A stretch of 64,000 bases of DNA from Actinomycetospora endophytica (lineage in GTDB: Bacteria; Actinomycetota; Actinomycetes; Mycobacteriales; Pseudonocardiaceae): positions 1 through 64,000 of the forward strand of contig NZ_JAJNDB010000009.1 of NCBI RefSeq assembly GCF_021026375.1. Reading direction: 5' to 3'. Under the pieces are notes generated by a model. It was given only the letters and a program-made list of their open reading frames with translations, was not told the origin of the DNA and did not search any database. Positions 1-64,000 of the stretch are shown piece after piece. The position numbers and the translations under genes were made by a program. Each line of letters starts with the position of its first letter. The first letter of the stretch is position 1.

Positions 1-370
1 CAGGTCCAGGGCGTCGCCGGCACCTGGCGCGACCTCACCGAGAGCGTGAACCACCTGGCCAGCAACCTCACGACCCAGGTGCGCAACATCGCCCAGGTGA
101 CCACCGCGGTCGCCCGCGGCGACCTGAAGCAGAAGATCACCGTGGACGCTCGCGGGGAGATTCTGGAGCTCAAGAGCACCGTGAACACGATGGTCGACCA
201 GCTCTCCTCCTTCGCCGACGAGGTGACCCGGGTGGCTCGCGAGGTCGGCACCGAAGGCCGACTCGGGGGCCAGGCCCAGGTGCAAGGCGGCGCCGGCACC
301 TGGCGCGACCTCACCGAGAGCGTCAACCAGCTCGCCTCGACGTTGACGACTCAGCTGCGCGCGATCGCCG
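1..370 (+). repeat. Tandem HAMP-coding repeat, 276-bp period
   Basis: The stretch beginning at base 15 recurs nearly identically at base 291, giving a period of 276 bp or 92 codons. It encodes successive HAMP units. The high DNA identity suggests recent duplication or gene conversion. More units probably lie upstream of the window. Confidence 0.7.
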
Positions 371-2532
371 AGGTCTCCACGGCGGTGACTCGGGGCGACC
401 TCACCCAGCGGATCGGCGTGCAGGCGCAAGGGGAGGTCGCCCAGCTCAAGGACACCCTCAACCTGATGATCGTCACCCTCCTCGAGACCACCAACGCCAA
501 TGCCGAGCAGGGTTGGCTCGACTCCAACCTGGCCCGCATCGCCGGGCTCCTGCAGGGCCAGCGCGACCTCGAGGACGTGGCTCAGATGATCATGCAGGAG
601 ATCGCGCCCCTGGTGAACGCCCAGGTCGGCGCGTTCTTCCTGGCACACCGCGACGGGGACGACCACGACACGGTCGACTCGGTGGACACGGCCTCCACCC
701 AATGGCGCCTGGTCGCCGGCTACGGCCTCTCCGGAAGCCGTTCCGCGCCCGACATCGTCACGGAGTTCGGTCCGGGCGAGGGCCTGGTGGGGCAGGTCGG
801 TGCCACCAAACGGACCCTCGTCGTCCGGGACTTCCCCCGCGAGTACCTGCCTGTCCAGCTCGGGGTCGGTTCCGCGCCCCCGGTTGCCATCGCGCTGCTG
901 CCGGTCACCTTCGAGGGCGAGGCCCTCGGCGTGATCGAACTGGGCTCGTTGACGCCGTTCTCCGAGCTGCACCTGACATTCCTGGAACGGCTCGTCGACG
1001 CGATCGGCGTGTCGGTCAAGACCATCCGGGCGAGCCGCCGGACCGAGGCGCTGCTGACCCAGTCCCAACGGCTCACATTGGAACTGCAGGCGCGGTCCGA
1101 CGAGCTCCAGCGCACGAACGCCGAGCTGGAGGAGAAGGCGGAGCTGCTCTCGGAGCAGAACCGCAACATCGAGATCAAGAACGAGGAGATCGACGCAGCC
1201 CGGCGCGGCGTCGAGGAGAAGGCCCAGCAGCTCGCCGTGGCGAGCCAGTACAAATCGGAGTTCCTGGCCAACATGAGCCACGAGTTGCGGACTCCGCTCA
1301 ACAGCCTCCTGCTGCTCTCACGGCTCCTCGCGGACAATCCCGAACGCAATCTCTCGCCGCGCCAGACCGAGTTCGCGGCGACCATCCACAACGCCGGATC
1401 GGACCTGCTGGCCCTCATCGAGGACATCCTCGACCTGTCCAAGATCGAGGCGGGGCGGGTGGACGTGCACCCGACGACCGTGCAGCTCGCGGACATCTCC
1501 GGCGACGTCGACATGGTCTTCCGGCCACAGGCGGAGGAGAAGGGACTGGACCTTCGTCTCGAGATCGCGCCCGGCGCGGACTCCTTCGTCACGGACCCGC
1601 AGCGGCTGCACCAGATCCTCCGCAACCTGCTGTCGAACGCCGTGAAGTTCACCAGCGCCGGCACCGTCGGTCTGAAGATCGGGGTGACGGAACGGGGGAC
1701 GTCCGGTTCTGCCGCCGCCGATCCCGAAGACTCGGGCTCGGCTGCGGACCGCTTCGTCAGCTTCGAGGTGAGCGACACCGGCATCGGGATCTCCGGCGAG
1801 AAGCTCGACATGATCTTCGAGGCCTTCCAGCAGGCGGACGGCACGACCAGCCGCCGCTTCGGCGGCACCGGCCTGGGGCTCTCGATCAGCAAGGAGCTCG
1901 CGCGTCTGCTCGGCGGAATCATCTCGGTGACCTCGACGATCGGCGAAGGCTCCACTTTCACGCTGTACCTGCCCCTGCACCAGCAGCACCGCCCGGCTCC
2001 CGTGTCACCGCAACCGCCGGCGCCGCGCCCGGCCGAGGTCCCCTCCGAGCCTGCCGTCGAGACCGCCGATGCGGTACCGATCCTCCGTCCGACCGCGCTC
2101 TCACGGTCTACCGGCGGCGTCGGCGACGATCTCACGGGGCTGACGGTTCTGATCGTCGACGACGACGTCCGGAACGTCTTCGCGCTCACCAGCGCGCTGG
2201 AGCACCACCACATCGACGTGCTCTACGCCGACAACGGCGCGGACGGCATCCGTCTGCTCTGGCAGCACCCGGAGACCGCCATCGTGCTGATGGACGCGAT
2301 GATGCCTGACATCGACGGCAACGAGACGACCCGCCGGATCCGGGCCCTCCCGACCGGGGCCGACCTCCCCATCGTGTTCCTGACGGCCAAGGCCATGCCC
2401 GAGGACCGTGAGGCCAGCTTCCGGGCGGGGGCCAGCGACTACCTCACCAAACCCGTCGACCTCGACGAGCTGCTCTCGGTGATGTCCACCCGCTGCGGGT
2501 CCGAGCGATCGAGCACGGGGAGCGCTCCGTGA
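1..2532 (+). CDS. Hybrid sensor histidine kinase, multi-HAMP/GAF (5' partial)
   Basis: The frame is open at base 1, so the N-terminus (more HAMP units, perhaps membrane segments) lies outside the window. Domains in order are two or more HAMP units of 92 residues ([12 protein letters not shown] recurs 276 bp apart), a GAF domain (about codons 175-330), a Glu/Arg-rich coiled coil, and HisKA with H-box [13 protein letters not shown] (phospho-His codon at 1279). HATPase follows with [16 protein letters not shown] and GTGLGL, then a Pro-rich linker and a receiver domain with acceptor Asp codon at 2293 ([10 protein letters not shown]). The protein should autophosphorylate and pass phosphate to its own receiver and probably to the response regulator whose start overlaps its stop. 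HAMP-repeat kinases of this layout are linked to osmotic or general stress in other bacteria. The signal here is unknown. Confidence 0.93.
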
Positions 2533-3083
2533 GGAAGCTGCCGACTCCCCGGGTGCTCGCGGTGGACGACCGCCGGGAGAACCTGATCGCCCTGGAGGCG
2601 ATCCTCCAGGGCATTCCGATCGACATCGACCCCGTCACCAGCGGCGAGGAGGCTCTCAAGAAGCTCCTCACCAACGATCACGCGGTCATCCTGCTCGACG
2701 CCCACATGCCCGGCATGGACGGGTTCGAGACCGCCGAGCACATCAAGCAACGGGAGCGAAGCCGACACATCCCGATCATCTTCTTGACTGCCGTGAATTA
2801 TGACGCGCACCTCGCGTTCCGCGGCTACGAGGTCGGCGCGGTCGACTACATCACCAAGCCGTTCGACCCGTGGGTTCTGCGTTCGAAGGTGGAAGTCTTC
2901 GCTGATCTGTGGAACGTCCAGGCCGAGCTCACGGCCCAGGCCGGCGAGCTACGGGACCTGCGAGCTGCTGTCGATGGTGCCGTGACCGCGTTGTCAGAAG
3001 ACCCGTCCGAAGTCGAGAGTGCCGTGACGCTGCTGCGCGAGGCCCTCGCCGATGGCGCGGTGACGAGGCCGCGGCGCCGGTGA
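2529..3083 (+). CDS. Response regulator, receiver domain plus C-terminal helix
   Basis: A 184-residue protein. Residues about 8-125 form a CheY-like receiver with the acidic pair AVDD, acceptor Asp in VILLDAHMPGMDG, the Thr of FLTA and the Lys of YITKPFDP. About 55 residues of predicted helix follow, and there is no DNA-binding output domain. The GTG start overlaps the kinase stop by 4 bp (GTGA), so the two are translationally coupled and almost certainly partners. It probably acts through protein-protein contact rather than as a transcription factor. A strong hairpin lies 63 bp downstream. Confidence 0.9.
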   Translation: MRKLPTPRVLAVDDRRENLIALEAILQGIPIDIDPVTSGEEALKKLLTNDHAVILLDAHMPGMDGFETAEHIKQRERSRHIPIIFLTAVNYDAHLAFRGYEVGAVDYITKPFDPWVLRSKVEVFADLWNVQAELTAQAGELRDLRAAVDGAVTALSEDPSEVESAVTLLREALADGAVTRPRRR

Positions 3084-3145
3084 ATGGGCGACCTCCAGAA
3101 TTCGGTCGGCAGCGGTGTCGGACCGGACCTCGGGGTGGTGTTAAT

Positions 3146-3184
3146 GGGGTGGTCGGCTCCCGGCCACAGTAATCCGACCACCCC
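3146..3184 (+). terminator. Hairpin terminator after the kinase/regulator pair
   Basis: A perfect 11-bp inverted repeat (GGGGTGGTCGG and CCGACCACCCC) with a 17-nt loop lies just downstream of the response regulator. There is no clear T-tract, which is common for actinobacterial terminators. The rest of the 3084-3495 gap holds only a 6-bp inverted repeat (GTCTCA/TGAGAC at 3269-3283), and I see no gene there. Confidence 0.55.
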
Positions 3185-3495
3185 TACCCATCGCGCGTCA
3201 GCGACTGCTCGAAAGGCGAATTGAGCTTAGCGACGCTGGATGGCCGGCGGGTGTATCAGACTGACGCAGTCTCAGCTTGAGACAGATCGTCATTCTTCGA
3301 TTGCCATCCTCCCGCGGCAACAGAACTGGACTCAGCCTCACAATCGGGCGCGTTGATCGAGCACGAGAGTGAGCATCGGCGTCTCGGCCCCGGCCCTGAC
3401 CGGCAGCTGAAGAACTCTCATCGGGTGGCCGCCGGCGGATGTCGACGGATCCAGCGTCGACATCGACGGGGATCGTCAGCGACGAGGGGGTCCAC

Positions 3496-3783
3496 ATGTT
3501 CGGCTTTCGGTGGCTGAACCGCGGGATCGCGGACGCCGAGCGGCGTCGGACCGCGACCCACACCTCCGGCGACCGGGTGGTCTGGCGTGGCCTGATGATG
3601 GAGGGCCGGGTGCTGGTCTACTCCGGGACCTACGTCGCCGACGGCCCGGGCCCGTACGTCACCATCCGCCATGACGGCGCGCCGAGCGATGCGCGGGTGC
3701 GGCCCGAGCGGCTCTGGCGCGAGTCGGACTACCTCGCCCTCGTCGAGTCGCATCGCGCCGTGCGGCCCACCCGATGGGGGTGA
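3496..3783 (+). CDS. Small conserved-looking protein, function unknown
   Basis: A 95-residue protein beginning MFGFRWLNRG. I chose this ATG over an in-frame ATG 57 bp upstream because GAGGGGG sits 5 bp before it. The body has alternating hydrophobic segments (VLVYSGTYVAD, PYVTIRHDG) that suggest a small beta-rich fold, with charged ends. No signal peptide, membrane segment or known motif is visible. It stands alone and converges on the methyltransferase gene, with a perfect hairpin between the two. Confidence 0.6.
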   Translation: MFGFRWLNRGIADAERRRTATHTSGDRVVWRGLMMEGRVLVYSGTYVADGPGPYVTIRHDGAPSDARVRPERLWRESDYLALVESHRAVRPTRWG

Positions 3784-3784
3784 C

Positions 3785-3803
3785 CGGCCGTGGCACACGG
3801 CCG
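3785..3803. terminator. Bidirectional terminator hairpin
   Basis: A perfect 8-bp stem (CGGCCGTG and CACGGCCG) with a 3-nt loop sits in the 58-bp gap between two convergent genes. It is followed by CCCCCTT. Its position suggests it serves both strands. Confidence 0.6.
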
Positions 3804-3841
3804 CCCCCTTGTGGTCGCACGATGTGCGCGGTCCGCGCAGC

Positions 3842-4513
3842 TCACCGGGCCGACTCGGCCGGCTCGGACCGGTCAGCGCTGTCGACCTCGGTGGACGGCG
3901 ACACGGCCTCTCCGAGGATGACGGGGCGGACGAAGCTGGGGGCCTTCGGCAGCTCGGTGTGCGCGAGCGAGGTGACCGTGAAGCCGCCATCCTCGAGGAC
4001 CGCGAGGGTGGGCCGGTTGCAGTCGCAGCACACCAGGGCGCGGTTGATCCGATTCATTCTGTCCTGCTTCCGCGCCGCGACTGCATCCGTCGCGCGGACG
4101 TGCTCGAGGAAGAGGAGACGTCCCCCGGGGCGGAGGACGCGCCGGAGCTCCCGGACGGCGCGGGGCGCGTCGTCGACGCCGCAGAGCACCAGCGTGGAGA
4201 CCACCGTGTCGAAGGCGCCGTCCTCGAAGGGGAGGTCCTCGGCGGGGGCCCGGAGCACCTTCGTCGAGGGTGCGGAATCGCGTGCACGACGTTCGAGTCG
4301 TCGCATCATGTGCACATCGGGCTCGGTGAGCGTGACCTCGGTCGCGGCGGCGGGGTAATGGGCGATGTTGGCTCCGGTGCCTGCGCCGACCTCGAGTACC
4401 TTGCCCTCGCATCTGTCCGCCACTTGCCGGCGCATCTCGGCGAGACCGGCTTTCTCGGTGCGGCGCATCTGACGGTCGTAGATCGCGGCGAACAATCGCC
4501 TTCGTAAGCTCAT
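3842..4513 (-). CDS. Class I SAM-dependent methyltransferase
   Basis: A 223-residue UbiE-like methyltransferase. Motif I is VLEVGAGTGAN (about residues 39-49), the acidic end of strand 2 is LTEPD, and motif post-I/II is FDTVVSTLVLCGVDD. LRPGGRLLFLEH follows in the usual order. A late Cys pair (CCDCN) is seen in some of these enzymes. The ATG overlaps the stop of the upstream LuxR-type regulator (ATGA) and has GAGGAGGA 4 bp before it, so the two are coupled. The substrate is unknown. Related proteins are often annotated as quinone or phospholipid methyltransferases, but nothing here supports either. Confidence 0.88.
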   Translation of the reverse strand: MSLRRRLFAAIYDRQMRRTEKAGLAEMRRQVADRCEGKVLEVGAGTGANIAHYPAAATEVTLTEPDVHMMRRLERRARDSAPSTKVLRAPAEDLPFEDGAFDTVVSTLVLCGVDDAPRAVRELRRVLRPGGRLLFLEHVRATDAVAARKQDRMNRINRALVCCDCNRPTLAVLEDGGFTVTSLAHTELPKAPSFVRPVILGEAVSPSTEVDSADRSEPAESAR

Positions 4514-6198
4514 CGGGTCCTCCTCGTGCCTTTCTTCGAAGGTAGGGGAGGGTGCTGCCGCGATCGTGGGGCGATTGCCCCATCTTCTCCGGCCACGGAC
4601 GGGGGCTCCTCGTCGGGCAGCAGCCCGTGCTGCACGGCGAACAGACTCGCCCCGGCTCGGTTCGAGACACCGATCTTCGTGTAGATGTGCTCGATGTGGT
4701 TGCGTGTGGTCTTGGGCGAGATGACCAGTTGCGACGCGATCTCGCGGGTCGCGACGCCGCGCGAGACCAGCCGCAGCACATCGATCTCCCGAGCGGTGAG
4801 CCCGGCGGGGCCGGTGCGCCGGCGGGTCATCCGGTGACCGGCGGCACCGAGGACGGCTTCGACGGCGTCGCCGGCCATACGACCGGCCGTGACCTCGCGC
4901 CGCAGCTCCGTCGCGGCCTCGCGGGGTGTCAGCGCGCTCCGATGCGGTCGGGGTTCGCGCATCGCCTGGTAGGCGTCGGCGGCACCGAGCACCCGGGCGG
5001 AGAGCGGGATGGCCGAACCCGGCAGGCGACGGGGATAGCCCGATCCGTCGAGGCGCTCGCGCAACGCTGCGGCGATGGCTCCGAGGGGGGCGAGGGTGCT
5101 GGACTGGCTGAGGATGCGCTCGGTCAGGTACGGGTGCATGCGTACCCGTTCCCACTCGCCGGCGCCGAGGGCCCCACGCTTGTCCCAGATGGCGTTGGAG
5201 ACTCCGAGGCGGCCCAAGCCGTGGACCACACCGGCGCGGCGGAGCACGTCGCTCTCGGTGCGTCCGAGCCCGAGCGATGCTGCGGCGGCGCCCACCAGCT
5301 CGGCGACTCCGCGAGCGTGACCGAGCATGTAGGGCGACTTGAGGTCGACGAACTCGGCGATGGCGAACAGCGCCTCATCGAACTGGGACCACGAGAGATG
5401 CACCGCCAGCGAGGGCTCCGCTCCGATGACGGCGGCCCACGTCTCGGCGTCGTCGAGACCTGACACGATGTCGTCGGCGTGGGCGCAGAACACCTCGGCG
5501 ACCTCGGGGTCGAACTGGGTCCCGGCCCTCTTCCGGGCCAGCGAGACCGCCGCGGAGGTGCCGCCGATCCGGTGGGCCACCTCGGTGAACTCGCCGATCT
5601 GCGCGAGCCGCGAGGCCATGGGGATGGCGTTGCCGCGGAGTTCGCCGGGCCACCCCTTGCCGTCCCACTGCTCGTAGGCGGCGCCGACGGCCTCCTGCAC
5701 GGCGCGGGACAGTCCGAGCTGTCCGGCGAGCCGACGCCCCAGCGCCGAGTGCTGGGCGATCATGCCGTTCAGGTCGTGGTGCCCCGAGATCGCGAATTCG
5801 ACTCCGACCCGAAACCTGTGCAACGGGGGATTTCCCTTACCGAGGGTGCGCATCGTCGCGAGGGCGGCGGCCAGGCTCCCGAGTTCGTGCTCGTACTTCT
5901 TGGCCTTGAGGGCGATGTCGTCGCCGAACCACTTGGCTTGCTCGTGGGCGTCGGAGTGGCAGCCGACGTTGACCATGAGCGCCGTGTGGTAGGCGGCCGA
6001 CTGTTCGGACTCTGCAAGACCCATCGTCTCCGCCAGCCGCATCGAGATCCTGGTCTGACGCAGCACGTGCTCCATCGGCTGGCCGAATCCGAGGTCCACG
6101 CCCAGCGACAGGGCGGCTACCAGCTCCGCGAGCCGCACCCGCCCTCGCGCGGATGGGTCACCGCTGTCCGCAGAGCCGCGGACGGTCGTGTCCGACAC
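4510..6198 (-). CDS. Duplicated HD-GYP-like / LuxR-type transcriptional regulator
   Basis: A 562-residue protein. Residues about 43-205 and 294-412 each resemble half of an HD-GYP phosphodiesterase. The first has EQWDGKGWPGEL and the second RLDGSGYPRRLPGSAIPL followed by LGAADAYQAM. The catalytic HD pair is degenerate: VVHGLGRLG stands where HDIGK is expected. The domain may therefore sense a ligand rather than cut c-di-GMP. Residues about 466-525 form a LuxR/GerE helix-turn-helix (LTAREIDVLRLVSRG, then the recognition helix SPKTTRNHIEHIYTKIG). The GTG start has no strong ribosome site. It is co-transcribed with the overlapping methyltransferase, which it may regulate. Confidence 0.85.
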   Translation of the reverse strand: MSDTTVRGSADSGDPSARGRVRLAELVAALSLGVDLGFGQPMEHVLRQTRISMRLAETMGLAESEQSAAYHTALMVNVGCHSDAHEQAKWFGDDIALKAKKYEHELGSLAAALATMRTLGKGNPPLHRFRVGVEFAISGHHDLNGMIAQHSALGRRLAGQLGLSRAVQEAVGAAYEQWDGKGWPGELRGNAIPMASRLAQIGEFTEVAHRIGGTSAAVSLARKRAGTQFDPEVAEVFCAHADDIVSGLDDAETWAAVIGAEPSLAVHLSWSQFDEALFAIAEFVDLKSPYMLGHARGVAELVGAAAASLGLGRTESDVLRRAGVVHGLGRLGVSNAIWDKRGALGAGEWERVRMHPYLTERILSQSSTLAPLGAIAAALRERLDGSGYPRRLPGSAIPLSARVLGAADAYQAMREPRPHRSALTPREAATELRREVTAGRMAGDAVEAVLGAAGHRMTRRRTGPAGLTAREIDVLRLVSRGVATREIASQLVISPKTTRNHIEHIYTKIGVSNRAGASLFAVQHGLLPDEEPPSVAGEDGAIAPRSRQHPPLPSKKGTRRTR

Positions 6199-6343
6199 CG
6201 GTGATCAGGGCGAGCCGCCGTGCGATCGCTCGTCGAGCGACGTGTCGCGTCCAGCGGGCATCGTGCCCTCCCTCGGGCGGGTCCGGCATGAGGAGTGTCC
6301 GCAAGCCTCGGACCGATCGCCCGCCCCGCCCAGGGCCGAAGGT

Positions 6344-6359
6344 CCCGGGTCGACCCGGG
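6344..6359. promoter_or_regulatory. 16-bp perfect palindrome in a divergent intergenic region
   Basis: CCCGGGTCGACCCGGG is a perfect palindrome in the 313-bp gap between the LuxR-type regulator and the VOC-GNAT gene, with a partly overlapping second stem to its right. It could be an operator or a hairpin in either leader. I see no gene in this gap. Confidence 0.3.
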
Positions 6360-6511
6360 GGCCCTCGCGCCCCGGGTGACAGGACGAGATGTGCCGCTCG
6401 GAGTCCTGATCGCGACGTGACCGGCCCTCACCCCGACGATGCGGTCTGGTCGAGCGACGGGCATCTCACGCAAGGTTGTCCCGGCCCCGTCGGCGTCATC
6501 GGAGGACCGGC

Positions 6512-7423
6512 ATGACATCGCTGCAATGGCCCGCCGCTCTGCCTGCCCAGCAGGTGCGGATCGCTCGGCCTACGGACCAGCTCGACGCGGTGGTCGCCTT
6601 CTATCGGGACGGGCTGGGGCTGCTCGAGCTGGACCGCTTCGCCGGCCACGCCGGATATCGGGGCGTGTTGCTGGGCCTGCCCGGTGTCGACCACCACCTG
6701 GAGTTCACCGAGCACGAGGACGGGAGCCCGGGCCCGGCGCCGAGCAGGGACAACCTGCTGGTGTTCTCCTTCGGGGAGCCGGCCCGGGTGCACGACGTCG
6801 CCGCTCGGCTGGCTCGCGGGGGCCATGGGGCGGTGACACCGGAGAATCCGTACTGGCTCGAGCACGGCGCGATCACCGTCGAGGACCCCGACGGGTGGCG
6901 GGTCGTCCTGATGGCCGAGCGGCTCGTCGGCTCGCCCGGCCCGGTGGACGTCGAGCTCTACCGCGGGGAGCGGGACGACCTCCGACCGCTCTTCGAGCTC
7001 GCCGAGGATTCGCCGAGCTCGCTCGAGTCCTATCTCGACACGGGTCGGGTCCTAATCCTGCGTCTGCGCGGGGAGGCCGTCGGTCACCTGCAGCTGCTCG
7101 GCGGCTCCGGAACCGACCAGGCCGAGGTGAAGAACATGGCCGTGTACGAGGGGCTCCAGGGACGAGGACTCGGCGGCCGACTGCTACGCGCTGCGTTCGC
7201 GCTGCTCACCGCCGAAGGCGTGCGGGGTGTCAGGGTGGCGACCGCTGCCGCCGACGTCGACAACCTGCGGTTCTACCAGCGGCATGGCTTCCGGATGTAT
7301 GCGGTGGAACGCGACGCGTTCGGACCGGCGAGCGGTTACCCGGAGGACGCCGACATCGCCGGCATTCCCCTCCGCGACCGGGTGTGGCTCGAGCGTCCCC
7401 TGGGCGCGCCCGACAGCCCGTGA
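6512..7423 (+). CDS. VOC (glyoxalase-fold) and GNAT acetyltransferase fusion
   Basis: A 303-residue two-domain protein. Residues about 8-122 form a VOC/YycE-like module (VRIARPTDQLDAVVAFYRDG, ending ITVEDPDGWRVVLM). Residues about 130-295 form a GNAT domain with the acetyl-CoA loop VYEGLQGRGLGGRLL, then the late strand and helix DVDNLRFYQRHGF. I chose the ATG with GGAGG 6 bp upstream over an in-frame ATG 36 bp earlier. Fused VOC and GNAT domains often occur in resistance or detoxification proteins, with the VOC part binding a small ligand. The actual substrate is unknown. Confidence 0.85.
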   Translation: MTSLQWPAALPAQQVRIARPTDQLDAVVAFYRDGLGLLELDRFAGHAGYRGVLLGLPGVDHHLEFTEHEDGSPGPAPSRDNLLVFSFGEPARVHDVAARLARGGHGAVTPENPYWLEHGAITVEDPDGWRVVLMAERLVGSPGPVDVELYRGERDDLRPLFELAEDSPSSLESYLDTGRVLILRLRGEAVGHLQLLGGSGTDQAEVKNMAVYEGLQGRGLGGRLLRAAFALLTAEGVRGVRVATAAADVDNLRFYQRHGFRMYAVERDAFGPASGYPEDADIAGIPLRDRVWLERPLGAPDSP

Positions 7424-7633
7424 GCGGCAGTCATTTCAGCGCACCCGCACCGGCGGGCTCCGTAGTCGCTCACCCATCTATCCCCATCCGGCCATCGTCA
7501 GTGCCATTGTGGGTGCCGTGACACCCCCGTCCGGGTGCGGAGCGGGAGCCACCGTGTAACGGCCGGCGTGGCCGCCGGGTCAGCACCCGTGCGTCCGTCT
7601 CCACCCCGGAGACGGCACCTGTTGGGAGCGACC

Positions 7634-9508
7634 ATGAGCACCACGGCCATCGCGGACTACGCGTTGCTTTCCGATCGGCACAGCGCGGCGCTGGTCAGCC
7701 GGAACGGGTCGGTGGACTGGTTGTGCTTCCCGCGGTTCGACAGCCCTTCCGTGTTCGCCCGGCTGCTCGATGCCGACGCCGGCCACTTCGCGATTGCCCC
7801 CGCCGACGCCGACGGGATCACGACGAGCCGCCGGTACGTCGACGAGACCATGGTGCTGGAGACGACGTTCACCACCGCGACCGGCACGCTGGTCCTCACC
7901 GATGCCATGGCGACCGGCCCCAGCACCGACCCCCACACGCTCGGCGCCGCGGCGCCGCGGATGCTGCTGCGATCTCTCGAGTGCACCGCCGGCAGGGTCG
8001 AGGCGCGGATCGAGTTCGCGCCCCGTCCGGAGTACGGACTGATCGATCCGCTGATCCAGCCGATACCCACCGGGCTCCTGGTCCGCGGCGGCGGGGACGT
8101 CCTGCTCCTCTCATGTCCCACCCCGCTCGAGGTCGTCGGCACCCGAGCCCTCGGCACGGTGATCCTCGACGCCGGCGAGCGCAGGATCTTCGGGCTCGCG
8201 CACCGGAGCACCTCGGAGGCGTTCCCTGAACCGTGCGAAGCCGAGGAGCTCGACACCGCCCTGCGCGAGACCGTCGAGGCCTGGCGTGGTTGGTCGCGGG
8301 CGCACCAGAGCTATCAGGGCCCGTGGCGAGAGCTGGTGCATCACAGCGGGCGCGTACTGCAGGCACTGAGCTATCAGCCCACCGGCGCGGTCGTGGCCGC
8401 GGCGACCACCTCGCTGCCCGAGGGCATCGGCGGCGAGCGCAACTGGGACTACCGCTACACCTGGGTGCGCGACGCGAGCTTCACCCTCGAGGCGCTGTGG
8501 GTGGCCGCCTGCCCGGATGAGGCCCACCAGTTCTTCGACTACCTCGCGGTCAGCGCCGCGGCCTCGGTGCGTGGGCCGGGCCGCAGCGACCCGGACGGCC
8601 CCGCCGGAGCCGGTGACCTGCAGATCATGTTCGGGATCGGCGGCGAGCACGACCTCACCGAGCGCACCCTGGACCACCTCTCGGGCTGGCGGGACTCGCG
8701 CCCCGTCAGGGTCGGCAACGGCGCCTGGAATCAGCGCCAGATCGACGTCTACGGCGAGCTGCTCGGCGCCGCACACCGCCTGTTCGAGCAGCTCAACCCC
8801 GATCACCCGGGCGCCGGCGCCTGGCGCGAGTTCCTCGTCGCGTGTGCCGACACCGCGGCCCGCCGCTGGAGCGAGACCGACCAGGGCATCTGGGAGGTCC
8901 GCGGCGAACCACGGCACTTCCTGTACTCCAAGCTGATGTGCTGGGTGGCCCTGGACCGCGCGATCACCCTCGCCGAGCCACTGCGGGCCGCCGACCGCGT
9001 CGACGCCTGGCGCGCCGCCGCCGAGGAGATCCGGCGGGCGATCCTGACCGAGGGGTGGAGCGACACCGCGAAGTCGTTCACCCAGTCGTTCGGCTCGACC
9101 GACCTCGACGCCAGCAACCTGATGATGCCCATCGTCGGGTTCCTGCCCGCGGACGACCCGCGCATGCTCGCGACCATCGACGCCGTCGCCGACCGACTCA
9201 CCGACGAGCGCGGACTGGTCTACCGCTACCGCACCGAGGGCGGGGTCGACGGGCTGGCGGGGGAGGAGGGCACCTTCCTGCTGTGCACGTTCTGGCTGGC
9301 GCGGGCCCTCGCCGACGCCGACCAGCTCGACCGGGCAGAGGCGGTGTTCGCCCGCGCGGCGGGCTACCTCAACGACGTCGGGCTGCTCGCCGAGGAGGTC
9401 GACGAGAGCACCGGTGAGCTGTTGGGCAACTTTCCCCAGGCCTTCAGCCACATCGGGCTGGTCAACGCGGCGTGGTCGATCTCCGAAGCGCAGCGGCGAG
9501 CGCAGTGA
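7634..9508 (+). CDS. Glycoside hydrolase family 15 protein (trehalase/glucoamylase-like)
   Basis: A 624-residue cytosolic protein without a signal peptide. The N-terminal beta-sandwich begins IADYALLSDRHSAALV, with VDWLCFPRFDSPSVFARLL as in actinobacterial trehalase-type GH15 enzymes. The (alpha/alpha)6 barrel carries the signature ERNWDYRYTWVRDAS at about residues 270-285, the middle motif WNQRQIDVYGELL, and EEGTFLLCTFWLARALA near the C-terminus. These match the two catalytic-Glu regions of GH15. The ATG has GGGAG 5 bp upstream. Trehalose or an alpha-glucan is the likely substrate by family. A small membrane protein overlaps its stop. Confidence 0.92.
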   Translation: MSTTAIADYALLSDRHSAALVSRNGSVDWLCFPRFDSPSVFARLLDADAGHFAIAPADADGITTSRRYVDETMVLETTFTTATGTLVLTDAMATGPSTDPHTLGAAAPRMLLRSLECTAGRVEARIEFAPRPEYGLIDPLIQPIPTGLLVRGGGDVLLLSCPTPLEVVGTRALGTVILDAGERRIFGLAHRSTSEAFPEPCEAEELDTALRETVEAWRGWSRAHQSYQGPWRELVHHSGRVLQALSYQPTGAVVAAATTSLPEGIGGERNWDYRYTWVRDASFTLEALWVAACPDEAHQFFDYLAVSAAASVRGPGRSDPDGPAGAGDLQIMFGIGGEHDLTERTLDHLSGWRDSRPVRVGNGAWNQRQIDVYGELLGAAHRLFEQLNPDHPGAGAWREFLVACADTAARRWSETDQGIWEVRGEPRHFLYSKLMCWVALDRAITLAEPLRAADRVDAWRAAAEEIRRAILTEGWSDTAKSFTQSFGSTDLDASNLMMPIVGFLPADDPRMLATIDAVADRLTDERGLVYRYRTEGGVDGLAGEEGTFLLCTFWLARALADADQLDRAEAVFARAAGYLNDVGLLAEEVDESTGELLGNFPQAFSHIGLVNAAWSISEAQRRAQ

Positions 9509-9987
9509 CCGACCCCGCCACCGCCGTGACCTTCGGGCTGGCCTTCCTCGGCTACCTCGGTCTGTGCGCGGCGGCGGTGGGCCAGGTCCTCGGGCGTGCG
9601 TCGCGCCGGCTGATCATGATCACCGCGGCCGTCGTGCTCGGTCACGTGCTGCTGGTCTGGCAGGTGCGCTACGGGTGGTCGGTCGCCGCCGCCCGGGCCG
9701 CAGGCCTCGCCCCGGTCATCGTCTTCCATGTCGCGCTGGTGTTGATCGTCGCTGCGGCGCTCGCACCTGGTCGCTGGTCGAAGCCGCTGATACTCCTCGC
9801 CTTCCCGGTGGTCACCGTCGGGGCGCTCGGCGCGGTGTTCGGCCGCCAGATCGTCGCGGACTACCGATGGCCCGTCATCTCGGTGGCCGGCGCCACGGTG
9901 GTCGTCATCGCGATCAGGGTCGCGGTCGCCACCGCGGCTCGGCGCGGTCGGCTGACACGACAGCCCTGGCCACCGGTGCCACGGTGA
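9505..9987 (+). CDS. Small integral membrane protein, unknown
   Basis: A 160-residue protein with about five hydrophobic spans (near residues 8-30, 37-55, 68-90, 95-113 and 125-146) and a basic, Pro-rich C-terminal tail. Its GTG overlaps the stop of the GH15 gene (GTGA), so it is translated with it. I do not recognise the family. No charged or metal-binding motif is visible inside the spans that would suggest a transporter or enzyme. Confidence 0.7.
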   Translation: MTDPATAVTFGLAFLGYLGLCAAAVGQVLGRASRRLIMITAAVVLGHVLLVWQVRYGWSVAAARAAGLAPVIVFHVALVLIVAAALAPGRWSKPLILLAFPVVTVGALGAVFGRQIVADYRWPVISVAGATVVVIAIRVAVATAARRGRLTRQPWPPVPR

Positions 9988-10018
9988 CATCCCACGGTCG
10001 GAAGCGGTGGGGGACGCG

Positions 10019-10504
10019 ATGACGACACGACATGGCGCGCTGCGGCCCGCCCGCCGCCACGAGCCTGGGCTCCCGGCGACGTGCACCACGAGCGGCGTCG
10101 GCCGGCTGACGGCCTCGATCAACGCTCTGCAGGGCCCGCAGGCGCGCCGATCCACGTTGTCGCAGGCGCTCGGCGAGGCGACAGCAGACGTGAACCATCA
10201 GGTCGGGGGCACCTCGGGCCCACCGGGCGCCGCGGCGCGCGGATTCGGCGGAGGGTGCGTGGCGCTGGCCCTCGGCGGACGGTTCGACCGGCAAGCGGTC
10301 GACGATCTCGACCTGCTGCTGCGCGGACTGCGCCCGCTCGCCACCCGTCATCTCGTGGTCGACCTGAACGGACTGGGCGCCCACCACCCGCGACTCGGTC
10401 GGGTTCTGGGCCGGGTCCGCATCCGCTGCCTGATCGACGGGGTCGCCCTGGACCTCGCTCACCTCCCACCCGACCTCGCCGAGGAGTTCGACCTCCCGAC
10501 ATAG
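10019..10504 (+). CDS. STAS-like (anti-anti-sigma fold) protein, copy 1
   Basis: A 161-residue protein with a disordered first 75 residues. A C-terminal region of about 80 residues follows strand CVALALGGRFD, helix, strand HLVVDLNGLG, helix LGRVLGRVRIRCLIDGVALDL, which matches a STAS domain. The expected phospho-acceptor Ser/Thr after the second strand (usually DLSxxxxxDSTGL) is replaced by GLGAHHPRL, so it may not be phospho-regulated. A clear homologue lies at 21.2 kb. The ATG has GGTGGGGGA upstream. It lies close after the membrane protein and may share its transcript. Confidence 0.65.
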   Translation: MTTRHGALRPARRHEPGLPATCTTSGVGRLTASINALQGPQARRSTLSQALGEATADVNHQVGGTSGPPGAAARGFGGGCVALALGGRFDRQAVDDLDLLLRGLRPLATRHLVVDLNGLGAHHPRLGRVLGRVRIRCLIDGVALDLAHLPPDLAEEFDLPT

Positions 10505-10813
10505 CGGACGCACGACCGATGAGCAGGGCGACCCAGCGGGGTCCCGTCCGTCCAGTGAACCAGCGGTGGCTGCGCGGCAGGCGGACCGGCCTTCTCGTCC
10601 CTCCGACTCCTGAACGACTGGCCTGCTGACCCTTACCCGTGATCACCGGCAAGCGGAGACTGCGCAGATGATTCGCGGCGGCAACGCTCTGCGGTGGAGC
10701 CGCTGCGCGGGGTCGACGCACGATTCCGTCGGAGGGTCCGCGCATCAGCGGGCGAATCGGACAGCTCTCGCGTGCGCTCGACACGTCATTCCGGTGTTGC
10801 CCGGACGGTGAGG
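10505..10813. other. Intergenic stretch with no visible gene
   Basis: The region lies between the STAS-like gene and the convergent YCII gene. I see no coding frame with actinobacterial third-position bias, no clear hairpin and no repeat. Confidence 0.5.
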
Positions 10814-11152
10814 TCACTCGGGCAAGGAGTCTCCGGGAAAGCCGAGGCACGGGTAGACCTCGACGGTCATCATGCCGGCTTGGACGCACGGGTCCATGGC
10901 CATGGTCTCTCGAGCCTGCTCGACGGACACCGACATGACGGCCACGCCCGCCATGGTGTCGGAGGGGATCGGGCACAGGACAGCGATGACGCCGTCCGCG
11001 CGCAGCGAGACCATTCGACGCTGATGTTCCAACTCGATGCCCTCGGCACCGTCCTGGTGTCGCTGCGGAGCCCACCGCAGCATCACCAGGCTGTAGGACT
11101 TCGCGGAGGCCGCCAGGTCACGGATCTGCTCGTCGGTCACGGTCGAGTCCAT
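10814..11152 (-). CDS. YCII-related protein
   Basis: A 112-residue YCII/DGPF-type small protein with a ferredoxin-like fold. The family pattern is visible: a His-containing helix (LEHQRRMVSLRADGVIAVLCPI), a hydrophobic strand (MAGVAVMSV), then EQARETMAMDPCVQAGMMTVEVYPC. The Asp-Pro of MDP matches the family's conserved pair. AAGGGAG lies 6 bp before the ATG. YCII proteins are thought to be small enzymes or ligand binders. The role here is unknown, and it is transcribed alone. Confidence 0.8.
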   Translation of the reverse strand: MDSTVTDEQIRDLAASAKSYSLVMLRWAPQRHQDGAEGIELEHQRRMVSLRADGVIAVLCPIPSDTMAGVAVMSVSVEQARETMAMDPCVQAGMMTVEVYPCLGFPGDSLPE

Positions 11153-11436
11153 CTTCTACTCCCTTGATCGCGTCGAGGCGCCAGCGTAGGTCGATGCACA
11201 TCGGTGATCGACTTCAACGAGGCCGTCGGTACGGTCGTGTGCAGCCCGGGGCTGACCGCTCGATATGGTCGACAGGTGCGCCCTCGGGTCGTATCAGGGT
11301 GTGACCCGTTCGCCCCGCGGTCGTCGTCGATCAGCGTGACTTCCTGCGCCATCAGGTGCCTCTGCGCTGAGAAGCGACTCAGACAACGCCTCCGCGGGGA
11401 GGCCGAAGGAGCGCTTCATGGGCTACGACGTCGACT

Positions 11437-12310
11437 TCAGGCTCGTCTGGCGTAGGCGTCGACGAAGCAGTAGATGCCGTAGGCGCCGAGGCCGCCACTG
11501 ATGAGGATCAGGGCGACGATCCCGGCCGCACCGTCCTCGATGAGGCGCATCGCGTGGGTGAATCCGCCGGAGCGTCGCGGATCGTCGGTGAACGCCGCGG
11601 CGACGAACAGCACCCCGACAGCGCCCGTGAGGGCCGCGCGGGCGAGGTTGCCATAGCTGCCCGCGACGATCGCGGCACGGCGTAGACGTGGGGTGAGTCG
11701 GTCGGCGTCGAGGTCACCGAGGTAGGTCGTATGCAGACCGGTCCAGCACATGGCGACCGCCATCCCCAGTGACACGGCGGCGGCTGCGGCCACGAGTCCG
11801 CGTCCAGCGGGCAGCGGGCAGCGCGAGGATGCTCCCGACGAGGTCGTTCACGGCGTGCGGCGCCGAGGGAGCAGGTGGTCCGCCCGGAGGCGGGCCGCGC
11901 AGCGGTCCGATCGCGGGTGGGAAGGCGAGCGAGGCGATCGAGAACATGGCGATCGCCTTCCCAGCGGCGCCGATCCGTTTCCGCGTCCGTTCGCCGCCGG
12001 CGGTCCACCGGAATCCGACGAGAGCGGCGCGGACCTGCCACACACCGAACGCAACCAGGCCCAGGATCGAGAGGCCTAGCAGCCCCGCGCCGACCGGGCC
12101 GATGCCCGCGATCACGGCGATGGCGCCTTCCTGGTCGGCGTGCACGGTCGGGCTCCCGGTCATCAGGACGACGGCGAGCCCGGCCAGCAGCAGATGCAGC
12201 ACGCCGTAGGCGATCAGGCCGCCCCGGCCGAGGACCTCGACCCCACGGGCGCCTGCATCGCCGGCTTCTCCGGTGGCCCAGGCAGATATCCGGCGGACCT
12301 GGCCCGGCAT
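11437..12310 (-). pseudogene. DUF1206 membrane protein, frameshifted
   Basis: DUF1206 proteins have about six membrane spans in three repeats. The N-terminal two repeats are read from an ATG at 12310 (RGGLIAYGVLHLLLAG, then GLLGLSILGLVAFGVWQVRAALVGF) to LVGSILALPAA. The third repeat (AAAAAVSLGMAVAMCWTGLHTTYLGDLD to the stop) continues in another frame. The break coincides with a 7-bp tandem duplication (AGCGGGC twice, 11806-11819). Removing one copy restores LPAGRGLVAAAAAV and an intact gene. It is either a genuine recent mutation, possibly reversible by slippage, or an assembly error. Confidence 0.8.
11806..11819. repeat. 7-bp tandem duplication causing the DUF1206 frameshift
   Basis: Two adjacent copies of AGCGGGC occur at the exact point where the DUF1206 frame breaks. 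Loss of one copy restores the frame. Confidence 0.8.
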
Positions 12311-12764
12311 CCGGAGGCGCCGCGAGGTCGGCTCCCGGACCTCAGCGTGAGGTTGATCGAGCTCGTCAGGCTCCGCGGGTGCGGGCTCGGGCGACGGGTC
12401 GGGTGAGACCGGGCCGACGCACGACCGGACCGAGCGGTGCACCGCAGGTCGGTGGCGGGGATGCAGCGCGGGGGACAAGGGGCCGGCGCTCCTGGCAGGA
12501 ACCGTGCAGCGGGTCCGCGTCCTGGTGGCCGCGTACGTCAAAGGATGCACGCAGAGGTCAGGACCGGCGCGTCGGACCAGCTGAGGCTTCCCTGAAGACT
12601 CGCCCCAGACCCCGGATGAGGGTTCTGGCGACGAGACGCGGACGCGCTGCCTGATCTTCCGCGCTGTCGCGCTCCGCCGCCGACCTGCCCATCAGCCAGG
12701 CCGCTGGCACAGGGGCCGTCGTGACGGGCTCGGATCGGCCGGAGCTGTGGGCCCGGTAAACGCG
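12311..12764. other. Intergenic stretch with no visible gene
   Basis: It lies between the DUF1206 pseudogene and the small Cys-rich protein. The pseudogene frame stays open to 12550, but that part is Pro/Arg-rich and lacks family similarity. I see no promoter, repeat or RNA here that I can support. Confidence 0.45.
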
Positions 12765-13088
12765 TCACAGGTCGTGGTCAGGCGGGTAGACCGAGCCGCC
12801 GCAGGACGGGCAGTGACGTACGTAGTGTCCGTGCCGACCGTCCGGCGCCGGTCGGCACCAGCAAGGAGTCCAGGTCGCCCAACCACGGTCCGGCAGTTGC
12901 TGACCACATGCGCACTCGATCACCTGGTCCTCGACGTCGACCGCTGTCACGTCGCGCTCTCCCTCCGCCTTCGGGCCCGCACCGGGCGGACCGAGTTCGG
13001 GTCCGGCCCTGACGCCGATCCCGCGCAGTAAGGACGCACGAAGATCGGCCGCGGACTCGGCCGAACCGGTGATGTGGTTGCCGGCCAC
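12765..13088 (-). CDS. Possible small zinc-ribbon protein, unknown
   Basis: A 107-residue frame from GTG. The second half carries paired cysteines (IECACGQQLP and HCPSCGGSVYPP) plus CWC, which would suit a zinc ribbon. The first 55 residues are low-complexity. There is no convincing ribosome site, so the start is uncertain and the true protein may be shorter. I do not recognise the family. Confidence 0.4.
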   Translation of the reverse strand: MAGNHITGSAESAADLRASLLRGIGVRAGPELGPPGAGPKAEGERDVTAVDVEDQVIECACGQQLPDRGWATWTPCWCRPAPDGRHGHYVRHCPSCGGSVYPPDHDL

Positions 13089-13218
13089 GGGCGGTTTCGC
13101 AGTGACGTGTGTCGCGCCCCGTTCCCTCCGTGCCCGCGGCCGCCGAGATCCCGGCCGGTTGCTCGAGGCCGGTGGGTCGGGCGGCCGGCCGGAGAGGCGC
13201 GGGGGTCAGCGCACCGCT

Positions 13219-13473
13219 CTAGCTCTCACGTGGTGTGGACCTCTGGGGGCCGCCGCGGCGGCGCAGGGTCACGCCCGCCTCCAGCAGCAGTTCGCGTACC
13301 CGCCCGAAGCTGTATCCGCTGGCGTCGGCGAGGCCGCGAATGGTCGCCCCGTTCTCGTAGTGGGCCGCCAGCACCTGCCGGGCCTGATGGCTCTCGTCAG
13401 CGCTCAACCCTCGCCGACCGCGCGAGGGGGTCGGCAGGCTCGCCAGCGAGTCCGCGTCAAGATGATCCCCCAT
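13219..13473 (-). CDS. Small helix-turn-helix protein
   Basis: An 84-residue protein. Residues about 25-75 form a resolvase/transposase-type helix-turn-helix (LAAHYENGATIRGLADASGYSFGRVRELLLEAGVTLRRRGG). This closely follows a widespread family of very small actinobacterial DNA-binding proteins with the pattern IRxLAxxTGxSYGxVxxxLxxAGVxLRxRGG. No partner domain is present. It is probably a stand-alone regulator. The ribosome site is weak. Confidence 0.7.
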   Translation of the reverse strand: MGDHLDADSLASLPTPSRGRRGLSADESHQARQVLAAHYENGATIRGLADASGYSFGRVRELLLEAGVTLRRRGGPQRSTPRES

Positions 13474-13591
13474 GCGCTCAGTCTGACAGCCGCTTCAACA
13501 GATCGTTTCATTACCTGGAGCAACGTTTGGGATTCGCCAGGGATGCCCGGTCGGCAGGTCGCGAGACCCGCCGACCGGGCACCTCCGAGGC

Positions 13592-13969
13592 TCAGGCGAA
13601 CAGCGGTGCGTACCCGGCCGGCAGCTGAGACCGGACGTCGTCGAGCTCCCCCTGCGAGACGAAACTCCCGAGGGTGGCGAACACGCTCTGCGCGTGCCGC
13701 CGGGCCTGCTCAGGGTCCACGCCCTGGCCCTCGCGCTGGGCGAGGCGGCGGAGGAATTCGTCGACGTCGAAGGTCTCTGCCGCGCCGGCGTGCCGGGTCA
13801 GCGACTCCTTGAGCTCCTGCGGGAGCTGGGCAGCCAGCTTGGCGGGCTCGTTGCCCGCCACGCGCTGTCCGAGGAGCTCCAGCGTGTTGACCACGATGGC
13901 GTCCGCCCGGGCTCGGTCGTCGAGACCGAGGTCGTTGTTCACCTGATTGACGATCTCGCCGTACTGCAT
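13592..13969 (-). CDS. DUF2267 family protein
   Basis: A 125-residue helical protein with the DUF2267 hallmarks: an N-terminal helix (MQYGEIVNQVNNDLGLDDRA), the ALELLGQRVAGNEPAKLAAQLP-type segment, then FDVDEFLRRLAQREG and a final helix pair ending DDVRSQLPAGYAPLF. I chose the ATG with AAGGAG 8 bp upstream; an earlier in-frame ATG lacks one. The family is cytosolic with no known reaction, and often sits near stress genes. Confidence 0.85.
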   Translation of the reverse strand: MQYGEIVNQVNNDLGLDDRARADAIVVNTLELLGQRVAGNEPAKLAAQLPQELKESLTRHAGAAETFDVDEFLRRLAQREGQGVDPEQARRHAQSVFATLGSFVSQGELDDVRSQLPAGYAPLFA

Positions 13970-14492
13970 ACGGTCACTCCTTTCGTGGCCGCTCTCGGCG
14001 GGATCACCGAGCATGTTCAACGGCTGCACCCACCGGAGCGGGGCAGACTCTCGAACTGCCGGACGCGGCCTACCCGGTCACGGCAGGGTTCACCCGCCGA
14101 GATCGACAGCGATCCCGGTGCGGCGCGACACCCCGAGCGGCGGGCGGGCCGCCGCAACTCGGGGTTTCGCCAGGGGGTCGAGTGCCGAGCCTGGTGCCGC
14201 GGTTCAAGACCTCTGCGACCGCGTGTCCGGGCCACGGACGATCGCCTCACGACAGGTTCGCGACGCAGTCCACTCCGCGACCTCGAACACGTCGAAGGTC
14301 TGGAGCCGTGCCGTGGTGCGTATCCGAGCCGTCCCCGGCCCCCGGTGAGTCCGCTGAGCCCTCGACGTCCGCCTCGTAGAACGGTCGCCCGGCCCCGTAC
14401 GAGCCGGCTCGGGACAGAAGCGGTCCAGCTGTTCGGCGGCCGCGGTCACACCGGCCCGGTCAAGGGTCGTGCCAGGCAGGGAGGAAGCTCAG
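13970..14492. other. Divergent intergenic region, no gene seen
   Basis: The 523 bp between the DUF2267 gene and the antiporter must hold both promoters. Several short open frames exist on both strands, but none has consistent third-position GC bias, a ribosome site or a family motif. Confidence 0.45.
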
Positions 14493-16100
14493 GTGATCGC
14501 ACTCGTGACCGGGGTGGTCGGCCTCGTGATCATCACGGCGGTGGTTCGGGCCGGGGCCCGCCGGGGCGGGGTTCCCGAGCCGGTGGCTCTGCTGGTGGTC
14601 GGGGTCGGGCTGTCGTGGGTCCCGGGGATGCCGGACTTCCACATCGATCCCGAGCTGGTGCTCGTGGTGGTCCTACCCGTGCTGCTCTACGGCGCGGCGT
14701 TCGCCGCGTCGTTGCCGACGTTCCGGGTGCACGTGCGGTCGATCCTGTTGCTCTCGGTCGGGTTGACGGTGGCGTCCGCGCTCGCGGTGGGCGCGGTGGC
14801 GTCCGCGCTGGTCCCCGGTCTCGGCATCGCCGCCGCCTGCGTGCTCGGGGCGGTCGTCGCGCCGCCCGATGCGGTGGCGGCTACCGCGATCGCGCGCAAC
14901 ATCCGCCTTCCACGGCGGGTGGTGGCGCTGCTCGAGGGCGAGAGTCTGTTCAACGATGCCGCCGCATTGACCGCGCTCACCGTGGCAGTCGGGGCGGTGG
15001 AGACCGGGACCGTCTCGTTCTCCGCGGCCGCCGGTCAGTTCCTGCTCGCCGGGGCGGGGGGCGTCGCGGTGGGCGGCGTCGCCGGACTGGTCGTCGGCGC
15101 GGTCCGCGCCCGGGTGACCCATCCCTACACCGATGTGGTCGTCTACCTCGTCGCACCTCTGGTGGCGTTCCTGCCGGCCGAGGAACTGGGGGCGTCCGGG
15201 CTGGTCGCGGTCGTGGTCGCCGGGCTCTACCTGGGCCACCGCGCCACGACGATCATCGAGCCCGGGGCGCGCGTGGTGACCGGCGCCGTCGGCACCGCCG
15301 TCTCGTGGCTGCTCGAGGGCGTGCTGTTCCTGCTGGTCGGGCTTCAGCTGCGTGACGTGGTCGCCGGCATCGCCGGCACGCCGGTCGAGATCGTCGCCGG
15401 GGTGAGCGCCGCCGTCGTCGTGACCCTCGCCGTCGTGCGGGCGGGGTGGCTGCTGGTGGCCGAGCAGGTCCTCCCCGGACTGATCCGCAGGCGGCACGCG
15501 TCGTGGAAGGAGACGACCCTGACCGCGTGGTCGGGGATGCGCGGCACCGTCTCCCTGGCCGCGGTGCTCAGCGTCCCGACGGTCCTGCCCGACGGGCGCG
15601 GCTTTCCGGACCACGACCTGCTCGTCTTCGTGACGTTCGTCGTCATCCTCGCCACCCTGCTCGGACACGGACTGACCCTGCCCGCGCTGGCCCGACATCT
15701 GCCCGGGATGCGCGGCGAAGCGGTCGAGGAGGCCCAGGAGGAGGCCCGGGCGCGTCGGCTCGCCGCGGACGCCGCCCTGGAGTGCCTCGGGCGCCTCGAG
15801 CGCGAGGAGCCGGGCCGCCGCGCGGTCGTCGAACAGCTCCGTCGTCGTGTCGACAATCGCCGGAACTCCGCCGCGGAGCGCCTCGCCGAGGTGTCCGTGG
15901 AGGAACCGGCGCCCGGCGACGTCGATGCCGCTCAGGACGGCGAGTCGACGCGCCACACGTACCGGCGCTACGGACAGGCCGTTCTCGCCGCCGAGCGTTC
16001 CCGGCTCCTGGCGTTGCGCAACGCCGGAACGCTCGGCGAGGACGCGTTCGTCCGCATCCAGCACCAACTCGACCTCGAACAGGCCGCGCTCCTGGCGTGA
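14493..16100 (+). CDS. CPA1-type cation/proton antiporter
   Basis: A 535-residue membrane protein with 11-13 predicted spans. Family motifs are GAVVAPPDAVAATAIARNI (the Asp-containing ion-binding helix, about residues 120-140) and LEGESLFNDAAALTAL (about 150-165). LLVGLQLRDVV and SGMRGTVSLAAVLSVP lie near the end of the membrane part. A cytosolic helical tail of about 130 residues follows (VEEAQEEARARRLAADAALECL), as in bacterial NhaP-like Na+/H+ exchangers. I chose GTG with GGGAGGAA upstream over a GTG 24 bp earlier. It likely exchanges Na+ or K+ for H+ in pH or salt homeostasis. Confidence 0.9.
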   Translation: MIALVTGVVGLVIITAVVRAGARRGGVPEPVALLVVGVGLSWVPGMPDFHIDPELVLVVVLPVLLYGAAFAASLPTFRVHVRSILLLSVGLTVASALAVGAVASALVPGLGIAAACVLGAVVAPPDAVAATAIARNIRLPRRVVALLEGESLFNDAAALTALTVAVGAVETGTVSFSAAAGQFLLAGAGGVAVGGVAGLVVGAVRARVTHPYTDVVVYLVAPLVAFLPAEELGASGLVAVVVAGLYLGHRATTIIEPGARVVTGAVGTAVSWLLEGVLFLLVGLQLRDVVAGIAGTPVEIVAGVSAAVVVTLAVVRAGWLLVAEQVLPGLIRRRHASWKETTLTAWSGMRGTVSLAAVLSVPTVLPDGRGFPDHDLLVFVTFVVILATLLGHGLTLPALARHLPGMRGEAVEEAQEEARARRLAADAALECLGRLEREEPGRRAVVEQLRRRVDNRRNSAAERLAEVSVEEPAPGDVDAAQDGESTRHTYRRYGQAVLAAERSRLLALRNAGTLGEDAFVRIQHQLDLEQAALLA

Positions 16101-16356
16101 CGAGCCGTCCCGCATGCTGCGGTGGGCCGGCGACCCGCCGCCGAGATCGGCGCGGCGGCTCAGTCGAGTCGGTCGATTCCCCACGGGGCGACGCCGGGTA
16201 GCCGTCGGCTCCAAGCCGCTCAGGCGACGACCGCACGTGGCCCCGCGTCCGCGCTGCCCGACCACGACCCAGACGTCCTGGCGAAGCGAGCGCGGTCCAC
16301 AACGGCGCGGCCGGGCCCGACGGCGACCGCTCGTCGCTCGCGAAAGAGGTGAGCCG

Positions 16357-17043
16357 GTGCAGGCGCTCAGTATCGTCACCAGCGTCGCCCAAGTGCTTTC
16401 GCCACTGCTGTACGCCGTCTTCATCGTGGTGATCTATTTCCAGCTCCGCGAAGCGCGCTCGTCCGTGCGCGAGGTCCAGCAGGAGTTCCTCGCCGGGGGA
16501 CGCCCGGTCGTCGCGGTGCACGACGAGTACGACCACGCTTCCGGCGCGCTGAGCCTGGCCGTGGAGAACGTCGGCCAGGGGCCGGCCAAGCACATCAGCT
16601 TCGCGTTCGCCCGCCCGATCGAATCCAGCGACGGGGTCGTGATCTCCGAGCTGTCCCTGTTCACCATCGGGCTGACCTCGTTGGCGCCGGGCGCTCGCAT
16701 CACGTGCTATTGGGATGACCTCGAGGACCAGATGGAATTCCTGCGGGAGAACGGGCTCGAGGGCGCCGACTTCATCGTCCACGTCAGCTACGAGGATCTG
16801 CCGGGCACCGAGTACCGCCACGAATGGGATATCCAGCCCGCCGTCTACCGGGGCCTGCGGCAGCCACCTCACCCCCACGAGCACGCCCACGACCAGGCCG
16901 GCGAGAGCGAGGGTGGGGTCAGCACCGCCGAAGGGTCCCCGGTCTCGAACGCGTCCGGGGACGATGGGGGAGGGACGCCGGGGTCAGCGCCCGGGCCCAC
17001 CGGCGAGCCCGCCGTGACCGCTGCCTCGATCGACCAGGCCTGA
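16357..17043 (+). CDS. N-terminally membrane-anchored protein, unknown
   Basis: A 228-residue protein. A single hydrophobic span at about residues 4-28 (IVTSVAQVLSPLLYAVFIVVIY) anchors a cytosolic or extracellular beta-rich domain (residues 35-160, including ALSLAVENVGQGPAKHISFAF). The last 65 residues are low-complexity, rich in His, Glu, Gly and Ser. The ENVGQGPA segment resembles an immunoglobulin-like strand found in several bacterial membrane-bound proteins. The ribosome site is AAAGAGGTGA. The gene lies downstream of the antiporter but is separated by 256 bp that look non-coding. Confidence 0.65.
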   Translation: MQALSIVTSVAQVLSPLLYAVFIVVIYFQLREARSSVREVQQEFLAGGRPVVAVHDEYDHASGALSLAVENVGQGPAKHISFAFARPIESSDGVVISELSLFTIGLTSLAPGARITCYWDDLEDQMEFLRENGLEGADFIVHVSYEDLPGTEYRHEWDIQPAVYRGLRQPPHPHEHAHDQAGESEGGVSTAEGSPVSNASGDDGGGTPGSAPGPTGEPAVTAASIDQA

Positions 17044-17120
17044 GTCGCCGCCCGCGCCCACCACGTCGTGCCGAGAGCGAGCACGGTGGCCGTGACCCGG
17101 GGTTTGCCGCACGCCGGGGT

Positions 17121-17151
17121 CGGTCATCTTCTCGTGGTTGAGACCCAGCCG
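17121..17151 (+). repeat. 31-nt element, copy 1, upstream of the PIG-L cluster
   Basis: CGGTCATC, then 7 unconserved bases, then GGTTGAGACCCAGCCG. The same sequence with the same spacing occurs at 19573-19603. It lies 178 bp before the PIG-L start. It may be a shared regulatory site or a small dispersed repeat. Confidence 0.6.
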
Positions 17152-17329
17152 TTGCAGGCGGGGCCGGCCGCACAGGAGTGCGGTGGCCCGCGAAGATGCC
17201 GCGTCCCGGCCCGGGGCGCCCTCGCTGTCGCTGGGGTCGATCGATGCCTCCTTCCTTCCCGCCGCTTGCCGGTGACTCCCTGGTGCTCGCCTCCCGCGTC
17301 GAGGGCGCAGCCCCGGCCGGAGTGCGACC

Positions 17330-18088
17330 GTGACCCCGCGCGACCTGACCGGCCCGGGTACCGACGAGGCCCGCTGGCGCGCGTCGGAGTTCCTCGCCAC
17401 GCTGCCCCGTCTCGATCCTGGTGGGCGCCGGCCGCCCGGCAGGGTGGTGGTGCTGGCTCCGCACCCGGACGACGAGATCCTCGGCGCCGGAGGGACCCTC
17501 TCCGCGTGGGCCGCCGACGGTGTCCCGATCGTGGTCGTCGCCGTGACCTACGGCGAGGCCAGCCACCCTGGTAGCCCGACGCTCACCCCCGACGAGCTCG
17601 CTCTACGGCGCGACGACGAGCGGCGCCGGGCGCTCGACGAGCTCGGGCTGTCCGACGCCCGCATCGTTCGTACCGGACTGCCCGACGGCGCCGTGATCGC
17701 CTACCGCGCAGTCCTCCGCGATCACCTGATGTCGCTGCTCGAGCCCGGCGACACCGTCCTGGCCCCGATCCCGGGCGACGGGCATCCCGACCACGACGCC
17801 GTGGCCGAGGTGGCCCGGAAGGCCGCGCGCTGTCGGGGTGCCGCGGTGTGGCACTACGCCGTGTGGTTGTGGCACTGGGCCACGCCGGAGGACGAGGCGG
17901 TCGCCCGCGGCGGTGCGGTCGCGATCACGCTGCCCGCCGGCGCCTGGCGCGCCAAGCGGTCGGCCGTCGACTGCTTCACATCTCAGATCGAGTCGCTGTC
18001 GAGCGATCCGCGCGACGCCGCCGTGCTGCCGCCGCGGGTCCTGGACCGGCTCGTCCGCGAGATCGAGGTGCTGTGGACCGGCTCGTGA
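17330..18088 (+). CDS. PIG-L (LmbE-like) deacetylase
   Basis: A 252-residue zinc-dependent N-acetylglucosaminyl deacetylase-type protein. The metal and catalytic motif APHPDDEILG is at residues 43-52 (His45, Asp47, Asp48). The later metal His lies in GDGHPDHDAV (about 145-154). It removes an acetyl group from an amino sugar or similar N-acetyl compound. GTG start with CGGAGT upstream. It is the first gene of a tight operon with a methyltransferase and a glycosyltransferase whose starts overlap the preceding stops. In some other genomes the PIG-L and methyltransferase domains are fused in one protein, which supports a joint pathway. Confidence 0.9.
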   Translation: MTPRDLTGPGTDEARWRASEFLATLPRLDPGGRRPPGRVVVLAPHPDDEILGAGGTLSAWAADGVPIVVVAVTYGEASHPGSPTLTPDELALRRDDERRRALDELGLSDARIVRTGLPDGAVIAYRAVLRDHLMSLLEPGDTVLAPIPGDGHPDHDAVAEVARKAARCRGAAVWHYAVWLWHWATPEDEAVARGGAVAITLPAGAWRAKRSAVDCFTSQIESLSSDPRDAAVLPPRVLDRLVREIEVLWTGS

Positions 18089-18711
18089 CCCCCGATCCGG
18101 CCATCTCCCTGGGCCCGGAGCACTTCGACCGGCTCTGGGCGAGCGAGGACGACCCGTGGGGACTCGAGTCGTCCTGGTACGAGGACCGCAAGCGTGCCGT
18201 CGTCCTCGGGGCCCTGCCCGAACCCCGCTACCGCCGCGGCCTCGAACCCGGCTGCGCCGGCGGAGCCCTCTCGGAGCTGCTCGCCGCCCGCTGCGCCGAG
18301 CTGCACTGCCTCGACATCGCCGAGCCGGCCCTGGCCCGAGCCCGCGCCCGCCTCGCGGGCCGGCAGCACGTCCGCGTCACTCGCGGCGGCGTTCCCGACG
18401 ACCTGCCCGACGGCTTGTTCGACCTCGTCGTCGTCTCGGAGATCGCCTACTACCTCGGCACGCCGGATCGCGGTCGGCTCTGGCGCAACCTCGTCGCCGC
18501 GCTCGAGCCCGGCGGCACCCTGCTCGCGGTGCACTGGCTACGCGAAGCACCGGAGTACCCGGTGACCGGAGACCGGGTGCACGACGAGCTCGCCGATGTC
18601 GACGGACTCGAGAGGCTGGTCGAGCACCGGGAGGCGGACTTCCGACTCGACGTCCTCGTCCGGGTGCCGCCGCCGGCCCGCTCGGTGGCGCTCCGTGCGG
18701 GTGTCCGTTGA
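18085..18711 (+). CDS. NodS-like SAM-dependent methyltransferase
   Basis: A 208-residue class I methyltransferase with motif I LEPGCAGGALSELLA, acidic LHCLDIAEPALARAR, motif II FDLVVVSEIAYYLG and motif III LEPGGTLLAVHW. The N-terminus (FDRLWASEDDPWGLESSWYEDRKR) is typical of the NodS group, which N-methylates de-acetylated amino sugars. That fits the adjacent deacetylase. I chose the GTG that overlaps the PIG-L stop (GTGA). A GTG 12 bp upstream, just after GAGGTG, is a fair alternative. Confidence 0.87.
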   Translation: MTPDPAISLGPEHFDRLWASEDDPWGLESSWYEDRKRAVVLGALPEPRYRRGLEPGCAGGALSELLAARCAELHCLDIAEPALARARARLAGRQHVRVTRGGVPDDLPDGLFDLVVVSEIAYYLGTPDRGRLWRNLVAALEPGGTLLAVHWLREAPEYPVTGDRVHDELADVDGLERLVEHREADFRLDVLVRVPPPARSVALRAGVR

Positions 18712-19421
18712 TCGTCCCTCTGCCGGTGCTGGGCGTGGTCATCCCGGCCCACGACGAGGCCGAGCTGCTCGGCGACTGCCTCGAGGCAGTCGCTCGAGCC
18801 GCGCGCTGGGTCTCGGGGCGGGCCGTGGTCCGAACGCTCGCCGTCCTGGACGCCTGTGCCGACACCACCGCGGAGGTGGCATCGGCCCACGGAGTCGAGA
18901 CCCTCTCGGTCGACGTCCGCTGCGTCGGTCGCGCCCGCGACGCCGGCTGCCGCGAGCTGCTCGACCAGCGAGGCCCCCGACCGGGATGGGTGGCCACGAC
19001 CGATGCCGATTCCCGGGTGCCGCCGGACTGGTTGCTCGCGCAGCTCGAAGCCTGGCAGCGCGGCGCCGATGCCCGCGTCGGCGCCGTATACGTGGACGAC
19101 TGGGGCGACCAGGGCTCCGGTGCCCAGCTCTGGTTCCGCGACGTCTACGACCGGGCTGGGGATCCGCACCCCCACGTGCACGGCGCCAACCTCGGTGTCA
19201 GCGCCGAGGCCTACCGGCGTTGCGGCGGCTTCCGCGGCCTGCCGACCGGCGAGGACGTCGCGCTGGTCGACGCGCTCGGCGCGGGCGGCTTCACCGTGCA
19301 GCGCACGCGACGCAGCCCGGTGCTCACCAGCGCCCGGCGGGTCGGACGCGCGGCCGACGGCTTCGCGGGGCGGCTCGCCGAGCTCGGGTCGTCGGCGTCC
19401 GCGGAGCCGGCCCGGGGCTGA
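18708..19421 (+). CDS. Family 2 glycosyltransferase
   Basis: A 237-residue GT-A-fold protein. It has the nucleotide-sugar motif VVIPAHDEAELL near the N-terminus, the DxD-type metal site TTDADSRVPPDWL (about residues 95-107), and the acceptor region RCGGFRGLPTGEDVALVDAL. It has no membrane span. The TTG start overlaps the methyltransferase stop (TTGA); a GTG 18 bp later is possible. It probably adds or handles the sugar that the upstream deacetylase and methyltransferase modify. The product is unknown. Confidence 0.85.
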   Translation: MIVPLPVLGVVIPAHDEAELLGDCLEAVARAARWVSGRAVVRTLAVLDACADTTAEVASAHGVETLSVDVRCVGRARDAGCRELLDQRGPRPGWVATTDADSRVPPDWLLAQLEAWQRGADARVGAVYVDDWGDQGSGAQLWFRDVYDRAGDPHPHVHGANLGVSAEAYRRCGGFRGLPTGEDVALVDALGAGGFTVQRTRRSPVLTSARRVGRAADGFAGRLAELGSSASAEPARG

Positions 19422-19572
19422 ACTGCCTCACGGTAGGTCGCGGCGACCGAACCGCGGGACTGGCGCACCAACCCACCGGCGGCATCGAGCGAGCAGCCAG
19501 AAGTCCCGGAGACTCAGGGCGCCGGTGACGACCCGGGCCACACGGAACTGGGCGTTTTCCGGGTCGGCGGGA

Positions 19573-19603
19573 CGGTCATCCGCGCGCGGTTGAGACCCAG
19601 CCG
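19573..19603 (+). repeat. 31-nt element, copy 2, upstream of the ACAD-like gene
   Basis: Same as 17121-17151: CGGTCATC, N7, GGTTGAGACCCAGCCG. It is 92 bp before the acyl-CoA-dehydrogenase-like start and in the same orientation. Confidence 0.6.
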
Positions 19604-19695
19604 CGTCCGAGGGGACAGCGTCGAAGTCCGGCGGCTCGTCCCTGCCCGTCCGTGGTGTCCCGGTAGGGCGCCCGTGGCTCCGCTGAGGTCGTTCT

Positions 19696-20682
19696 GTGTC
19701 TCTCGCACCGTCGTCGAGTGGTCGTGACGCGCTCGCCGTGACTGTGTCCCGCTTCGTGGTCGACCCCGCGCCGCCGGCCCACACGTTGACCAACTGGCAG
19801 ATACTCGCCCAGGTCGCCGAGCGAGACCTCAACGTGGCGAGGCTGGCCGAAGGTCATCTCGACGCGGCCACCACGGTCGCCGATCTCGGCGGGACCGCCG
19901 TGACGCCGGGGTCCCTGTGGGGTGTGTGGGCCTCGGACGGCGCGAGCGGGTCCGAGATCCGCGGACGGTGGGAGGCCGGCAGCTGGCGGCTGAGCGGTGC
20001 CAAGGCATGGTGCTCCGGAGCGGATCGCTGCACCCACGCACTGGTGACCGCCGACGCGCCGGACGGCGACCGGTTGTTCGCGGTGGACCTCTCCGAACCG
20101 GGTTTCAGCCGCGCCGACGACACCTGGCAGGGGATCGGCATGCGTAGCTGCGGCACCACCGCCGTGCGGTTCGACGACGTGCCGGCCCGCGCCGTCGGCG
20201 AGCCGGGCGAGTACCTCTGGCGGCCCCGGTTCTGGCATGACGCCGTGGGCGTGGCGGCGGTGTGGTTCGGTGGCGCACTCGGGGCGAGCGGGCCGCTGCG
20301 AGCGCGCTCGGACGGCGGCGGCGACGAGCACGACGCCGCGCACCGTGGCCACATCGATGCTGCTCTCGGTGCCGCGGGTGCCGCGCTGCGGGAAGCCGCT
20401 GCCGCGATCACCGATCCCGGCGCCCGCGCAGAGTCCATCCTCACGGCGCGGCGCCGGGCGCTGCGGGTGCGGGCAGTCGTCGAGGCGGCCGTGGAGACCG
20501 CAGTGCGGAGTACCGGCCGCGCCACCGGCCCGAGACCACTGGCTCAGGACGCTGTCCACGCCCGACACGTCGCCGACCTCGAGGTCTATGTCCGCCAAAG
20601 TCACGCCGAACGTGACCTCGCCGCTCTCGGCCGCCTGGCGACCGAGCTCGACGGCGCCACCCCGCGGGGGCTCCGGCTCTGA
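19696..20682 (+). CDS. Short acyl-CoA-dehydrogenase-like protein
   Basis: A 328-residue protein with the middle-domain layout of acyl-CoA dehydrogenases ([53 protein letters not shown]) and a helical C-terminal domain. It is about 50 residues shorter than usual, lacks most of the N-terminal helical domain, and no EGTxEI-type catalytic Glu motif is visible. It may be a non-canonical flavoprotein. GTG start with TGAGGT upstream. Together with the PIG-L, methyltransferase and glycosyltransferase genes it forms a set of genes seen near each other in other bacteria. Its reaction is unknown. Confidence 0.75.
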
Positions 20683-20809
20683 GCCCGCAGGGTCGAGCCA
20701 CGCTGCGACGCGGCTCGCCGTGATCTTGCGGCTGAAGGTCTGCCACGCCGTCGAGGCGGTTCGGGCCGACACGAGGCCGGGCAGACCCGACCTCCGTCAC
20801 CGGGGGAGG

Positions 20810-20989
20810 GAACGACCACGGGCCCGGGTCTCCGACGTCCCGCTATCGCGCCTGCCGCATGGCGACCCCACCCGCGGCGACACCGTCGCCGGCATCGCAG
20901 CAGTCTGGGGGTTCGCTCACGCGGGCCGGTTCTCGGTGACGTATCACCAGCACTACGGGCAGCCTCCGAGTCGCACGCTGCGCAGCTGA
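20810..20989 (+). pseudogene. Remnant of an AraC-family regulator (C-terminal helix-turn-helix)
   Basis: The frame ending at 20989 reads [42 protein letters not shown]. That is the second helix-turn-helix and C-terminus of an AraC regulator (compare VTDVAAGWGFFHPGRFAQQYRDRFGELPS in the intact AraC protein at 35-36 kb). No start or N-terminal domain precedes it. The upstream boundary is approximate. Confidence 0.65.
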
Positions 20990-21081
20990 CCGCACCTCGC
21001 TCCACCGGCAAGTTCTTGGTCTATTCGTCATCCGCTGTACGCGGACTTCATATCCACTGCACGAATGTAGATGGTGAGGTT

Positions 21082-21118
21082 CGCAACCGGACGAGCTTTG
21101 TCACTGTTCCCGGTTGCG
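21082..21118. promoter_or_regulatory. Inverted repeat upstream of the second STAS-like gene
   Basis: CGCAACCGG and CCGGTTGCG are perfect 9-bp arms separated by 19 nt, about 85 bp before the gene. It could be an operator or a leader hairpin. The surrounding 21000-21200 bases are less GC-rich than the neighbours. Confidence 0.35.
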
Positions 21119-21185
21119 TCCGGCAACGTCGGGCGCGAATAGTCTGCGCTGTTCTGCGGAGGGTGACCGCGGACGAGGAGGACAA

Positions 21186-21206
21186 ATGGGCCAGGTAGGC
21201 CGATGA
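21186..21206 (+). CDS. Possible six-codon leader ORF coupled to the STAS-like gene
   Basis: A perfect GGAGGA lies 3 bp before an ATG that opens a six-codon frame (M-G-Q-V-G-R). Its TGA overlaps the ATG of the next gene (ATGA). It could be a translational coupling device, or the GGAGGA may simply be a misplaced ribosome site. Confidence 0.3.
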   Translation: MGQVGR

Positions 21207-21748
21207 TGCTCGCCCGCCGGTCGACGACCCGCGAAAAGGCGCGTGCCGCGTCGACAGCGTCGGAAGGATCACGGTCCGGTCCCGGACCCGATCGCGCACA
21301 GTTCGATCAGGGCTCGGCGGTAGCCGACGACACGCGCGAGGACGACGCGGCGTTCCCTGCTCCGGTCATGGACGACGACGGCCACGTGCTGGCCGAGCGG
21401 CGGCATCGGGCCCGCCACGACGTCGCCGACGAGCTAGCCCTCGCCCACCGAGGCGCCCCCGCCGTCGCGGTGCGCTATTTCGGTCCCGGCTGTGTCGCGG
21501 TCGGGATGGCAGGGCCGGTCGACCAGGCCGCCGTTGAACGACTGGCCGCTCTGCTGCACGAACTTCGTCCCCACAGCTCCCGGGAACTGCTGCTGGTGTT
21601 CGGCCGGCTCGACTCGTGGCACCCCTACCTGGCACGGGTGCTCGGCCAGGCGCGGATCCAGCGCCTCATCGACGGCGCGCTCGTCGAGTTCCACAACCCT
21701 CCGACGACCTTGGCCGTCCAGCTCGACGCCCATCCTGGACCGGGCTGA
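21203..21748 (+). CDS. STAS-like (anti-anti-sigma fold) protein, copy 2
   Basis: A 181-residue homologue of the protein at 10.0-10.5 kb. The shared region runs CVAVGMAGPVDQAAVERLAALL, LRPHSSRELLLVFGRLD, then HPYLARVLGQARIQRLIDGALVEF, and aligns without gaps to the first copy. The first 60 residues are charged and probably disordered. As in copy 1, the usual phospho-Ser/Thr loop of STAS anti-anti-sigma factors is absent. It may bind a partner switch kinase or a flavin or nucleotide ligand, but neither is shown. Confidence 0.65.
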   Translation: MMLARRSTTREKARAASTASEGSRSGPGPDRAQFDQGSAVADDTREDDAAFPAPVMDDDGHVLAERRHRARHDVADELALAHRGAPAVAVRYFGPGCVAVGMAGPVDQAAVERLAALLHELRPHSSRELLLVFGRLDSWHPYLARVLGQARIQRLIDGALVEFHNPPTTLAVQLDAHPGPG

Positions 21749-22060
21749 ACACGACCAGGCCACCACGCCGACCTGTGTGAGGGCCTGCCGTCGACACTGC
21801 GTCCACCCCAGGTGTCATCCGCAGCCAGGGACTCGAGCCCCGAGCTCTCCGACTCGCTGACTAGGTTGGTCATCCAGGACCCCGCACGAGACTCAGTGCG
21901 GGGCGCGGCACGATTCCGGCGAGGGCGAGCTGGTCGAAATCACGGACGAGGTCGGCAGGTGTAGGTCGCCGAGGTCGCCTCGATCGGCCTGCTCGTGGTG
22001 GCGACGAGCTCGGGCGTCCTTGTGTGCCCCTCAGGCGATGCCTTAGCCGCGCGGGCAGGG
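21749..22060. other. Intergenic stretch with one hairpin
   Basis: No convincing coding frame. It holds the terminator-like hairpin at 21880-21903 and a short segment (about 21822-21845) that vaguely resembles a tRNA T-arm on the minus strand but does not fold into a tRNA. Confidence 0.45.
21880..21903. terminator. Hairpin between convergent genes
   Basis: A perfect 8-bp stem CCCCGCAC / GTGCGGGG with an 8-nt loop. It lies downstream of the STAS-like gene and, from the other side, beyond the small Cys-rich gene, so it could stop transcripts from both. Confidence 0.5.
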
Positions 22061-22249
22061 CTACAAGCTGTACCTCGCCTTTTTCTCCTCTTGCAGATGC
22101 ACCCTCTCGTCACGATCATGCTGCCCGAGGAGTTCGAGAGCGTGGGTTCTACACACCGCCATGCCATCGAGGATCGTCACCGCGACGCAAGACGGGTCCG
22201 TGTTCATGGGCTGCTCACGCAGGCAGGTGACGCACAGGAGGTCGCTCAT
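22061..22249 (-). CDS. Small Cys-rich protein, unknown
   Basis: A 62-residue frame MSDLLCVTCLREQP...CVAVTILDGMAVCRTHALELL, ending in a charged Lys/Glu tail. CxxC followed by CxxxH-like spacing suggests a small zinc-binding protein. The ATG has GAGGGGG immediately upstream. Proteins of this size and pattern are common near mobile or accessory DNA in actinomycetes. I cannot name a family. Confidence 0.5.
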   Translation of the reverse strand: MSDLLCVTCLREQPMNTDPSCVAVTILDGMAVCRTHALELLGQHDRDERVHLQEEKKARYSL

Positions 22250-22455
22250 CCCCCTCACTATTCTCGTCCTACGAAGAATCCACAGGGCCCTCCGACCCTG
22301 AACCGTGGGCCGGACGGCCTTCCAAACCTTGGGGCGCCAATCCGAAATGAAAGCGACCGGATGCTGGTGACCCCTGGCTGGGCGCTGACGTGCTTGCCCG
22401 TGACGACGGCCGCATGGCGGTCTGGACCTCGAGGCGCTGAACCTGCACGGATGAG

Positions 22456-22526
22456 TGCCCCCGGTGGGATTCGAACCCACACTGGACGGATCATGATTCT
22501 CGTCCGCAGCGGTGAGCTACGGTGCG
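22456..22526 (-). pseudogene. Degenerate tRNA (T-arm and 3' acceptor strand intact)
   Basis: The minus strand carries a perfect T-arm (GTGGG TTCGAAT CCCAC) followed by acceptor strand CGGGGGC and A. The anticodon stem GCGGA/TCCGT is present but encloses a 12-nt loop instead of 7. The D-arm is shortened to about half. The 5' acceptor strand (CGCACCG) pairs at only four of seven positions. No CCA is encoded. It is a decayed tRNA or the tRNA-derived edge of an integrated element. Confidence 0.6.
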
Positions 22527-22664
22527 CGTTTGTGCTGGTCAGCGATGGTCTGAAGCAGTCGTGATCTTGACCGGTAGGCCTCCGTGAGCGGCGCTGGTGT
22601 GACGTAAGCGGCCACCAAACAGGACCGCCCAGCCCATCTGAATGTCCCGCGCTCGCCACGGTGA

Positions 22665-22742
22665 TCAGTGGAAGGTGAGGTCGCCGGTCGTGATCGCCTC
22701 CTTGAGGTGCCGAGCCTTGTCGTAGTCGAGGCAGGTGGCCAC
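22665..22742 (-). CDS. Short coding scrap or tiny protein (25 residues)
   Basis: The minus strand reads VATCLDYDKARHLKEAITTGDLTFH and stop, with almost every third position G or C, unlike the surrounding DNA. It starts from a GTG; the frame stays open about 11 more codons upstream. It is probably the end of a decayed gene or a very small protein. No family is recognised. Confidence 0.3.
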   Translation of the reverse strand: MATCLDYDKARHLKEAITTGDLTFH

Positions 22743-22830
22743 GCCACCGGTGGCGACCGGCCAGCGCCCCCGAGCGAGTCATGTTTCGAGCGGTGCGGGC
22801 GAAGCCTTGCGATCACGACCCCGCTCTCAG

Positions 22831-22850
22831 CATCATATATTTCACACTAT
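22831..22850. promoter_or_regulatory. AT-rich regulon element 1 (permease promoter)
   Basis: CATCATATATTTCACACTAT, 85 bp before the permease. The core ATATATTT with a nearby CACA matches the element found before the other catabolic transcription units. Confidence 0.55.
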
Positions 22851-22934
22851 CGGTGTCGCTCAGCGCTCCGGCCGTCGCGTCCGTCTCCGCGGCCTGATCG
22901 CGAGCCTCGCGCACGACGTACGGAGAGGTTGGCG

Positions 22935-24254
22935 ATGACGCTTCACGAGGGCGCCCCGGCGGCGACCACGGCGGTTCCGGCGGCCACCAGGCCGCGCAGG
23001 GTCCTGCCCGCCGCGATCGCCTCGCAGGCGATCGAGTACTACGACTTCCTGATCTACGGTACGGCCGCCTCGCTGGTCTTCGGGGCCCAGTTCTTCCCAT
23101 CCGTGAGCCCTGTCGCAGGAGTGCTCGCCGCGTTCGCGACGTTCGCCGTCGGGTTCGCCGGCCGCCCGATTGGGGCGGCCGTTTTCGGTCACATCGGCGA
23201 CCGCTACGGGCGCAAGCCCGCCCTCATCGGGGCGCTCGTGCTGATGGCCGCGGCCACCCTGCTGATCGGCGCCCTGCCGACCTACGCCTCGGTCGGCGTG
23301 GTGGCGCCGGTCCTCCTCGCCCTCCTGCGCGTGCTGCAGGGCATCTCGGTCGGGGGGCAATGGGCGGGGGCGACGCTCATCTCCCTCGAGCACGCCGACC
23401 CCCGTCGACGGGGCCTGCACGCGGCACTGCCCCAGATCGGGGTGTCGGTCGGGATGATCCTCGGGACGTTGGTGTTCCTGCTGGTGAGCGGGACCACCTC
23501 GGGTGCGCAGTTCTCGGCGTGGGGGTGGCGCATCCCCTTCCTGCTCACCGTGGTGATGTTCCCGATCGCGTACTACATGCACCGCTACATCTCCGACACG
23601 CCGGCGTTCCGTGCCGCGGAGGCGGCCCTGCTCGCGGAAGGAGAGCGGCCGCGCTCGTCGGTGCTCCAGATCCTGCGCCGACCACGCCAGATGCTGGTCG
23701 CGGCCGCGACGTTCCTCGTCGCCACGATCCTCTTCTACGTCACTGCGACCGGTGTCCTCGACTTCGGAGTGCGTGACGTCGGGATCCCGAAGTCGACGAT
23801 GCTCACGGCGATCATGCTGTCGATGGTGGCGTTCGGGGTCGCGACAGTCCTCTGTGGCTGGCTCTCCGACGTCGTCGGGCGCCGGTCGGTCTACGCCGGC
23901 GGTGCCGCGCTCGCGGGGGTCTGGGCGTTCGCCCTGTTCCCGCTGGTCGAGACGGGGAGCTTCGGGTGGGTGCTGCTGGCCGTGTGCGTCGCCCAGGTGG
24001 CGGTCGGGGCGATGTTCGGGACGGCGAGCTCGATGTTCGCGGAGATGTTCCCGCCGAGCGTGCGGTACTCCGGGGCCGCGCTGGGCAACCAGGTCGCCAA
24101 CGTCGTCGGCGGTGGGTTGGCCCCCTTCGTCGTAGTCGCGCTCATTGCCGGCACCGGGACGACGCTGTCGGTCGCCGTCTACGTCGCCGTCGCGGCCGCG
24201 ATCAGCCTCGCAGCCGTCGGGTTGGTGCGGTTCGCCGCGCCCGACTCCGCCTGA
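22935..24254 (+). CDS. MHS-family (MFS) organic-acid permease
   Basis: A 439-residue 12-span transporter of the metabolite:H+ symporter group. The family signatures are IEYYDFLIYGTAA in the first span, GHIGDRYGRKPALIGALVLMA (loop 2-3) and LRVLQGISVGGQWAGATLISLEHAD. The mirrored WLSDVVGRRSVYAGGAAL is in the second half. MHS carriers import organic acids such as benzoate, shikimate or proline-like compounds with protons. The ATG has GGAGAGG 6 bp upstream. As the first gene of the catabolic block it probably brings in the substrate. Confidence 0.9.
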   Translation: MTLHEGAPAATTAVPAATRPRRVLPAAIASQAIEYYDFLIYGTAASLVFGAQFFPSVSPVAGVLAAFATFAVGFAGRPIGAAVFGHIGDRYGRKPALIGALVLMAAATLLIGALPTYASVGVVAPVLLALLRVLQGISVGGQWAGATLISLEHADPRRRGLHAALPQIGVSVGMILGTLVFLLVSGTTSGAQFSAWGWRIPFLLTVVMFPIAYYMHRYISDTPAFRAAEAALLAEGERPRSSVLQILRRPRQMLVAAATFLVATILFYVTATGVLDFGVRDVGIPKSTMLTAIMLSMVAFGVATVLCGWLSDVVGRRSVYAGGAALAGVWAFALFPLVETGSFGWVLLAVCVAQVAVGAMFGTASSMFAEMFPPSVRYSGAALGNQVANVVGGGLAPFVVVALIAGTGTTLSVAVYVAVAAAISLAAVGLVRFAAPDSA

Positions 24255-24305
24255 GTCGCCATCGCTCCTGCGATCCCCGCCACCCAGCGGTTGTCAGTCA
24301 CTCAG

Positions 24306-24323
24306 AACAAAATATATTGTTTC
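24306..24323. promoter_or_regulatory. AT-rich regulon element 2 (CoA-transferase operon)
   Basis: AACAAAATATATTGTTTC, an imperfect palindrome (ACAA N6 TTGT around AATATATT), 28 bp before the CoA-transferase start. Confidence 0.65.
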
Positions 24324-24351
24324 GGAGTCGTCGAAGGTTGAGGAGCTGCGC

Positions 24352-26076
24352 GTGACGGGCCGGGTGGAGTTCTGCGGGCTGGCCGAGGCGGTCGAGCGTC
24401 ATGTGCGGCCGGGCGACGCGATCCACGTGGTGATGGGCCACAGCCGGTGGAGCGCGCTGGTGCGGGAGGTGGCCCGGCAGCACTGGGGAAGGCCCTCGGG
24501 TTTCACCCTGATCATGGCGAGCCTGTCCTCGCTGGGCACCGTGCTGGTGCGGGCGGGGTGTCTGGCGAAGGTCGTGTCGGTGTACTCGGGGGACTCGTTC
24601 CCGGTGTTCACCCCGAACCCGGTCTATCAGGCCGGGTTCGGGGCGCACGGTGGCGTGGAGGTCGAGCACTGGTCGTTCCTGACGTTCATCCAGCGGCTGC
24701 GGGCCGCGGCGACCGGCGTGCCCGCCGTCGTCACCGGCTCGGTCGCTGGCTCGTCGATGGCGGCCAACGCGGCCTATACCGAGGTCGACACCCCGTTCGG
24801 TCACCTCGGTCTGGTCGCTGCGCTCGCGCCGGACGTCGCGCTGCTGCACGCCGCGGTGGCCGACCGGGAGGGCAATCTCGCGATCGCACCGCCGATGTTC
24901 GAGGGCGTGGTCGGGGCAATGGCCGCCCGGCGGGGGGTCGTCGCCAGTGTGGAGCGGGTCGTGGACGACCTGCGGCCGTGGTCGGGGTTCGTGCGCATCC
25001 CGGCGCACCGGGTGCTGGCCGTCGTCGAGGCACCCTTCGGCGCCCATCCCGGGGGGGTGTTCGCCGGGCCTCGGGAGCAGGCGCTGCCGGTGTCGGGCTA
25101 CGGCGAGGACATCGGGTTCTGGGTCGAGGTGCGTGAGGCCAGCCGGCGCGACGACTTCGATGACTGGATCCGAGAGTGGGTCCTCGAGCCGGCCGATCAC
25201 GACGCCTACCTGGCCAAGCTGGGCCGGGAGCGTCTCGACGGGCTCGTGGCGGCCGCGACCGGACGGCGCCCCGACGGGCCCGTCGCCGACGCCGGCGAAC
25301 CGTCTGCGACGGAGCGGGCGGCGGTGTGGTTGGCGGACCTGCTGGTGGAGCGGATCGCCGCGATCGGCGCCGACGGGGTGCTGGCCGGGGCCGGCCTGGC
25401 CAACCTCGCCGCCTGGGACGGCGTCGCCCGTGCCCGGCAGGCCGGTCACCGGGTCGCGCTGACCGCCGAGCTCGGGTTGTGGGGCTACGACCCCGCCCCG
25501 GGCGACCCCTACCCGTTCAGCTTCGCCAACTTCGGAACCTCGTCGATGCTGCTCGACACCGAACAGGTCCTCGGTTCCTTCGTCACGAGCCCGACCACCC
25601 GGGCGATCGCGTGTGTGGGCGCCGCGCTGATCGACCGGCACGGCAACATCAACACCACCCGAACCGACGACGGCACCCACCTGGTCGGCTCCGGGGGCGC
25701 CAACGACGTCGTCACCGGCGCGGACGAGACCCTGGTCGTGGGCACGATGAGCCCACGCCGGTTCGTCGCTGCCACCGACTACATCACCAGCCCCGGCGAG
25801 CGGGTGCGGGCGGTCGTGACCGACCTCGGCATCCTGGAGAACGCCGACGGCGAGCTGGTGCTCACCGCGGTCGCTCCCGGACCGGAACCGCAGCACGAGC
25901 GGATCGAGCTCGCCCGGTCCCGGTGCGGGTGGGCGCTCAAGACCGCCGATCACGTCCGGGACCTGCGCCCGGTGAGCACCGCCGACGTCGGGACCCTGCG
26001 GTCCTTCGACCCCGACGGACTCTTCCTCGGCCGCCGGACGCGGCCACACCCCGGCAGCGAAGGGAAGCAGCAGTGA
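24352..26076 (+). CDS. Fused family-I CoA transferase (alpha+beta, IpdAB/glutaconate type)
   Basis: A 574-residue single chain. The N-terminal half (to about residue 290) has the alpha-subunit pattern (LAEAVERHVRPGDAIHVVMG, AGCLAKVVSVYSGD, TEVDTPFGHLGLVAALAPDVALLHAAVADREGN). The C-terminal half is beta-like, with TAELGLWGYDP giving the expected active-site Glu position and RFVAATDYITSPGERVRAVVTDLGI. Most relatives are two separate subunits, so this is a fusion. The family moves CoA between acids or opens cyclic beta-dicarbonyl CoA esters (IpdAB). GTG with GAGGAG 6 bp upstream. It heads an operon with a dehydrogenase, a hydratase and a nitroreductase. Confidence 0.85.
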   Translation: MTGRVEFCGLAEAVERHVRPGDAIHVVMGHSRWSALVREVARQHWGRPSGFTLIMASLSSLGTVLVRAGCLAKVVSVYSGDSFPVFTPNPVYQAGFGAHGGVEVEHWSFLTFIQRLRAAATGVPAVVTGSVAGSSMAANAAYTEVDTPFGHLGLVAALAPDVALLHAAVADREGNLAIAPPMFEGVVGAMAARRGVVASVERVVDDLRPWSGFVRIPAHRVLAVVEAPFGAHPGGVFAGPREQALPVSGYGEDIGFWVEVREASRRDDFDDWIREWVLEPADHDAYLAKLGRERLDGLVAAATGRRPDGPVADAGEPSATERAAVWLADLLVERIAAIGADGVLAGAGLANLAAWDGVARARQAGHRVALTAELGLWGYDPAPGDPYPFSFANFGTSSMLLDTEQVLGSFVTSPTTRAIACVGAALIDRHGNINTTRTDDGTHLVGSGGANDVVTGADETLVVGTMSPRRFVAATDYITSPGERVRAVVTDLGILENADGELVLTAVAPGPEPQHERIELARSRCGWALKTADHVRDLRPVSTADVGTLRSFDPDGLFLGRRTRPHPGSEGKQQ

Positions 26077-27245
26077 GCGCACCGACCGTGCAGGTCGTCG
26101 ACGACGAGGACTTCGCGCAGATCCGCGCCCAGGTCCGGGAGTTCGTCCGCGAGCAGGTCGTCCCCCGGGAACAGGAGATCGCCGAGTCCGACGCCATCCC
26201 GCCGGACATCCGGGCCCGGGCCGCGGACATGGGCCTGTTCGGCTACGCCCTGCCCCAGGCCTACGGCGGACTCGGGCTGGTGATCACCCAGGACGTCGAG
26301 CTCGCGTTCGAGCTGGGCTACACCGCCCTGTCGTTCCGGTCGCTGTTCGGGACCAACAACGGCATCGCCGGGCAGGTCCTGGTCGGTTACGGCACCGACG
26401 AGCAGCGCAAGCAATGGCTCGAGCCGATGGCCGAGGGCCGCTGCATCGCCTCCTTCGCGTTGACCGAGCCCGAGGCCGGCTCGGATCCCTCGGGGATGCG
26501 CGCGACCGCGACGTGGACCGACGGCGCGTGGGTCATCGACGGGCAGAAGCGCTACATCACCAACGCGCCGCTCTCCGACCTGCTGGTCACCTTCGCGAAG
26601 GTGCGCGGCACCGCCGAGAGCGACGGCCGGATCGCGGTCTTCTTGGTCCCGACGACGACGGCCGGGGTCATCGTCGGGCCGAAGGACCGCAAGATGGGCC
26701 AGGAAGGCGCCACGTCGTCGGAGGTGACCTTCGACGGGGTGCGGGTCGGGCCGGAGGCGCTGATCAGCGGCGAGATCGACACCGGGTTCCGGGCGGCGAT
26801 GGCGGTGCTGGCCCGCGGGCGGGTGCACATCTCGGCGCTGGCGATGGGCCTGTCCCAGCGCGCGCTGGACGAGTCGGTGGCCTACTCCGCGGTGAACCGG
26901 CAGGGTGGGGTCCCGACGGGGGAGCGGCAGCTGGTGCAGGCGATGCTCGCCGAGCAGGCCTCGCTGGTGATGGCCGGCAAGGCGACCGCCCGTGAGGCGG
27001 CGGCGCGCTACCTCGACGGCACCGACCGTCGGATCGGCCCGTCCGCGGCGAAGCTGTTCTGTACCGAGGCCGCCGGCAAGGTCGCCGACCTCGCCGTGCA
27101 GGTCCACGGCGGTGCGGGATACATGCGCGAGATGCCCGTCGAGCGGCTCTACCGCGACGTGCGCCTGCTCCGGCTCTACGAGGGCACCAGCGAGATCCAG
27201 AAGCTGATCGTCGGCCGCGAACTGATCCGGCAGGCGCAGGCGTGA
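26073..27245 (+). CDS. Acyl-CoA dehydrogenase
   Basis: A 390-residue FAD enzyme of normal length. Motifs are [20 protein letters not shown] (FAD/substrate loop), [13 protein letters not shown], and the C-terminal [17 protein letters not shown] in which Glu370 is the likely catalytic base. [19 protein letters not shown] is also typical. It inserts a 2,3-double bond into an acyl-CoA and passes electrons to ETF. GTG overlaps the CoA-transferase stop (GTGA), with GAAGGGAAG upstream, so it is tightly coupled. Confidence 0.93.
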
Positions 27246-28033
27246 CGGGCTACGACCGGTTCCCGAGCCTGCGCGTCGACGGCTCCGACCCCTCCGGCGT
27301 CGTCGAGCTCGTCCTCGACGCACCGAACCTCAACGCGGTCAGCGAGGCCGCCCACGCCGAGCTCGCCGAGATCTGGCGGGACTTCGACACCGACGACGCG
27401 GTCAGGGTCGTGCTGCTGCGCGGGGAGGGCAAGGGCTTCTCCGCGGGCGGATCCTTCGACCTCGTCGAGAAGCTCTCCACCGACTTCGAGGCCCGCACCC
27501 GCACCATGCGCGAGGCCCGCGACCTGGTCTACAACGTCATCGACTGCTCGAAGCCGATCGTCTCCGCGATCCACGGACCCGCCGTTGGCGCCGGCCTGGT
27601 CGCCGGGATGCTCGCCGACGTCTCGGTGGTCACCCGGACCGCGAAGATCATCGACGGTCACACCCGGCTGGGCGTTGCCGCCGGCGACCACGCCGCGATC
27701 TGCTGGCCGCTGCTGTGCGGGATGGCGAAGGCCAAGTACTACCTGATGACCTGCCGCCCCCTCTCCGGGGAGGAAGCCGAGCGGATCGGGCTGGTCTCCG
27801 TGTGCGTCGAGGACGACCAGCTCCTGACGACGGCCCGGGAGATCGCCACCGAGCTCGCCCACGGCGCCCCGAACGCGATCCGCTGGACCAAGCAATCGTT
27901 GAACAACTGGTACCGGCAGGTCGCCGGAGCGATCTTCGACAACTCCCTGGCCCTCGAGTTCTACGGCTTCGCCGGGCCGGAGGTCCGCGAGGGACTGGCC
28001 TCACACCGAGAGCGGCGCCCGCCGCAGTTCTGA
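27242..28033 (+). CDS. Enoyl-CoA hydratase/isomerase (crotonase) family
   Basis: A 263-residue crotonase. The oxyanion-hole segments are [14 protein letters not shown] (about residues 61-74) and [21 protein letters not shown] (about 110-130). In the active-site region [14 protein letters not shown] the usual catalytic Glu pair is not clearly conserved, so an isomerase, lyase or hydrolase rather than a standard hydratase is possible. The GTG start overlaps the dehydrogenase stop. It probably acts on the dehydrogenase product. Confidence 0.88.
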
Positions 28034-28043
28034 GAGGACGACG

Positions 28044-28706
28044 ATGACCTTCGAGGAACTCCTGAGGTCCCGGTGGAGCTGCCGGGCCTTCCGGGACGAG
28101 GAGCTGTCGGACGAGCTGCTCGACGACATCTTCCGCGTCGCGCAGCGGACCGCGTCGTGGTGCAACACGCAGCCCTGGCAGGTCCTGCTCACCCGCGGCG
28201 CGGCCACCAAGCGGTTCGCCGAGAGCCTCTCGGCGCACGTCCGGGGGAACCCGCCCAGCCCCGACCTGGAGATGCCCGCCGAGTACCGGGGCGTCTACCG
28301 GGACCGGCGCCGCGGCGCCGGGTACGCGCTCTACGCGAGCCTCGGGATCGACCGACAAGACATGCCGGCCCGTGAGGCCCAGATGATGCGGAACTACCTG
28401 TTCTTCGGGGCCCCGCACGTCGCCGTGATCACCACCGACAGGCTCCAGGGCACCTATGGGGCGATCGACTGCGGTGGCTACGTCGCCAACGTCCTCACCG
28501 CGGCGCGGGAGCGCGGGGTCGCGACGATCCCGCAGGCCGCGATTGCGGTGTACTCCGGGCACGTGCGGGAGTTCTTCGAGCTGCCGGAGGACCGTCTCGT
28601 GGTCTGCGCCATCTCGCTCGGCTACGCCGACGAGTCCGACCCGGTCAACGGTTTCCGCACCGAGCGCGCCGAGGTCGCCGACGCGGTGACGGTGGTGGAC
28701 CGCTGA
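28044..28706 (+). CDS. Nitroreductase-family flavoprotein
   Basis: A 220-residue FMN-binding protein: RWSCRAFRDEELSDELL at the N-terminus (FMN phosphate contacts), WCNTQPWQVLLTRG, then DCGGYVANVLTAARERGVATIPQAAIAVYS near the end. It reduces its substrate with NAD(P)H; besides nitro groups the family reduces enones and quinones or dehalogenates. Within a CoA-ester operon a role on an unsaturated intermediate is plausible but unproven. The ATG follows the hydratase stop by 10 bp with GAGAGGA. Its stop abuts that of the convergent hydratase gene inside a GCTGATCAGC palindrome. Confidence 0.88.
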   Translation: MTFEELLRSRWSCRAFRDEELSDELLDDIFRVAQRTASWCNTQPWQVLLTRGAATKRFAESLSAHVRGNPPSPDLEMPAEYRGVYRDRRRGAGYALYASLGIDRQDMPAREAQMMRNYLFFGAPHVAVITTDRLQGTYGAIDCGGYVANVLTAARERGVATIPQAAIAVYSGHVREFFELPEDRLVVCAISLGYADESDPVNGFRTERAEVADAVTVVDR

Positions 28707-29567
28707 TCAGCGCCAGGTGACTGAGCCCGTGACGGCGGGCTCGCCGTCGGGCGGCCCGGCGGAGAGGTCGTCGCCGTTCTCGGCGACCACGACCGGTGTG
28801 CCCGCGAAGGTGGGCCGGCGGAGCCGGAAGGTGAATGTGGCGAGGTCGGGTGAGAGGCCGGCCCGCCGTGCCGGTTCCAGCAGCAGCAGGGCGAGCAGGG
28901 GTCCGTGCACGACGAGACCGGGGTAGCCCTCGACGTCGCGGGCGTAGGGCTCGTCGTGGTGGATTCGGTGGGCGTTGTAGGTCAATGCCGAGTACCGGAA
29001 GAGCATCCGCGAGTCGGGGAGGAGGCCGATGCGGTCGTCGGGGAGGGTCGCCCTCTCGATCGCCGGCGGTGCGTGCTGACTGCCCGACGACGATGCCGTG
29101 TTGCGGCCTTCGTCGGTGGCGGGGGCCTGCCGGTAGACGACGTCCTGTTCCTCGACCACGGCGAGCCCGTCGCTGTCGGAGTACTCGCGTCGCTCGGTCA
29201 CGAACAGCATCTCGCCGCTACGGCCGGTCTTCGGAACGATGTCGGTGATGCGGCAGTCGCGGTGCACCTCGGTGCCGAGCCGCAACGGCGCCCGGAACTC
29301 CACGCGTCCCCCGGCGAACATCCGCAGACGGCGGGGGATCGGCGGCAGGAAGTGCCCGGACGCGAGGTGGCCGTCGGGACCGAGCTCGTCCGAGCGCGGG
29401 TGCTCGAGGAAGTACAGCCACTGCCACAGCGGCGGAAGGCGATCACCCGACGGCGGTGGCTGGTCCAGCAGGGCGGCGAACGCGTCGGTGGGCCACCGGT
29501 CGAGTGTCACCACGGCGGACTCGGACTGCGGTGCCCAGTCCTCAATCGCGTGAGCGAGGGCGTTCAC
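28707..29567 (-). CDS. Double-hotdog hydratase (mesaconyl/itaconyl-CoA hydratase-like, MaoC superfamily)
   Basis: A 286-residue protein. Residues about 40-145 form an FAS1-like dehydratase hotdog (LPPLWQWLYFLEHPRSDELGPDGHL, then FLPPIPRRLRMFAGGRVEFRAPLRLG). The C-terminal half has the MaoC hydratase pattern RYSALTYNAHRIHHDEPYARDVEGYPGLVVHGPLLALLLLEPAR with the catalytic Asn/His-type segment. This is the layout of mesaconyl-C4-CoA or itaconyl-CoA hydratases. The GTG overlaps the upstream dehydrogenase stop. Dehydrogenase, this hydratase and the CitE-like lyase at 34 kb parallel the branched dicarboxylic acyl-CoA breakdown set of mycobacteria. Confidence 0.85.
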   Translation of the reverse strand: MNALAHAIEDWAPQSESAVVTLDRWPTDAFAALLDQPPPSGDRLPPLWQWLYFLEHPRSDELGPDGHLASGHFLPPIPRRLRMFAGGRVEFRAPLRLGTEVHRDCRITDIVPKTGRSGEMLFVTERREYSDSDGLAVVEEQDVVYRQAPATDEGRNTASSSGSQHAPPAIERATLPDDRIGLLPDSRMLFRYSALTYNAHRIHHDEPYARDVEGYPGLVVHGPLLALLLLEPARRAGLSPDLATFTFRLRRPTFAGTPVVVAENGDDLSAGPPDGEPAVTGSVTWR

Positions 29568-30724
29568 GGTTCGCCGAGTCCGCCGCGTTTGACCAGCTGG
29601 CCGGCGATGACGTTGCGTTGGATCTCGTTGGTGCCCTCGCCGACGATCATCAGCGGGGCGTCGCGGAAGTAGCGTTCCACGTCGTACTCGGTGGAATAGC
29701 CGTAACCGCCGTGGATGCGGACCGCGTTCAACGCGACGTCCATGGCGATCTCGGAGGTGAACAGCTTCGCCATCCCCGCCTCCATGTCCGCCCGCTCCCC
29801 GGCGTCGAAGCGCTCCGCGGCGTGCAGGATCAACTGCCGCGCCGCGGTGATCTTGGTGGCCATGTCGGCGAGGTAGTTCCCGATCGACTGGTGCTGCCAG
29901 ATCGGCTTCCCGAACGCCTCCCGTTGCTGGGCGTAGGCCAGCGCGTCCTCGAACGCCGCCGTCGCGACCCCCAGCGCCCGGGCCGCGACCTGGATCCGCC
30001 CGGTCTCCAGGCCCTTCATCATCTGGGCGAACCCGCGGCCCTCCTCGCCGCCGAGCAGCGCGTCGGCGGGCACGGCCATGTCGGTGAAGTTGAGCTCGCA
30101 GGTCTCCACCCCCTTGTAGCCCAGCTTCGACAGGTCCTTCGACACCTCCAGCCCGGGCCCGTGCTCGACCAGCAGGATCGACACCCCTCGGTGCTTGGGC
30201 TCCGCGGCGGGGTCGGTCTTGCACAGCAGCGCGATCAACCCGGACCGGCGCGCGTTGGAGATCCAGGTCTTGGACCCGTTCACCACGTACGAGTTCCCGG
30301 ACCGGCGCGCGGTCGTGGTCATCGCCTGCAGATCCGACCCACCGCCGGGCTCGGTCAGCGCCATCGTCGCCCGCAGCTCCCCGGTCGCCATCCGCGGCAG
30401 ATACGAGTCCTTCTGCTCCTGGGTCCCGAACGCCACCAGCAGCTTCGCGACCACGGTGTGCCCGCCCATCGCCCCGGCCAGCGACATCCAGCCCCGCGCC
30501 AGTTCGGCCGTGACCAGCGCATAGCAGGGCATCGACACCGGCGCCTCACCCCAGGGCTCCGGGATCGCCAGTCCGTAGATCCCGAGCTCCTTCATCGACT
30601 CGATCAGGGCTTCGGGATAGCTGTTGGCATGCTCGAGCTCGGAGACCACCGGCTTGACGTCCTTGTCCACGAACGCCCGCACCGTCTCCACCACGAACCG
30701 TTCCTCGGACGACAGGCTCGACAC
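29564..30724 (-). CDS. Acyl-CoA dehydrogenase
   Basis: A 386-residue enzyme with all usual blocks: MALTEPGGGSDLQAMTTTA, YVVNGSKTWISNA, LSKLGYKGVETCELNF, ALAYAQQREAFGKPIWQHQSI, and GEGTNEIQRNVIAGQLV with probable catalytic Glu363. It oxidises an acyl-CoA to the enoyl-CoA for the overlapping hydratase gene. GTG start with GGGAG upstream. An AT-rich regulon element lies about 33-50 bp before the start. Confidence 0.93.
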   Translation of the reverse strand: MSSLSSEERFVVETVRAFVDKDVKPVVSELEHANSYPEALIESMKELGIYGLAIPEPWGEAPVSMPCYALVTAELARGWMSLAGAMGGHTVVAKLLVAFGTQEQKDSYLPRMATGELRATMALTEPGGGSDLQAMTTTARRSGNSYVVNGSKTWISNARRSGLIALLCKTDPAAEPKHRGVSILLVEHGPGLEVSKDLSKLGYKGVETCELNFTDMAVPADALLGGEEGRGFAQMMKGLETGRIQVAARALGVATAAFEDALAYAQQREAFGKPIWQHQSIGNYLADMATKITAARQLILHAAERFDAGERADMEAGMAKLFTSEIAMDVALNAVRIHGGYGYSTEYDVERYFRDAPLMIVGEGTNEIQRNVIAGQLVKRGGLGEP

Positions 30725-30756
30725 CGTGAATCACTCCCACCAGTAGCGCGATCGTC

Positions 30757-30775
30757 CACACATAATATATTCATC
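30757..30775. promoter_or_regulatory. AT-rich regulon element 3 (dehydrogenase/hydratase operon)
   Basis: ACACATAATATATTCATCG, with the exact core AATATATT at 30764-30771 and a flanking CACA, just upstream of the minus-strand dehydrogenase. Confidence 0.65.
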
Positions 30776-30849
30776 GTCGGCGGTAGCAAGGTCTGCCGTG
30801 GTGACCTGTCACCCCCGCCGAGGCCCCGGCCAGCGCCGGGGACGGGGTG

Positions 30850-31551
30850 CTAGGAGACGCTCTCCTCGTCGGACCACAGGCCGCGCTTGGACAGCTCGTC
30901 CACCAGGCGGTCGGCGCCGGCGAGGATGTGCTGGTTCATCAGGGAGCGCACCTTGCGCACGTCCCGGCGGTGGAGAGCTTCGACGATCTTGGGGTGGTCT
31001 TGGCGCGCACCCTCCACCTGGCCCTCGATGGAGGCGTAGAAGCGGTTGGGAAGGTGCTTGACGGCCGCGGCGAGCAGGAAGGTCAGTCGCCGGGAGTCGG
31101 CCGCGAGGTTGATCTCGCGGTGGAAGGCGTGCCCGAGGGCGGCCATCCGTTCGGCATCGTCGTTGTCGACCGCCGCCTCGTGCTCCGCGAGGACGGCATC
31201 GAGTCGCTCGAGTTGCTCGGGAGTGATCCGTTTGGCGGCCCGGGCGGCCAATTCGCTCGCCAGCTGCGCCTGGGTCCAGAACAGGTCACGCAGGTCCTGC
31301 TCGGTGAATGCCGCGGCCATGAAGCCTCGACGGGGGACGAGCTCGACGAAGCCCTCGCTCTGCAGGGTGAGTAAGCCCTCGCGGACCGGGGTGTTGCTGA
31401 TCCCCATGGCCTCGGCGATCGGCTCGAGCCGTAGGAAGTCGCCGGGGCGGACCTCTCCCGAGATGATCCGCTCGCGGACGTACGTGGCCACTTCCTCGGG
31501 CAACGGCGTGCGGTGGTTGCCCCGCGAGATCGCGGTTACCTCGTCGGCCAT
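30850..31551 (-). CDS. GntR-family regulator with FCD ligand domain
   Basis: A 233-residue FadR/VanR-type regulator. The winged helix (about residues 12-75) includes EEVATYVRERIISGEVRPGDFL and EAMGISNTPVREGLLTLQSEGFVELVPRRGF. The FCD all-helical domain (about 85-215) carries metal/ligand residues in GHAFHREIN, RQDHPKIVEAL and MNQHILAGADRLV. Such proteins release DNA on binding an organic acid or acyl-CoA. I prefer the ATG over a GTG 21 bp upstream because GGGGGAA is well placed. It lies within the catabolic block and is the best candidate for recognising the repeated AT-rich elements. Confidence 0.92.
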   Translation of the reverse strand: MADEVTAISRGNHRTPLPEEVATYVRERIISGEVRPGDFLRLEPIAEAMGISNTPVREGLLTLQSEGFVELVPRRGFMAAAFTEQDLRDLFWTQAQLASELAARAAKRITPEQLERLDAVLAEHEAAVDNDDAERMAALGHAFHREINLAADSRRLTFLLAAAVKHLPNRFYASIEGQVEGARQDHPKIVEALHRRDVRKVRSLMNQHILAGADRLVDELSKRGLWSDEESVS

Positions 31552-31573
31552 CTCCGGTTCCCCCAGGATCACG

Positions 31574-31585
31574 CATGATATTGCG
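31574..31585. promoter_or_regulatory. Weak AT-rich element before the GntR gene
   Basis: CATGATATTGCG, 23 bp before the GntR start. It matches the regulon core only loosely and may reflect weak autoregulation or be unrelated. Confidence 0.3.
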
Positions 31586-31696
31586 GGTGAGGTCGTTTCG
31601 ACTCCTCCGCTCGACCGGTCAAGGGTATCAGCGTTCGAAGATCGAGCCGGGCTCGGACGTGCAACGACTCGCCGACGGGGTCTGGCGCCTTCGTAC

Positions 31697-31714
31697 TGTG
31701 CATTTTATATTTAG
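31697..31714. promoter_or_regulatory. AT-rich regulon element 4 (PaaK-like ligase operon)
   Basis: TGTGCATTTTATATTTAG, 25 bp before the ligase ATG, in the gap between the ligase and GntR genes. It has the TGTG flank but a looser core. Confidence 0.5.
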
Positions 31715-31738
31715 CGCTTCCGAGTGAAGAGGTACGAG

Positions 31739-33103
31739 ATGGATGTGCGACCGGCCAGGCCCGCGTCGAGTGCTCACTGGAGCTGGGCCGAAGTGCTCCG
31801 GCCGGTGGAGGCGCGCAGGGTGCAGGAGGAGCGGCTGCGTGAGCAGGTCGATCACCTCGCGCGTCACAGTGCCTTCTACCGGGCGAAGTTCGACGAGCAC
31901 GGGGTGGACCCGGCGAGGGTCCGCACGGTCGGGGACCTGGTCGGTCTGCCGTTCACCGAGAAGCAGGAGCTGCGGGAGAGCCTGGCCGCGGCGCCGCCGT
32001 TGGGTCACCACCTGGCCGCCGACCCGGCGGAGGTCGTGCAGATCCAGGCGTCGTCGGGGACCACCGGCAGCCCGTCCTATGTCGGGCTCACCGCCTCGGA
32101 TGTGCAGACCTGGTGCGAGCTCGGCGCTCGCGCCCTCTACGCCAACGGCTTCCGTCCGGGTGACCGGCTGCTGCACGGGTTCGGGATGAGCAAGGGCTTC
32201 GTCGGGGGCCTGCCGATCGTGCAGATCCTGCAGTACATGGGGATCGTCGACATCCCGATCGGGGCCGAGGCCGGGGTGGAGCGGCTGTTACGGGTGCAGG
32301 CCGACCAACGCCCGGACGCGTTGATCGGGACGCCGTACTTCCTGACCCACCTCGCCGAGCAGGCGCCGACCGTCCTCGGGACGAAGGCCAGGGACCTCGG
32401 GGTCCGGTCGATCAGCGTGGGGGGCGAGCCGGGCGGCGGACTGCCGGCGGTACGGGAGAAGCTCGAGGGACTCTGGGACGCCTCGGTACGCGAGATGCTC
32501 GGGGGCACCGACATCGGGTGTACCTACTGGGGCGAGTGCGAGGCGGCCGACGGCATGCACTTCCTGTCCCCGGACCTCATGGTCGCCGAGCTCATCGACC
32601 CCGACGGCACCGTCATCGACCCCGTCGAGGGCGCCCAGGGCGAGCTGGTCTACACCGCGCTGCGCCGCCGGGCGTCCCCGCTGCTGCGGTTCCGCACCCG
32701 CGACCAGGTCGTGGTGACCGGCACCGACTGCCCGTGCGGGCGGACCGGCTACAAGGTCCGCTGTGTCGGGCGCACCGACGACATGCTCATCGTCCGTGGC
32801 ATCAACCTCTTCCCCTCCGCGATCAAGGACCTGGTCCAGGCCATGGCGCCCGCGACGACCGGCGAGATGCGCATCCGCGCGGATTTCGAGGGCCACTCCA
32901 CCCAGCGGCCGCTACCCGTGGTCGTCGAGCACGCCGCCGACCTGCCCGACGACCGGCGCGAGGGTCTGCGGTCCGAGCTCGAGACCCGCATCCGCTCCGC
33001 GCTCAACGTCAAGACCGTGGTCGAGCTGGTTCCGGAGGGCACCCTGCAGCGGCCGGACCACGTCAAGGTCGCGCTGGTGGAACGGGTCCCCCCGAGGCCA
33101 TGA
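31739..33103 (+). CDS. Phenylacetate-CoA ligase-like (PaaK-type) acyl-CoA ligase
   Basis: A 454-residue AMP-forming ligase. The PaaK-type N-terminus (EERLREQVDHLARHSAFYRAKF) is followed by the P-loop QASSGTTGSPSYVGLT, the adenine region EMLGGTDIG, the hinge FRTRDQV, CPCGRTGYKVRCVGRTDDMLIVRGINLFPSAI and a C-terminal ACT-like lid. It activates an aromatic or similar carboxylic acid to its CoA thioester with ATP. I chose the ATG 15 bp inside an in-frame GTG because GAAGAGG is 5 bp before it. The unknown gene downstream overlaps its stop. Confidence 0.9.
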   Translation: MDVRPARPASSAHWSWAEVLRPVEARRVQEERLREQVDHLARHSAFYRAKFDEHGVDPARVRTVGDLVGLPFTEKQELRESLAAAPPLGHHLAADPAEVVQIQASSGTTGSPSYVGLTASDVQTWCELGARALYANGFRPGDRLLHGFGMSKGFVGGLPIVQILQYMGIVDIPIGAEAGVERLLRVQADQRPDALIGTPYFLTHLAEQAPTVLGTKARDLGVRSISVGGEPGGGLPAVREKLEGLWDASVREMLGGTDIGCTYWGECEAADGMHFLSPDLMVAELIDPDGTVIDPVEGAQGELVYTALRRRASPLLRFRTRDQVVVTGTDCPCGRTGYKVRCVGRTDDMLIVRGINLFPSAIKDLVQAMAPATTGEMRIRADFEGHSTQRPLPVVVEHAADLPDDRREGLRSELETRIRSALNVKTVVELVPEGTLQRPDHVKVALVERVPPRP

Positions 33104-34260
33104 CCCTCGCGTCGCACCTGCGCTGCGGGGCGCTCGGCGAGTGGTTCCGCGCCGGATCCCTGGATCACGCCGCCCTGGCCGACCGCGTGGGCGATGCGCT
33201 GCGGGGGCGGGTGCCGCTGCGTTCTGCGCGCCGCAGTACGGCCGGTCACCGTGCTCTGGTCCAGGCGATCGTGCGGGCCCGGCTCGGTCTGGTCGTCCAG
33301 CACGCACCGCCCTACCGGGCGCTGGTCGGCGCTCACCGTCTCGGGCTCGCGCCCCGGCGTGAGCTGCACGAGCTGGCGGCCCGCTTCCCCAGCCATACCG
33401 GGCTCTCCGAGGGTCGTCGTCGCACGGCCTTGCGGTGGCGCCCGGCCGGGCCGGGCTGGCTCGACGTGGGTGACCCGCTCTCGCCGGGCCGACCGGTGCC
33501 GCGGGGACGCGATGGTCGGGTCGCCCGGGTCGTCGCCACCGAGCTCGAACTGCTCGACGCGTGGGCGCCGCCGGGTCGACTCGCCGACCCGGCGACCGAG
33601 CGGCAGCTCGCGGCGATGTGCGCCGTCACCGCCGGCTGGGCGGCCGGAGTCCCGGCGGCCCCGAGGCACGGCCCGCCGGCGGGGGACAAGGCCGGCCCGT
33701 TCCTGCCGGCAGCGGCGCAGGACGAGGCCGCGGAGCTCGTCGCGCTGGCCTGCGAAGCCGGAATCCTGACCCGGCTGCACCGCTGCGCCGGTCGACCCGG
33801 AGCGGGTCTCGCCCTCGGAACCGCGGACGCGGTGTTCGTCCCGCGGTGGGCCGAGGGCGGGACGGTGATCGGGCCGGGCACGGGTGGATCGGGTCCGGCG
33901 CTGCTCGTGGACGTCGTGACCCCCGCGGACCCGCTGCGCGACCTCGGACGCCTCCACGGCTGGTGCCACCACCTGCTGGCCCGGGCCTGGCTCGATGCGC
34001 CGGACCGGCACGGCGTCACTCACGTCGGCCTCTACTTCGCCCGCCACGGGGCGCTCGCGACCTGGCCGCTCGACGAACTCGCCGCCGCGACAGCACGCGA
34101 CGATCGGGCCGCCCGGAACCCGTTCCTCGAGCTCGCCCGACGCGCCGCGACCGCCGACGGAGTCGTGCTCCGGGCGCCGAGAGCGTCGTCCACGGCGGAC
34201 GACCGGGGTGCGCGACGGGCTTCCTCGTTGGGCTCAGATAATATATTGTGCATGACATGA
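33100..34260 (+). CDS. Unknown protein coupled to the PaaK-like ligase
   Basis: A 386-residue Arg/Ala-rich protein that starts inside the ligase stop (ATGA). A C-terminal region of about 120 residues has the order GTADAVFVPRW, GPALLVDVVTPADP, HGWCHHLLARAWLD, THVGLYFARHGALATWPLDEL. This alternation could be an alpha/beta fold (loosely like a restriction-nuclease core, but without a proper (D/E)xK). No family is recognised. Its last eight codons (SDNILCMT) run through the AT-rich regulon element, and its stop overlaps the CitE start. The native C-terminus may have been shorter. Confidence 0.6.
   Translation: MTLASHLRCGALGEWFRAGSLDHAALADRVGDALRGRVPLRSARRSTAGHRALVQAIVRARLGLVVQHAPPYRALVGAHRLGLAPRRELHELAARFPSHTGLSEGRRRTALRWRPAGPGWLDVGDPLSPGRPVPRGRDGRVARVVATELELLDAWAPPGRLADPATERQLAAMCAVTAGWAAGVPAAPRHGPPAGDKAGPFLPAAAQDEAAELVALACEAGILTRLHRCAGRPGAGLALGTADAVFVPRWAEGGTVIGPGTGGSGPALLVDVVTPADPLRDLGRLHGWCHHLLARAWLDAPDRHGVTHVGLYFARHGALATWPLDELAAATARDDRAARNPFLELARRAATADGVVLRAPRASSTADDRGARRASSLGSDNILCMT
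34236..34253. promoter_or_regulatory. AT-rich regulon element 5 (CitE-like lyase)
   Basis: AGATAATATATTGTGCAT, identical over 18 bp to the element at 63713-63730. It ends 3 bp before the lyase ATG and lies inside the end of the preceding gene. Confidence 0.65.
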
Positions 34261-35147
34261 ACCCGTACCGTTCCATGCTGTTCGTGCCCGGCCACAAGTC
34301 GAGCTGGGCGGACAAGGCGATCGCCTCGGGCGTCGACGCGTTGATCCTCGACCTCGAGGACTCGGTTCCGGCGGCCGACAAGACGGGCGCGCGGGACACC
34401 GTCCGCGAGACGCTCGGGCGCCTGCGCCGGGAGCAGGTGCGCGCCGACGTCTGGGTGCGCCCGAACAGCATGGACAGCGGTCTCTTCGGCGCCGACGTCG
34501 AGAAGGTCGTGGTCGACGGGCTGGCCGGCCTCTTCCTGCCGAAGGTCTTCTCCGCCGAGGAGATCGTCCGGATCGACGCCGTGGTGTCACACGTGGAGGA
34601 GCGCGAAGGCCTCGCGGCCGGGTCGGTGGGCCTGATCGTGAGCTTCGAGACCGCAGCGGCGATGGCGCACTGCGAGGAGATCGCCGCGGCGAGCCCGCGG
34701 GTGTCCAGCCTGCTCGGGGCGACCGGCCCGAGCGCCGACGTCGGCCGTGAGCTCGGGTTCGAGTTCACTCCGGAGGGGCTCGAGACGCTCTATCTGCGCA
34801 GCCGCATCATCCTGGCCGCTCGCGCCGCCGGCCTGCACCATCCGGTGACCGGGGTATGGCAGGACATCAAGGACCTCGACGGGTTCCGCCGCTTCGCCCT
34901 CGACGCCCGGGGGCTCGGTTATCGGGGAATGGTGTGCATCCACCCGTCGCACGTGGCGGTGTCGAACGAAGTGTTCACCCCCTCACCCGAGGCGGTCGAC
35001 CACGCCCGTCGGATGATCGAGGCCTTCCGCAAGGCCGAGGCCGAGGGCAGCGGCGCCGTCGACTTCGAGGGCCAGCACATCGACCTCGCCCACGCGAAGA
35101 CGGCCGAGGGCATCGTCGCGCTGGCCGACGCGATCGCGGCCCGCTGA
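34257..35147 (+). CDS. HpcH/HpaI aldolase / citrate lyase beta-like (CitE) enzyme
   Basis: A 296-residue TIM-barrel lyase. Motifs are RSMLFVPGHKSSWADKAIA, VDALILDLEDSVPAADK (Mg-binding acidic residues), VWVRPNS, LFLPKV, LIVSFETAAAMAHCEEIAAASPRV, GATGPSADVGRELG and GYRGMVCIHPSHVAVSNEVFTPS. It likely cleaves a 3-hydroxy-acyl-CoA such as citramalyl-, malyl- or hydroxymethylglutaryl-CoA-like compounds. There is no ribosome site and the AT-rich element is directly before the ATG, so the transcript may be leaderless. Otherwise it is coupled to the unknown gene through the ATGA overlap. A GTG three codons upstream is an alternative start. Confidence 0.88.
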   Translation: MNPYRSMLFVPGHKSSWADKAIASGVDALILDLEDSVPAADKTGARDTVRETLGRLRREQVRADVWVRPNSMDSGLFGADVEKVVVDGLAGLFLPKVFSAEEIVRIDAVVSHVEEREGLAAGSVGLIVSFETAAAMAHCEEIAAASPRVSSLLGATGPSADVGRELGFEFTPEGLETLYLRSRIILAARAAGLHHPVTGVWQDIKDLDGFRRFALDARGLGYRGMVCIHPSHVAVSNEVFTPSPEAVDHARRMIEAFRKAEAEGSGAVDFEGQHIDLAHAKTAEGIVALADAIAAR

Positions 35148-35156
35148 CCGACGTGG

Positions 35157-36143
35157 TCAGCTCTCGGCGCGGCGGGCGGTGTCCGAGGGCAGTTCCCCGA
35201 ACCGGTCGCGGTACTGCTGCGCGAACCGGCCCGGGTGGAAGAAACCCCAGCCGGCCGCCACGTCGGTCACCGACCCACCACGGGTCGAGAGTTCGAGGTT
35301 GACGCGGTCCAACCGGACCCCACGCAGGTAGGCCGTGGGGGACATCCCCGCGAGATCGCGGAACCCCGCTTGCAATGCACGTTCGCTGATCCCGACCGAG
35401 GCGGCGAGATCGGCGGTGCACGCGACGTCGTCGGGATGTGCGTCCAGGTAGTCCATGACCTCCCGGACGCGCGACCGGCCGGTGTTCGACGGCCGCTCCG
35501 CCAGCTGCGGGGACAGCCGGCTGGGGATCGCGGTCAGGAGCTGCGTCATCAGCGCCGACTCCATCTCCTGCCGTGCGGCGGGCATGGTCGCGAGACCCCC
35601 GGGGCGCGCGAGCTCGGCGTACATGAACCCCGCCGTCGCCACCAGAGCCTGGCCGGCGCCGGTCGTGGTGTCGAAGGTCAGCGCGAAGTCGATCGGGTCC
35701 TCGCACGGCCGGCCGACGAGCTTCGCCGCGTGCGCTTCGAGGAGTTCTCGCGGCAGCTTCACGACGTACTGGGTCGCGTCCGGGGCGAAGCGGATCGTCA
35801 GCGGGGCGTCGGGGCCGAACGCGTTGCCGGTGAGACCGGCCGTCGTGGTGCCGGACACCCCGCCCTGCCGGACGTCGCAGCACCCCGCGATCGGGAGGTT
35901 GACGTGGTAGCAGAGCTGCATCGGGGGACCGTCGATGGTCACGTCGGCGCCATAACCGAGCTGCCCGAGGGTCACCCGGGCGGCCGGGGCGAGGTCGAGC
36001 TGGAAGGCGATCGTGCGCCCGTCCGCCACCCGGACGTCGTGGTCGGCGAAGGTCTTGCTGATCCGTTCGCGCGCCACGTCGAGGTCGTCGGTGCGGAACC
36101 GCTGTGGTCCGGCCTCGGCGGCGCGGGTCGTGTGATCGAGCAT
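35157..36143 (-). CDS. AraC-family transcriptional regulator
   Basis: A 328-residue regulator. The N-terminal about 200 residues are a cupin-like ligand domain. Two helix-turn-helices follow in the last 95 residues: ADLAASVGISERALQAGFRDLAGMSPTAYLRGVRLDRVN and VTDVAAGWGFFHPGRFAQQYRDRFGELPSDTARR. I chose the ATG with GAGGAAGC upstream; the frame continues 68 codons earlier but has no ribosome site there. It is divergent from the first HyuAB operon across one AT-rich element and probably activates it in response to an aromatic or organic-acid effector. Confidence 0.9.
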   Translation of the reverse strand: MLDHTTRAAEAGPQRFRTDDLDVARERISKTFADHDVRVADGRTIAFQLDLAPAARVTLGQLGYGADVTIDGPPMQLCYHVNLPIAGCCDVRQGGVSGTTTAGLTGNAFGPDAPLTIRFAPDATQYVVKLPRELLEAHAAKLVGRPCEDPIDFALTFDTTTGAGQALVATAGFMYAELARPGGLATMPAARQEMESALMTQLLTAIPSRLSPQLAERPSNTGRSRVREVMDYLDAHPDDVACTADLAASVGISERALQAGFRDLAGMSPTAYLRGVRLDRVNLELSTRGGSVTDVAAGWGFFHPGRFAQQYRDRFGELPSDTARRAES

Positions 36144-36198
36144 GCTTCCTCGCAAGTGCCCGGAGTCGTACGCCGGTGTCCACCGGCGTCTCACGTTA

Positions 36199-36215
36199 TC
36201 ACATAATATTTTCTG
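36199..36215. promoter_or_regulatory. AT-rich regulon element 6 (AraC / HyuAB-1 divergent promoter)
   Basis: TCACATAATATTTTCTG between the AraC gene (56 bp away) and the zinc-ribbon-HyuA operon (about 150 bp away). It has the CACA flank and an AATATTTT core. Confidence 0.6.
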
Positions 36216-36364
36216 TACGAACTGATCGCAGCGCGCTGACGTGCTGCGGTTCGCGGACGGTTCCCAGCGCTCACGGGATGGTGACCTGGCTCTCGTCGGT
36301 CCTAGCGTCGCCTCACACCCCACAGGCCGGCGCTCGCCGGAGGACACGAGGGAGTCGCACGGCC

Positions 36365-36565
36365 ATGACCCAGGCGCCCACGCAGGAGCGCGAGCCGGTC
36401 GAGGGCACCTGCCCTCGGTGCGGCGCGCCGGAACTCCGTCGCTACCCCGTCAACTCCGAGGGCGGCTGGTTCGAGGTCGTGAAGTGCCAGCGCTGCCTGT
36501 GCTCGGTGAGCCGCGAGCACGGGCCCCGGCTCGGCCCGATCCAGCTGCTGTCCGACCTGCTCTGA
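36365..36565 (+). CDS. Small zinc-ribbon protein, copy 1 (HyuAB-associated)
   Basis: A 66-residue protein with CPRCG and CQRC (Cys16, 19, 41, 44), 21 residues between the pairs, and a shared middle RRYPVN...VVKCQ. The same pattern and spacing occur in the protein at 51.3 kb, which also accompanies HyuA and HyuB. It probably binds one zinc. Acetone and acetophenone carboxylases have HyuA/HyuB-like large subunits plus a small subunit, so this may be a third subunit or maturation factor. That is inference. GAGGGAG lies 10 bp before the ATG. Confidence 0.8.
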   Translation: MTQAPTQEREPVEGTCPRCGAPELRRYPVNSEGGWFEVVKCQRCLCSVSREHGPRLGPIQLLSDLL

Positions 36566-36594
36566 GCAGGGTCGACGAGAAGAAGGGTTCGACG

Positions 36595-38634
36595 ATGATC
36601 GCAGTCGACGTGGGCGGCACGTTCACCGACGTGGTCGCCCTGCGCGACGGGAAGATCGAGACCGCCAAGGTCTCCACCGACTACGGCGACGTCGCCGCGC
36701 CGGTCCTCGAGGGCGCCGCGCTGCTCGGCGTCGGGGACAGCGCGGTCTTCAACCACGCCAGCACGCACGGTCTCAACGCCGTGATCACCCGTCGGCTGCC
36801 CAAGATCGGGTTCCTGGCCACCGAGGGACACCGGGACATCCTCGACATGGGTCGCGTCTGGCGTCCGGCAGAGGCCATCCTGGACCCGCGGTGGCGGCGC
36901 AGCTTCGGCGACGCGTCCCGCCCCCTCGTGCCCCGCTACCTGCGCCGAGGGATCCGGGAGCGGATCACCGCGGACGGCGGCGTGCTGTTCGGCCTCGACG
37001 AGGACCAGGCGCGCGCCGAGCTCGAGGTGCTGCGCCGGTGCGGCGTCGTCGGGGTCGCGATCTGCCTGATCAACGCCTACGTCGACCACCGCCACGAGGA
37101 GCGGCTGCGCGAGCTGGTCCGCGAGGTCCTCGGCGACGTCCCCTGCTCGATCTCGAGTGAGGTCTCCCCGCTGGCCAAGGAGTACGCGCGGGCCTCGACG
37201 ACCGTCGTCGACGCCCTCATGAAGATCATCTACTCGGACTACGCGGCCACGCTCGAGAAGGGTCTGGCCGATCTCGGCTTCACCGGCCAGCTCAACTTCG
37301 CGGACTGCGCGGCCACGCTGGTCCCGGCCGGCCGCGCGATGGAGCAGCCGTTCCGCATCGTGTTCTCCGGTCCGGCCGCGGGCACCGTCGCGAGCGCCCA
37401 CTTCGGCTCCCTGATCGGCGAGACCCACCTGCTCTGCGCGGACGTCGGTGGCACCTCGTGCGACATCAGTGTGGTCACCGGCGGCGAGCCGTTCGTCAAC
37501 ACCACGTTCGAGCTCGAGCACGACCTCGTCGTGAACGCCCTGGCCAACGACGTCTCGGCGATCGGTGCCGGCGGCGGCAGCGTCGTCGCGATCGGGCGCA
37601 ACGGTGAGGTGCGCGTCGGTCCGGAGAGCGCCGGGTCGGCTCCGGGTCCGGCCTGCTACGGGCGGGGCGGCACGCAACCGACGACCACCGACACCTGCCT
37701 GATGATCGGCCTGATCGATCCGGCGGGATTCGCCGGCGGCCGGCTCGCGCTGCAGCCCGACCTCGCCCGGCGGGCGTTCGAGGCCCTCGACTGTGAACTC
37801 AGCCTCGCCCAGCGGGTCCGCCACGCCTACGAGATGGCGGTGCACAACATCGCCGAGGGCGTCTTCAACGTCGCCATCAAGAACGGCGTCGACCCGCGCG
37901 ACTACAGCCTCGTCGCCTACGGCGCGGCCGGACCGATGCTGTTGCCGGCGGCGATGGCGGCGATCCACTGCAAGCAGGTGATCGTGCCCCCGGAGCCCGG
38001 CCTGTTCTCCGCGCTCGGGCTGATGTCCACCGACCAGGTGTTCACCCTCAACCGCAGCGCCTACACGATCCTGAGCCCCGAGGTCGCCCCGCAGATCGAC
38101 ACGCTGTTCGCGGAGATGGAGCAGCAGGTCCGCGAGCGCCTCGAGCCCGGCGTCGACGTCCGGCTGGAACGCAGCTACGACGGCCACCTCATGGGGCAGA
38201 GCTGGGACACCCCGTTCGTCCCGGTGCCCGACGGAACGATTGACGGCGACGCGATCGGGACCATGATCGCGTCGTTCCACGACACCTACGAGCAGCGCTC
38301 CCGGAACCGCTTCGACGTGGTGCCCGTCGAGGGGGTGACCTTCCGGGTCCGCGCGGTGATCGACACCCCGAAGGTCGAGTACCCCGAGATCCTCGATCGT
38401 GCCGACGGCGAGGACCTCACCCCGACCCGGACCACGACCCTGCGCTACCTCGAGGGGGACGACGGAACGGGGATCGAGGCACCCGTCTACGCGCGGACCG
38501 ACCTCCGGGCCGGCGACGAGCTCACGGGCCCCTTCGTGGTCGACGAAGGCCTGTCCACCACCCACGTCGGCGCCGGCCAGCACCTGCGCGTCGGGCGCTA
38601 CGGCGAGCTCGTGATCCGGAGGAACGACCGATGA
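36595..38634 (+). CDS. HyuA-type ATP-dependent hydantoinase/oxoprolinase/carboxylase subunit, set 1
   Basis: A 679-residue actin-fold ATPase subunit. It starts with the nucleotide-binding IAVDVGGTFTDVVAL, has HASTHGLNAVITRRLPKIGFLATEGHRDIL, a second phosphate motif CADVGGTSCDISVVTGG, and AIGAGGGSVVAIG and GPESAGSAPGPACYGRGGTQPT. The family phosphorylates a carbonyl or amide substrate using ATP, leading to ring opening or carboxylation. The ATG follows the zinc-ribbon gene by 29 bp with AAGAAGG upstream. The HyuB start overlaps its stop. Confidence 0.92.
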   Translation: MIAVDVGGTFTDVVALRDGKIETAKVSTDYGDVAAPVLEGAALLGVGDSAVFNHASTHGLNAVITRRLPKIGFLATEGHRDILDMGRVWRPAEAILDPRWRRSFGDASRPLVPRYLRRGIRERITADGGVLFGLDEDQARAELEVLRRCGVVGVAICLINAYVDHRHEERLRELVREVLGDVPCSISSEVSPLAKEYARASTTVVDALMKIIYSDYAATLEKGLADLGFTGQLNFADCAATLVPAGRAMEQPFRIVFSGPAAGTVASAHFGSLIGETHLLCADVGGTSCDISVVTGGEPFVNTTFELEHDLVVNALANDVSAIGAGGGSVVAIGRNGEVRVGPESAGSAPGPACYGRGGTQPTTTDTCLMIGLIDPAGFAGGRLALQPDLARRAFEALDCELSLAQRVRHAYEMAVHNIAEGVFNVAIKNGVDPRDYSLVAYGAAGPMLLPAAMAAIHCKQVIVPPEPGLFSALGLMSTDQVFTLNRSAYTILSPEVAPQIDTLFAEMEQQVRERLEPGVDVRLERSYDGHLMGQSWDTPFVPVPDGTIDGDAIGTMIASFHDTYEQRSRNRFDVVPVEGVTFRVRAVIDTPKVEYPEILDRADGEDLTPTRTTTLRYLEGDDGTGIEAPVYARTDLRAGDELTGPFVVDEGLSTTHVGAGQHLRVGRYGELVIRRNDR

Positions 38635-40565
38635 CGACGACCGAGCCCGCGACCAGCATCAGGGACCTGTCCGACGACGAGTTCGAGACCACCTACCGTG
38701 CCGACCGGTTCACCGCCTCGGTGATCGCCAACCGGCTCAAGTACGTCGTCGAGCACATGTCGACGGCCTTCCTGCGCGAGGCGTTCTCCCCGATCATCCG
38801 CGACTGGTACGACTTCGCGTGCACCATCAGCGGGCCACCCGAGCACGACTACCGGATGGCCGTCGTGTCGAACAGCCTCACGGTGTTCCTGGGGAGCATG
38901 CCCGACGCGGTGCGCAACGCCGTCGAGGAGTACGGCCCCGAGAACCTCGCGCCCGGCGACGTGCTGATCTGCAACGACCCCAACCGCGGCGGCCGGCACG
39001 TCAACGACGTGCTGTTCACCCGGCCGGTCTTCGTCGACGGCCGCATCGTCGCGTTCGTCAACATCTGCGCCCACCAGCTCGACATGGGCGGCACGGTCCC
39101 CGGCGGGTTCTCCGCGACCAAGGCGAACACCTACGAGAACGGCCTGGTCATCCCGCCGGTGCTCATGTGGTCGGGGGACGCGCCCGTGCGCTCCACGTTC
39201 AGCATGATCTTCGACAACTCGCGCTTCGGGGCGATGCTCCTCCCGGACTTCAAGAGCATGCACCAGCAGCTGCAACTGGGGGAGCGGCTGGTCCACGAGA
39301 ACATCGACCGCTACGGGCTCGACGCCGTGCTCGGCACCCTGCGCTACACCTGCGACACCTCGGCGGACCGGATGCGCGACGCCCTCGCCGCCGTGCCGGA
39401 CGGGGACTACCACGGCGCCGCCACCCTCGACGCCGACGGCCTCGACGACTCGATCAGCTACACGGTGCACGTGACCCTCCGCAAGCGGGGCGAGGAGATC
39501 GAGGCCGACCTCTCGGGCACCTCCGCCCAGGCCCGGACCTGCATCAACTGCGGGATCACCGACGCCAAGACCGCGCTCGGCGTCGCGCTCACGATGCTGC
39601 TCGACCCCGAGATCCCCTTCACCTCGGGCACCTGGCGGCACGTCGACCTCGTCGCCCCGGCGGGCACGCTGGTGACGGCGATGCCCCCCGAGGGGGCGCC
39701 GATGATGTTCTGGGAGGCCTCCGGGACCCTCCTCGCGGCCGTGTTCGACGCGCTCAACCCGGTGCTCGGCGAGCGCGCCGTCGGAGGCGACTACGGGTCG
39801 ACCAACACCCACAACGCGAGCGGCCTGCGCGCCGACGGTTCGTTCTGGACCAGCGCCACCCAGTGCGGCGGCGAGCACGGACCCTGGGGCGCCACCAGGG
39901 ACGGGGACGGCGACAGTTACACCGTCCTGTTCAACCTCAACAACCTCGACCCGGCCACCGAGACGATCGAGCACGACTCCCCGGTGGTGGTGCTGCGCAA
40001 GGAGCACGCCATCGACACCGGCGGCGCGGGCCGGCACCGCGGTGGCGCCGCCAACCTCAAGGACAGCCTCTGGCTGACCGACGCCGAGCAGTACCTCTCG
40101 CCGTTCCGGACCAAGGAGCCCAGCGGGGTCGGGGCGAACGGCGGGCGGCCGGGCCCCAACGGCGCCATGTGGATCTTCCCGGGTGTCGACGGCCGCGGTC
40201 CCGACGCGCTCGTCGCGACCACCGACGACGTCTACGCCGGGAGCACCCCCGTCGCCGGCGTCCTCGACCCGCGGAGCAAGGCCCTCGACCCCGAGCACGG
40301 CACCTACCACCACTTCGGCGGACAGAAGGCCTGGCGGACGACGGCGGGCTCGGTGCTGCGGTGCCTCACCAACGGCGGCGGGGGCTGGGGCGCCCCGTTC
40401 GAGCGCGACCCGCGGAAGGTCCTCGCCGACGTCCGCGACGAGTACGTGAGCGTCGAGGGCGCCGCCCGCGACTACGGCGTCGTCATCGTCGGCGACCCGC
40501 ACTTCGACCCCGAGAACCTGCGCATCGACGAGGCCGCCACGGCCGCGCTGCGCGGCCCGGCCTGA
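38631..40565 (+). CDS. HyuB-type subunit, set 1
   Basis: A 644-residue partner of HyuA. Family segments are LKYVVEHMSTAFLREAFSPIIRDWYDFAC, DVLICNDPNRGGRHVNDVLFTRPVFVDGRIVAFV (with conserved His), NICAHQLDMGG, and LRKEHAIDTGGAGRHRGGAANL. It ends with CLTNGGGGWGAPFERDPRKVLADVRDEYVS. The ATG overlaps the HyuA stop (ATGA), so the two subunits are made in equal amounts. The substrate is unknown; the length fits hydantoinase B and acetophenone-carboxylase-type beta subunits. Confidence 0.92.
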   Translation: MTTTEPATSIRDLSDDEFETTYRADRFTASVIANRLKYVVEHMSTAFLREAFSPIIRDWYDFACTISGPPEHDYRMAVVSNSLTVFLGSMPDAVRNAVEEYGPENLAPGDVLICNDPNRGGRHVNDVLFTRPVFVDGRIVAFVNICAHQLDMGGTVPGGFSATKANTYENGLVIPPVLMWSGDAPVRSTFSMIFDNSRFGAMLLPDFKSMHQQLQLGERLVHENIDRYGLDAVLGTLRYTCDTSADRMRDALAAVPDGDYHGAATLDADGLDDSISYTVHVTLRKRGEEIEADLSGTSAQARTCINCGITDAKTALGVALTMLLDPEIPFTSGTWRHVDLVAPAGTLVTAMPPEGAPMMFWEASGTLLAAVFDALNPVLGERAVGGDYGSTNTHNASGLRADGSFWTSATQCGGEHGPWGATRDGDGDSYTVLFNLNNLDPATETIEHDSPVVVLRKEHAIDTGGAGRHRGGAANLKDSLWLTDAEQYLSPFRTKEPSGVGANGGRPGPNGAMWIFPGVDGRGPDALVATTDDVYAGSTPVAGVLDPRSKALDPEHGTYHHFGGQKAWRTTAGSVLRCLTNGGGGWGAPFERDPRKVLADVRDEYVSVEGAARDYGVVIVGDPHFDPENLRIDEAATAALRGPA

Positions 40566-40580
40566 AAGGAACTCCTCACG

Positions 40581-41309
40581 ATGGCGGTACCGACCTTCGG
40601 CGAGCGCAACCTCTTCTTCGCCTGGAGCACCTACACCGGCGACTACGACACCTACGCGCGCTGGTACGACGTCGAGCACATCCCCCAGGTCATGGACACC
40701 ACCGGCATGGTCGGTGCCCAGCGCTTCCTCGTCGGCGGCGCGAAGAACCTCCCCGGCGTCGTGCCGATCGACATGGGCCACCTCGCGCTCTACGAGATCG
40801 AGGGCTCGTCCGCCGGCTTCCGCGAGGAGGTCAAGCAGATGCTGATGTCCGGCTCGATGGTGCTGCCGGACTTCATGAACCAGCCGTTCGACGCGCTCTT
40901 CCTCGCCCCGGTGAGCGAGCCGCAGTACGGCAAGGAGTTCGACCAGGCGGAGAACCTGGACGACCGGCACCTGTTCTTCGCCTGGTGCAAGCCCGCCGTC
41001 GAGGCCGTCGCCGACGGCACCTTCGCCCGCTGGTACGACGGCGAGCACATCCCGCAGATCCTCGGCGCCACCGGGATGCTGCGGGCCCAGCGGTTCGAGT
41101 CCTCGCCGGTCAAGCCCCTGCCCGGCGTCCGCGTCCCCGACCTCGGCCACCTCGCCCTCTACGAGATCGCGGGGGACCCGTCCGGGTTCCGCGAGGAGGT
41201 CAAACAGATGCTGATCTCCGGGGAGATGCAGATCCCCGACTTCATGAACCCGCCGTTCTCGTCGATGTTTATGGAGCCGGCGAGCCCGTTCTTCGCGGCG
41301 GGCGGCTGA
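40581..41309 (+). CDS. Tandem-duplicated EthD-like (dimeric alpha/beta-barrel) protein
   Basis: A 242-residue protein of two similar halves. Each has NLFFAWSTYTGDYDTYARWYDVEHIPQVMDTTGM-type or HLFFAWCKP...FARWYDGEHIPQILGATGM-type sequence. LGHLALYEIxGxxxGFREEVKQML and PDFMNxPF follow in both. This is the EthD/DUF-type ferredoxin-like barrel, and the fusion would give an intramolecular dimer. EthD-fold proteins include monooxygenases, isomerases and decarboxylases and often help ether or ketone catabolism. AAAGGAA precedes the ATG. It lies in the HyuAB-1 operon. Confidence 0.8.
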   Translation: MAVPTFGERNLFFAWSTYTGDYDTYARWYDVEHIPQVMDTTGMVGAQRFLVGGAKNLPGVVPIDMGHLALYEIEGSSAGFREEVKQMLMSGSMVLPDFMNQPFDALFLAPVSEPQYGKEFDQAENLDDRHLFFAWCKPAVEAVADGTFARWYDGEHIPQILGATGMLRAQRFESSPVKPLPGVRVPDLGHLALYEIAGDPSGFREEVKQMLISGEMQIPDFMNPPFSSMFMEPASPFFAAGG

Positions 41310-41311
41310 TC

Positions 41312-42748
41312 GTGGAGACGGTCCCGCACGCCGGTGAGGTCCTCGTCGGAGGCCGGTGGCAAGAGGCGACCGGCGAGCCCTACGCGATCGTCTCCCCGGC
41401 CGGCGAACAGCCCGTCGCCGAGGTGGTGCTGCCGTCCGAGAAGGACGCCGAGAACGCCTTGGAGGCTGCCGACCAGGTCGGGCGTCGGACCTGGGCCCGT
41501 CTGCCGGTCGCCGACCGGATCGCGGCGTGCCGCCGGTTCTGCACCGCGATGGAGGCCCGGCTCGACGAGATCGGGCGGCTCTGGGCGCTCGAGGCCGGGA
41601 TGCCGGTCCGCTACAGCCGGACGCTGCACCGCTTCGGCGCCGTCGGGTCCTGGAACGCGGCACTGGAATGCGCCGCAGACGCCCTGCGCGACGACGTCCG
41701 CCCGTCGCCCCTGGGCGAGACGATCGTCCGCCGGGAGCCCGCCGGCGTGGTTGCCGCTGTCATGGCCTTCAACGGCCCCCTGGTCACGACGGCAACGAAG
41801 GTCGTGCCCGCCCTGCTCGCCGGGTGCCCCGTCGTCGTCAAGGCGGCGCCGGAGTCGCAGCTGGTCATGCGGGTCGTCGCCGAGTGCGCGGAGGCCACCC
41901 TGCCCGAGGGCACGCTGAGCGTCCTGTGCGCCGACGCGGACGTCGGGCGCGCGCTCGCCGGCGACCCGCGGGTGGACATGGTCAGCCTGACCGGCGGGCG
42001 GCGGGCGGCCCTGGAGATTCTCGACGCAACGAAGGCCCGGTTCGCCCGCACCCACCTCGAGCTGGGCGGGAAGTCACCGGCGCTGATCCTCGACGACGCA
42101 CCGCTCGACGCCGTCCTGAAATCCCTGGTCCCCGGCGCGACCGGCGGCGCGGGCCAGGTCTGCGCGCTGCTCTCCCGGGTGCTGGTGTCGGAGAAGCGCG
42201 CCGACGAGCTCGTCGAGAAGCTGGCCGGTGCTCTCGGCGCGCTGACGATCGGCGACCCGCTCGATCCCGACACCCGCATCGGTCCGATGATCAACGCCGC
42301 CGGGGTGGACCGCGCCGAGGCCTTCGTCGAGCGCGCCCGCGCCGCGGGCGCGACGGTCGGGACCGGCGGTCGTCGTCGGGAAGGCCCAGGGTTCTTCTAC
42401 GAGCCGACGCTCGTGACCGGCCTCGCCCGCGACGCCGACCTGGCCCGCAACGAGGTGTTCGGGCCGGTCACCGCCGTCCAGACCTTCACCGACGTCGACG
42501 ACGGCATCGCGCTCGCCAACGACACCAGCTACGGGCTGGCCGCGACCGTCTATACCGCCGACCGCGACGTCGCCCTCGACGCCGCGTCCCGCATCGAGGC
42601 CGGGTCGGTCGCGATCAACACCTTCGGCCCGACGGTGACGGCCCCCTTCGGCGGGCGGAAGGGCTCCGGCTGGGGCCGCGAGACCGGACCCGAAGGCATC
42701 CACGAGTTCACCGAGCTCAAGCAGATCGTTCTCGGACCAGGAGTGTGA
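41312..42748 (+). CDS. NAD(P)-dependent aldehyde dehydrogenase
   Basis: A 478-residue enzyme with catalytic Cys284 (GGAGQVCALLS) and general-base Glu250 (HLELGGKSPALI). NAD-fold motifs are FNGPLVTTATKVVPALLAGCPVVVKAAPES and VSLTGGRRAALEI; the C-terminal FGGRKGSGWGRETGPEGIHEFTELKQ is typical. It oxidises an aldehyde to the acid or semialdehyde to dicarboxylate. The GTG start follows the EthD-like gene at once, with a weak ribosome site, so it is in the same operon. Confidence 0.92.
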   Translation: METVPHAGEVLVGGRWQEATGEPYAIVSPAGEQPVAEVVLPSEKDAENALEAADQVGRRTWARLPVADRIAACRRFCTAMEARLDEIGRLWALEAGMPVRYSRTLHRFGAVGSWNAALECAADALRDDVRPSPLGETIVRREPAGVVAAVMAFNGPLVTTATKVVPALLAGCPVVVKAAPESQLVMRVVAECAEATLPEGTLSVLCADADVGRALAGDPRVDMVSLTGGRRAALEILDATKARFARTHLELGGKSPALILDDAPLDAVLKSLVPGATGGAGQVCALLSRVLVSEKRADELVEKLAGALGALTIGDPLDPDTRIGPMINAAGVDRAEAFVERARAAGATVGTGGRRREGPGFFYEPTLVTGLARDADLARNEVFGPVTAVQTFTDVDDGIALANDTSYGLAATVYTADRDVALDAASRIEAGSVAINTFGPTVTAPFGGRKGSGWGRETGPEGIHEFTELKQIVLGPGV

Positions 42749-42752
42749 GGCC

Positions 42753-43547
42753 ATGGCACAGCGACGGAGAAGACCCCAGCTCGCGCTCGTGACGGGCGCG
42801 GCCGGCGGGCTCGGCTCGGCGACGACGCGGCGCCTCGTCGAGGACGGCGCGAAGGTCGTCGTCACCGACATCGACAGCGACAGGCTGGGTACGCTGGCCG
42901 ACGAGACCGGCGCGCTCCCCCTGCCGGCCGACGGGACCGACCGCGAGGCGCTGCGCGCGGTGGTGTCCGAGACCGTCGCGCGGCTCGGCGGGCTGGATAC
43001 GGTGGTGGCCGCCCAGGGCGCCGCGATCGCCGGGACGGCAGCCCCCAAGCACGCGGACGCGTACGAGCGTGCCCTGGAGGTGAACCTGCACGGCACCTAT
43101 CACCTGGCCGGGGAGGTGCTGCCGCACCTCGTGGAATCGCAGGGCTCACTGGTGCTGGTCGCGTCGACCGCGGGACTGATCGCCGGTCCGCCCGGAACCG
43201 TGGGGTACACCGCCGCCAAGGCGGCCCTCATCGGCGTCACGCGGTGGCTGGCTCGCGAGTACGGGCCGAAGGGAGTCCGGGTAAACGCCGTGTGCCCGGG
43301 GTGGATCCGGACGCCGCTGGGGGAGGGGGCCATGACCTACCTGTCGCAGCGCGAGGGGATCACCGTCGAGCAGGCCCATGTCCTCATGTCGGCGCACGTC
43401 CCGCTGCGACGGGTCGCCGAGCCGGAGGAGATCGCGTCCTGCTGCGCCTTCCTCGCCTCGGGAGACGCGTCGATGGTCACCGGGCACGTCCTCGTCGCGG
43501 ACGGGGGCGGTGCGGTCGTCGACGCGTCGACCATCGCGCTCGACTGA
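42753..43547 (+). CDS. Short-chain dehydrogenase/reductase
   Basis: A 264-residue classical SDR. The cofactor motif TGAAGGLG is at residues 14-21, Asp after strand 2 (TDIDSD) favours NAD over NADP, and the catalytic set is Ser138, Tyr152 and Lys156 (GYTAAKAAL). NAVCPGWIRTPL and VTGHVLVADGGG follow. It interconverts an alcohol and a ketone. It lies 5 bp after the aldehyde dehydrogenase and is the last gene of the operon. A secondary alcohol oxidised to a ketone would fit a ketone substrate for HyuAB. Confidence 0.92.
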   Translation: MAQRRRRPQLALVTGAAGGLGSATTRRLVEDGAKVVVTDIDSDRLGTLADETGALPLPADGTDREALRAVVSETVARLGGLDTVVAAQGAAIAGTAAPKHADAYERALEVNLHGTYHLAGEVLPHLVESQGSLVLVASTAGLIAGPPGTVGYTAAKAALIGVTRWLAREYGPKGVRVNAVCPGWIRTPLGEGAMTYLSQREGITVEQAHVLMSAHVPLRRVAEPEEIASCCAFLASGDASMVTGHVLVADGGGAVVDASTIALD

Positions 43548-43681
43548 CGACCGGGCGACGTGTGGCCGGATCCCACCACGGTCGTCCCGGCCCGCCGTCC
43601 GGGTGGCGCCGGGTCCTGACCGCGACCGGTCGGTCCGTTGCGGGACCCGCGCCCCGCCCGGTCGGGAGCGGGCACCTGCTC

Positions 43682-44554
43682 CTACGGCGCCGGCCGGGCG
43701 CGGTCCACGTCACCGAGCGGGTGACCGACATCGGCCGGGGTGCTCGCCAGGAAGGTCTCGAGGATCGGCGCCGCCTTGTCCGGCTCGTCGAACAGCAGCA
43801 TGTGCCCGGCGCCGGGGACGACCTCCATCGTCGCGTTCCGGAGCAGGAAGGCCATCAGTCGGGCGTTGGGCACGCGTACGACCGGGTCCTCCCCGCCGTG
43901 CAGGACCAGCGTCTGCTGGCGGAGTCGGGGCAGCCAGGGGGCGCTGGTCCAGCCGAGCACCGCAAGCTGTTGGAAGTGGTAGCCGAGGCGACTCGGTGGG
44001 TGGCCCTCCCGATCGGCCAGGATCGCCGCGAGGACGTCGGGATCGCGGGCGGTCCGGCCCCCGGCGAGGATCGGGATCTCCCGCGCGGCGGCCTCCCGGC
44101 TGCGATAGCGCTCGGTGGAGAGCAGGGCGCGCTGCACCGTGAGGCCGGCGGGTCGCACCCAGAGGCCGCAGATCGTGGCGACGAGGACGAGCCGACGCAC
44201 GCGCGCGGGGTGGCGATGAGCGATCTCCTGGGCCACCACGCCGCCGAGCGAGAAGCCGAGCACGTCGGCCCGGGTGACGCCGAGCTCGTCGAGCGCCCCG
44301 ACGAGGAGATCGGCGATCCGCGGCATCCGGATCGGGAACCGGGGCCGCTCCGACCGCCCGACACCCGGGCAGTCGATCATGACGACCTCACGGTCGGGCA
44401 GCCGCTCGAGCAGCGGGGTCCACGACTCCATCGAGCCGCCGATGCCATGGATCAGCAGGAGGGGCGTGTCCGTCGTGCCCGGGCGACGCCGCGTGTGCAG
44501 GCGCAGACCGTCGACGACGACGTCGCGCTCGATGCCGTCCTGTGGGGTCGCCAT
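43682..44554 (-). CDS. Alpha/beta-fold hydrolase 1
   Basis: A 290-residue hydrolase with oxyanion segment LLLIHGIGGSMESW, nucleophile elbow VLGFSLGGVVAQEIA (Ser), acid strand and catalytic His in GAGHMLLFDEP. It resembles C-C or ester hydrolases of aromatic meta-cleavage and enol-lactone pathways. The exact substrate is unknown. The ATG has GGAGGAG upstream. An AT-rich element lies 35 bp before it. It is similar in length and motifs to the next hydrolase upstream. Confidence 0.88.
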   Translation of the reverse strand: MATPQDGIERDVVVDGLRLHTRRRPGTTDTPLLLIHGIGGSMESWTPLLERLPDREVVMIDCPGVGRSERPRFPIRMPRIADLLVGALDELGVTRADVLGFSLGGVVAQEIAHRHPARVRRLVLVATICGLWVRPAGLTVQRALLSTERYRSREAAAREIPILAGGRTARDPDVLAAILADREGHPPSRLGYHFQQLAVLGWTSAPWLPRLRQQTLVLHGGEDPVVRVPNARLMAFLLRNATMEVVPGAGHMLLFDEPDKAAPILETFLASTPADVGHPLGDVDRARPAP

Positions 44555-44588
44555 CCGTGCTCCTCCAGCTCGATCACGAAGAAAACTA

Positions 44589-44605
44589 GCACAAAATATA
44601 TGAGA
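44589..44605. promoter_or_regulatory. AT-rich regulon element 7 (hydrolase 1)
   Basis: GCACAAAATATATGAGA between the two minus-strand hydrolases, 35 bp before hydrolase 1. The reverse strand reads CATATATTTTGTGC, with the TGTG flank. Confidence 0.6.
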
Positions 44606-44626
44606 TGGGAGCAGTCTGGTCCGGCG

Positions 44627-45499
44627 TCAGCTCCGCAGTACGCCCAGCAGTGCCTCCGGCGCTTCCCACGGCACGAGATGGCCGACACCCGCGAGCTCGA
44701 GACAGTCGGCTCCGGGAACGAGCGCGGCCAGCCGTCGTCCGTTGCGCGGCTTGACGACCGGGTCGTCCCGGCCCGCGATCACGGTGGTCGGCCGGTCGAT
44801 CCGGGTCAACCGTTCGGGCCCGCGCCAGGCCACCACGGCCCGGGCCTGCGCCGCGACGCCCGCCACCGGCGTCCCCGTGACGGCCAGCTGGTCGGCGAGC
44901 TCGTCGACCAGTGCCGCGTCGGGGACGAAGGCCGGCGAGCAGGTCCTCAGGTAGAACCGGGCCAGGAGCTCGGCGCGGGCGCGGCGCCCGCCGCCGAGGT
45001 AGCCCGCGGCGAGTCGCGCCATCGGCCCGTAGAGAGGGCCGTAGAACGCGGTCGGGACATGCGCCGGTGCCGGTGGGATGGTCGAGACCAGCACGAGACG
45101 CTCGACCCGTTCCCGGTGTCGCAGCGCGAGCTCCGCGGCCACCATCCCGCCCATCGACAGGCCGAGCACGGTCGCGGTCGCCACGTCGGCGCGGTCGAGG
45201 ACGGCGGCCACGTCGTCCGCGAGGTCGGCCACCGTGAACGGTTCTACGGCCCCGCTCGACCCTCCCGTCCCGCGCGCATCGGGGCGGATCACGTGATGCG
45301 TCCGCTCCAGCTGGTCGACCCACGCCCGGGGCCAGAGCAGCCCGCTCGCCCCGATGCCGTTCAGCAGGACCAGGGACGGTCCGCGGCCGCCGACCTGAGC
45401 GTGCACCCCGCGGCGTCGCGGACCGCGCCGCACCGCTGCCCGCGCCACCCGCTCGGCCTGGATGCCCCACCCGGTCGCGGCCGCGACGGCTCGGCGCAC
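44627..45499 (-). CDS. Alpha/beta-fold hydrolase 2
   Basis: A 290-residue hydrolase: SLVLLNGIGASGLLW (oxyanion), RPDARGTGGSSG, nucleophile elbow VLGLSMGGMVAAELALRH, and catalytic His in GVGHLVPWEAPEALL. GTG with GAGGAGA 4 bp upstream. It is divergent from the acyl-CoA ligase with a shared AT-rich element between. It may release an acid for the ligase to activate. Confidence 0.88.
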   Translation of the reverse strand: MRRAVAAATGWGIQAERVARAAVRRGPRRRGVHAQVGGRGPSLVLLNGIGASGLLWPRAWVDQLERTHHVIRPDARGTGGSSGAVEPFTVADLADDVAAVLDRADVATATVLGLSMGGMVAAELALRHRERVERLVLVSTIPPAPAHVPTAFYGPLYGPMARLAAGYLGGGRRARAELLARFYLRTCSPAFVPDAALVDELADQLAVTGTPVAGVAAQARAVVAWRGPERLTRIDRPTTVIAGRDDPVVKPRNGRRLAALVPGADCLELAGVGHLVPWEAPEALLGVLRS

Positions 45500-45541
45500 G
45501 TTCTCTCCTCTCGCCGACTCTTGACGCGAAGCGCCAAATGC

Positions 45542-45560
45542 TTCACATTATATATGATCG
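45542..45560. promoter_or_regulatory. AT-rich regulon element 8 (hydrolase 2 / ligase divergent promoter)
   Basis: TTCACATTATATATGATCG. It has the CACA flank; on the minus strand it contains a perfect TATAAT -10-like hexamer. It is 43 bp from the hydrolase and 34 bp from the ligase start. Confidence 0.6.
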
Positions 45561-45593
45561 ATGGTGAGGTGGATCACTGTCAAGGGAGACGAC

Positions 45594-47162
45594 GTGAGCT
45601 TCAACTGGGTCCTGGACAGCGCGGTGGAGCCGATTCCGCCTGCCGGGTGGGACAACGTCGCGGTCAGCTTCGACGGACGCGATCGGCTCACCTACCGTGA
45701 GCTGCGCGAGCGGTCGCTCTCCTACGCCCGGGCCCTGGACGAGCTGGGGCTGGCGAAAGGTGACCGCCTGGGGCTGATGCTCCACAACGACGCGGAGTAC
45801 CTGCCGCTCTACTTCGCCGCGATGCGCCTCGGCGTGATCGCCGTACGGCTAAACTTCCGGCTCGCTGCCCCCGAGCTGCGCTTCATCCTCGCCGACTCGG
45901 GCTGCCAGACCGTGCTCATCCACGCCGGCCTGCTCGACCGGCTCGAGCCGGTGCGCGAGGAGAGCGGCGCCGAGACGGTCGTCGTGCTGCGCGACGTCGA
46001 TGGCGAGCTGCCGGACTGGGCCCTGCCCCTGGAGGCGTTGCAGGGCCGGCCCCCGATGACCGACGCCCCGGGGATCGCGCCGGAGGACCCGATCGCGCTG
46101 CTCTACACCTCGGGGACCACCGGTCTGCCCAAGGGAGCGCTGCTCACCCACGCCAACACCGTCGGGACCGCGACCATGCAGGCGCTGAAGTGGCGGTTCT
46201 CCGAGCGCACCGTGGCACTCGTGCCGGGTCCGCTCTACCATGCCGGCGGATTCGAGGCCGTGACCGCGCCGGTGCTGCTCGCCCACGGCACCGCGGTATG
46301 CCTCCGTTCGGGGAGCTTCTCCATCGAGCACCTCCTCGGCGTGATCGCCTCCGAGCAGGTCACCGACTGCCTGCTCTTCTCGTTCATGCTGGGCGAGATG
46401 CTGCGCTTCGACGATCTCGAGACGCGGCTGCCCGCCTCGCTGGATCACCTGATCATCGGCGGCGACACGATGATGCCGTGGACCGTCGCGGAGGTCCGAC
46501 GTCGGATGCCGCACGTGCGTCTGACTCAGGTGTTCGGGCTGACCGAGGGCGGCGCGATCTGCACGACGCTCGACGACGGTGACTTCGACGCACAACTGGG
46601 CAGCATCGGGCGCCCGTTGCCACTCGCCGAGGCCAGGGTCGTCGACGACACGGGCCGGCCGGCCGAGGTCGACGAGGTCGGCGAGATCCTGGTCCGCAAC
46701 CCCGGGACGTGCGGGGGGTACTGGCAGCGGCCGGACGCCAACCGGGAGACCTTCGTGGACGGCTGGTGTCACACCGGTGACCTCGGCTTCGTCAACGCCG
46801 ACGGCTTCCTGACCCTGGCCGGGCGGGCGAAGGACATGATCCGCAGCGGCGGCGAGAACGTCTACCCGGCCGAGATCGAGAAGGTGCTCGCCGACCATCC
46901 CGGGATCAGCGACGCCGCCGTCGTGGGCGTGCCCGATCCGAAGTACCTCGAAGTCGGTTGCGCCGTGCTCGTGCTGAAGCCGGACGTGGACCTGGACGAG
47001 GAGGCGCTGCGGGCCTACTGCCGCGAGCGCATGGCTGGCTACAAGGTGCCGAAGTACTTCGCCCGCCAGGACGAGCTGCCGCGCAACGCGTCGGGGAAGG
47101 TCCTCAAGTACGTGCTGCGTGAGCAGTACGTCGTCCTGGGCGACCAGCAGCCCGCGCGCTGA
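45594..47162 (+). CDS. Acyl-CoA ligase (AMP-forming, FadD/medium-chain type)
   Basis: A 522-residue adenylate-forming ligase: P-loop LLYTSGTTGLPKGALLTHAN, adenine motif QVFGLTEGGAIC, hinge VDGWCHTGDLGFVNADGFLTLAGRAKDMI, then GGENVYPAEIEKVLADHP and the catalytic Lys in LPRNASGKVLKYVLR. I chose the GTG with AAGGGAG upstream over an ATG 33 bp earlier that falls right after the AT-rich element. It activates an unknown carboxylic acid. It is monocistronic. Confidence 0.92.
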   Translation: MSFNWVLDSAVEPIPPAGWDNVAVSFDGRDRLTYRELRERSLSYARALDELGLAKGDRLGLMLHNDAEYLPLYFAAMRLGVIAVRLNFRLAAPELRFILADSGCQTVLIHAGLLDRLEPVREESGAETVVVLRDVDGELPDWALPLEALQGRPPMTDAPGIAPEDPIALLYTSGTTGLPKGALLTHANTVGTATMQALKWRFSERTVALVPGPLYHAGGFEAVTAPVLLAHGTAVCLRSGSFSIEHLLGVIASEQVTDCLLFSFMLGEMLRFDDLETRLPASLDHLIIGGDTMMPWTVAEVRRRMPHVRLTQVFGLTEGGAICTTLDDGDFDAQLGSIGRPLPLAEARVVDDTGRPAEVDEVGEILVRNPGTCGGYWQRPDANRETFVDGWCHTGDLGFVNADGFLTLAGRAKDMIRSGGENVYPAEIEKVLADHPGISDAAVVGVPDPKYLEVGCAVLVLKPDVDLDEEALRAYCRERMAGYKVPKYFARQDELPRNASGKVLKYVLREQYVVLGDQQPAR

Positions 47163-47198
47163 GCCCACCGGGAGCGCGGACGCGGCCCCATTCTTTCC

Positions 47199-47216
47199 AA
47201 GTATTAAATATCTTAT
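47199..47216. promoter_or_regulatory. AT-rich regulon element 9 (HyuAB-2 operon)
   Basis: AAGTATTAAATATCTTAT, 28 bp before HyuA-2. AT-rich like the others but the core is altered. Confidence 0.45.
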
Positions 47217-47244
47217 CTCACGAAGAGCGTGCCAGGAGGCCCTC

Positions 47245-49350
47245 ATGACCACCCACCCCGACATCGCCGATCCCGGTGTCGAGTCCTCCACCGCCGCCTG
47301 GGTGGTCGGCATCGACGTAGGAGGCACGTTCACCGACATCATCGCACTGCACCGGCGGACCGGTGAGGTCCGCGACGGCAAGGTGCTCTCGACCCCGCAG
47401 CAGGAGGAGGGCGTGCTGGCGAGCATCGCCGCGGTCGGTCTCGAGGTGCGGGAGGTGGCCGAGATCGTCCACGGCCACACGGTGGGCATCAACGCGCTGC
47501 TCAGCCGGGCCGGCGAGCGGACCGGGCTGATCGCCACGCGCGGACACCAGGACCTGCTCGACATCGGACGCATGCACCGGGAGTTCGGTGACCGGTTCTA
47601 CGACCCGACCTGGCTGCGCCCGCACCAGGAACGCCCGATCATCCCCCGGGAGCTGCGCTTCGGCGTGCTCGAGCGGATGCGCTACGACGGATCCGCCCTG
47701 ACCCCCCTGGACGCGGACTCGGTCCGAGAGGCCGCACGGGAGCTGGCCCGACAGGGTGTGAGATCGGTCGCGGTGTGCCTGGTGAACTCCTACACCAACG
47801 ACGAGCACGAACGGCGCGCCGCCGAGATCCTCGCCGAGGAACTCCCCGACGCCTACGTCCAGACCTCCGCGCTCTACCCGGTCACCAAGGAGCACGAACG
47901 GACCACCACGGTGGCACTCGACGCCTACGTCGGGCCCCGGGTCGTCGGCTACCTCGACCGCCTCGAGTCCGGCCTGGTCGAACGGGGCTTCGGGGGCACG
48001 TTGTGGATCATGATGATGAACGGGGGCGTCGCCACGGTCGCCGACGCCGGCCGCGCACCGGTGTTCCAGCTCGTCTCCGGCCCGGTCGGCGGGGTGAGTG
48101 GCAGCATCCGCCTCGCGAACGAGGGCGCGACCCCCGATCTGCTGACCATCGACGTCGGCGGGACCAGTACCGACGTCGCCGCGATCCGCGGCGGTCAGAC
48201 ACCACTGACCGACCTGTGGACCCTGGAGACCGGCCTGACGCTGACCATGCCCCTGGTCGACGTGGAGAGCATCGGCTCCGGTGCCGGGAGCCTCATCCGG
48301 CCCAACGCCCTCGGTAACGTCGCCGTGGGGCCGGCATCAGCCGGATCGGACCCCGGTCCGGTCTGCTACGGCCGCGGCGGCACCGAGCCCACGCTGACCG
48401 ACGCGTGTGCACTCCTGGGAGTCCTGCAGCCCGACCTGTTCGCCAACGGGGCCATCGAGCTCGACGTCGACGCGTCGCGGGCCGCGTTGGAGAGGACCGC
48501 CTCGCAGTGGGGGATGTCGGCGATCGGGCTGGCGGCCGCCGCCTACGAGGTGGCCTGCCAGGACATCGCGGCGAAGGTCCGGACGATCTCGGTCTACCGG
48601 GGCCTCGACGTGCGCGAGTTCGCCCTGCAGCCGTCCGGGTCGGCCGGCCCGATGCTCGCCGACCGCGTCGCCCGGATCCTCGGCGTACGGAAGGTGGTCG
48701 TGCCTCGCAGCCCGGGCCAGTTCTCGGCGCTGGGCCTGCTGCGCACCGACCTGCGGGTCACCCGGGCGCAGTCGATCATGACACCGCTCGACCCGGCCTG
48801 CGCCGAGTCCATCGAGGCCGCCTTCGCCACCCTGGAGGACCGCGTCCACGACGAGCTCAAGGGCCAGGGCGCCGACGTCACCCGCCTGCACTTCGAACGC
48901 GCGATCTTCGCCATGTACCGCGGCCAGACGTGGGACAACCGGATGCCCATCCCGCCCGCGAGCCTCACCGCCGAGGGCGTGCAGGAGCTCGTGCCCGCTT
49001 TCCACGCCTACTACGAGGAGCACTACGGCTTCGCTGCGCGGGAGATCCCCGTCGTGGTGTCCACCGTCGAGGTGACCGCAGTGATCCCCCGCGAGCAGGC
49101 GAGGTTCGAGCTCGTCCCCGACGAGGGAGCCGCGTTCCTTCGCACCGCGGAGCTCGTTCTGCCCGGCGCCGCCGGGCCCGTCGAGGTCGGTATCCACGTC
49201 CGGGAACGCCTCGCGCCCGGGGAGCAGGTGCCCGGCCCCGCCCTGGTCACCGAGAAGTTCGCGACGACCGTCGTCCTGCCCGGGCGCACCGCCCACGTCG
49301 ACGACGACCTGAACCTGATCATCGAGCCCCAGATCACCGCAGAGAGCTGA
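47245..49350 (+). CDS. HyuA-type subunit, set 2
   Basis: A 701-residue paralogue of the HyuA at 36.6 kb. Motifs are GIDVGGTFTDIIALHRRTG, IVHGHTVGINALLSRAGERTGLIATRGHQDLLDIGR, DVGGTSTDVAAIRGG, SIGSGAGSLIRP and GPASAGSDPGPVCYGRGGTEPTLTDA. It has the same actin-like ATPase design. The sequences differ widely from set 1, so the two sets probably use different substrates. AGGAGG lies 5 bp before the ATG. First gene of a long operon with HyuB-2, zinc ribbon, ligase, racemase and fusion protein. Confidence 0.92.
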   Translation: MTTHPDIADPGVESSTAAWVVGIDVGGTFTDIIALHRRTGEVRDGKVLSTPQQEEGVLASIAAVGLEVREVAEIVHGHTVGINALLSRAGERTGLIATRGHQDLLDIGRMHREFGDRFYDPTWLRPHQERPIIPRELRFGVLERMRYDGSALTPLDADSVREAARELARQGVRSVAVCLVNSYTNDEHERRAAEILAEELPDAYVQTSALYPVTKEHERTTTVALDAYVGPRVVGYLDRLESGLVERGFGGTLWIMMMNGGVATVADAGRAPVFQLVSGPVGGVSGSIRLANEGATPDLLTIDVGGTSTDVAAIRGGQTPLTDLWTLETGLTLTMPLVDVESIGSGAGSLIRPNALGNVAVGPASAGSDPGPVCYGRGGTEPTLTDACALLGVLQPDLFANGAIELDVDASRAALERTASQWGMSAIGLAAAAYEVACQDIAAKVRTISVYRGLDVREFALQPSGSAGPMLADRVARILGVRKVVVPRSPGQFSALGLLRTDLRVTRAQSIMTPLDPACAESIEAAFATLEDRVHDELKGQGADVTRLHFERAIFAMYRGQTWDNRMPIPPASLTAEGVQELVPAFHAYYEEHYGFAAREIPVVVSTVEVTAVIPREQARFELVPDEGAAFLRTAELVLPGAAGPVEVGIHVRERLAPGEQVPGPALVTEKFATTVVLPGRTAHVDDDLNLIIEPQITAES

Positions 49351-49359
49351 GGACCCGCC

Positions 49360-51288
49360 GTGACCACGACAACCCCAGCGACCGACACGTCGGCGACCGG
49401 GCCCGACGTCGAACTCGACATCCTGCGCTACGGCCTGATCGAGGTCGCCCGCGAGATGCTCGACTCGCTCATGCGCAGCGCGTTCTCCCCGATCTGCCGC
49501 GACATCCTCGACTGCACCGTCGTCATCCACATGCGCACCGACGAGGGCTGGGAGGTCGCCGCCCTCTGGGAGGGCTGCATGCAGCATGCCTTCGTCGCGC
49601 CCCACATCGCGAACTTCCTGATGGACGACTGGGACATCGACACGATGCAGCCCGGTGACGTCGTCTTCACCAACGACCCCTGGCGCGGCTCCCTGCACCA
49701 GGCCGACGTCAACCTGTTCCGGCCGGTGTTCGTGAACGGCCGCGTCGAGTTCCTGCTGCAGTCCACGTCCCATCTGGTCGACCTCGGCGGCCCGATCCCC
49801 GGCGGCTTCTCCAACGGCGCCCAGTCCCATTTCGAGGAGCAACTCAAGCTCCCGCCGACGCTGCTCTACGCGAACGACGTCGCGGTGCGGCCCACCTTCA
49901 ACTTCCTGCTCGAGAACAACCGGGTCCCGCACCTGGTCCTGGGCGACCTGCGCGCGCTGCACGGCTGCCTGGTGGTCGGCGAGCGCCAGTTGCAGGACCT
50001 CATCGCGCGCGGGGGTCTGGACGACGTGCGTGCGGCCGGCCGGTACGCCATCGACGCCACCGAGGCCAGCATGCGTCGTGGGATCGCGAGCATCCCCGAC
50101 GGCGACTACTCCGCCGAGGACTTCCTCGACGAGGACGGTGTCACCGACGAGCCGATCCCGGTCGCGGTGACGGTCAAGGTCCGCGGCGACTCCATGGAGA
50201 TCGACTTCTCGGGCTCGGCGCGCCAACCGTTGGGCAACAGCAGCACGGCCTGGTGCGAGGCGGGCCGCTGCATCGAGGCCGTGAAGCTGATGGTCGACCC
50301 CTCGACCCCGGTGAACAGCGGGACCCTCAAGCCGATCGACGTGCTCCTGCCGGCGGGCAGCGTGGTCCAGACGCTGCCGCCCTCGAGTGCCTCGAGCCAC
50401 GCCGACATCGGGCCCCGTGTGATCAACGTCGTGACGCAGGCGCTCGGACAGGCCACCGAGGAGTCGTTCGCCTGCGACACCGGCACGGCGGTGTACATCG
50501 GTTTCAGCGGCATCGACACGCGGACCGGCCACAAGGGCACGCCCTGGGGCGCGTACGGACTCGCCGGCGGCGGCTGGGGCGGCACCTGGAAGGAGGACGG
50601 CGTCTCCTTCTGCGTCACGCCGATCGGGAACTGCCGGACCTCGGTGCAGGAGCACGTCGAGATCGAGAGCCCGCTCGTGGTGGCCCAGCACGAGATGCTG
50701 ATCGACACCGCCGGGGCCGGACGCTTCCGGGGTGGGCTCGGTTCGGTGTACACGATCATGGCCGAGTCCGACACCCTCGTCACCGTCGTCGCGGACCGGC
50801 TGCGTCGCGGGGCGGCCGGGGCGAACGGCGGAGGCCCCGGCGCGCCCGCGGTCGGCTGGTACATCGCCGGGTTCGACCTGGCCGAGCACGGCGACCCGAT
50901 GAACCTGCGCGGCGCCGAGCCACTGTTCGGTGTGTTCGACGAGCAGGGCCGACCCGACCCGGTGCACGGCGAGTTCGGGCGCGGCGCCCGCTACACCACG
51001 GGCAAGTTCTCCAACCTCGTGATCAAGGCGGGCGACGCGATCCGCCTGATCATCGGTGGCGGCGGCGGCTGGGGTGACCCGCTGGCCCGTGAGCCCGAGC
51101 GGGTGCGCCAGGACGTCCGCAACCGGCTGGTGAGCGTCGAGGGTGCCCGCCTGTCCTACGGCGTCGTCCTTGCCAACGGTGAGATCGACACGGCGGCCAC
51201 CGGGGCGCGACGCGCCGAACTCACGGCCGCGCGCGACGCCGGGACCTGGGAGGTCCCGATCGCGGCTCCCCTCGAATGGACCCTCTGA
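49360..51288 (+). CDS. HyuB-type subunit, set 2
   Basis: A 642-residue HyuB. Motifs are LIEVAREMLDSLMRSAFSPICRDILDCTVVIH, DVVFTNDPWRGSLHQADVNLFRPVFVNGRVEFLL, TSHLVDLGGPIPGGFS, ALGQATEESFACDTGTAVYIGF and QHEMLIDTAGAGRFRGGLGSVY, then LIIGGGGGWGDPLAREPERVRQDVRNRLVS at the end. GTG with GAGGA upstream, 9 bp after HyuA-2. It completes the second ATP-dependent hydantoinase or carboxylase pair. Confidence 0.92.
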   Translation: MTTTTPATDTSATGPDVELDILRYGLIEVAREMLDSLMRSAFSPICRDILDCTVVIHMRTDEGWEVAALWEGCMQHAFVAPHIANFLMDDWDIDTMQPGDVVFTNDPWRGSLHQADVNLFRPVFVNGRVEFLLQSTSHLVDLGGPIPGGFSNGAQSHFEEQLKLPPTLLYANDVAVRPTFNFLLENNRVPHLVLGDLRALHGCLVVGERQLQDLIARGGLDDVRAAGRYAIDATEASMRRGIASIPDGDYSAEDFLDEDGVTDEPIPVAVTVKVRGDSMEIDFSGSARQPLGNSSTAWCEAGRCIEAVKLMVDPSTPVNSGTLKPIDVLLPAGSVVQTLPPSSASSHADIGPRVINVVTQALGQATEESFACDTGTAVYIGFSGIDTRTGHKGTPWGAYGLAGGGWGGTWKEDGVSFCVTPIGNCRTSVQEHVEIESPLVVAQHEMLIDTAGAGRFRGGLGSVYTIMAESDTLVTVVADRLRRGAAGANGGGPGAPAVGWYIAGFDLAEHGDPMNLRGAEPLFGVFDEQGRPDPVHGEFGRGARYTTGKFSNLVIKAGDAIRLIIGGGGGWGDPLAREPERVRQDVRNRLVSVEGARLSYGVVLANGEIDTAATGARRAELTAARDAGTWEVPIAAPLEWTL

Positions 51289-51315
51289 CCCGCCGAGCCT
51301 GCAGGAGTGCCCGCC

Positions 51316-51576
51316 ATGGCCACCGACCGCCTGATGTTCCCCCGTCCCCAGACCGCGCGCGTCTCGGTCGAGCGCACACCCGTCGAGTCGCAATGCCCCT
51401 CGTGCGGCAGCCGCGACGTCGCGCGCTACCCGGTGTCGAACCACCTCGGCCCCCGCATGGTCGTCAAGTGCCAGACCTGTTTCACCCGCCTGTCGGTGAC
51501 GCGTGCCGAGCCCGAGGACATGTGGCCGGCCTGGCGGTCGCCGACGCGCGACTGGCCGGCGTCCCGGGTCGGCTGA
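51316..51576 (+). CDS. Small zinc-ribbon protein, copy 2 (HyuAB-associated)
   Basis: An 86-residue homologue of the 66-residue protein at 36.4 kb, with Cys27, 30, 52 and 55 (CPSCG, CQTC), the same 21-residue spacer and the shared ARYPVSN...VVKCQ. It follows HyuB-2 directly (AGGAG 8 bp before the ATG), whereas copy 1 precedes HyuA-1. Constant company with HyuAB in two diverged operons argues that it works in the same complex or pathway. A GTG three codons earlier is possible. Confidence 0.8.
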   Translation: MATDRLMFPRPQTARVSVERTPVESQCPSCGSRDVARYPVSNHLGPRMVVKCQTCFTRLSVTRAEPEDMWPAWRSPTRDWPASRVG

Positions 51577-51589
51577 TCGGGTGACGACC

Positions 51590-53164
51590 ATGACCGATCT
51601 GGTGCCGCTGGGCCGGATGTATGCGAGCACCTTCACCGAGTTCGCCGGTCGCCCCGCGGTGCGCGACGACCGTGGCGAACTCACCTACGCCGACCTCGGA
51701 GTCCGGGTCTGGCGTCTCGCCTCCGCGCTGCGCGGGCTCGGTCTCGCCCGCGGCGCCCGGGTCGTGATCGTGTCACCGAACAGCAACCAGTGGGCGCAGA
51801 TCGATCGCGCCGTCGCGATCGGGGGCTTCGCCCGCGTCGCCCTGCTCTCGCGGCTGCACACCGCCGAGCTGGCTCAGATCGCCACCGACGCCGACCCGAC
51901 GGTCGTGTTCGCCGACGCCGATTGGCTGGGCACCTGCGGGCGCGCATGGATCCCGTCGTCGGTCGGTCACGTCGTCGCGACGGGAGCCGGGCCGGTGCCC
52001 GACGGTGTGATCCCGTTCGAGGAGCTGCTGGCGGCCGGTCGCGACGAGGAGGCGCCGCTGCCCGAGGGCCACGATCTCGCCGCGATCCTCTACACCTCGG
52101 GGTCGACGGGCCTGCCCAAGGGCGTCAAGGTGACCCACGACAACGCCGGTGCTCGCGTGCGGGGCATCCTGCACGAGCTGCCGAGGATGGGCTCGCGGGA
52201 CGTGGCGCTGCACACCGCGCCGATCAGCCACTTCAGCGGCGGGATCCAGGAAGCGGTCACCGCCGTGGGCGGGCTCAACGTGTTCGAGGCCGCGTTCGAC
52301 CCGGCCCGGGTCGCCGACCGCGCGTCCTCGGGCGAGATCACGGTCCTCCCCCTGGTACCGACGATGATCACGATGCTGCTCGAGGAGCTCGAGCGACGGG
52401 AAGCGCCCGAGGGGCGGGTCGGCGACATCACGATCGTGCCGTACGCCGGGTCGGCCATCCAGCCCGATCGGGCCGCCCGGGCGCACGGCTACTTCGGCAG
52501 CGCGATGTACCAGCTCTACGGGGCCAGCGAGGCCCAGATGCCGATCGCCGCTCTCGCGCCGCACGATCACGTCACCGCAACGAACGACCGGGGTCTGCCC
52601 CGGCTGGCCTCGGCGGGCCGCCCGACCACGTACGTCGAGGTCGCGATCGTCGACGAGGACCGCCGGCCGGTTCCGGCCGGTGAGACCGGGGAGATCGCGA
52701 CTCGCGGGGCGCACGTCGGGCCGGGCTACTGGCGCAACGACGAGGCCACGGCCGAGGCGTTCCGGGACGGATGGTGCTACACCGGCGACGTCGGTTACGT
52801 CGACGAGCACGATTTCCTGTTCATCCTCGACCGGCGCAAGGACATGATCATCACGGGCGGGTTCAACGTCTATCCCCGCGAGATCGAGAACGTCGTCTCG
52901 GACCTGTCGGGGATTCGCGAGGTGGCCGTGCTCGGGTCTCCCGACGAACGGTGGGGGGAAGCGGTGACGGCGTTCGTCGCGGTCGTGCCGGGCCGCGAGC
53001 TCTCCCCGAAGAGGGTCATCGAGCACTGTCGGAGCAGGCTCGGCGGCTACAAGGTGCCGAAACGGGTGATCGTCGTCGACGAGCTCCCGAAGGGCGGCAC
53101 CGGCAAGATCGACAAGGTCGCGCTCCGGGATCGCCTCTGGGCGGGGCAGGAGCGTCGGGTGTGA
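51590..53164 (+). CDS. Acyl-CoA ligase (AMP-forming)
   Basis: A 524-residue ligase with P-loop AAILYTSGSTGLPKGVKVTHDN, adenine motif YQLYGASEAQMPIAA, hinge FRDGWCYTGDVGYVDEHDFLFILDRRKDMI, GGFNVYPREIENVVSDL and catalytic Lys in LPKGGTGKIDKVALRD. It lies right after the HyuAB-zinc-ribbon set, like the CoA ligase next to acetophenone carboxylase genes. It could therefore activate the acid made by HyuAB-2. ATG chosen; a GTG 9 bp upstream is possible. The next gene overlaps its stop. Confidence 0.9.
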   Translation: MTDLVPLGRMYASTFTEFAGRPAVRDDRGELTYADLGVRVWRLASALRGLGLARGARVVIVSPNSNQWAQIDRAVAIGGFARVALLSRLHTAELAQIATDADPTVVFADADWLGTCGRAWIPSSVGHVVATGAGPVPDGVIPFEELLAAGRDEEAPLPEGHDLAAILYTSGSTGLPKGVKVTHDNAGARVRGILHELPRMGSRDVALHTAPISHFSGGIQEAVTAVGGLNVFEAAFDPARVADRASSGEITVLPLVPTMITMLLEELERREAPEGRVGDITIVPYAGSAIQPDRAARAHGYFGSAMYQLYGASEAQMPIAALAPHDHVTATNDRGLPRLASAGRPTTYVEVAIVDEDRRPVPAGETGEIATRGAHVGPGYWRNDEATAEAFRDGWCYTGDVGYVDEHDFLFILDRRKDMIITGGFNVYPREIENVVSDLSGIREVAVLGSPDERWGEAVTAFVAVVPGRELSPKRVIEHCRSRLGGYKVPKRVIVVDELPKGGTGKIDKVALRDRLWAGQERRV

Positions 53165-54306
53165 CGCGCGCCGGCCCACTGGCGGGTGTCCGGGTGGTCG
53201 AGATGGCCGGCATCGGTCCGGCTCCATTCGCCGCCATGTCGCTCGCCGACATGGGTGCCGACGTGATCCGGGTCGACCGGCCGGTTCCTGCCGAGATGCG
53301 TACCGCCGCGCCGGAGGGGGACGTGCTCAACCGGGGCAAGCGTTCGGTCGTGCTCGACCTCAAGCACCCGGCGGGCCACGAGGCGGTGCTGACCCTGGTC
53401 GAGGAGGCCGACGTCCTGATCGAGGGCTACCGGCCCGGGGTGATGGAACGCCTCGGGCTCGGGCCGGACGTGGTGCTCGCGCGGCGTCCCAGCCTGGTCT
53501 TCGGGCGGATGACCGGCTGGGGTCAGAGCGGCCCGCTCGCCGACACCGCCGGCCACGAGGTCAACTACCTGGCCGTCACCGGAGTGCTCGGCTCACTGGG
53601 GACGGCCGGCGGCCCGCCGCAGGTTCCGCTGCCGCTGATCGGCGATTACGGCGCCGGCGGCGCCTACCTGGTGATCGGCGTGCTCGGCGCGCTGTTCGCC
53701 GCGGCGCGTACCGGGCAGGGGCAGGTGGTCGACGCGGCCATGGTCGACGGCACGACCCACCTGCTGGCGGCCACCTACGCGATGCTGGGTGCGGGCGCCT
53801 GGAACGACGCCCGGGGCACCAACGACCTCGACGGTGCGGCCCCCTTCTACGCCGTCTACGAGACCGCCGACGGGCAGTGGGTGTCGGTCGGGGCCCTGGA
53901 GAACAAGTTCTTCGCGACGCTGCTGCGCGAGCTGCGGATCGACGGGTTCGAGGCCGCCGACCAGCACGACCGCGCCCAGTGGCCCCGCCTGCGTGCGCTC
54001 CTGGCCGAGGCGTTCGGCGCCCGCACGCGCGACGAGTGGGCCGCGTACTTCACCTCCTCCGACGCGTGCGTGACGCCCGTGCTCGGGCTGCGCGAGGCCG
54101 CGCGGCACCCGCACGTGGCCGCCCGTCGAAGCGTCCTCGCGGACGGTCGACGGATCCAACCCGGGACCGCGCCGCGGTTCGCCGCCACGCCGGACACCAC
54201 TCCCGGTCCCTCACCGCGCCCGGGCGAGCACACCGTCGCCGTGCTCGAGGAGGCCGGCCTCGCCGCCGACGAGCTGATCGACAGCGGCGCCGCCCGCGTC
54301 GGCTGA
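53161..54306 (+). CDS. Alpha-methylacyl-CoA racemase-type (AMACR) class III CoA-transferase fold
   Basis: A 381-residue protein of the CaiB/BaiF fold with the racemase active site: His132 (TAGHEVNYLA), Asp162 (PLIGDYGAGGAY) and Glu247 (VGALENKFF). All three keep the spacing known for mycobacterial Mcr (each shifted by six), which favours racemase over CoA transferase. It inverts a 2-methylacyl-CoA centre, preparing a branched chain for acyl-CoA dehydrogenation. GTG overlaps the ligase stop (GTGA). Confidence 0.85.
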   Translation: MTRAGPLAGVRVVEMAGIGPAPFAAMSLADMGADVIRVDRPVPAEMRTAAPEGDVLNRGKRSVVLDLKHPAGHEAVLTLVEEADVLIEGYRPGVMERLGLGPDVVLARRPSLVFGRMTGWGQSGPLADTAGHEVNYLAVTGVLGSLGTAGGPPQVPLPLIGDYGAGGAYLVIGVLGALFAAARTGQGQVVDAAMVDGTTHLLAATYAMLGAGAWNDARGTNDLDGAAPFYAVYETADGQWVSVGALENKFFATLLRELRIDGFEAADQHDRAQWPRLRALLAEAFGARTRDEWAAYFTSSDACVTPVLGLREAARHPHVAARRSVLADGRRIQPGTAPRFAATPDTTPGPSPRPGEHTVAVLEEAGLAADELIDSGAARVG

Positions 54307-54340
54307 TCCCACCCGCGAACACCTACCTGGAAGGTCGACC

Positions 54341-57289
54341 ATGCCGTCGCTCGAGGACCTGCCCGGACCCTCGTCCGTCATGGGGCTGCTGCGCCGGGCC
54401 GGCGCCACCGCCGTCAACGCCACGGATCTTCTCGTGCACGGTGGCTTCGTCACCGACGAGCAGTACTCGCCCTACGAGGTGGTGAGCAGCCACCCGGTGT
54501 ACAAGCTGCGGCGCTACTTTCCCGACGAGGTCCCGCCGGGCGCCCCGGTGATGCTGCTGGTGCACGCTCTGATGATCACCGGGGACGTCTGGGACATCGC
54601 GCCGGACACGAGCGCCGTCGCGGCGCTGCACGGGATGGGCATCGACGTCTGGACCATCGACTTCGGCGCGCCCGAGCACGAGCCGGGCGGGTTGGAACGC
54701 ACCCTTACCGACCACGCGCTCGCGGTGAGCGACGCCGTCGACGAGGTCAGCGCCGTGACCGGGCGCGACGTCGTGCTGGGCGGGCAGTCGCAGGGCGGGA
54801 TGTTCTGCTACCAGGTCGCCGCTTACCGGCGCGGTGCGAACATCGACTCCCTGGTGACATTCGGGTCGCCGGTCGACACCCGCGCGCCGATGGGGGTGCC
54901 GATGTCGCCGGAGACCGCGACGACGCTGGCCCACGCCTACCTGTCCTCCGGGCTCGCCCGCCGGATCTCCATCCCCGGGTGGGCCATGCGGACCGCCACC
55001 CAGATGCTCACCCCGATCGGCGTGGCCAAGGGCAAGGCGCAGTGGTACCTCAACCTGCACGACCGGGAGCGTCTGCTGCCGCGGGAGCGTCTGCGGATGT
55101 ATCTCGACGGGCAGGGGTGGACGGCGTACGCCGGGCCCGCGTTCGCCGAGCTGCTCGAGCAGTTCATGGTCCACAACCGGATGCTCGAGGGCGGGTTCGT
55201 GTTCCGGGACCGGCTGGTGTCGCTCGCCGACATCGACGTCCCGATCCTGACCGTGGTGGGCAGCACCGACCTGCTCGCGACACCCCCGGCGGTGCGGGGA
55301 ATCCGACGGGCGGCGCCGCGGGCGGAGGTCTACGAGCTGAACATCCCGATCGGGCACTTCGGCATCATCGGCGGCGCCCGGGCCCGGAAGGTCACCTGGC
55401 CGACCGTGGGCCGGTGGATCCACTGGCGGGCGGGCGAGGGCGACCTCCCCGAGGAGCTCGTGCCGGCGAACCGGATCGAGGAGTGGAACCCCGGCGAACT
55501 GAGCACGGTGCGCCGGATGATCGGCGCCGCTGCCGATCTCTCGGTGGGATCCGCGGCCCGGGCGATCTCCGTGGCCACCGGTGCGCTGCGCGGCGCCGAG
55601 GAGCTCGTCCGGGCGGGCGTCGACCAGCTCGCCCGGCTCCGCGAGCTCGGCGACGTCGAGCCGGGAACGCGGATCTCGCTGGGACTCCTGCTCGACGAGG
55701 CCGCGCAGCACGATCCGGGGGCGATCGTCTACGCGTTCGGCGACCGGGTGATCCGGCACGGCGAGTTCAAGCATCGGGTCGACAGCATCGTGGCGGTGAT
55801 GCTCGGTCTCGGGGTGCGTCCCGGGGAGCGGATCGGCGTGCGGATGGCGTCGCGCCCCTCGGCGCTGAGCGCCCTGGCCGCGATCAGCCGTCTCGGCGCG
55901 ACCGCGGTGCTGTTGCGCCCGGAGGGCGACCTCGCCCGGGAGATCCGGCTCGGCCAGGTCACCCGCCTGGTGACCGACCCGGAGAACGTGCCCGAGGCCG
56001 AGGCCGAGGGGGTGTCCTGCTACGTCCTGGGGGCCGGCTCGGAGCGCGGCGACCTGCCCGGGTACGTGATCGACATGGAGGATCTCGACCCGGAGCGGGT
56101 ACGGGTGCCGGCGTGGTACCGGCCCAACCCGCGAGAAGCCGCCGATCTCGCGTTCGTCCTGTTCACCGGCACCGGCGCGGCGACCCGCGACATGCTGATC
56201 ACCAACCGGCGCTGGGCGCTCTCGGCCCGCGGCGCCGCCGAGGCAGCCGGGCTGACGGCGACCGACACCGTCTACTCGGTGACGCCCCTGCACCACTCGT
56301 CGGCGATCCTGCACGCCATGGCCGGCGCCATCGCCTCCGGCGCCCGACTGGCCCTCGCGAGCGGTCCCGACCCGGACACCTTCTGGGACGAGGTACGACG
56401 CTACGGCGCCACCCACGTCTCCTACACCTGGACCTCGCTGCGGGCGATCACCGACGGCCCGCCGCACCCCGGCGAGCCCGATCACCCGATCCGGGTCTTC
56501 ATGGGCTCGGGCATGCCACCGGGGCTGTGGCGTCGGGTCGCCGAGCGCTTCGCGCCGGCCCGCGTGGTCGAGGTCTACGCCTCGGCCGAGGGCGAGGCGA
56601 TCCTGGCCAACCCCGACGGCGGGAAGGTCGGCTGCGTCGGCCGTCCGCTGCGGGGAACACCCGAGGTGCGCGTCGTCGACTACGCGCTCGCCTCGGAGGA
56701 GATCGTCACCGGCCCCGACGGATACGCCCTCCAGAGCCGACCGGAGGCCGTGGGCCTGTTGGTGGTCCGCGGCCGCAGCTCGTCCCGCCACGACGCCGTT
56801 CCGCTGCGCAACCTCTTCGACGTGGGGGACGTGTGGCTGTCGACCGGCGACCTGTTCACCCGCGACGCCGACGGTGACCTGTGGTTCGTCGACCGCGTGC
56901 GCAACGTGATCCGGTCCGTCGGCGGTCCCGTGCTGCCGTCGGTGGTGAGCCGGGCCCTCGAGGGCGTCCCGGGCGTGGCACTCGCGACGGCGTACGGGGT
57001 GCTCGACGACGACGCGGGTGAGGTGGTGGTGGGAGCGGTCCGCCCGCTGCCCGGGGCCCGGCTCGACGCCGAGGCGATCGAGCGGGCCCTGCGCGACGTG
57101 CCGCGCAGCCAGCGGCCCGCGTACGTGCAGTCGGTGCGGATCCCCACGACAGCATGGGCGCGGCCGCAGGTCGAGTCGCTGCGGCGAGCCGGGATACCGA
57201 CGCCGCGCGACCGCGTCACCGTCTGGCGGCTGGCCGCCGACGGCCGGACCTTCGAGCGGCTGGGCCGAGGGGCCGGGACCGATCCATAG
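54341..57289 (+). CDS. Alpha/beta-hydrolase fused to a degenerate AMP-ligase domain
   Basis: A 982-residue protein. Residues about 1-370 are a PHA-synthase/lipase-like hydrolase (LLVHALMITGDVWDI, elbow GGQSQGGMF with Ser150, late His in PIGHFGIIGG). Residues about 445-975 have an acyl-CoA ligase fold (SVTPLHHSSAIL, VEVYASAEGEAILANPDGGKVGCVGRPL, WLSTGDLFTRDADGDLWFVDRVRNVIRSVGG). The P-loop (LFTGTGAATRDMLI) lacks the Lys/Gly pattern and the C-terminal catalytic Lys site reads TTAWARPQVESLRR, so adenylation is doubtful. It ends the HyuAB-2 operon. Similar large two-domain proteins exist in actinobacteria without a known role. Confidence 0.85.
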   Translation: MPSLEDLPGPSSVMGLLRRAGATAVNATDLLVHGGFVTDEQYSPYEVVSSHPVYKLRRYFPDEVPPGAPVMLLVHALMITGDVWDIAPDTSAVAALHGMGIDVWTIDFGAPEHEPGGLERTLTDHALAVSDAVDEVSAVTGRDVVLGGQSQGGMFCYQVAAYRRGANIDSLVTFGSPVDTRAPMGVPMSPETATTLAHAYLSSGLARRISIPGWAMRTATQMLTPIGVAKGKAQWYLNLHDRERLLPRERLRMYLDGQGWTAYAGPAFAELLEQFMVHNRMLEGGFVFRDRLVSLADIDVPILTVVGSTDLLATPPAVRGIRRAAPRAEVYELNIPIGHFGIIGGARARKVTWPTVGRWIHWRAGEGDLPEELVPANRIEEWNPGELSTVRRMIGAAADLSVGSAARAISVATGALRGAEELVRAGVDQLARLRELGDVEPGTRISLGLLLDEAAQHDPGAIVYAFGDRVIRHGEFKHRVDSIVAVMLGLGVRPGERIGVRMASRPSALSALAAISRLGATAVLLRPEGDLAREIRLGQVTRLVTDPENVPEAEAEGVSCYVLGAGSERGDLPGYVIDMEDLDPERVRVPAWYRPNPREAADLAFVLFTGTGAATRDMLITNRRWALSARGAAEAAGLTATDTVYSVTPLHHSSAILHAMAGAIASGARLALASGPDPDTFWDEVRRYGATHVSYTWTSLRAITDGPPHPGEPDHPIRVFMGSGMPPGLWRRVAERFAPARVVEVYASAEGEAILANPDGGKVGCVGRPLRGTPEVRVVDYALASEEIVTGPDGYALQSRPEAVGLLVVRGRSSSRHDAVPLRNLFDVGDVWLSTGDLFTRDADGDLWFVDRVRNVIRSVGGPVLPSVVSRALEGVPGVALATAYGVLDDDAGEVVVGAVRPLPGARLDAEAIERALRDVPRSQRPAYVQSVRIPTTAWARPQVESLRRAGIPTPRDRVTVWRLAADGRTFERLGRGAGTDP

Positions 57290-57302
57290 GTCAGAATTGA
57301 GA

Positions 57303-57320
57303 AACTTAATATATGATTGT
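57303..57320. promoter_or_regulatory. AT-rich regulon element 10 (thiolase operon)
   Basis: AACTTAATATATGATTGT, ending 3 bp before the thiolase ATG, as with the CitE-like gene. Confidence 0.6.
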
Positions 57321-57323
57321 GTA

Positions 57324-58514
57324 ATGCGACGAGCCGCCATCGTGTCCCCTGTCCGCACCCCCGTCGGGGCCTTCGGCGGGGCATTGCGGGCGGTGCCTGT
57401 GGAGGATCTGGCGGCGACGGTGGTGCGGGCGGTCGTCGAGCGGACCGCGGTCGACCCTGGTCGGATCGAGGACGTGGTGTTCGCCCAGTCCTACGCGAAC
57501 TCGGAGACCCCGTGTGTCGGGCGGTGGGCCGCGTTGCATGCCGGGCTGCCGATCTCGGTGCCGGGCCTGCAGACCGACCGCCGCTGCGGCGGTGGGCTGC
57601 AGGCGTTGGTCACCGGCTCGATGATGGTGCAGACCGGTGCCGCGGATGTCGTGCTGGTCGGTGGCGTGGAGAGCATGTCGAACATCGAGTACTACTCGAC
57701 GACGGCCCGCTGGGGCTCCCGGGCCGGGACGGTGTCGCTCTACGACCGCCTCGACCGGGGCCGGGAGCGTTCCCAGCCCGAGCACCGGTTCGGCCCGATC
57801 AGCGGAATGGTCGAGACCGCCGAGAACCTCGCCGAGCGCTACGGCGTCACCCGCGAGCAGGCCGACGAGTTCGCCGCCGCGAGCCAGCAGAAAGCCGCGG
57901 CCGCCTGGGACCGGGGCGCCTTCGACGACGAGGTCGTGCCGGTCACCGTCCGGCAGCGCCGGGGCGAGCCCGTCGTCGTGACCCGCGACGAGGGCGTGCG
58001 CCCCGACACCACCGTCGAGACCCTCGGCAAGCTGCGCACCATCACCCCCGGCGGGACCGTCACCGCGGGCAATGCCAGCCAGCAGAACGACGCCGCTTCG
58101 GCCTGTCTCGTCGTGGCGGAGGAGGCACTGGGGGACCTGGAGCCGCTGGGGTTCCTCGAGGGCTGGGCGGCCGCGGGCTGCGACCCGGCCACCATGGGGA
58201 TCGGCCCCGTGCCCGCGGTGGAGAAGCTCTTCGCGAAGACCGGGGCGGGCTTCGACGACGTGGACCTCGTCGAGATCAACGAGGCGTTCGCCGTGCAGGT
58301 CCTCTCGGTGCTGGCCGCCTGGGGCTGGCACGACCCGGACCGGCTCAACGTCAACGGCTCGGGCATCTCGCTCGGGCATCCCATCGGCGCCACCGGCATG
58401 CGGATCCTCACCACGATGCTGCACGAGCTCCGCCGCCGCGGCGGCCGCCGGGCGCTGGAGACGATGTGCATCGGCGGCGGGCAGGGCATGGCCGCGCTGT
58501 TCTCCGCGGCATGA
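57324..58514 (+). CDS. Thiolase (acetyl-CoA acyltransferase)
   Basis: A 396-residue thiolase with nucleophile Cys88 (QTDRRCGGGLQA), His352 (NGSGISLGHPIGATG), second Cys382 (METMCIGGGQG) and NEAF (VEINEAFAVQ). It cleaves a 3-ketoacyl-CoA with CoA. There is no ribosome site and the AT-rich element almost touches the ATG, so a leaderless transcript is likely. The next gene overlaps its stop (ATGA). Confidence 0.93.
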   Translation: MRRAAIVSPVRTPVGAFGGALRAVPVEDLAATVVRAVVERTAVDPGRIEDVVFAQSYANSETPCVGRWAALHAGLPISVPGLQTDRRCGGGLQALVTGSMMVQTGAADVVLVGGVESMSNIEYYSTTARWGSRAGTVSLYDRLDRGRERSQPEHRFGPISGMVETAENLAERYGVTREQADEFAAASQQKAAAAWDRGAFDDEVVPVTVRQRRGEPVVVTRDEGVRPDTTVETLGKLRTITPGGTVTAGNASQQNDAASACLVVAEEALGDLEPLGFLEGWAAAGCDPATMGIGPVPAVEKLFAKTGAGFDDVDLVEINEAFAVQVLSVLAAWGWHDPDRLNVNGSGISLGHPIGATGMRILTTMLHELRRRGGRRALETMCIGGGQGMAALFSAA

Positions 58515-59653
58515 TCACCGACCACCTGCGGCCGGGCGACACCGTCGTCGTCGGGCAGACCAGCGCGGAACCGCCGACGCTGGTCGACGCGCTCCTCGAC
58601 GCCCGCACCGACGTGACCGCCTTCGTCGGCTACACCGCCAACGACGCGTGGCGGCGGGCGCGGTGCCGGGTGGTCACCTACGTCGCCGGCGGAGTGCTGC
58701 GCCGGGTGCCGACGGTCGAGTACCTGCCCACCCACCTGAGCCGGGTGGAGGAGCACGTCGTGGCTGGGCGGCTCGCCGCGGACGTGGTCCTGCTGCGGGT
58801 CGGCCCGGCCGACGTCGACGGGTTCCACGACCTCGGGCCGACCGTGGACTACGTCTGGGCCGCCGCGCAGCGGGCCCGGGTCGTGCTCGTCGAGGTCGAC
58901 GAGCACATGCCGCGCACCCGCTCACGCCGCCGGCTGCACCGCTCGCTCGTGACCGAGGCGTTCCCCGCCGACCGCCCGCCGATCACGACGGGGTCGAAGC
59001 CGCCGTCCGAGCTCGACCGGGCCGTCGCCGGCCGGGTCGCCGCGCTGGTGCCCGACGGCGCCGCGGTCCAGCTCGGTCTCGGCGGTCTGGCCGACGCGGT
59101 GGCGGCCGAGCTGGGGTCCCGACGGGGCCTGCGGATGCGCTCCGGGCTGGTGGGGGACTGGCTGCCGGGGCTGGCCGAGGCGGGCGCGCTGGACTCCGTG
59201 GTCGCCGGCATGACCCTCGGCGGACCCGACCTCTACGCCTTCCTCGACGACAACCCGATCGCCGAGTTCGCGCCCGGGTCCGAGATCACCGCCGCCGTCG
59301 AGGGCCCGTTCGTCGCCGTGAACTCCGCGGTGGAGGTCGACCTGCTCGGCCAGATCGGCGCCGAGTACGTCGGGGATCGCCTCGTCGGCGGAGTCGGGGG
59401 CCAGGTCGACTTCCTCCGCGCCGCCCACGGCCGCGGCGTCGGGGTCGTGGCGCTGCCCTCGGTGACCACCACGGGCGCCACCCGGATCGTGCCCCGACTC
59501 GCCGACCCGGTGACGACGTCGAAGAGCGACGTCGACGTTGTCGTCACCGAGCACGGCGTGGCCGACCTCCGCGCCTGCACCGTCCGGGAACGGGCCGAGC
59601 GGCTGATCGCGGTAGCCCACCCCGACCATCGGGCCGGCCTCACCCGGGAGTGA
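58511..59653 (+). CDS. Acetyl-CoA hydrolase/transferase (Cat1-type) family protein
   Basis: A 380-residue family-I-related CoA transferase. Motifs are LGLGGLADAVAAEL, SGLVGDWLPGL, AVNSAVEVDLLGQIGAEYVGD (with the family's catalytic Glu), VGGVGGQVDFLRAA and VVTEHGVADLRACTVRERAERLIAVAHPDHR. It is about 50 residues shorter than usual at the N-terminus. It transfers CoA between acetate or another short acid and the pathway acid, or hydrolyses it. Translationally coupled to the thiolase, with which it may recycle CoA. Its end overlaps the convergent MmgE gene by 14 bp. Confidence 0.85.
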   Translation: MITDHLRPGDTVVVGQTSAEPPTLVDALLDARTDVTAFVGYTANDAWRRARCRVVTYVAGGVLRRVPTVEYLPTHLSRVEEHVVAGRLAADVVLLRVGPADVDGFHDLGPTVDYVWAAAQRARVVLVEVDEHMPRTRSRRRLHRSLVTEAFPADRPPITTGSKPPSELDRAVAGRVAALVPDGAAVQLGLGGLADAVAAELGSRRGLRMRSGLVGDWLPGLAEAGALDSVVAGMTLGGPDLYAFLDDNPIAEFAPGSEITAAVEGPFVAVNSAVEVDLLGQIGAEYVGDRLVGGVGGQVDFLRAAHGRGVGVVALPSVTTTGATRIVPRLADPVTTSKSDVDVVVTEHGVADLRACTVRERAERLIAVAHPDHRAGLTRE

Positions 59654-61049
59654 GGGGGAGCAGCAACGCGCGCTCGACGTCGTCGACCTTCTCGAGCGCC
59701 AGGATGTGGTCGATCAGCGTTGCGACCGTCCCGTCATCCAGCGGGAGGACGGTCGAGAGCGCGGCGCACGCCCGGAACTTCTCGACGAGGTCGTGCTCGT
59801 CGAGGGGGAGGTCGGGGTGGCCCTTCACGGTCGTGTACCCGCCGACGACCTCGCGGCCGTCCCGGAGCGTCACCCTCACGCGCGCGCCCCAGGACGGGAG
59901 CGTCCCGTCCCGCTCCGCCGACACCCGCGCCATGAGGGCCCGCACGTCGGCCCGCGCCCGGGCGTCCTCGGAGTAGGAGTCGACGAAGACCCGGCCGTCC
60001 AGCGCCGCGGTCGCCACGGCATACGGCAGGCTGAACTGGCATTCCGGCACGGTGCGGGGGTGCCAGGCCGTGGCCTCCGGTTCGCACACCGCGTTCCAGC
60101 CCGAGGCCGACACGGCGACGTGGACGCCCGCGACGTCGGCTGCCGTGACGCCGTTCGCGCCGAGCAGCTCGGTGATCCCGTCGATGGCGGAGTGCGAGAA
60201 GTAGCAGGCGCTGTGGCGCTTGGTCGTGATCCGCGACGCCGCCCACCGCTGCCCCAGATCGCGGGTGAGGACGTCCGGGTCGGTCTCCCACCGCGCCGAG
60301 GCCAGGAACCCCTTCGGTCCGGTGAGGACCTGCTCTCGGGGTCCGGTGATGCCCCGCGCGGCGAGCTGGCAGGCCGTGATCGCCGCCTGACAGACGAGGC
60401 CGTGGTGCATGCGCACCATGAGCGTGGCCGGCGAGTAGATCGCCATGGTGTGCGGCGCGGTCATCGTCCGGGCGATCCCCATGGCGTTCTCCAGGACCTC
60501 GGAGGAGAACCCGAGGAGTTTGCCCACGGCGGCAACCGCCCCGAACACGTAGTGCCCGCCGCAGTCGCCGGCGGGGATCCCGGAGCTGATGACTCGGTAC
60601 GCGGTCCCGATCCGCACCAGGACCTCCTGCGCGACGACCAGGGCTGTCAGGAACTCCTGCCCGGTGACGGGGTCGTCCCGGAGTCCCAGCGCGGCCAGGA
60701 GCGAGGCCACGGCGTACTCGCTGACGTGGCCCGCCTCCTCGTGCAGGTCACCGCAGTCCATCGCGCGCGGCATCGGGCCGATGGCGAGCGCGGCCGCCGC
60801 GGCGGGGACCCGCCCGCCGTAGCAGGGCACCACCGATTCCGCCGCGCCGCCGTTCGCGGTCACCAGGTCGACGATTTCGGCGATCCCGTCCATCCCGGAA
60901 CCGCCGACGGTCACGCCGATCCCGTCGAGCAGCGTGTGCCGGGCGTGCCGGACGAGGTCGTCGGGAAGATCGGAGAACGTCGTCCCGACGACCATGCGGC
61001 ACAGGGTGCTCATCGGGTCCTCGTCGCCCCGGGGGTCGAATCTCGGCAT
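59640..61049 (-). CDS. MmgE/PrpD family protein, copy 1
   Basis: A 469-residue protein with the family's helical N-domain (RHARHTLLDGIGVTVGGSGMDGI), AMDCGDLHEEAGHVSEYAVASLLAALGL, MTAPHTMAIYSPATLMVRMHHGLVCQAAITACQLAARGITGP, and KRHSACYFSHSAIDGITELL with the substrate-binding Lys/His. PrpD is 2-methylcitrate dehydratase; other members dehydrate or isomerise tricarboxylic and amino-dicarboxylic acids. The ATG overlaps the CaiB stop. It is the last gene of a three-gene operon. Confidence 0.9.
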   Translation of the reverse strand: MPRFDPRGDEDPMSTLCRMVVGTTFSDLPDDLVRHARHTLLDGIGVTVGGSGMDGIAEIVDLVTANGGAAESVVPCYGGRVPAAAAALAIGPMPRAMDCGDLHEEAGHVSEYAVASLLAALGLRDDPVTGQEFLTALVVAQEVLVRIGTAYRVISSGIPAGDCGGHYVFGAVAAVGKLLGFSSEVLENAMGIARTMTAPHTMAIYSPATLMVRMHHGLVCQAAITACQLAARGITGPREQVLTGPKGFLASARWETDPDVLTRDLGQRWAASRITTKRHSACYFSHSAIDGITELLGANGVTAADVAGVHVAVSASGWNAVCEPEATAWHPRTVPECQFSLPYAVATAALDGRVFVDSYSEDARARADVRALMARVSAERDGTLPSWGARVRVTLRDGREVVGGYTTVKGHPDLPLDEHDLVEKFRACAALSTVLPLDDGTVATLIDHILALEKVDDVERALLLPLTPG

Positions 61050-62239
61050 CAGCGCGGCTCCTCGTCGGTGACCGTGCCCAGGACGTCGAGGGCGATGAGC
61101 TTCTCGACCCGCTCGTCGTCGTAGACCTCGCCGGCGATCTCGCGGGTGTGCTGCCCGAGGCGCGGGGTGGGGCCGCCACGGTCGGGCCGGGCCCCGTCGA
61201 AGCGCCACGGCGCCCGGAGCAGCGACATCCCGTGCGCGCCCGGCTCGAAGAGGTCCAGCCACTGGGTCTGCGGGTGCTCGACGTAGGTCGCCATCGTCTG
61301 GACCGGCGCGTACGGCACGTCGAAGTGGGTCAGGCGCTCCTCCCAGTCTCCCAGGGAGCGCTTCGCGAACTCGGCCTCGACGATCGGGACCAGCGCGAAG
61401 TAGTTCGCCTCGCGGTGCCGGTAGGGGGTGAAGCGCGGGTCGTCGGGCAGGTCCGGCCGCTCCATCGCCGCGCACAGGTTGCGCCAGAACTTCTCCGACG
61501 ACGACAGGTGCACCGCGATCGACTCGCCCGACGAGGTCGCGACGCAGAAGTTCTGCGCCTGCGGGTGCCGGGTGGTGCGGGTCGGGTCCGCCCCGGTGTC
61601 GACGTACTGGGACAGCGCGTCGGTGGCAAGGATGCTGACCGCCTCGTAGAGCGAGGTGTCCACCCGCATCCCGTCCCCGCCGCGACCCCGGCCCACCAGC
61701 GCCGCGAGCACGCCGGCGGCGCTGGTCAGCCCGGTGACGACGTCGGCGAGGATCGTGCCCGAGAGCTGGGCCTGACCGGGCTCGCCGAGGATCGAGTAGA
61801 GCCCGCCGTAGGCCTGGCCGATGGTGTCGTAGGCCGGGCGGTCGCGCAGCGGCCCGCCGTCGCCGAAGCCGTTGACCGACGCGAAGATGACGTCGGGTCG
61901 CAGCTCGCGGCACACGTCCGGGCCGAGGCCGAGCGCGGCCAGCTTGCCGGGACGCATGTTCTCGAAGACCACGTCGAAGCGGGGCAGCAGGGCCTTGACG
62001 AACTCCAGCCCCTCGGGGGTCTTGAGGTCGACCGCGGCGCTGCGCTTGCCGGCGTTGACCTGCGCGAAGTAGGGGCTGCGGTCGTCGTCCTTGCGGCGGA
62101 AGTCGTCACCCGCGAGGGACTCGATCTTGACGACGTCGGCGCCCAGCCCGGCCAGCAGCGCCCCGCCCATCGGCATGGAGATGTAGCCGCCGAGCTCGAG
62201 GACCCGGATCCCGGTCAGCGGCTTCTGCGGCCCCGTCAT
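61049..62239 (-). CDS. CaiB/BaiF class III CoA transferase
   Basis: A 396-residue protein: IRVLELGGYISMPMGGALLAGLGADVVKIE at the N-terminus, catalytic Asp166 (GTILADVVTGL), AYDTIGQAYGGLYSILG and FDVVFENMRPGKL. Unlike the racemase at 53 kb it keeps the transferase Asp without the His/Glu racemase set. It moves CoA from a donor such as succinyl-CoA to a pathway acid. ATGA overlaps join it to both MmgE genes, so acid dehydration/isomerisation and CoA activation are probably consecutive. Confidence 0.9.
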   Translation of the reverse strand: MTGPQKPLTGIRVLELGGYISMPMGGALLAGLGADVVKIESLAGDDFRRKDDDRSPYFAQVNAGKRSAAVDLKTPEGLEFVKALLPRFDVVFENMRPGKLAALGLGPDVCRELRPDVIFASVNGFGDGGPLRDRPAYDTIGQAYGGLYSILGEPGQAQLSGTILADVVTGLTSAAGVLAALVGRGRGGDGMRVDTSLYEAVSILATDALSQYVDTGADPTRTTRHPQAQNFCVATSSGESIAVHLSSSEKFWRNLCAAMERPDLPDDPRFTPYRHREANYFALVPIVEAEFAKRSLGDWEERLTHFDVPYAPVQTMATYVEHPQTQWLDLFEPGAHGMSLLRAPWRFDGARPDRGGPTPRLGQHTREIAGEVYDDERVEKLIALDVLGTVTDEEPR

Positions 62240-63672
62240 CGGACGATCAGTGTGTCGACGAGCGAGGAGGCCGGGGCGTCGAGGTCGTCGGAGGCGATGG
62301 CCGCGAGCAGCGCCTCGGTCTGCTCGGGGCCGAGCCGGCCGACGGTGAGGTCGCGGGCCTTCGCGTCCAGCTCGTCCTGCGGGATGGGGTTCTCGGACGT
62401 CCCGGTGGAGTCCTCGACGAACAGCCTCTCGGTGGTGCCGTCCCGGAAGGTCACGGCGATGTCGGCGACCCACTTGCCTGGATAGGCGGTGTCCAGGTCG
62501 GGCTTCGGCGTGATCCGCACCCGCTGGGCGAGCCGGGCGACGTCACCGTCGGCCCCTTGATGGGTCGAGCTCCGCTCCGCTGCGTCTCCCAGGAGCTTGA
62601 GCCGGCCCTCGAAGTAGTCGTGATGGGTGGTGAACCCGTTGCCGTGCCCCGTGGCGGCGAGCGCGAACTGGAAGGGCAGCGAGTACTGCAGCTGCTCGAG
62701 CGCCGAGGGCGAGTAGGCGTTCACGTTGCGGTTCCCGACGACCACGTCGCCGCCGGACTGGATGCCGAGCTCGACGGCATCGATGTCGTCTGCCCGCCCG
62801 ACGAACGTGCGGGCCCCGTCGACGAAGCCGTGGCAGCAGCCGCAGCAGCAGTACGGCTTGATCCAGACCTTCGTGATCTCGAAGGGGCGGTCCGGGGCGA
62901 ACCGCTCCACGGCGTCGTCCGCGAACGGGCGGCCCTTGAACACGGGGAGGAACCCCTTCGACCCGGTCAGGTACGCGAGCGGACCGGTGATCCCGGCCGC
63001 CGCCATCTCCGCGGCCCGGATGCCGTTGCGGGTCCCGATGCCCGCGTGCACGCGCTTCACCGAGCCGCCCGACGAGGTGTACTCGGTGGTCCCGGCGCTG
63101 TGGCTCATCGCGATCGCGAGCGCGTGCGTGGTCTGCTCCGCGTCGAAGCCGCGCATCCTCGCCACCACCGCCGCGGCGCCGAACGGCGCGAGCAGCGCGT
63201 GCGGGTGGAAGCCCCGTTCCAGCAGGTCGGGTGCGGCGAGCACGCCGACCCGGGTGTAGGCCTCGTAGCCCGCGACGATGCCGAGCAGCACGTCGCGCAT
63301 CGACGCGCCGTCCTCCTCGCCGATCGCCAGCGCCGCGGACACCACGGTGCTGCCGGGGTGGCTCGAGCTCGCGCGGTGCGCGTCGTCGTACTCGAAGCTG
63401 TGGCCGAGGGTGGCGTTGACGAACGCGGCGTCGCCGGCGCTCATCGCGTCGCCGGTGACGACGACCCGGGAGCGCCCGGGTGCGTGCGACCCCCGGGCGT
63501 AGTCGATGACCGCCCGGCACCACGGCAGCGTCTCGCAGCCGACCTGCAGGGCGAGCTGGTCCTGCATCAGGCGCCGCGCGCCGGCGAGCGCCTCGGCGGG
63601 TAGCGCGTCGAACTCCAGTTCCGCCACCAGGGCTCCGAGGGCGGCCTCGACCGGGGGGACCTCGCTCGTCAT
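62236..63672 (-). CDS. MmgE/PrpD family protein, copy 2
   Basis: A 478-residue relative of copy 1: VNATLGHSFEYDDAHRASSSHPGSTVVSAALAIGEEDG, the HPHALLAPFGAAAVVARMRG segment, MSHSAGTTEYTSSGGSVKRVHAGIGTRNGI, and KVWIKPYCCCGCCHGFVDGA. The CCCGCC cluster is unusual and may bind metal. It differs enough from copy 1 that the two probably act on different substrates or form a heteromer. The ATG has GAGGAG upstream. First gene of the operon, divergent from MaoC. Confidence 0.9.
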   Translation of the reverse strand: MTSEVPPVEAALGALVAELEFDALPAEALAGARRLMQDQLALQVGCETLPWCRAVIDYARGSHAPGRSRVVVTGDAMSAGDAAFVNATLGHSFEYDDAHRASSSHPGSTVVSAALAIGEEDGASMRDVLLGIVAGYEAYTRVGVLAAPDLLERGFHPHALLAPFGAAAVVARMRGFDAEQTTHALAIAMSHSAGTTEYTSSGGSVKRVHAGIGTRNGIRAAEMAAAGITGPLAYLTGSKGFLPVFKGRPFADDAVERFAPDRPFEITKVWIKPYCCCGCCHGFVDGARTFVGRADDIDAVELGIQSGGDVVVGNRNVNAYSPSALEQLQYSLPFQFALAATGHGNGFTTHHDYFEGRLKLLGDAAERSSTHQGADGDVARLAQRVRITPKPDLDTAYPGKWVADIAVTFRDGTTERLFVEDSTGTSENPIPQDELDAKARDLTVGRLGPEQTEALLAAIASDDLDAPASSLVDTLIVR

Positions 63673-63712
63673 CGCTGACTCCTCATCGCCGTGGCGGTTG
63701 GCTCATCGGCAA

Positions 63713-63730
63713 AGATAATATATTGTGCAT
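63713..63730. promoter_or_regulatory. AT-rich regulon element 11 (MmgE / MaoC divergent promoter)
   Basis: AGATAATATATTGTGCAT, identical to the 34236-34253 element. It is 41 bp from the MmgE start and 37 bp from the MaoC start. Confidence 0.65.
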
Positions 63731-63766
63731 CGTCAGGAAACCCCGTCGGCGAAGGAGGAGCAGCCC

Positions 63767-64000
63767 ATGCCCGGCCTGTACTTCGAGGAGCTCGAGCCCG
63801 GTCTGGTCGTCGACCACCCGACTCGGCGCACGGTCTCCGAGACGGACAACGTCCTGTTCTCGAGCCTCACCCTCAACCTCGCGCCGCTGCACCTCGACGC
63901 CGAGTACTCCAAGGACTCGATCTACGGGCAGCGGCTGGTGAACAGCCTCTTCATCCTCGGGCTGGTCTCGGGCATCACGGTTCCGGAGACCACCCAGGGC
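63767..64000 (+). CDS. MaoC-like dehydratase (3' partial)
   Basis: The first 78 codons of a hotdog-fold hydratase: MPGLYFEELEPGLVVDHPTRRTVSETDNVLFSSLTLN, then PLHLDAEYSKDSIYGQRLVNSLFILGLVSGI. The Asp/His region (LHLDAEY) and GQRLVNSLF match R-specific enoyl-CoA or mesaconyl-type hydratases. GAAGGAGGAG precedes the ATG, making this start very clear. The gene runs off the window, so its operon partners are unknown. Confidence 0.88.
   Translation, partial: MPGLYFEELEPGLVVDHPTRRTVSETDNVLFSSLTLNLAPLHLDAEYSKDSIYGQRLVNSLFILGLVSGITVPETTQG

What the first reader, a model, noticed from the sequence alone, without database searches (positions are those of the whole stretch)
22831..63730. A repeated AT-rich element marks nearly every promoter of the catabolic block
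In DNA of about 70 % GC, short AT runs stand out. Eleven intergenic or start-proximal sites (22831, 24306, 30757, 31697, 34236, 36199, 44589, 45542, 47199, 57303, 63713) carry an ATATAT-type core, four of them exactly AATATATT. Many have CACA on one side or TGTG on the other. Most lie 25-50 bp before a start codon, three lie between divergent genes, and two copies are identical over 18 bp. A twelfth, weak site precedes GntR. I saw none in the first 22.8 kb. This looks like a single operator/promoter element tying about twelve units into one regulon.
Basis: partly seen in the sequence, partly recalled or inferred. Interest (0 to 1): 0.88.

Follow-up and report, generated by a model that had tools for sequence, protein, structure and literature searches.

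The report
AT-rich operator of a catabolic regulon
A short AT-only palindrome sits at nearly every promoter of a roughly 57-kb block of genes for breaking down carbon compounds, and comparison with other actinobacteria points to one local GntR-type protein as the switch that probably binds it, a neat but conventional kind of gene control.

Summary
All 11 sites exist. AATATATT occurs five times in the 6.98-Mb genome, four of them here. A weight matrix trained only on other genomes' blocks ranks these 11 sites plus two beyond the window (C17:70663, 76438) as the top 13 hits in 764 kb of this genome (W22 model). A 400-kb sample from elsewhere in the genome has no A/T run of 8 or more. On C17, 13 of 18 promoter-type gaps in the block carry a site, against 0 of 46 outside. 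Orthologous regions in eight other genomes carry the same element, consensus about aACATAATATATTATGTt. The favoured binder is the block's GntR/FCD protein (30850-31572): its clade occurs in all nine genomes, whereas the AraC has no close ortholog in two that still have sites. It resembles Atu1419, whose Arg45 reads a G in an operator over the -10 box; here that residue is Asn and the operator base is A. Likely mechanism: repression at the -10 box, relieved by a pathway acid or acyl-CoA. Binding, repression and effector are inferred, not shown.

The parts
22828..22849 (-). AT operator site upstream of the MFS transporter gene (ATG 22935)
   Evidence: W22 matrix 25.3 bits
24303..24324 (-). AT operator site upstream of the CoA-transferase operon (GTG 24352); AATATATT core
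   Evidence: W22 24.5 bits
30756..30777 (+). AT operator site upstream of the acyl-CoA dehydrogenase gene on the - strand (GTG 30724); AATATATT core
   Evidence: W22 23.1 bits
31698..31719 (-). AT operator site between gntR (-) and a CoA-ligase-like gene (+, ATG 31739); probable autoregulatory site
   Evidence: W22 22.9 bits; starts
34234..34255 (-). AT operator site directly before HpcH/CitE-type lyase (ATG 34257); TATTGT lies 7 nt before the ATG; overlaps the end of a probable frame at 33100-34260
   Evidence: W22 24.4 bits
36197..36218 (+). AT operator site between araC-type gene (-) and the first hydantoinase operon (+)
   Evidence: W22 29.9 bits, best of the scan
44587..44608 (+). AT operator site upstream of an alpha/beta hydrolase gene on the - strand (ATG 44554)
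   Evidence: W22 23.4 bits
45541..45562 (+). AT operator site between a hydrolase gene (-) and an AMP-binding ligase gene (+)
   Evidence: W22 21.2 bits
47199..47220 (-). AT operator site upstream of the second hydantoinase operon (ATG 47245)
   Evidence: W22 26.8 bits
57300..57321 (+). AT operator site upstream of thiolase (ATG 57324); TATGAT lies 6 nt before the ATG
   Evidence: W22 25.6 bits
63711..63732 (-). AT operator site between MmgE/PrpD operon (-) and MaoC operon (+); AATATATT core, 18 bp identical to the 34236 site
   Evidence: W22 28.6 bits
30850..31572 (-). GntR/FCD transcription factor, the favoured binder; start may be the ATG at 31551
   Evidence: Pfam GntR 55.1 and FCD 65.1 bits, both above cut-off; clade in 9 of 9 genomes
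35157..36143 (-). AraC-type transcription factor, disfavoured as the binder
   Evidence: Pfam AraC_binding_2 and HTH_18; no match in G153, at best 34% in G186
22935..64000 (.). Catabolic gene block served by the sites; continues to about C17:79600 outside the window
   Evidence: Pfam, gene calls

Best explanation
The element is the operator of one local regulon. A GntR protein of the FCD type (like the VanR-group Atu1419), encoded at 30850-31572, binds an AT-only palindrome (core ATA|TAT, full form about aACATAATATATTATGTt) that overlaps or forms the -10 box. It thereby blocks RNA polymerase at about 19 transcription units (my count from gene order) of a 57-kb CoA-dependent catabolic block, probably its own gene included. 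An intermediate of the pathway, a carboxylic acid or acyl-CoA, releases it. Shown by calls: the sites, their rarity, their confinement to the block's promoters, their recurrence in other genomes, and the presence of the GntR clade in those genomes. Inferred: that GntR binds, that it represses, the overlap with -10 boxes (from sequence geometry), and the effector.
For: Matrix trained without the window ranks the 13 block sites first. 13 of 18 promoter-type gaps in the block have a site, 0 of 46 outside on C17. In six relatives 44 of 47 A/T runs of 8 or more are intergenic by my gene calls and they are more dyad-symmetric than letter-shuffled controls (231 against 213.7, sd 5.1, 0 of 1000), as a dimer's site should be. 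GntR clade (56-62% identity) in all eight other genomes of the first set; in a second set of five genomes picked by GntR alone, 4 of 5 have matrix hits of 15 bits or more nearby. 14 of 20 clade genes have a hit of 15 or more within 200 bp upstream. Sites exist where close AraC orthologs are missing. Congener G013 has orthologs of some catabolic genes but no clade GntR hit and no site on the 16.8-kb contig. Atu1419 Arg45, which reads G3, aligns with Asn60; the operator has A there.
Against: No binding or expression data. G388 has a clade GntR (62%) and no hit in 24.7 kb; G504 has one weak hit, 15.6. The own paralog on C10 (66%, also Asn) has no site in its 3.7-kb locus. 6 of 20 clade genes lack an upstream hit, and 10 of 27 less similar GntR genes without Asn have one, so Asn is not required for AT-rich sites. 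Dyad symmetry in the window's own sites is weak (80 of 2000 shuffles reach it; 106 of 1000).
Confidence: 0.68

Rival explanations
1. The AraC-type protein (35157-36143) binds the element and activates the block.
For: It lies in the block, a site lies 64.5 bp before its start, and it is 57-59% identical in six of the eight other genomes of the first set, next to the same hydantoinase genes.
Against: No match in G153 and at most 34% in G186, which have four and five A/T runs in the fetched regions; no match at E 1e-20 in G301, G268, G514 and G388 and at best 31% in G504, although the first three have 7, 4 and 2 matrix hits. The element is a palindrome in the relatives, whereas AraC sites are usually asymmetric repeats (recalled).
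Confidence: 0.1
2. The element is only a promoter -10 box, of the housekeeping sigma or of an alternative sigma factor, with no operator role.
For: TATTGT and TATGAT lie 7 and 6 nt before the ATG at 34257 and 57324, the geometry of leaderless transcripts. AT-symmetric -10 boxes can fire both ways (recalled, no paper looked up).
Against: Absent from 46 of 46 promoter-type gaps outside the block on C17 and from 400 kb of background, so it is not the general -10 box. Single sites lie near the middle of divergent regions, and the symmetric 14-18 bp form recurs across genera. No sigma factor was found among the window's block proteins that I scanned; genes beyond the window were not scanned with Pfam.
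Confidence: 0.1
3. The element is a nucleation point of a nucleoid protein of the Lsr2 type that silences an acquired block.
For: None of 17 congeners has a GntR hit above 45% identity or the TAATATATTGTG pattern within one mismatch (three of the 17 are 59-84% complete), so the block may be acquired. AT-rich steps in GC-rich DNA are classic Lsr2 targets (recalled).
Against: The block is not AT-rich (GC 0.718). A recurring palindrome at promoters of orthologous genes is more specific than Lsr2 is known to need (recalled). I did not search for lsr2 in this genome.
Confidence: 0.05

Closest known systems
Atu1419 of Agrobacterium fabrum, VanR-group FCD GntR, PDB 6z74 (PMC7797058; passages and section 19 seen)
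   Same: Best PDB sequence match (E 6.9e-13), gapless through the helix-turn-helix. Palindromic operator overlapping -10 boxes, near its own gene and a catabolic cluster; inner T-A of each half-site is the same.
   Different: Operator ATGTATACAT with G3 read by Arg45; changing G3 to A abolishes binding. Here A at that place and Asn60 in the protein. Atu1419 has three such palindromes; this block has 13 sites.
[quoted passage not shown] passages seen)
   Same: Repressor of a carbon-degradation gene; operator covers -10 regions; released by C16- and C18-CoA. Its structure 9isw is also among the PDB matches.
   Different: Operator ATTGTCAGACAAT has the usual GT and AC; the effector of the present system is unknown.
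BioR (FadR subfamily; mentioned in PMC4494728, passages and section 10 seen)
   Same: A regulator of this subfamily whose reported operator TTATMKATAA departs from the TKGT/ACMA consensus and is nearly all A/T.
   Different: Other sequence and other pathway (biotin, recalled); I made no homology test against BioR.

Membership tests
GntR superfamily, FCD subfamily (the 30850-31572 protein) | GntR winged helix-turn-helix and FCD effector domain | tested here: met
   PF00392 55.1 bits (cut-off 27) and PF07729 65.1 bits (cut-off 24.3)
GntR superfamily, FadR/FCD subfamily (the operator) | Palindromic operator with TKGT/ACMA boxes | tested here: not met
   Learned core is ATA|TAT without conserved GT/AC; consensus from PMC4494728, which itself lists exceptions such as BioR and NanR
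GntR superfamily, FadR/FCD subfamily (the operator) | Dyad symmetry | tested here: met
   Met in the relatives (0 of 1000 shuffles reach the observed value, 47 runs); weak in the window's sites alone (80 of 2000; 106 of 1000)
VanR group within FCD | Six-helix effector domain and metal-binding histidines | not tested
   Only sequence similarity to VanR-group Atu1419 and AlkR; no structure was predicted
Regulator-operator pair (GntR with this element) | The protein binds the sites and changes expression of the block | not testable with these tools
   Needs gel shift, footprinting and RNA-seq
AraC/XylS activator as binder of the element | Factor present wherever the sites are | tested here: not met
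   No match in G153, at best 34% in G186; no match in G301, G268, G514, all of which have sites

The most novel reading that the evidence does not exclude
A GntR/FCD clade in actinobacteria has moved from a G-reading to an A-reading recognition helix (Asn where Atu1419 has Arg45), giving an AT-only operator that doubles as the -10 box. In DNA of about 70% GC such a sequence almost never arises by chance, so one protein can run a whole catabolic block of about 19 units, and repressor and operator set are inherited together across genera.
Probability: 0.4. Interest if true: 0.62.

Novelty: new variant of a known kind. Interest (0 to 1): 0.5.

Why it matters
It gives a predicted regulator, operator and gene list for an uncharacterised CoA-dependent catabolic pathway seen here in several actinobacterial genera, so that the pathway's extent and inducer become directly testable. 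It also offers a possible case of operator specificity following one recognition-helix residue, and shows that in GC-rich genomes an AT-only operator stands out enough to be found by eye.

Tried and rejected
Generic -10 boxes: rejected; all-A/T TAWWWT hexamers are 0.49 per kb in the block against 0.01 in 400 kb of background, the looser TANNNT 1.20 against 0.59. AraC as binder: disfavoured. AATATAT places elsewhere: those on C1 lie in or next to stretches of GC 0.56-0.58; the C14:206818 site (16.7 bits W22) lies between an acetyltransferase-like and a recombinase-like frame by my reading of the translations, no profile search; the C10:855850 AATATATT scores 10.0 with W22. None was taken as a regulon member.

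Dyad symmetry in the window alone was weak in two tests (80 of 2000 shuffles; 106 of 1000, 14 sites including one in the low-GC island). The relatives' figure (0 of 1000) is circular, since those sites were picked with a palindromic matrix; I rely, where runs were picked by A/T length alone. Palindromic against free matrix at width 18: log-likelihood 349.2 against 380.1 for 27 more parameters, which favours the palindrome by BIC and is a near tie by AIC (my arithmetic). Of the 11 seeds per model only the best was printed.

Literature searches for the motif or the cluster, judged from listings only, showed nothing relevant: AATATATT with GntR, 3 papers; ATAATATATTAT, 4; acetophenone carboxylase/hydantoinase/GntR terms, 2; actinobacterial GntR regulon terms, 2; SNTPVRE, 0. 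Only open-licence papers are held. The pathway's substrate was not identified: among the NCBIfam rows shown for 20 proteins no equivalog passes its cut-off (some lists are capped at 25 rows). The likely gene at 33100-34260 has no Pfam match up to E 1. No structure was predicted.
Full report
WHAT WAS CHECKED. The window is 71.6% GC and is bases 1-64000 of contig C17 of a 6.98-Mb genome in 17 contigs. AATATATT occurs five times in the genome, four in the window and one on C10. AATATAT occupies 16 places (overlapping strands counted once): seven in the window, two in a low-GC island at C17:80-87 kb and seven elsewhere (two on C1, one each on C3, C10, C12, C13 and C14). The longer AATATATTGTGCAT, up to two mismatches, occurs only at 34240 and 63717.

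RARITY. C17:22800-79600 (GC 0.718) has 13 A/T runs of eight or more; the first 22.8 kb has none; C17:88-184 kb has two; twenty 20-kb stretches taken at round coordinates on six contigs (400 kb) have none, and no ATATAT. Two runs beyond the window, at 70667 and 76442, lie between divergent genes and extend the set to 13. The low-GC island at C17:80-88 kb (GC about 0.59) has two more runs, which I do not count as members.

AN INDEPENDENT MATRIX. I took regions around GntR or AraC homologs from other genomes: G032 and G070 (same family), G153 and G186 (same order), Saccharopolyspora ipomoeae (G200), Nocardia alni (G201), N. kruczakiae (G202) and N. mikamii (G203). They share many of the window's genes, and A/T runs recur at promoters of these orthologs. 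From six of these eight (G070 and G202 dropped as near duplicates of G032 and G203) 136 non-convergent intergenic sequences were used for motif finding, window excluded. Eight models (four widths, palindromic or free, best of 11 seeds each) all gave the same AT element, about aACATAATATATTATGTt. Scanned over 764 kb of the own genome, the W22 free matrix ranked the 11 sites and the two new ones as hits 1-13 (29.9 to 20.3 bits); the next is 17.9, in the low-GC island; in the 400-kb random sample the best is 13.5, at a contig end. The W18 palindromic matrix is less clean: the island hit at 86883 (21.5) ranks 11th, ahead of three of the 13 sites; 76439 ranks 17th (15.0), below C14:206819 (18.7), the contig-end hit in the random sample (16.9) and a C1 hit (15.4). 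The 764 kb includes five 20-kb stretches and a C10 region chosen because they hold AATATAT or the GntR paralog, so their weaker hits are enriched by choice.

CONFINEMENT TO PROMOTERS. By my own GC-based gene calls, C17:1-184000 has 18 promoter-type gaps in the block, 13 with a hit of 18 bits or more, and 46 outside, none with such a hit (Fisher p 6.5e-10). The five without a site are between same-strand neighbours 33-72 nt apart. Two caveats: the island has almost no called genes and is hardly represented; and the gap 33103-34257 is probably filled by an uncalled frame (33100-34260, 386 codons, GC at third positions 0.853, no stop; no Pfam match), so the 34236 site overlaps the end of that frame while lying at the start of the lyase gene. 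Each site can serve one or two units, giving about 19 predicted units (my count from gene order). At 34236 and 57303 the core holds TATTGT and TATGAT 7 and 6 nt before the ATG, the spacing of a leaderless transcript.

WHICH PROTEIN. The window's block encodes a GntR/FCD protein and an AraC-type protein. GntR clade members of 56-62% identity were found in all eight other genomes, within the regions that hold the sites. The AraC is 57-59% identical in six of them, without a match in G153 and at most 34% in G186; G153 and G186 have four and five A/T runs in the fetched regions. In a second set, five genomes picked by GntR alone from 394 of the class, hits of 15 bits or more in the 20-40 kb fetched number 7 (G301), 4 (G268), 2 (G514), 1 (G504, 15.6 bits) and 0 (G388); AraC has no match in four of these five and is 31% at best in G504. 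Among 17 congeners the best GntR hit is 45% identical, and none has TAATATATTGTG within one mismatch; three of the 17 are only 59-84% complete. One congener, G013, has orthologs of hydantoinase A and B (74% and 68%) and weaker homologs of some other genes on a 16.8-kb contig, without any A/T run of seven or more and with a best W22 score of 10.8. So the element follows the GntR more than the catabolic genes; this last control is a single case.

MECHANISM BY ANALOGY. The best PDB match is Atu1419 (6z74, E 6.9e-13), aligned without gaps through the helix-turn-helix. Its operator is ATGTATACAT, overlapping -10 boxes; Arg45 contacts G3, and changing G3 to A abolishes binding (PMC7797058, passages and section 19). 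Arg45 aligns with Asn60 here. Asn is found in 18 of 20 clade members (Ser and Ile in the others) and in 0 of 27 less similar homologs, which have Val, Ala, Pro, Gln, Lys or Ile and never Arg. The operator half-site is A3-T4-A5 (0.90, 0.89, 0.92) against G3-T4-A5 in Atu1419, which fits an Asn-adenine contact (PMC4494728 section 10 states that Asn and Gln in general prefer A). Against a strict coupling: 10 of 27 homologs without Asn also have an upstream hit of 15 or more, compared with 14 of 20 clade members, so AT-rich operators belong to a wider group; and since none of the 47 has Arg, my data hold no Arg-bearing contrast. AlkR, another VanR-type repressor, also covers -10 regions and is released by acyl-CoA (PMC12042122, passages). 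By analogy I propose repression at the -10 box and induction by a pathway acid or acyl-CoA.

THE BLOCK. In the window Pfam gives CoA transferases of three kinds, four AMP-binding or PaaK-like ligases, two acyl-CoA dehydrogenases, enoyl-CoA hydratase, thiolase, HpcH/CitE lyase, two MmgE/PrpD proteins, MaoC, aldehyde and short-chain dehydrogenases, and two hydantoinase A/B pairs. Names used for genes beyond the window are my reading of their translations, not profile results. The first hydantoinase A is nearest to caprolactamase and acetophenone carboxylase models but far below their cut-offs. The substrate stays unknown; a CoA-dependent route for an unusual carboxylic acid or cyclic compound is my guess.

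VERDICT. The mechanism, a VanR-like repressor with an AT-only operator, is a variant of a known kind. Binding and repression remain to be shown.

Noticed in passing
G000:C10:828593-830600 (L087): A second copy of the acyl-CoA dehydrogenase/GntR pair (91% and 65-66% protein identity; dehydrogenase DNA 85% over 1170 bp) has no AT site; between its two genes lies instead a perfect inverted repeat with 14-bp arms, TGAGCAGTAATTGA and its complement.
   Followed up: partly
G000:C17:80000-88000 (L008, L009): A low-GC island (about 0.59) with almost no genes in my calls lies just beyond the catabolic block.
   Followed up: no
L105, L106, L111, L112, L142: Several genomes carry two or three copies of the GntR clade near the block (three on G200:C13, two each in G202, G203 and G514), which may mean several effectors on one operator.
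   Followed up: no
window 33100-34260: A probable 386-codon gene that my caller missed; it starts within the stop of the CoA-ligase-like gene and ends in the HpcH start and AT site; no Pfam match up to E 1.
   Followed up: partly
L062, L063, L069: Less similar GntR/FCD genes in other genomes (41-43% identity) have strong AT-rich hits (26-27 bits) directly upstream, suggesting AT-only operators in a wider GntR group.
   Followed up: no
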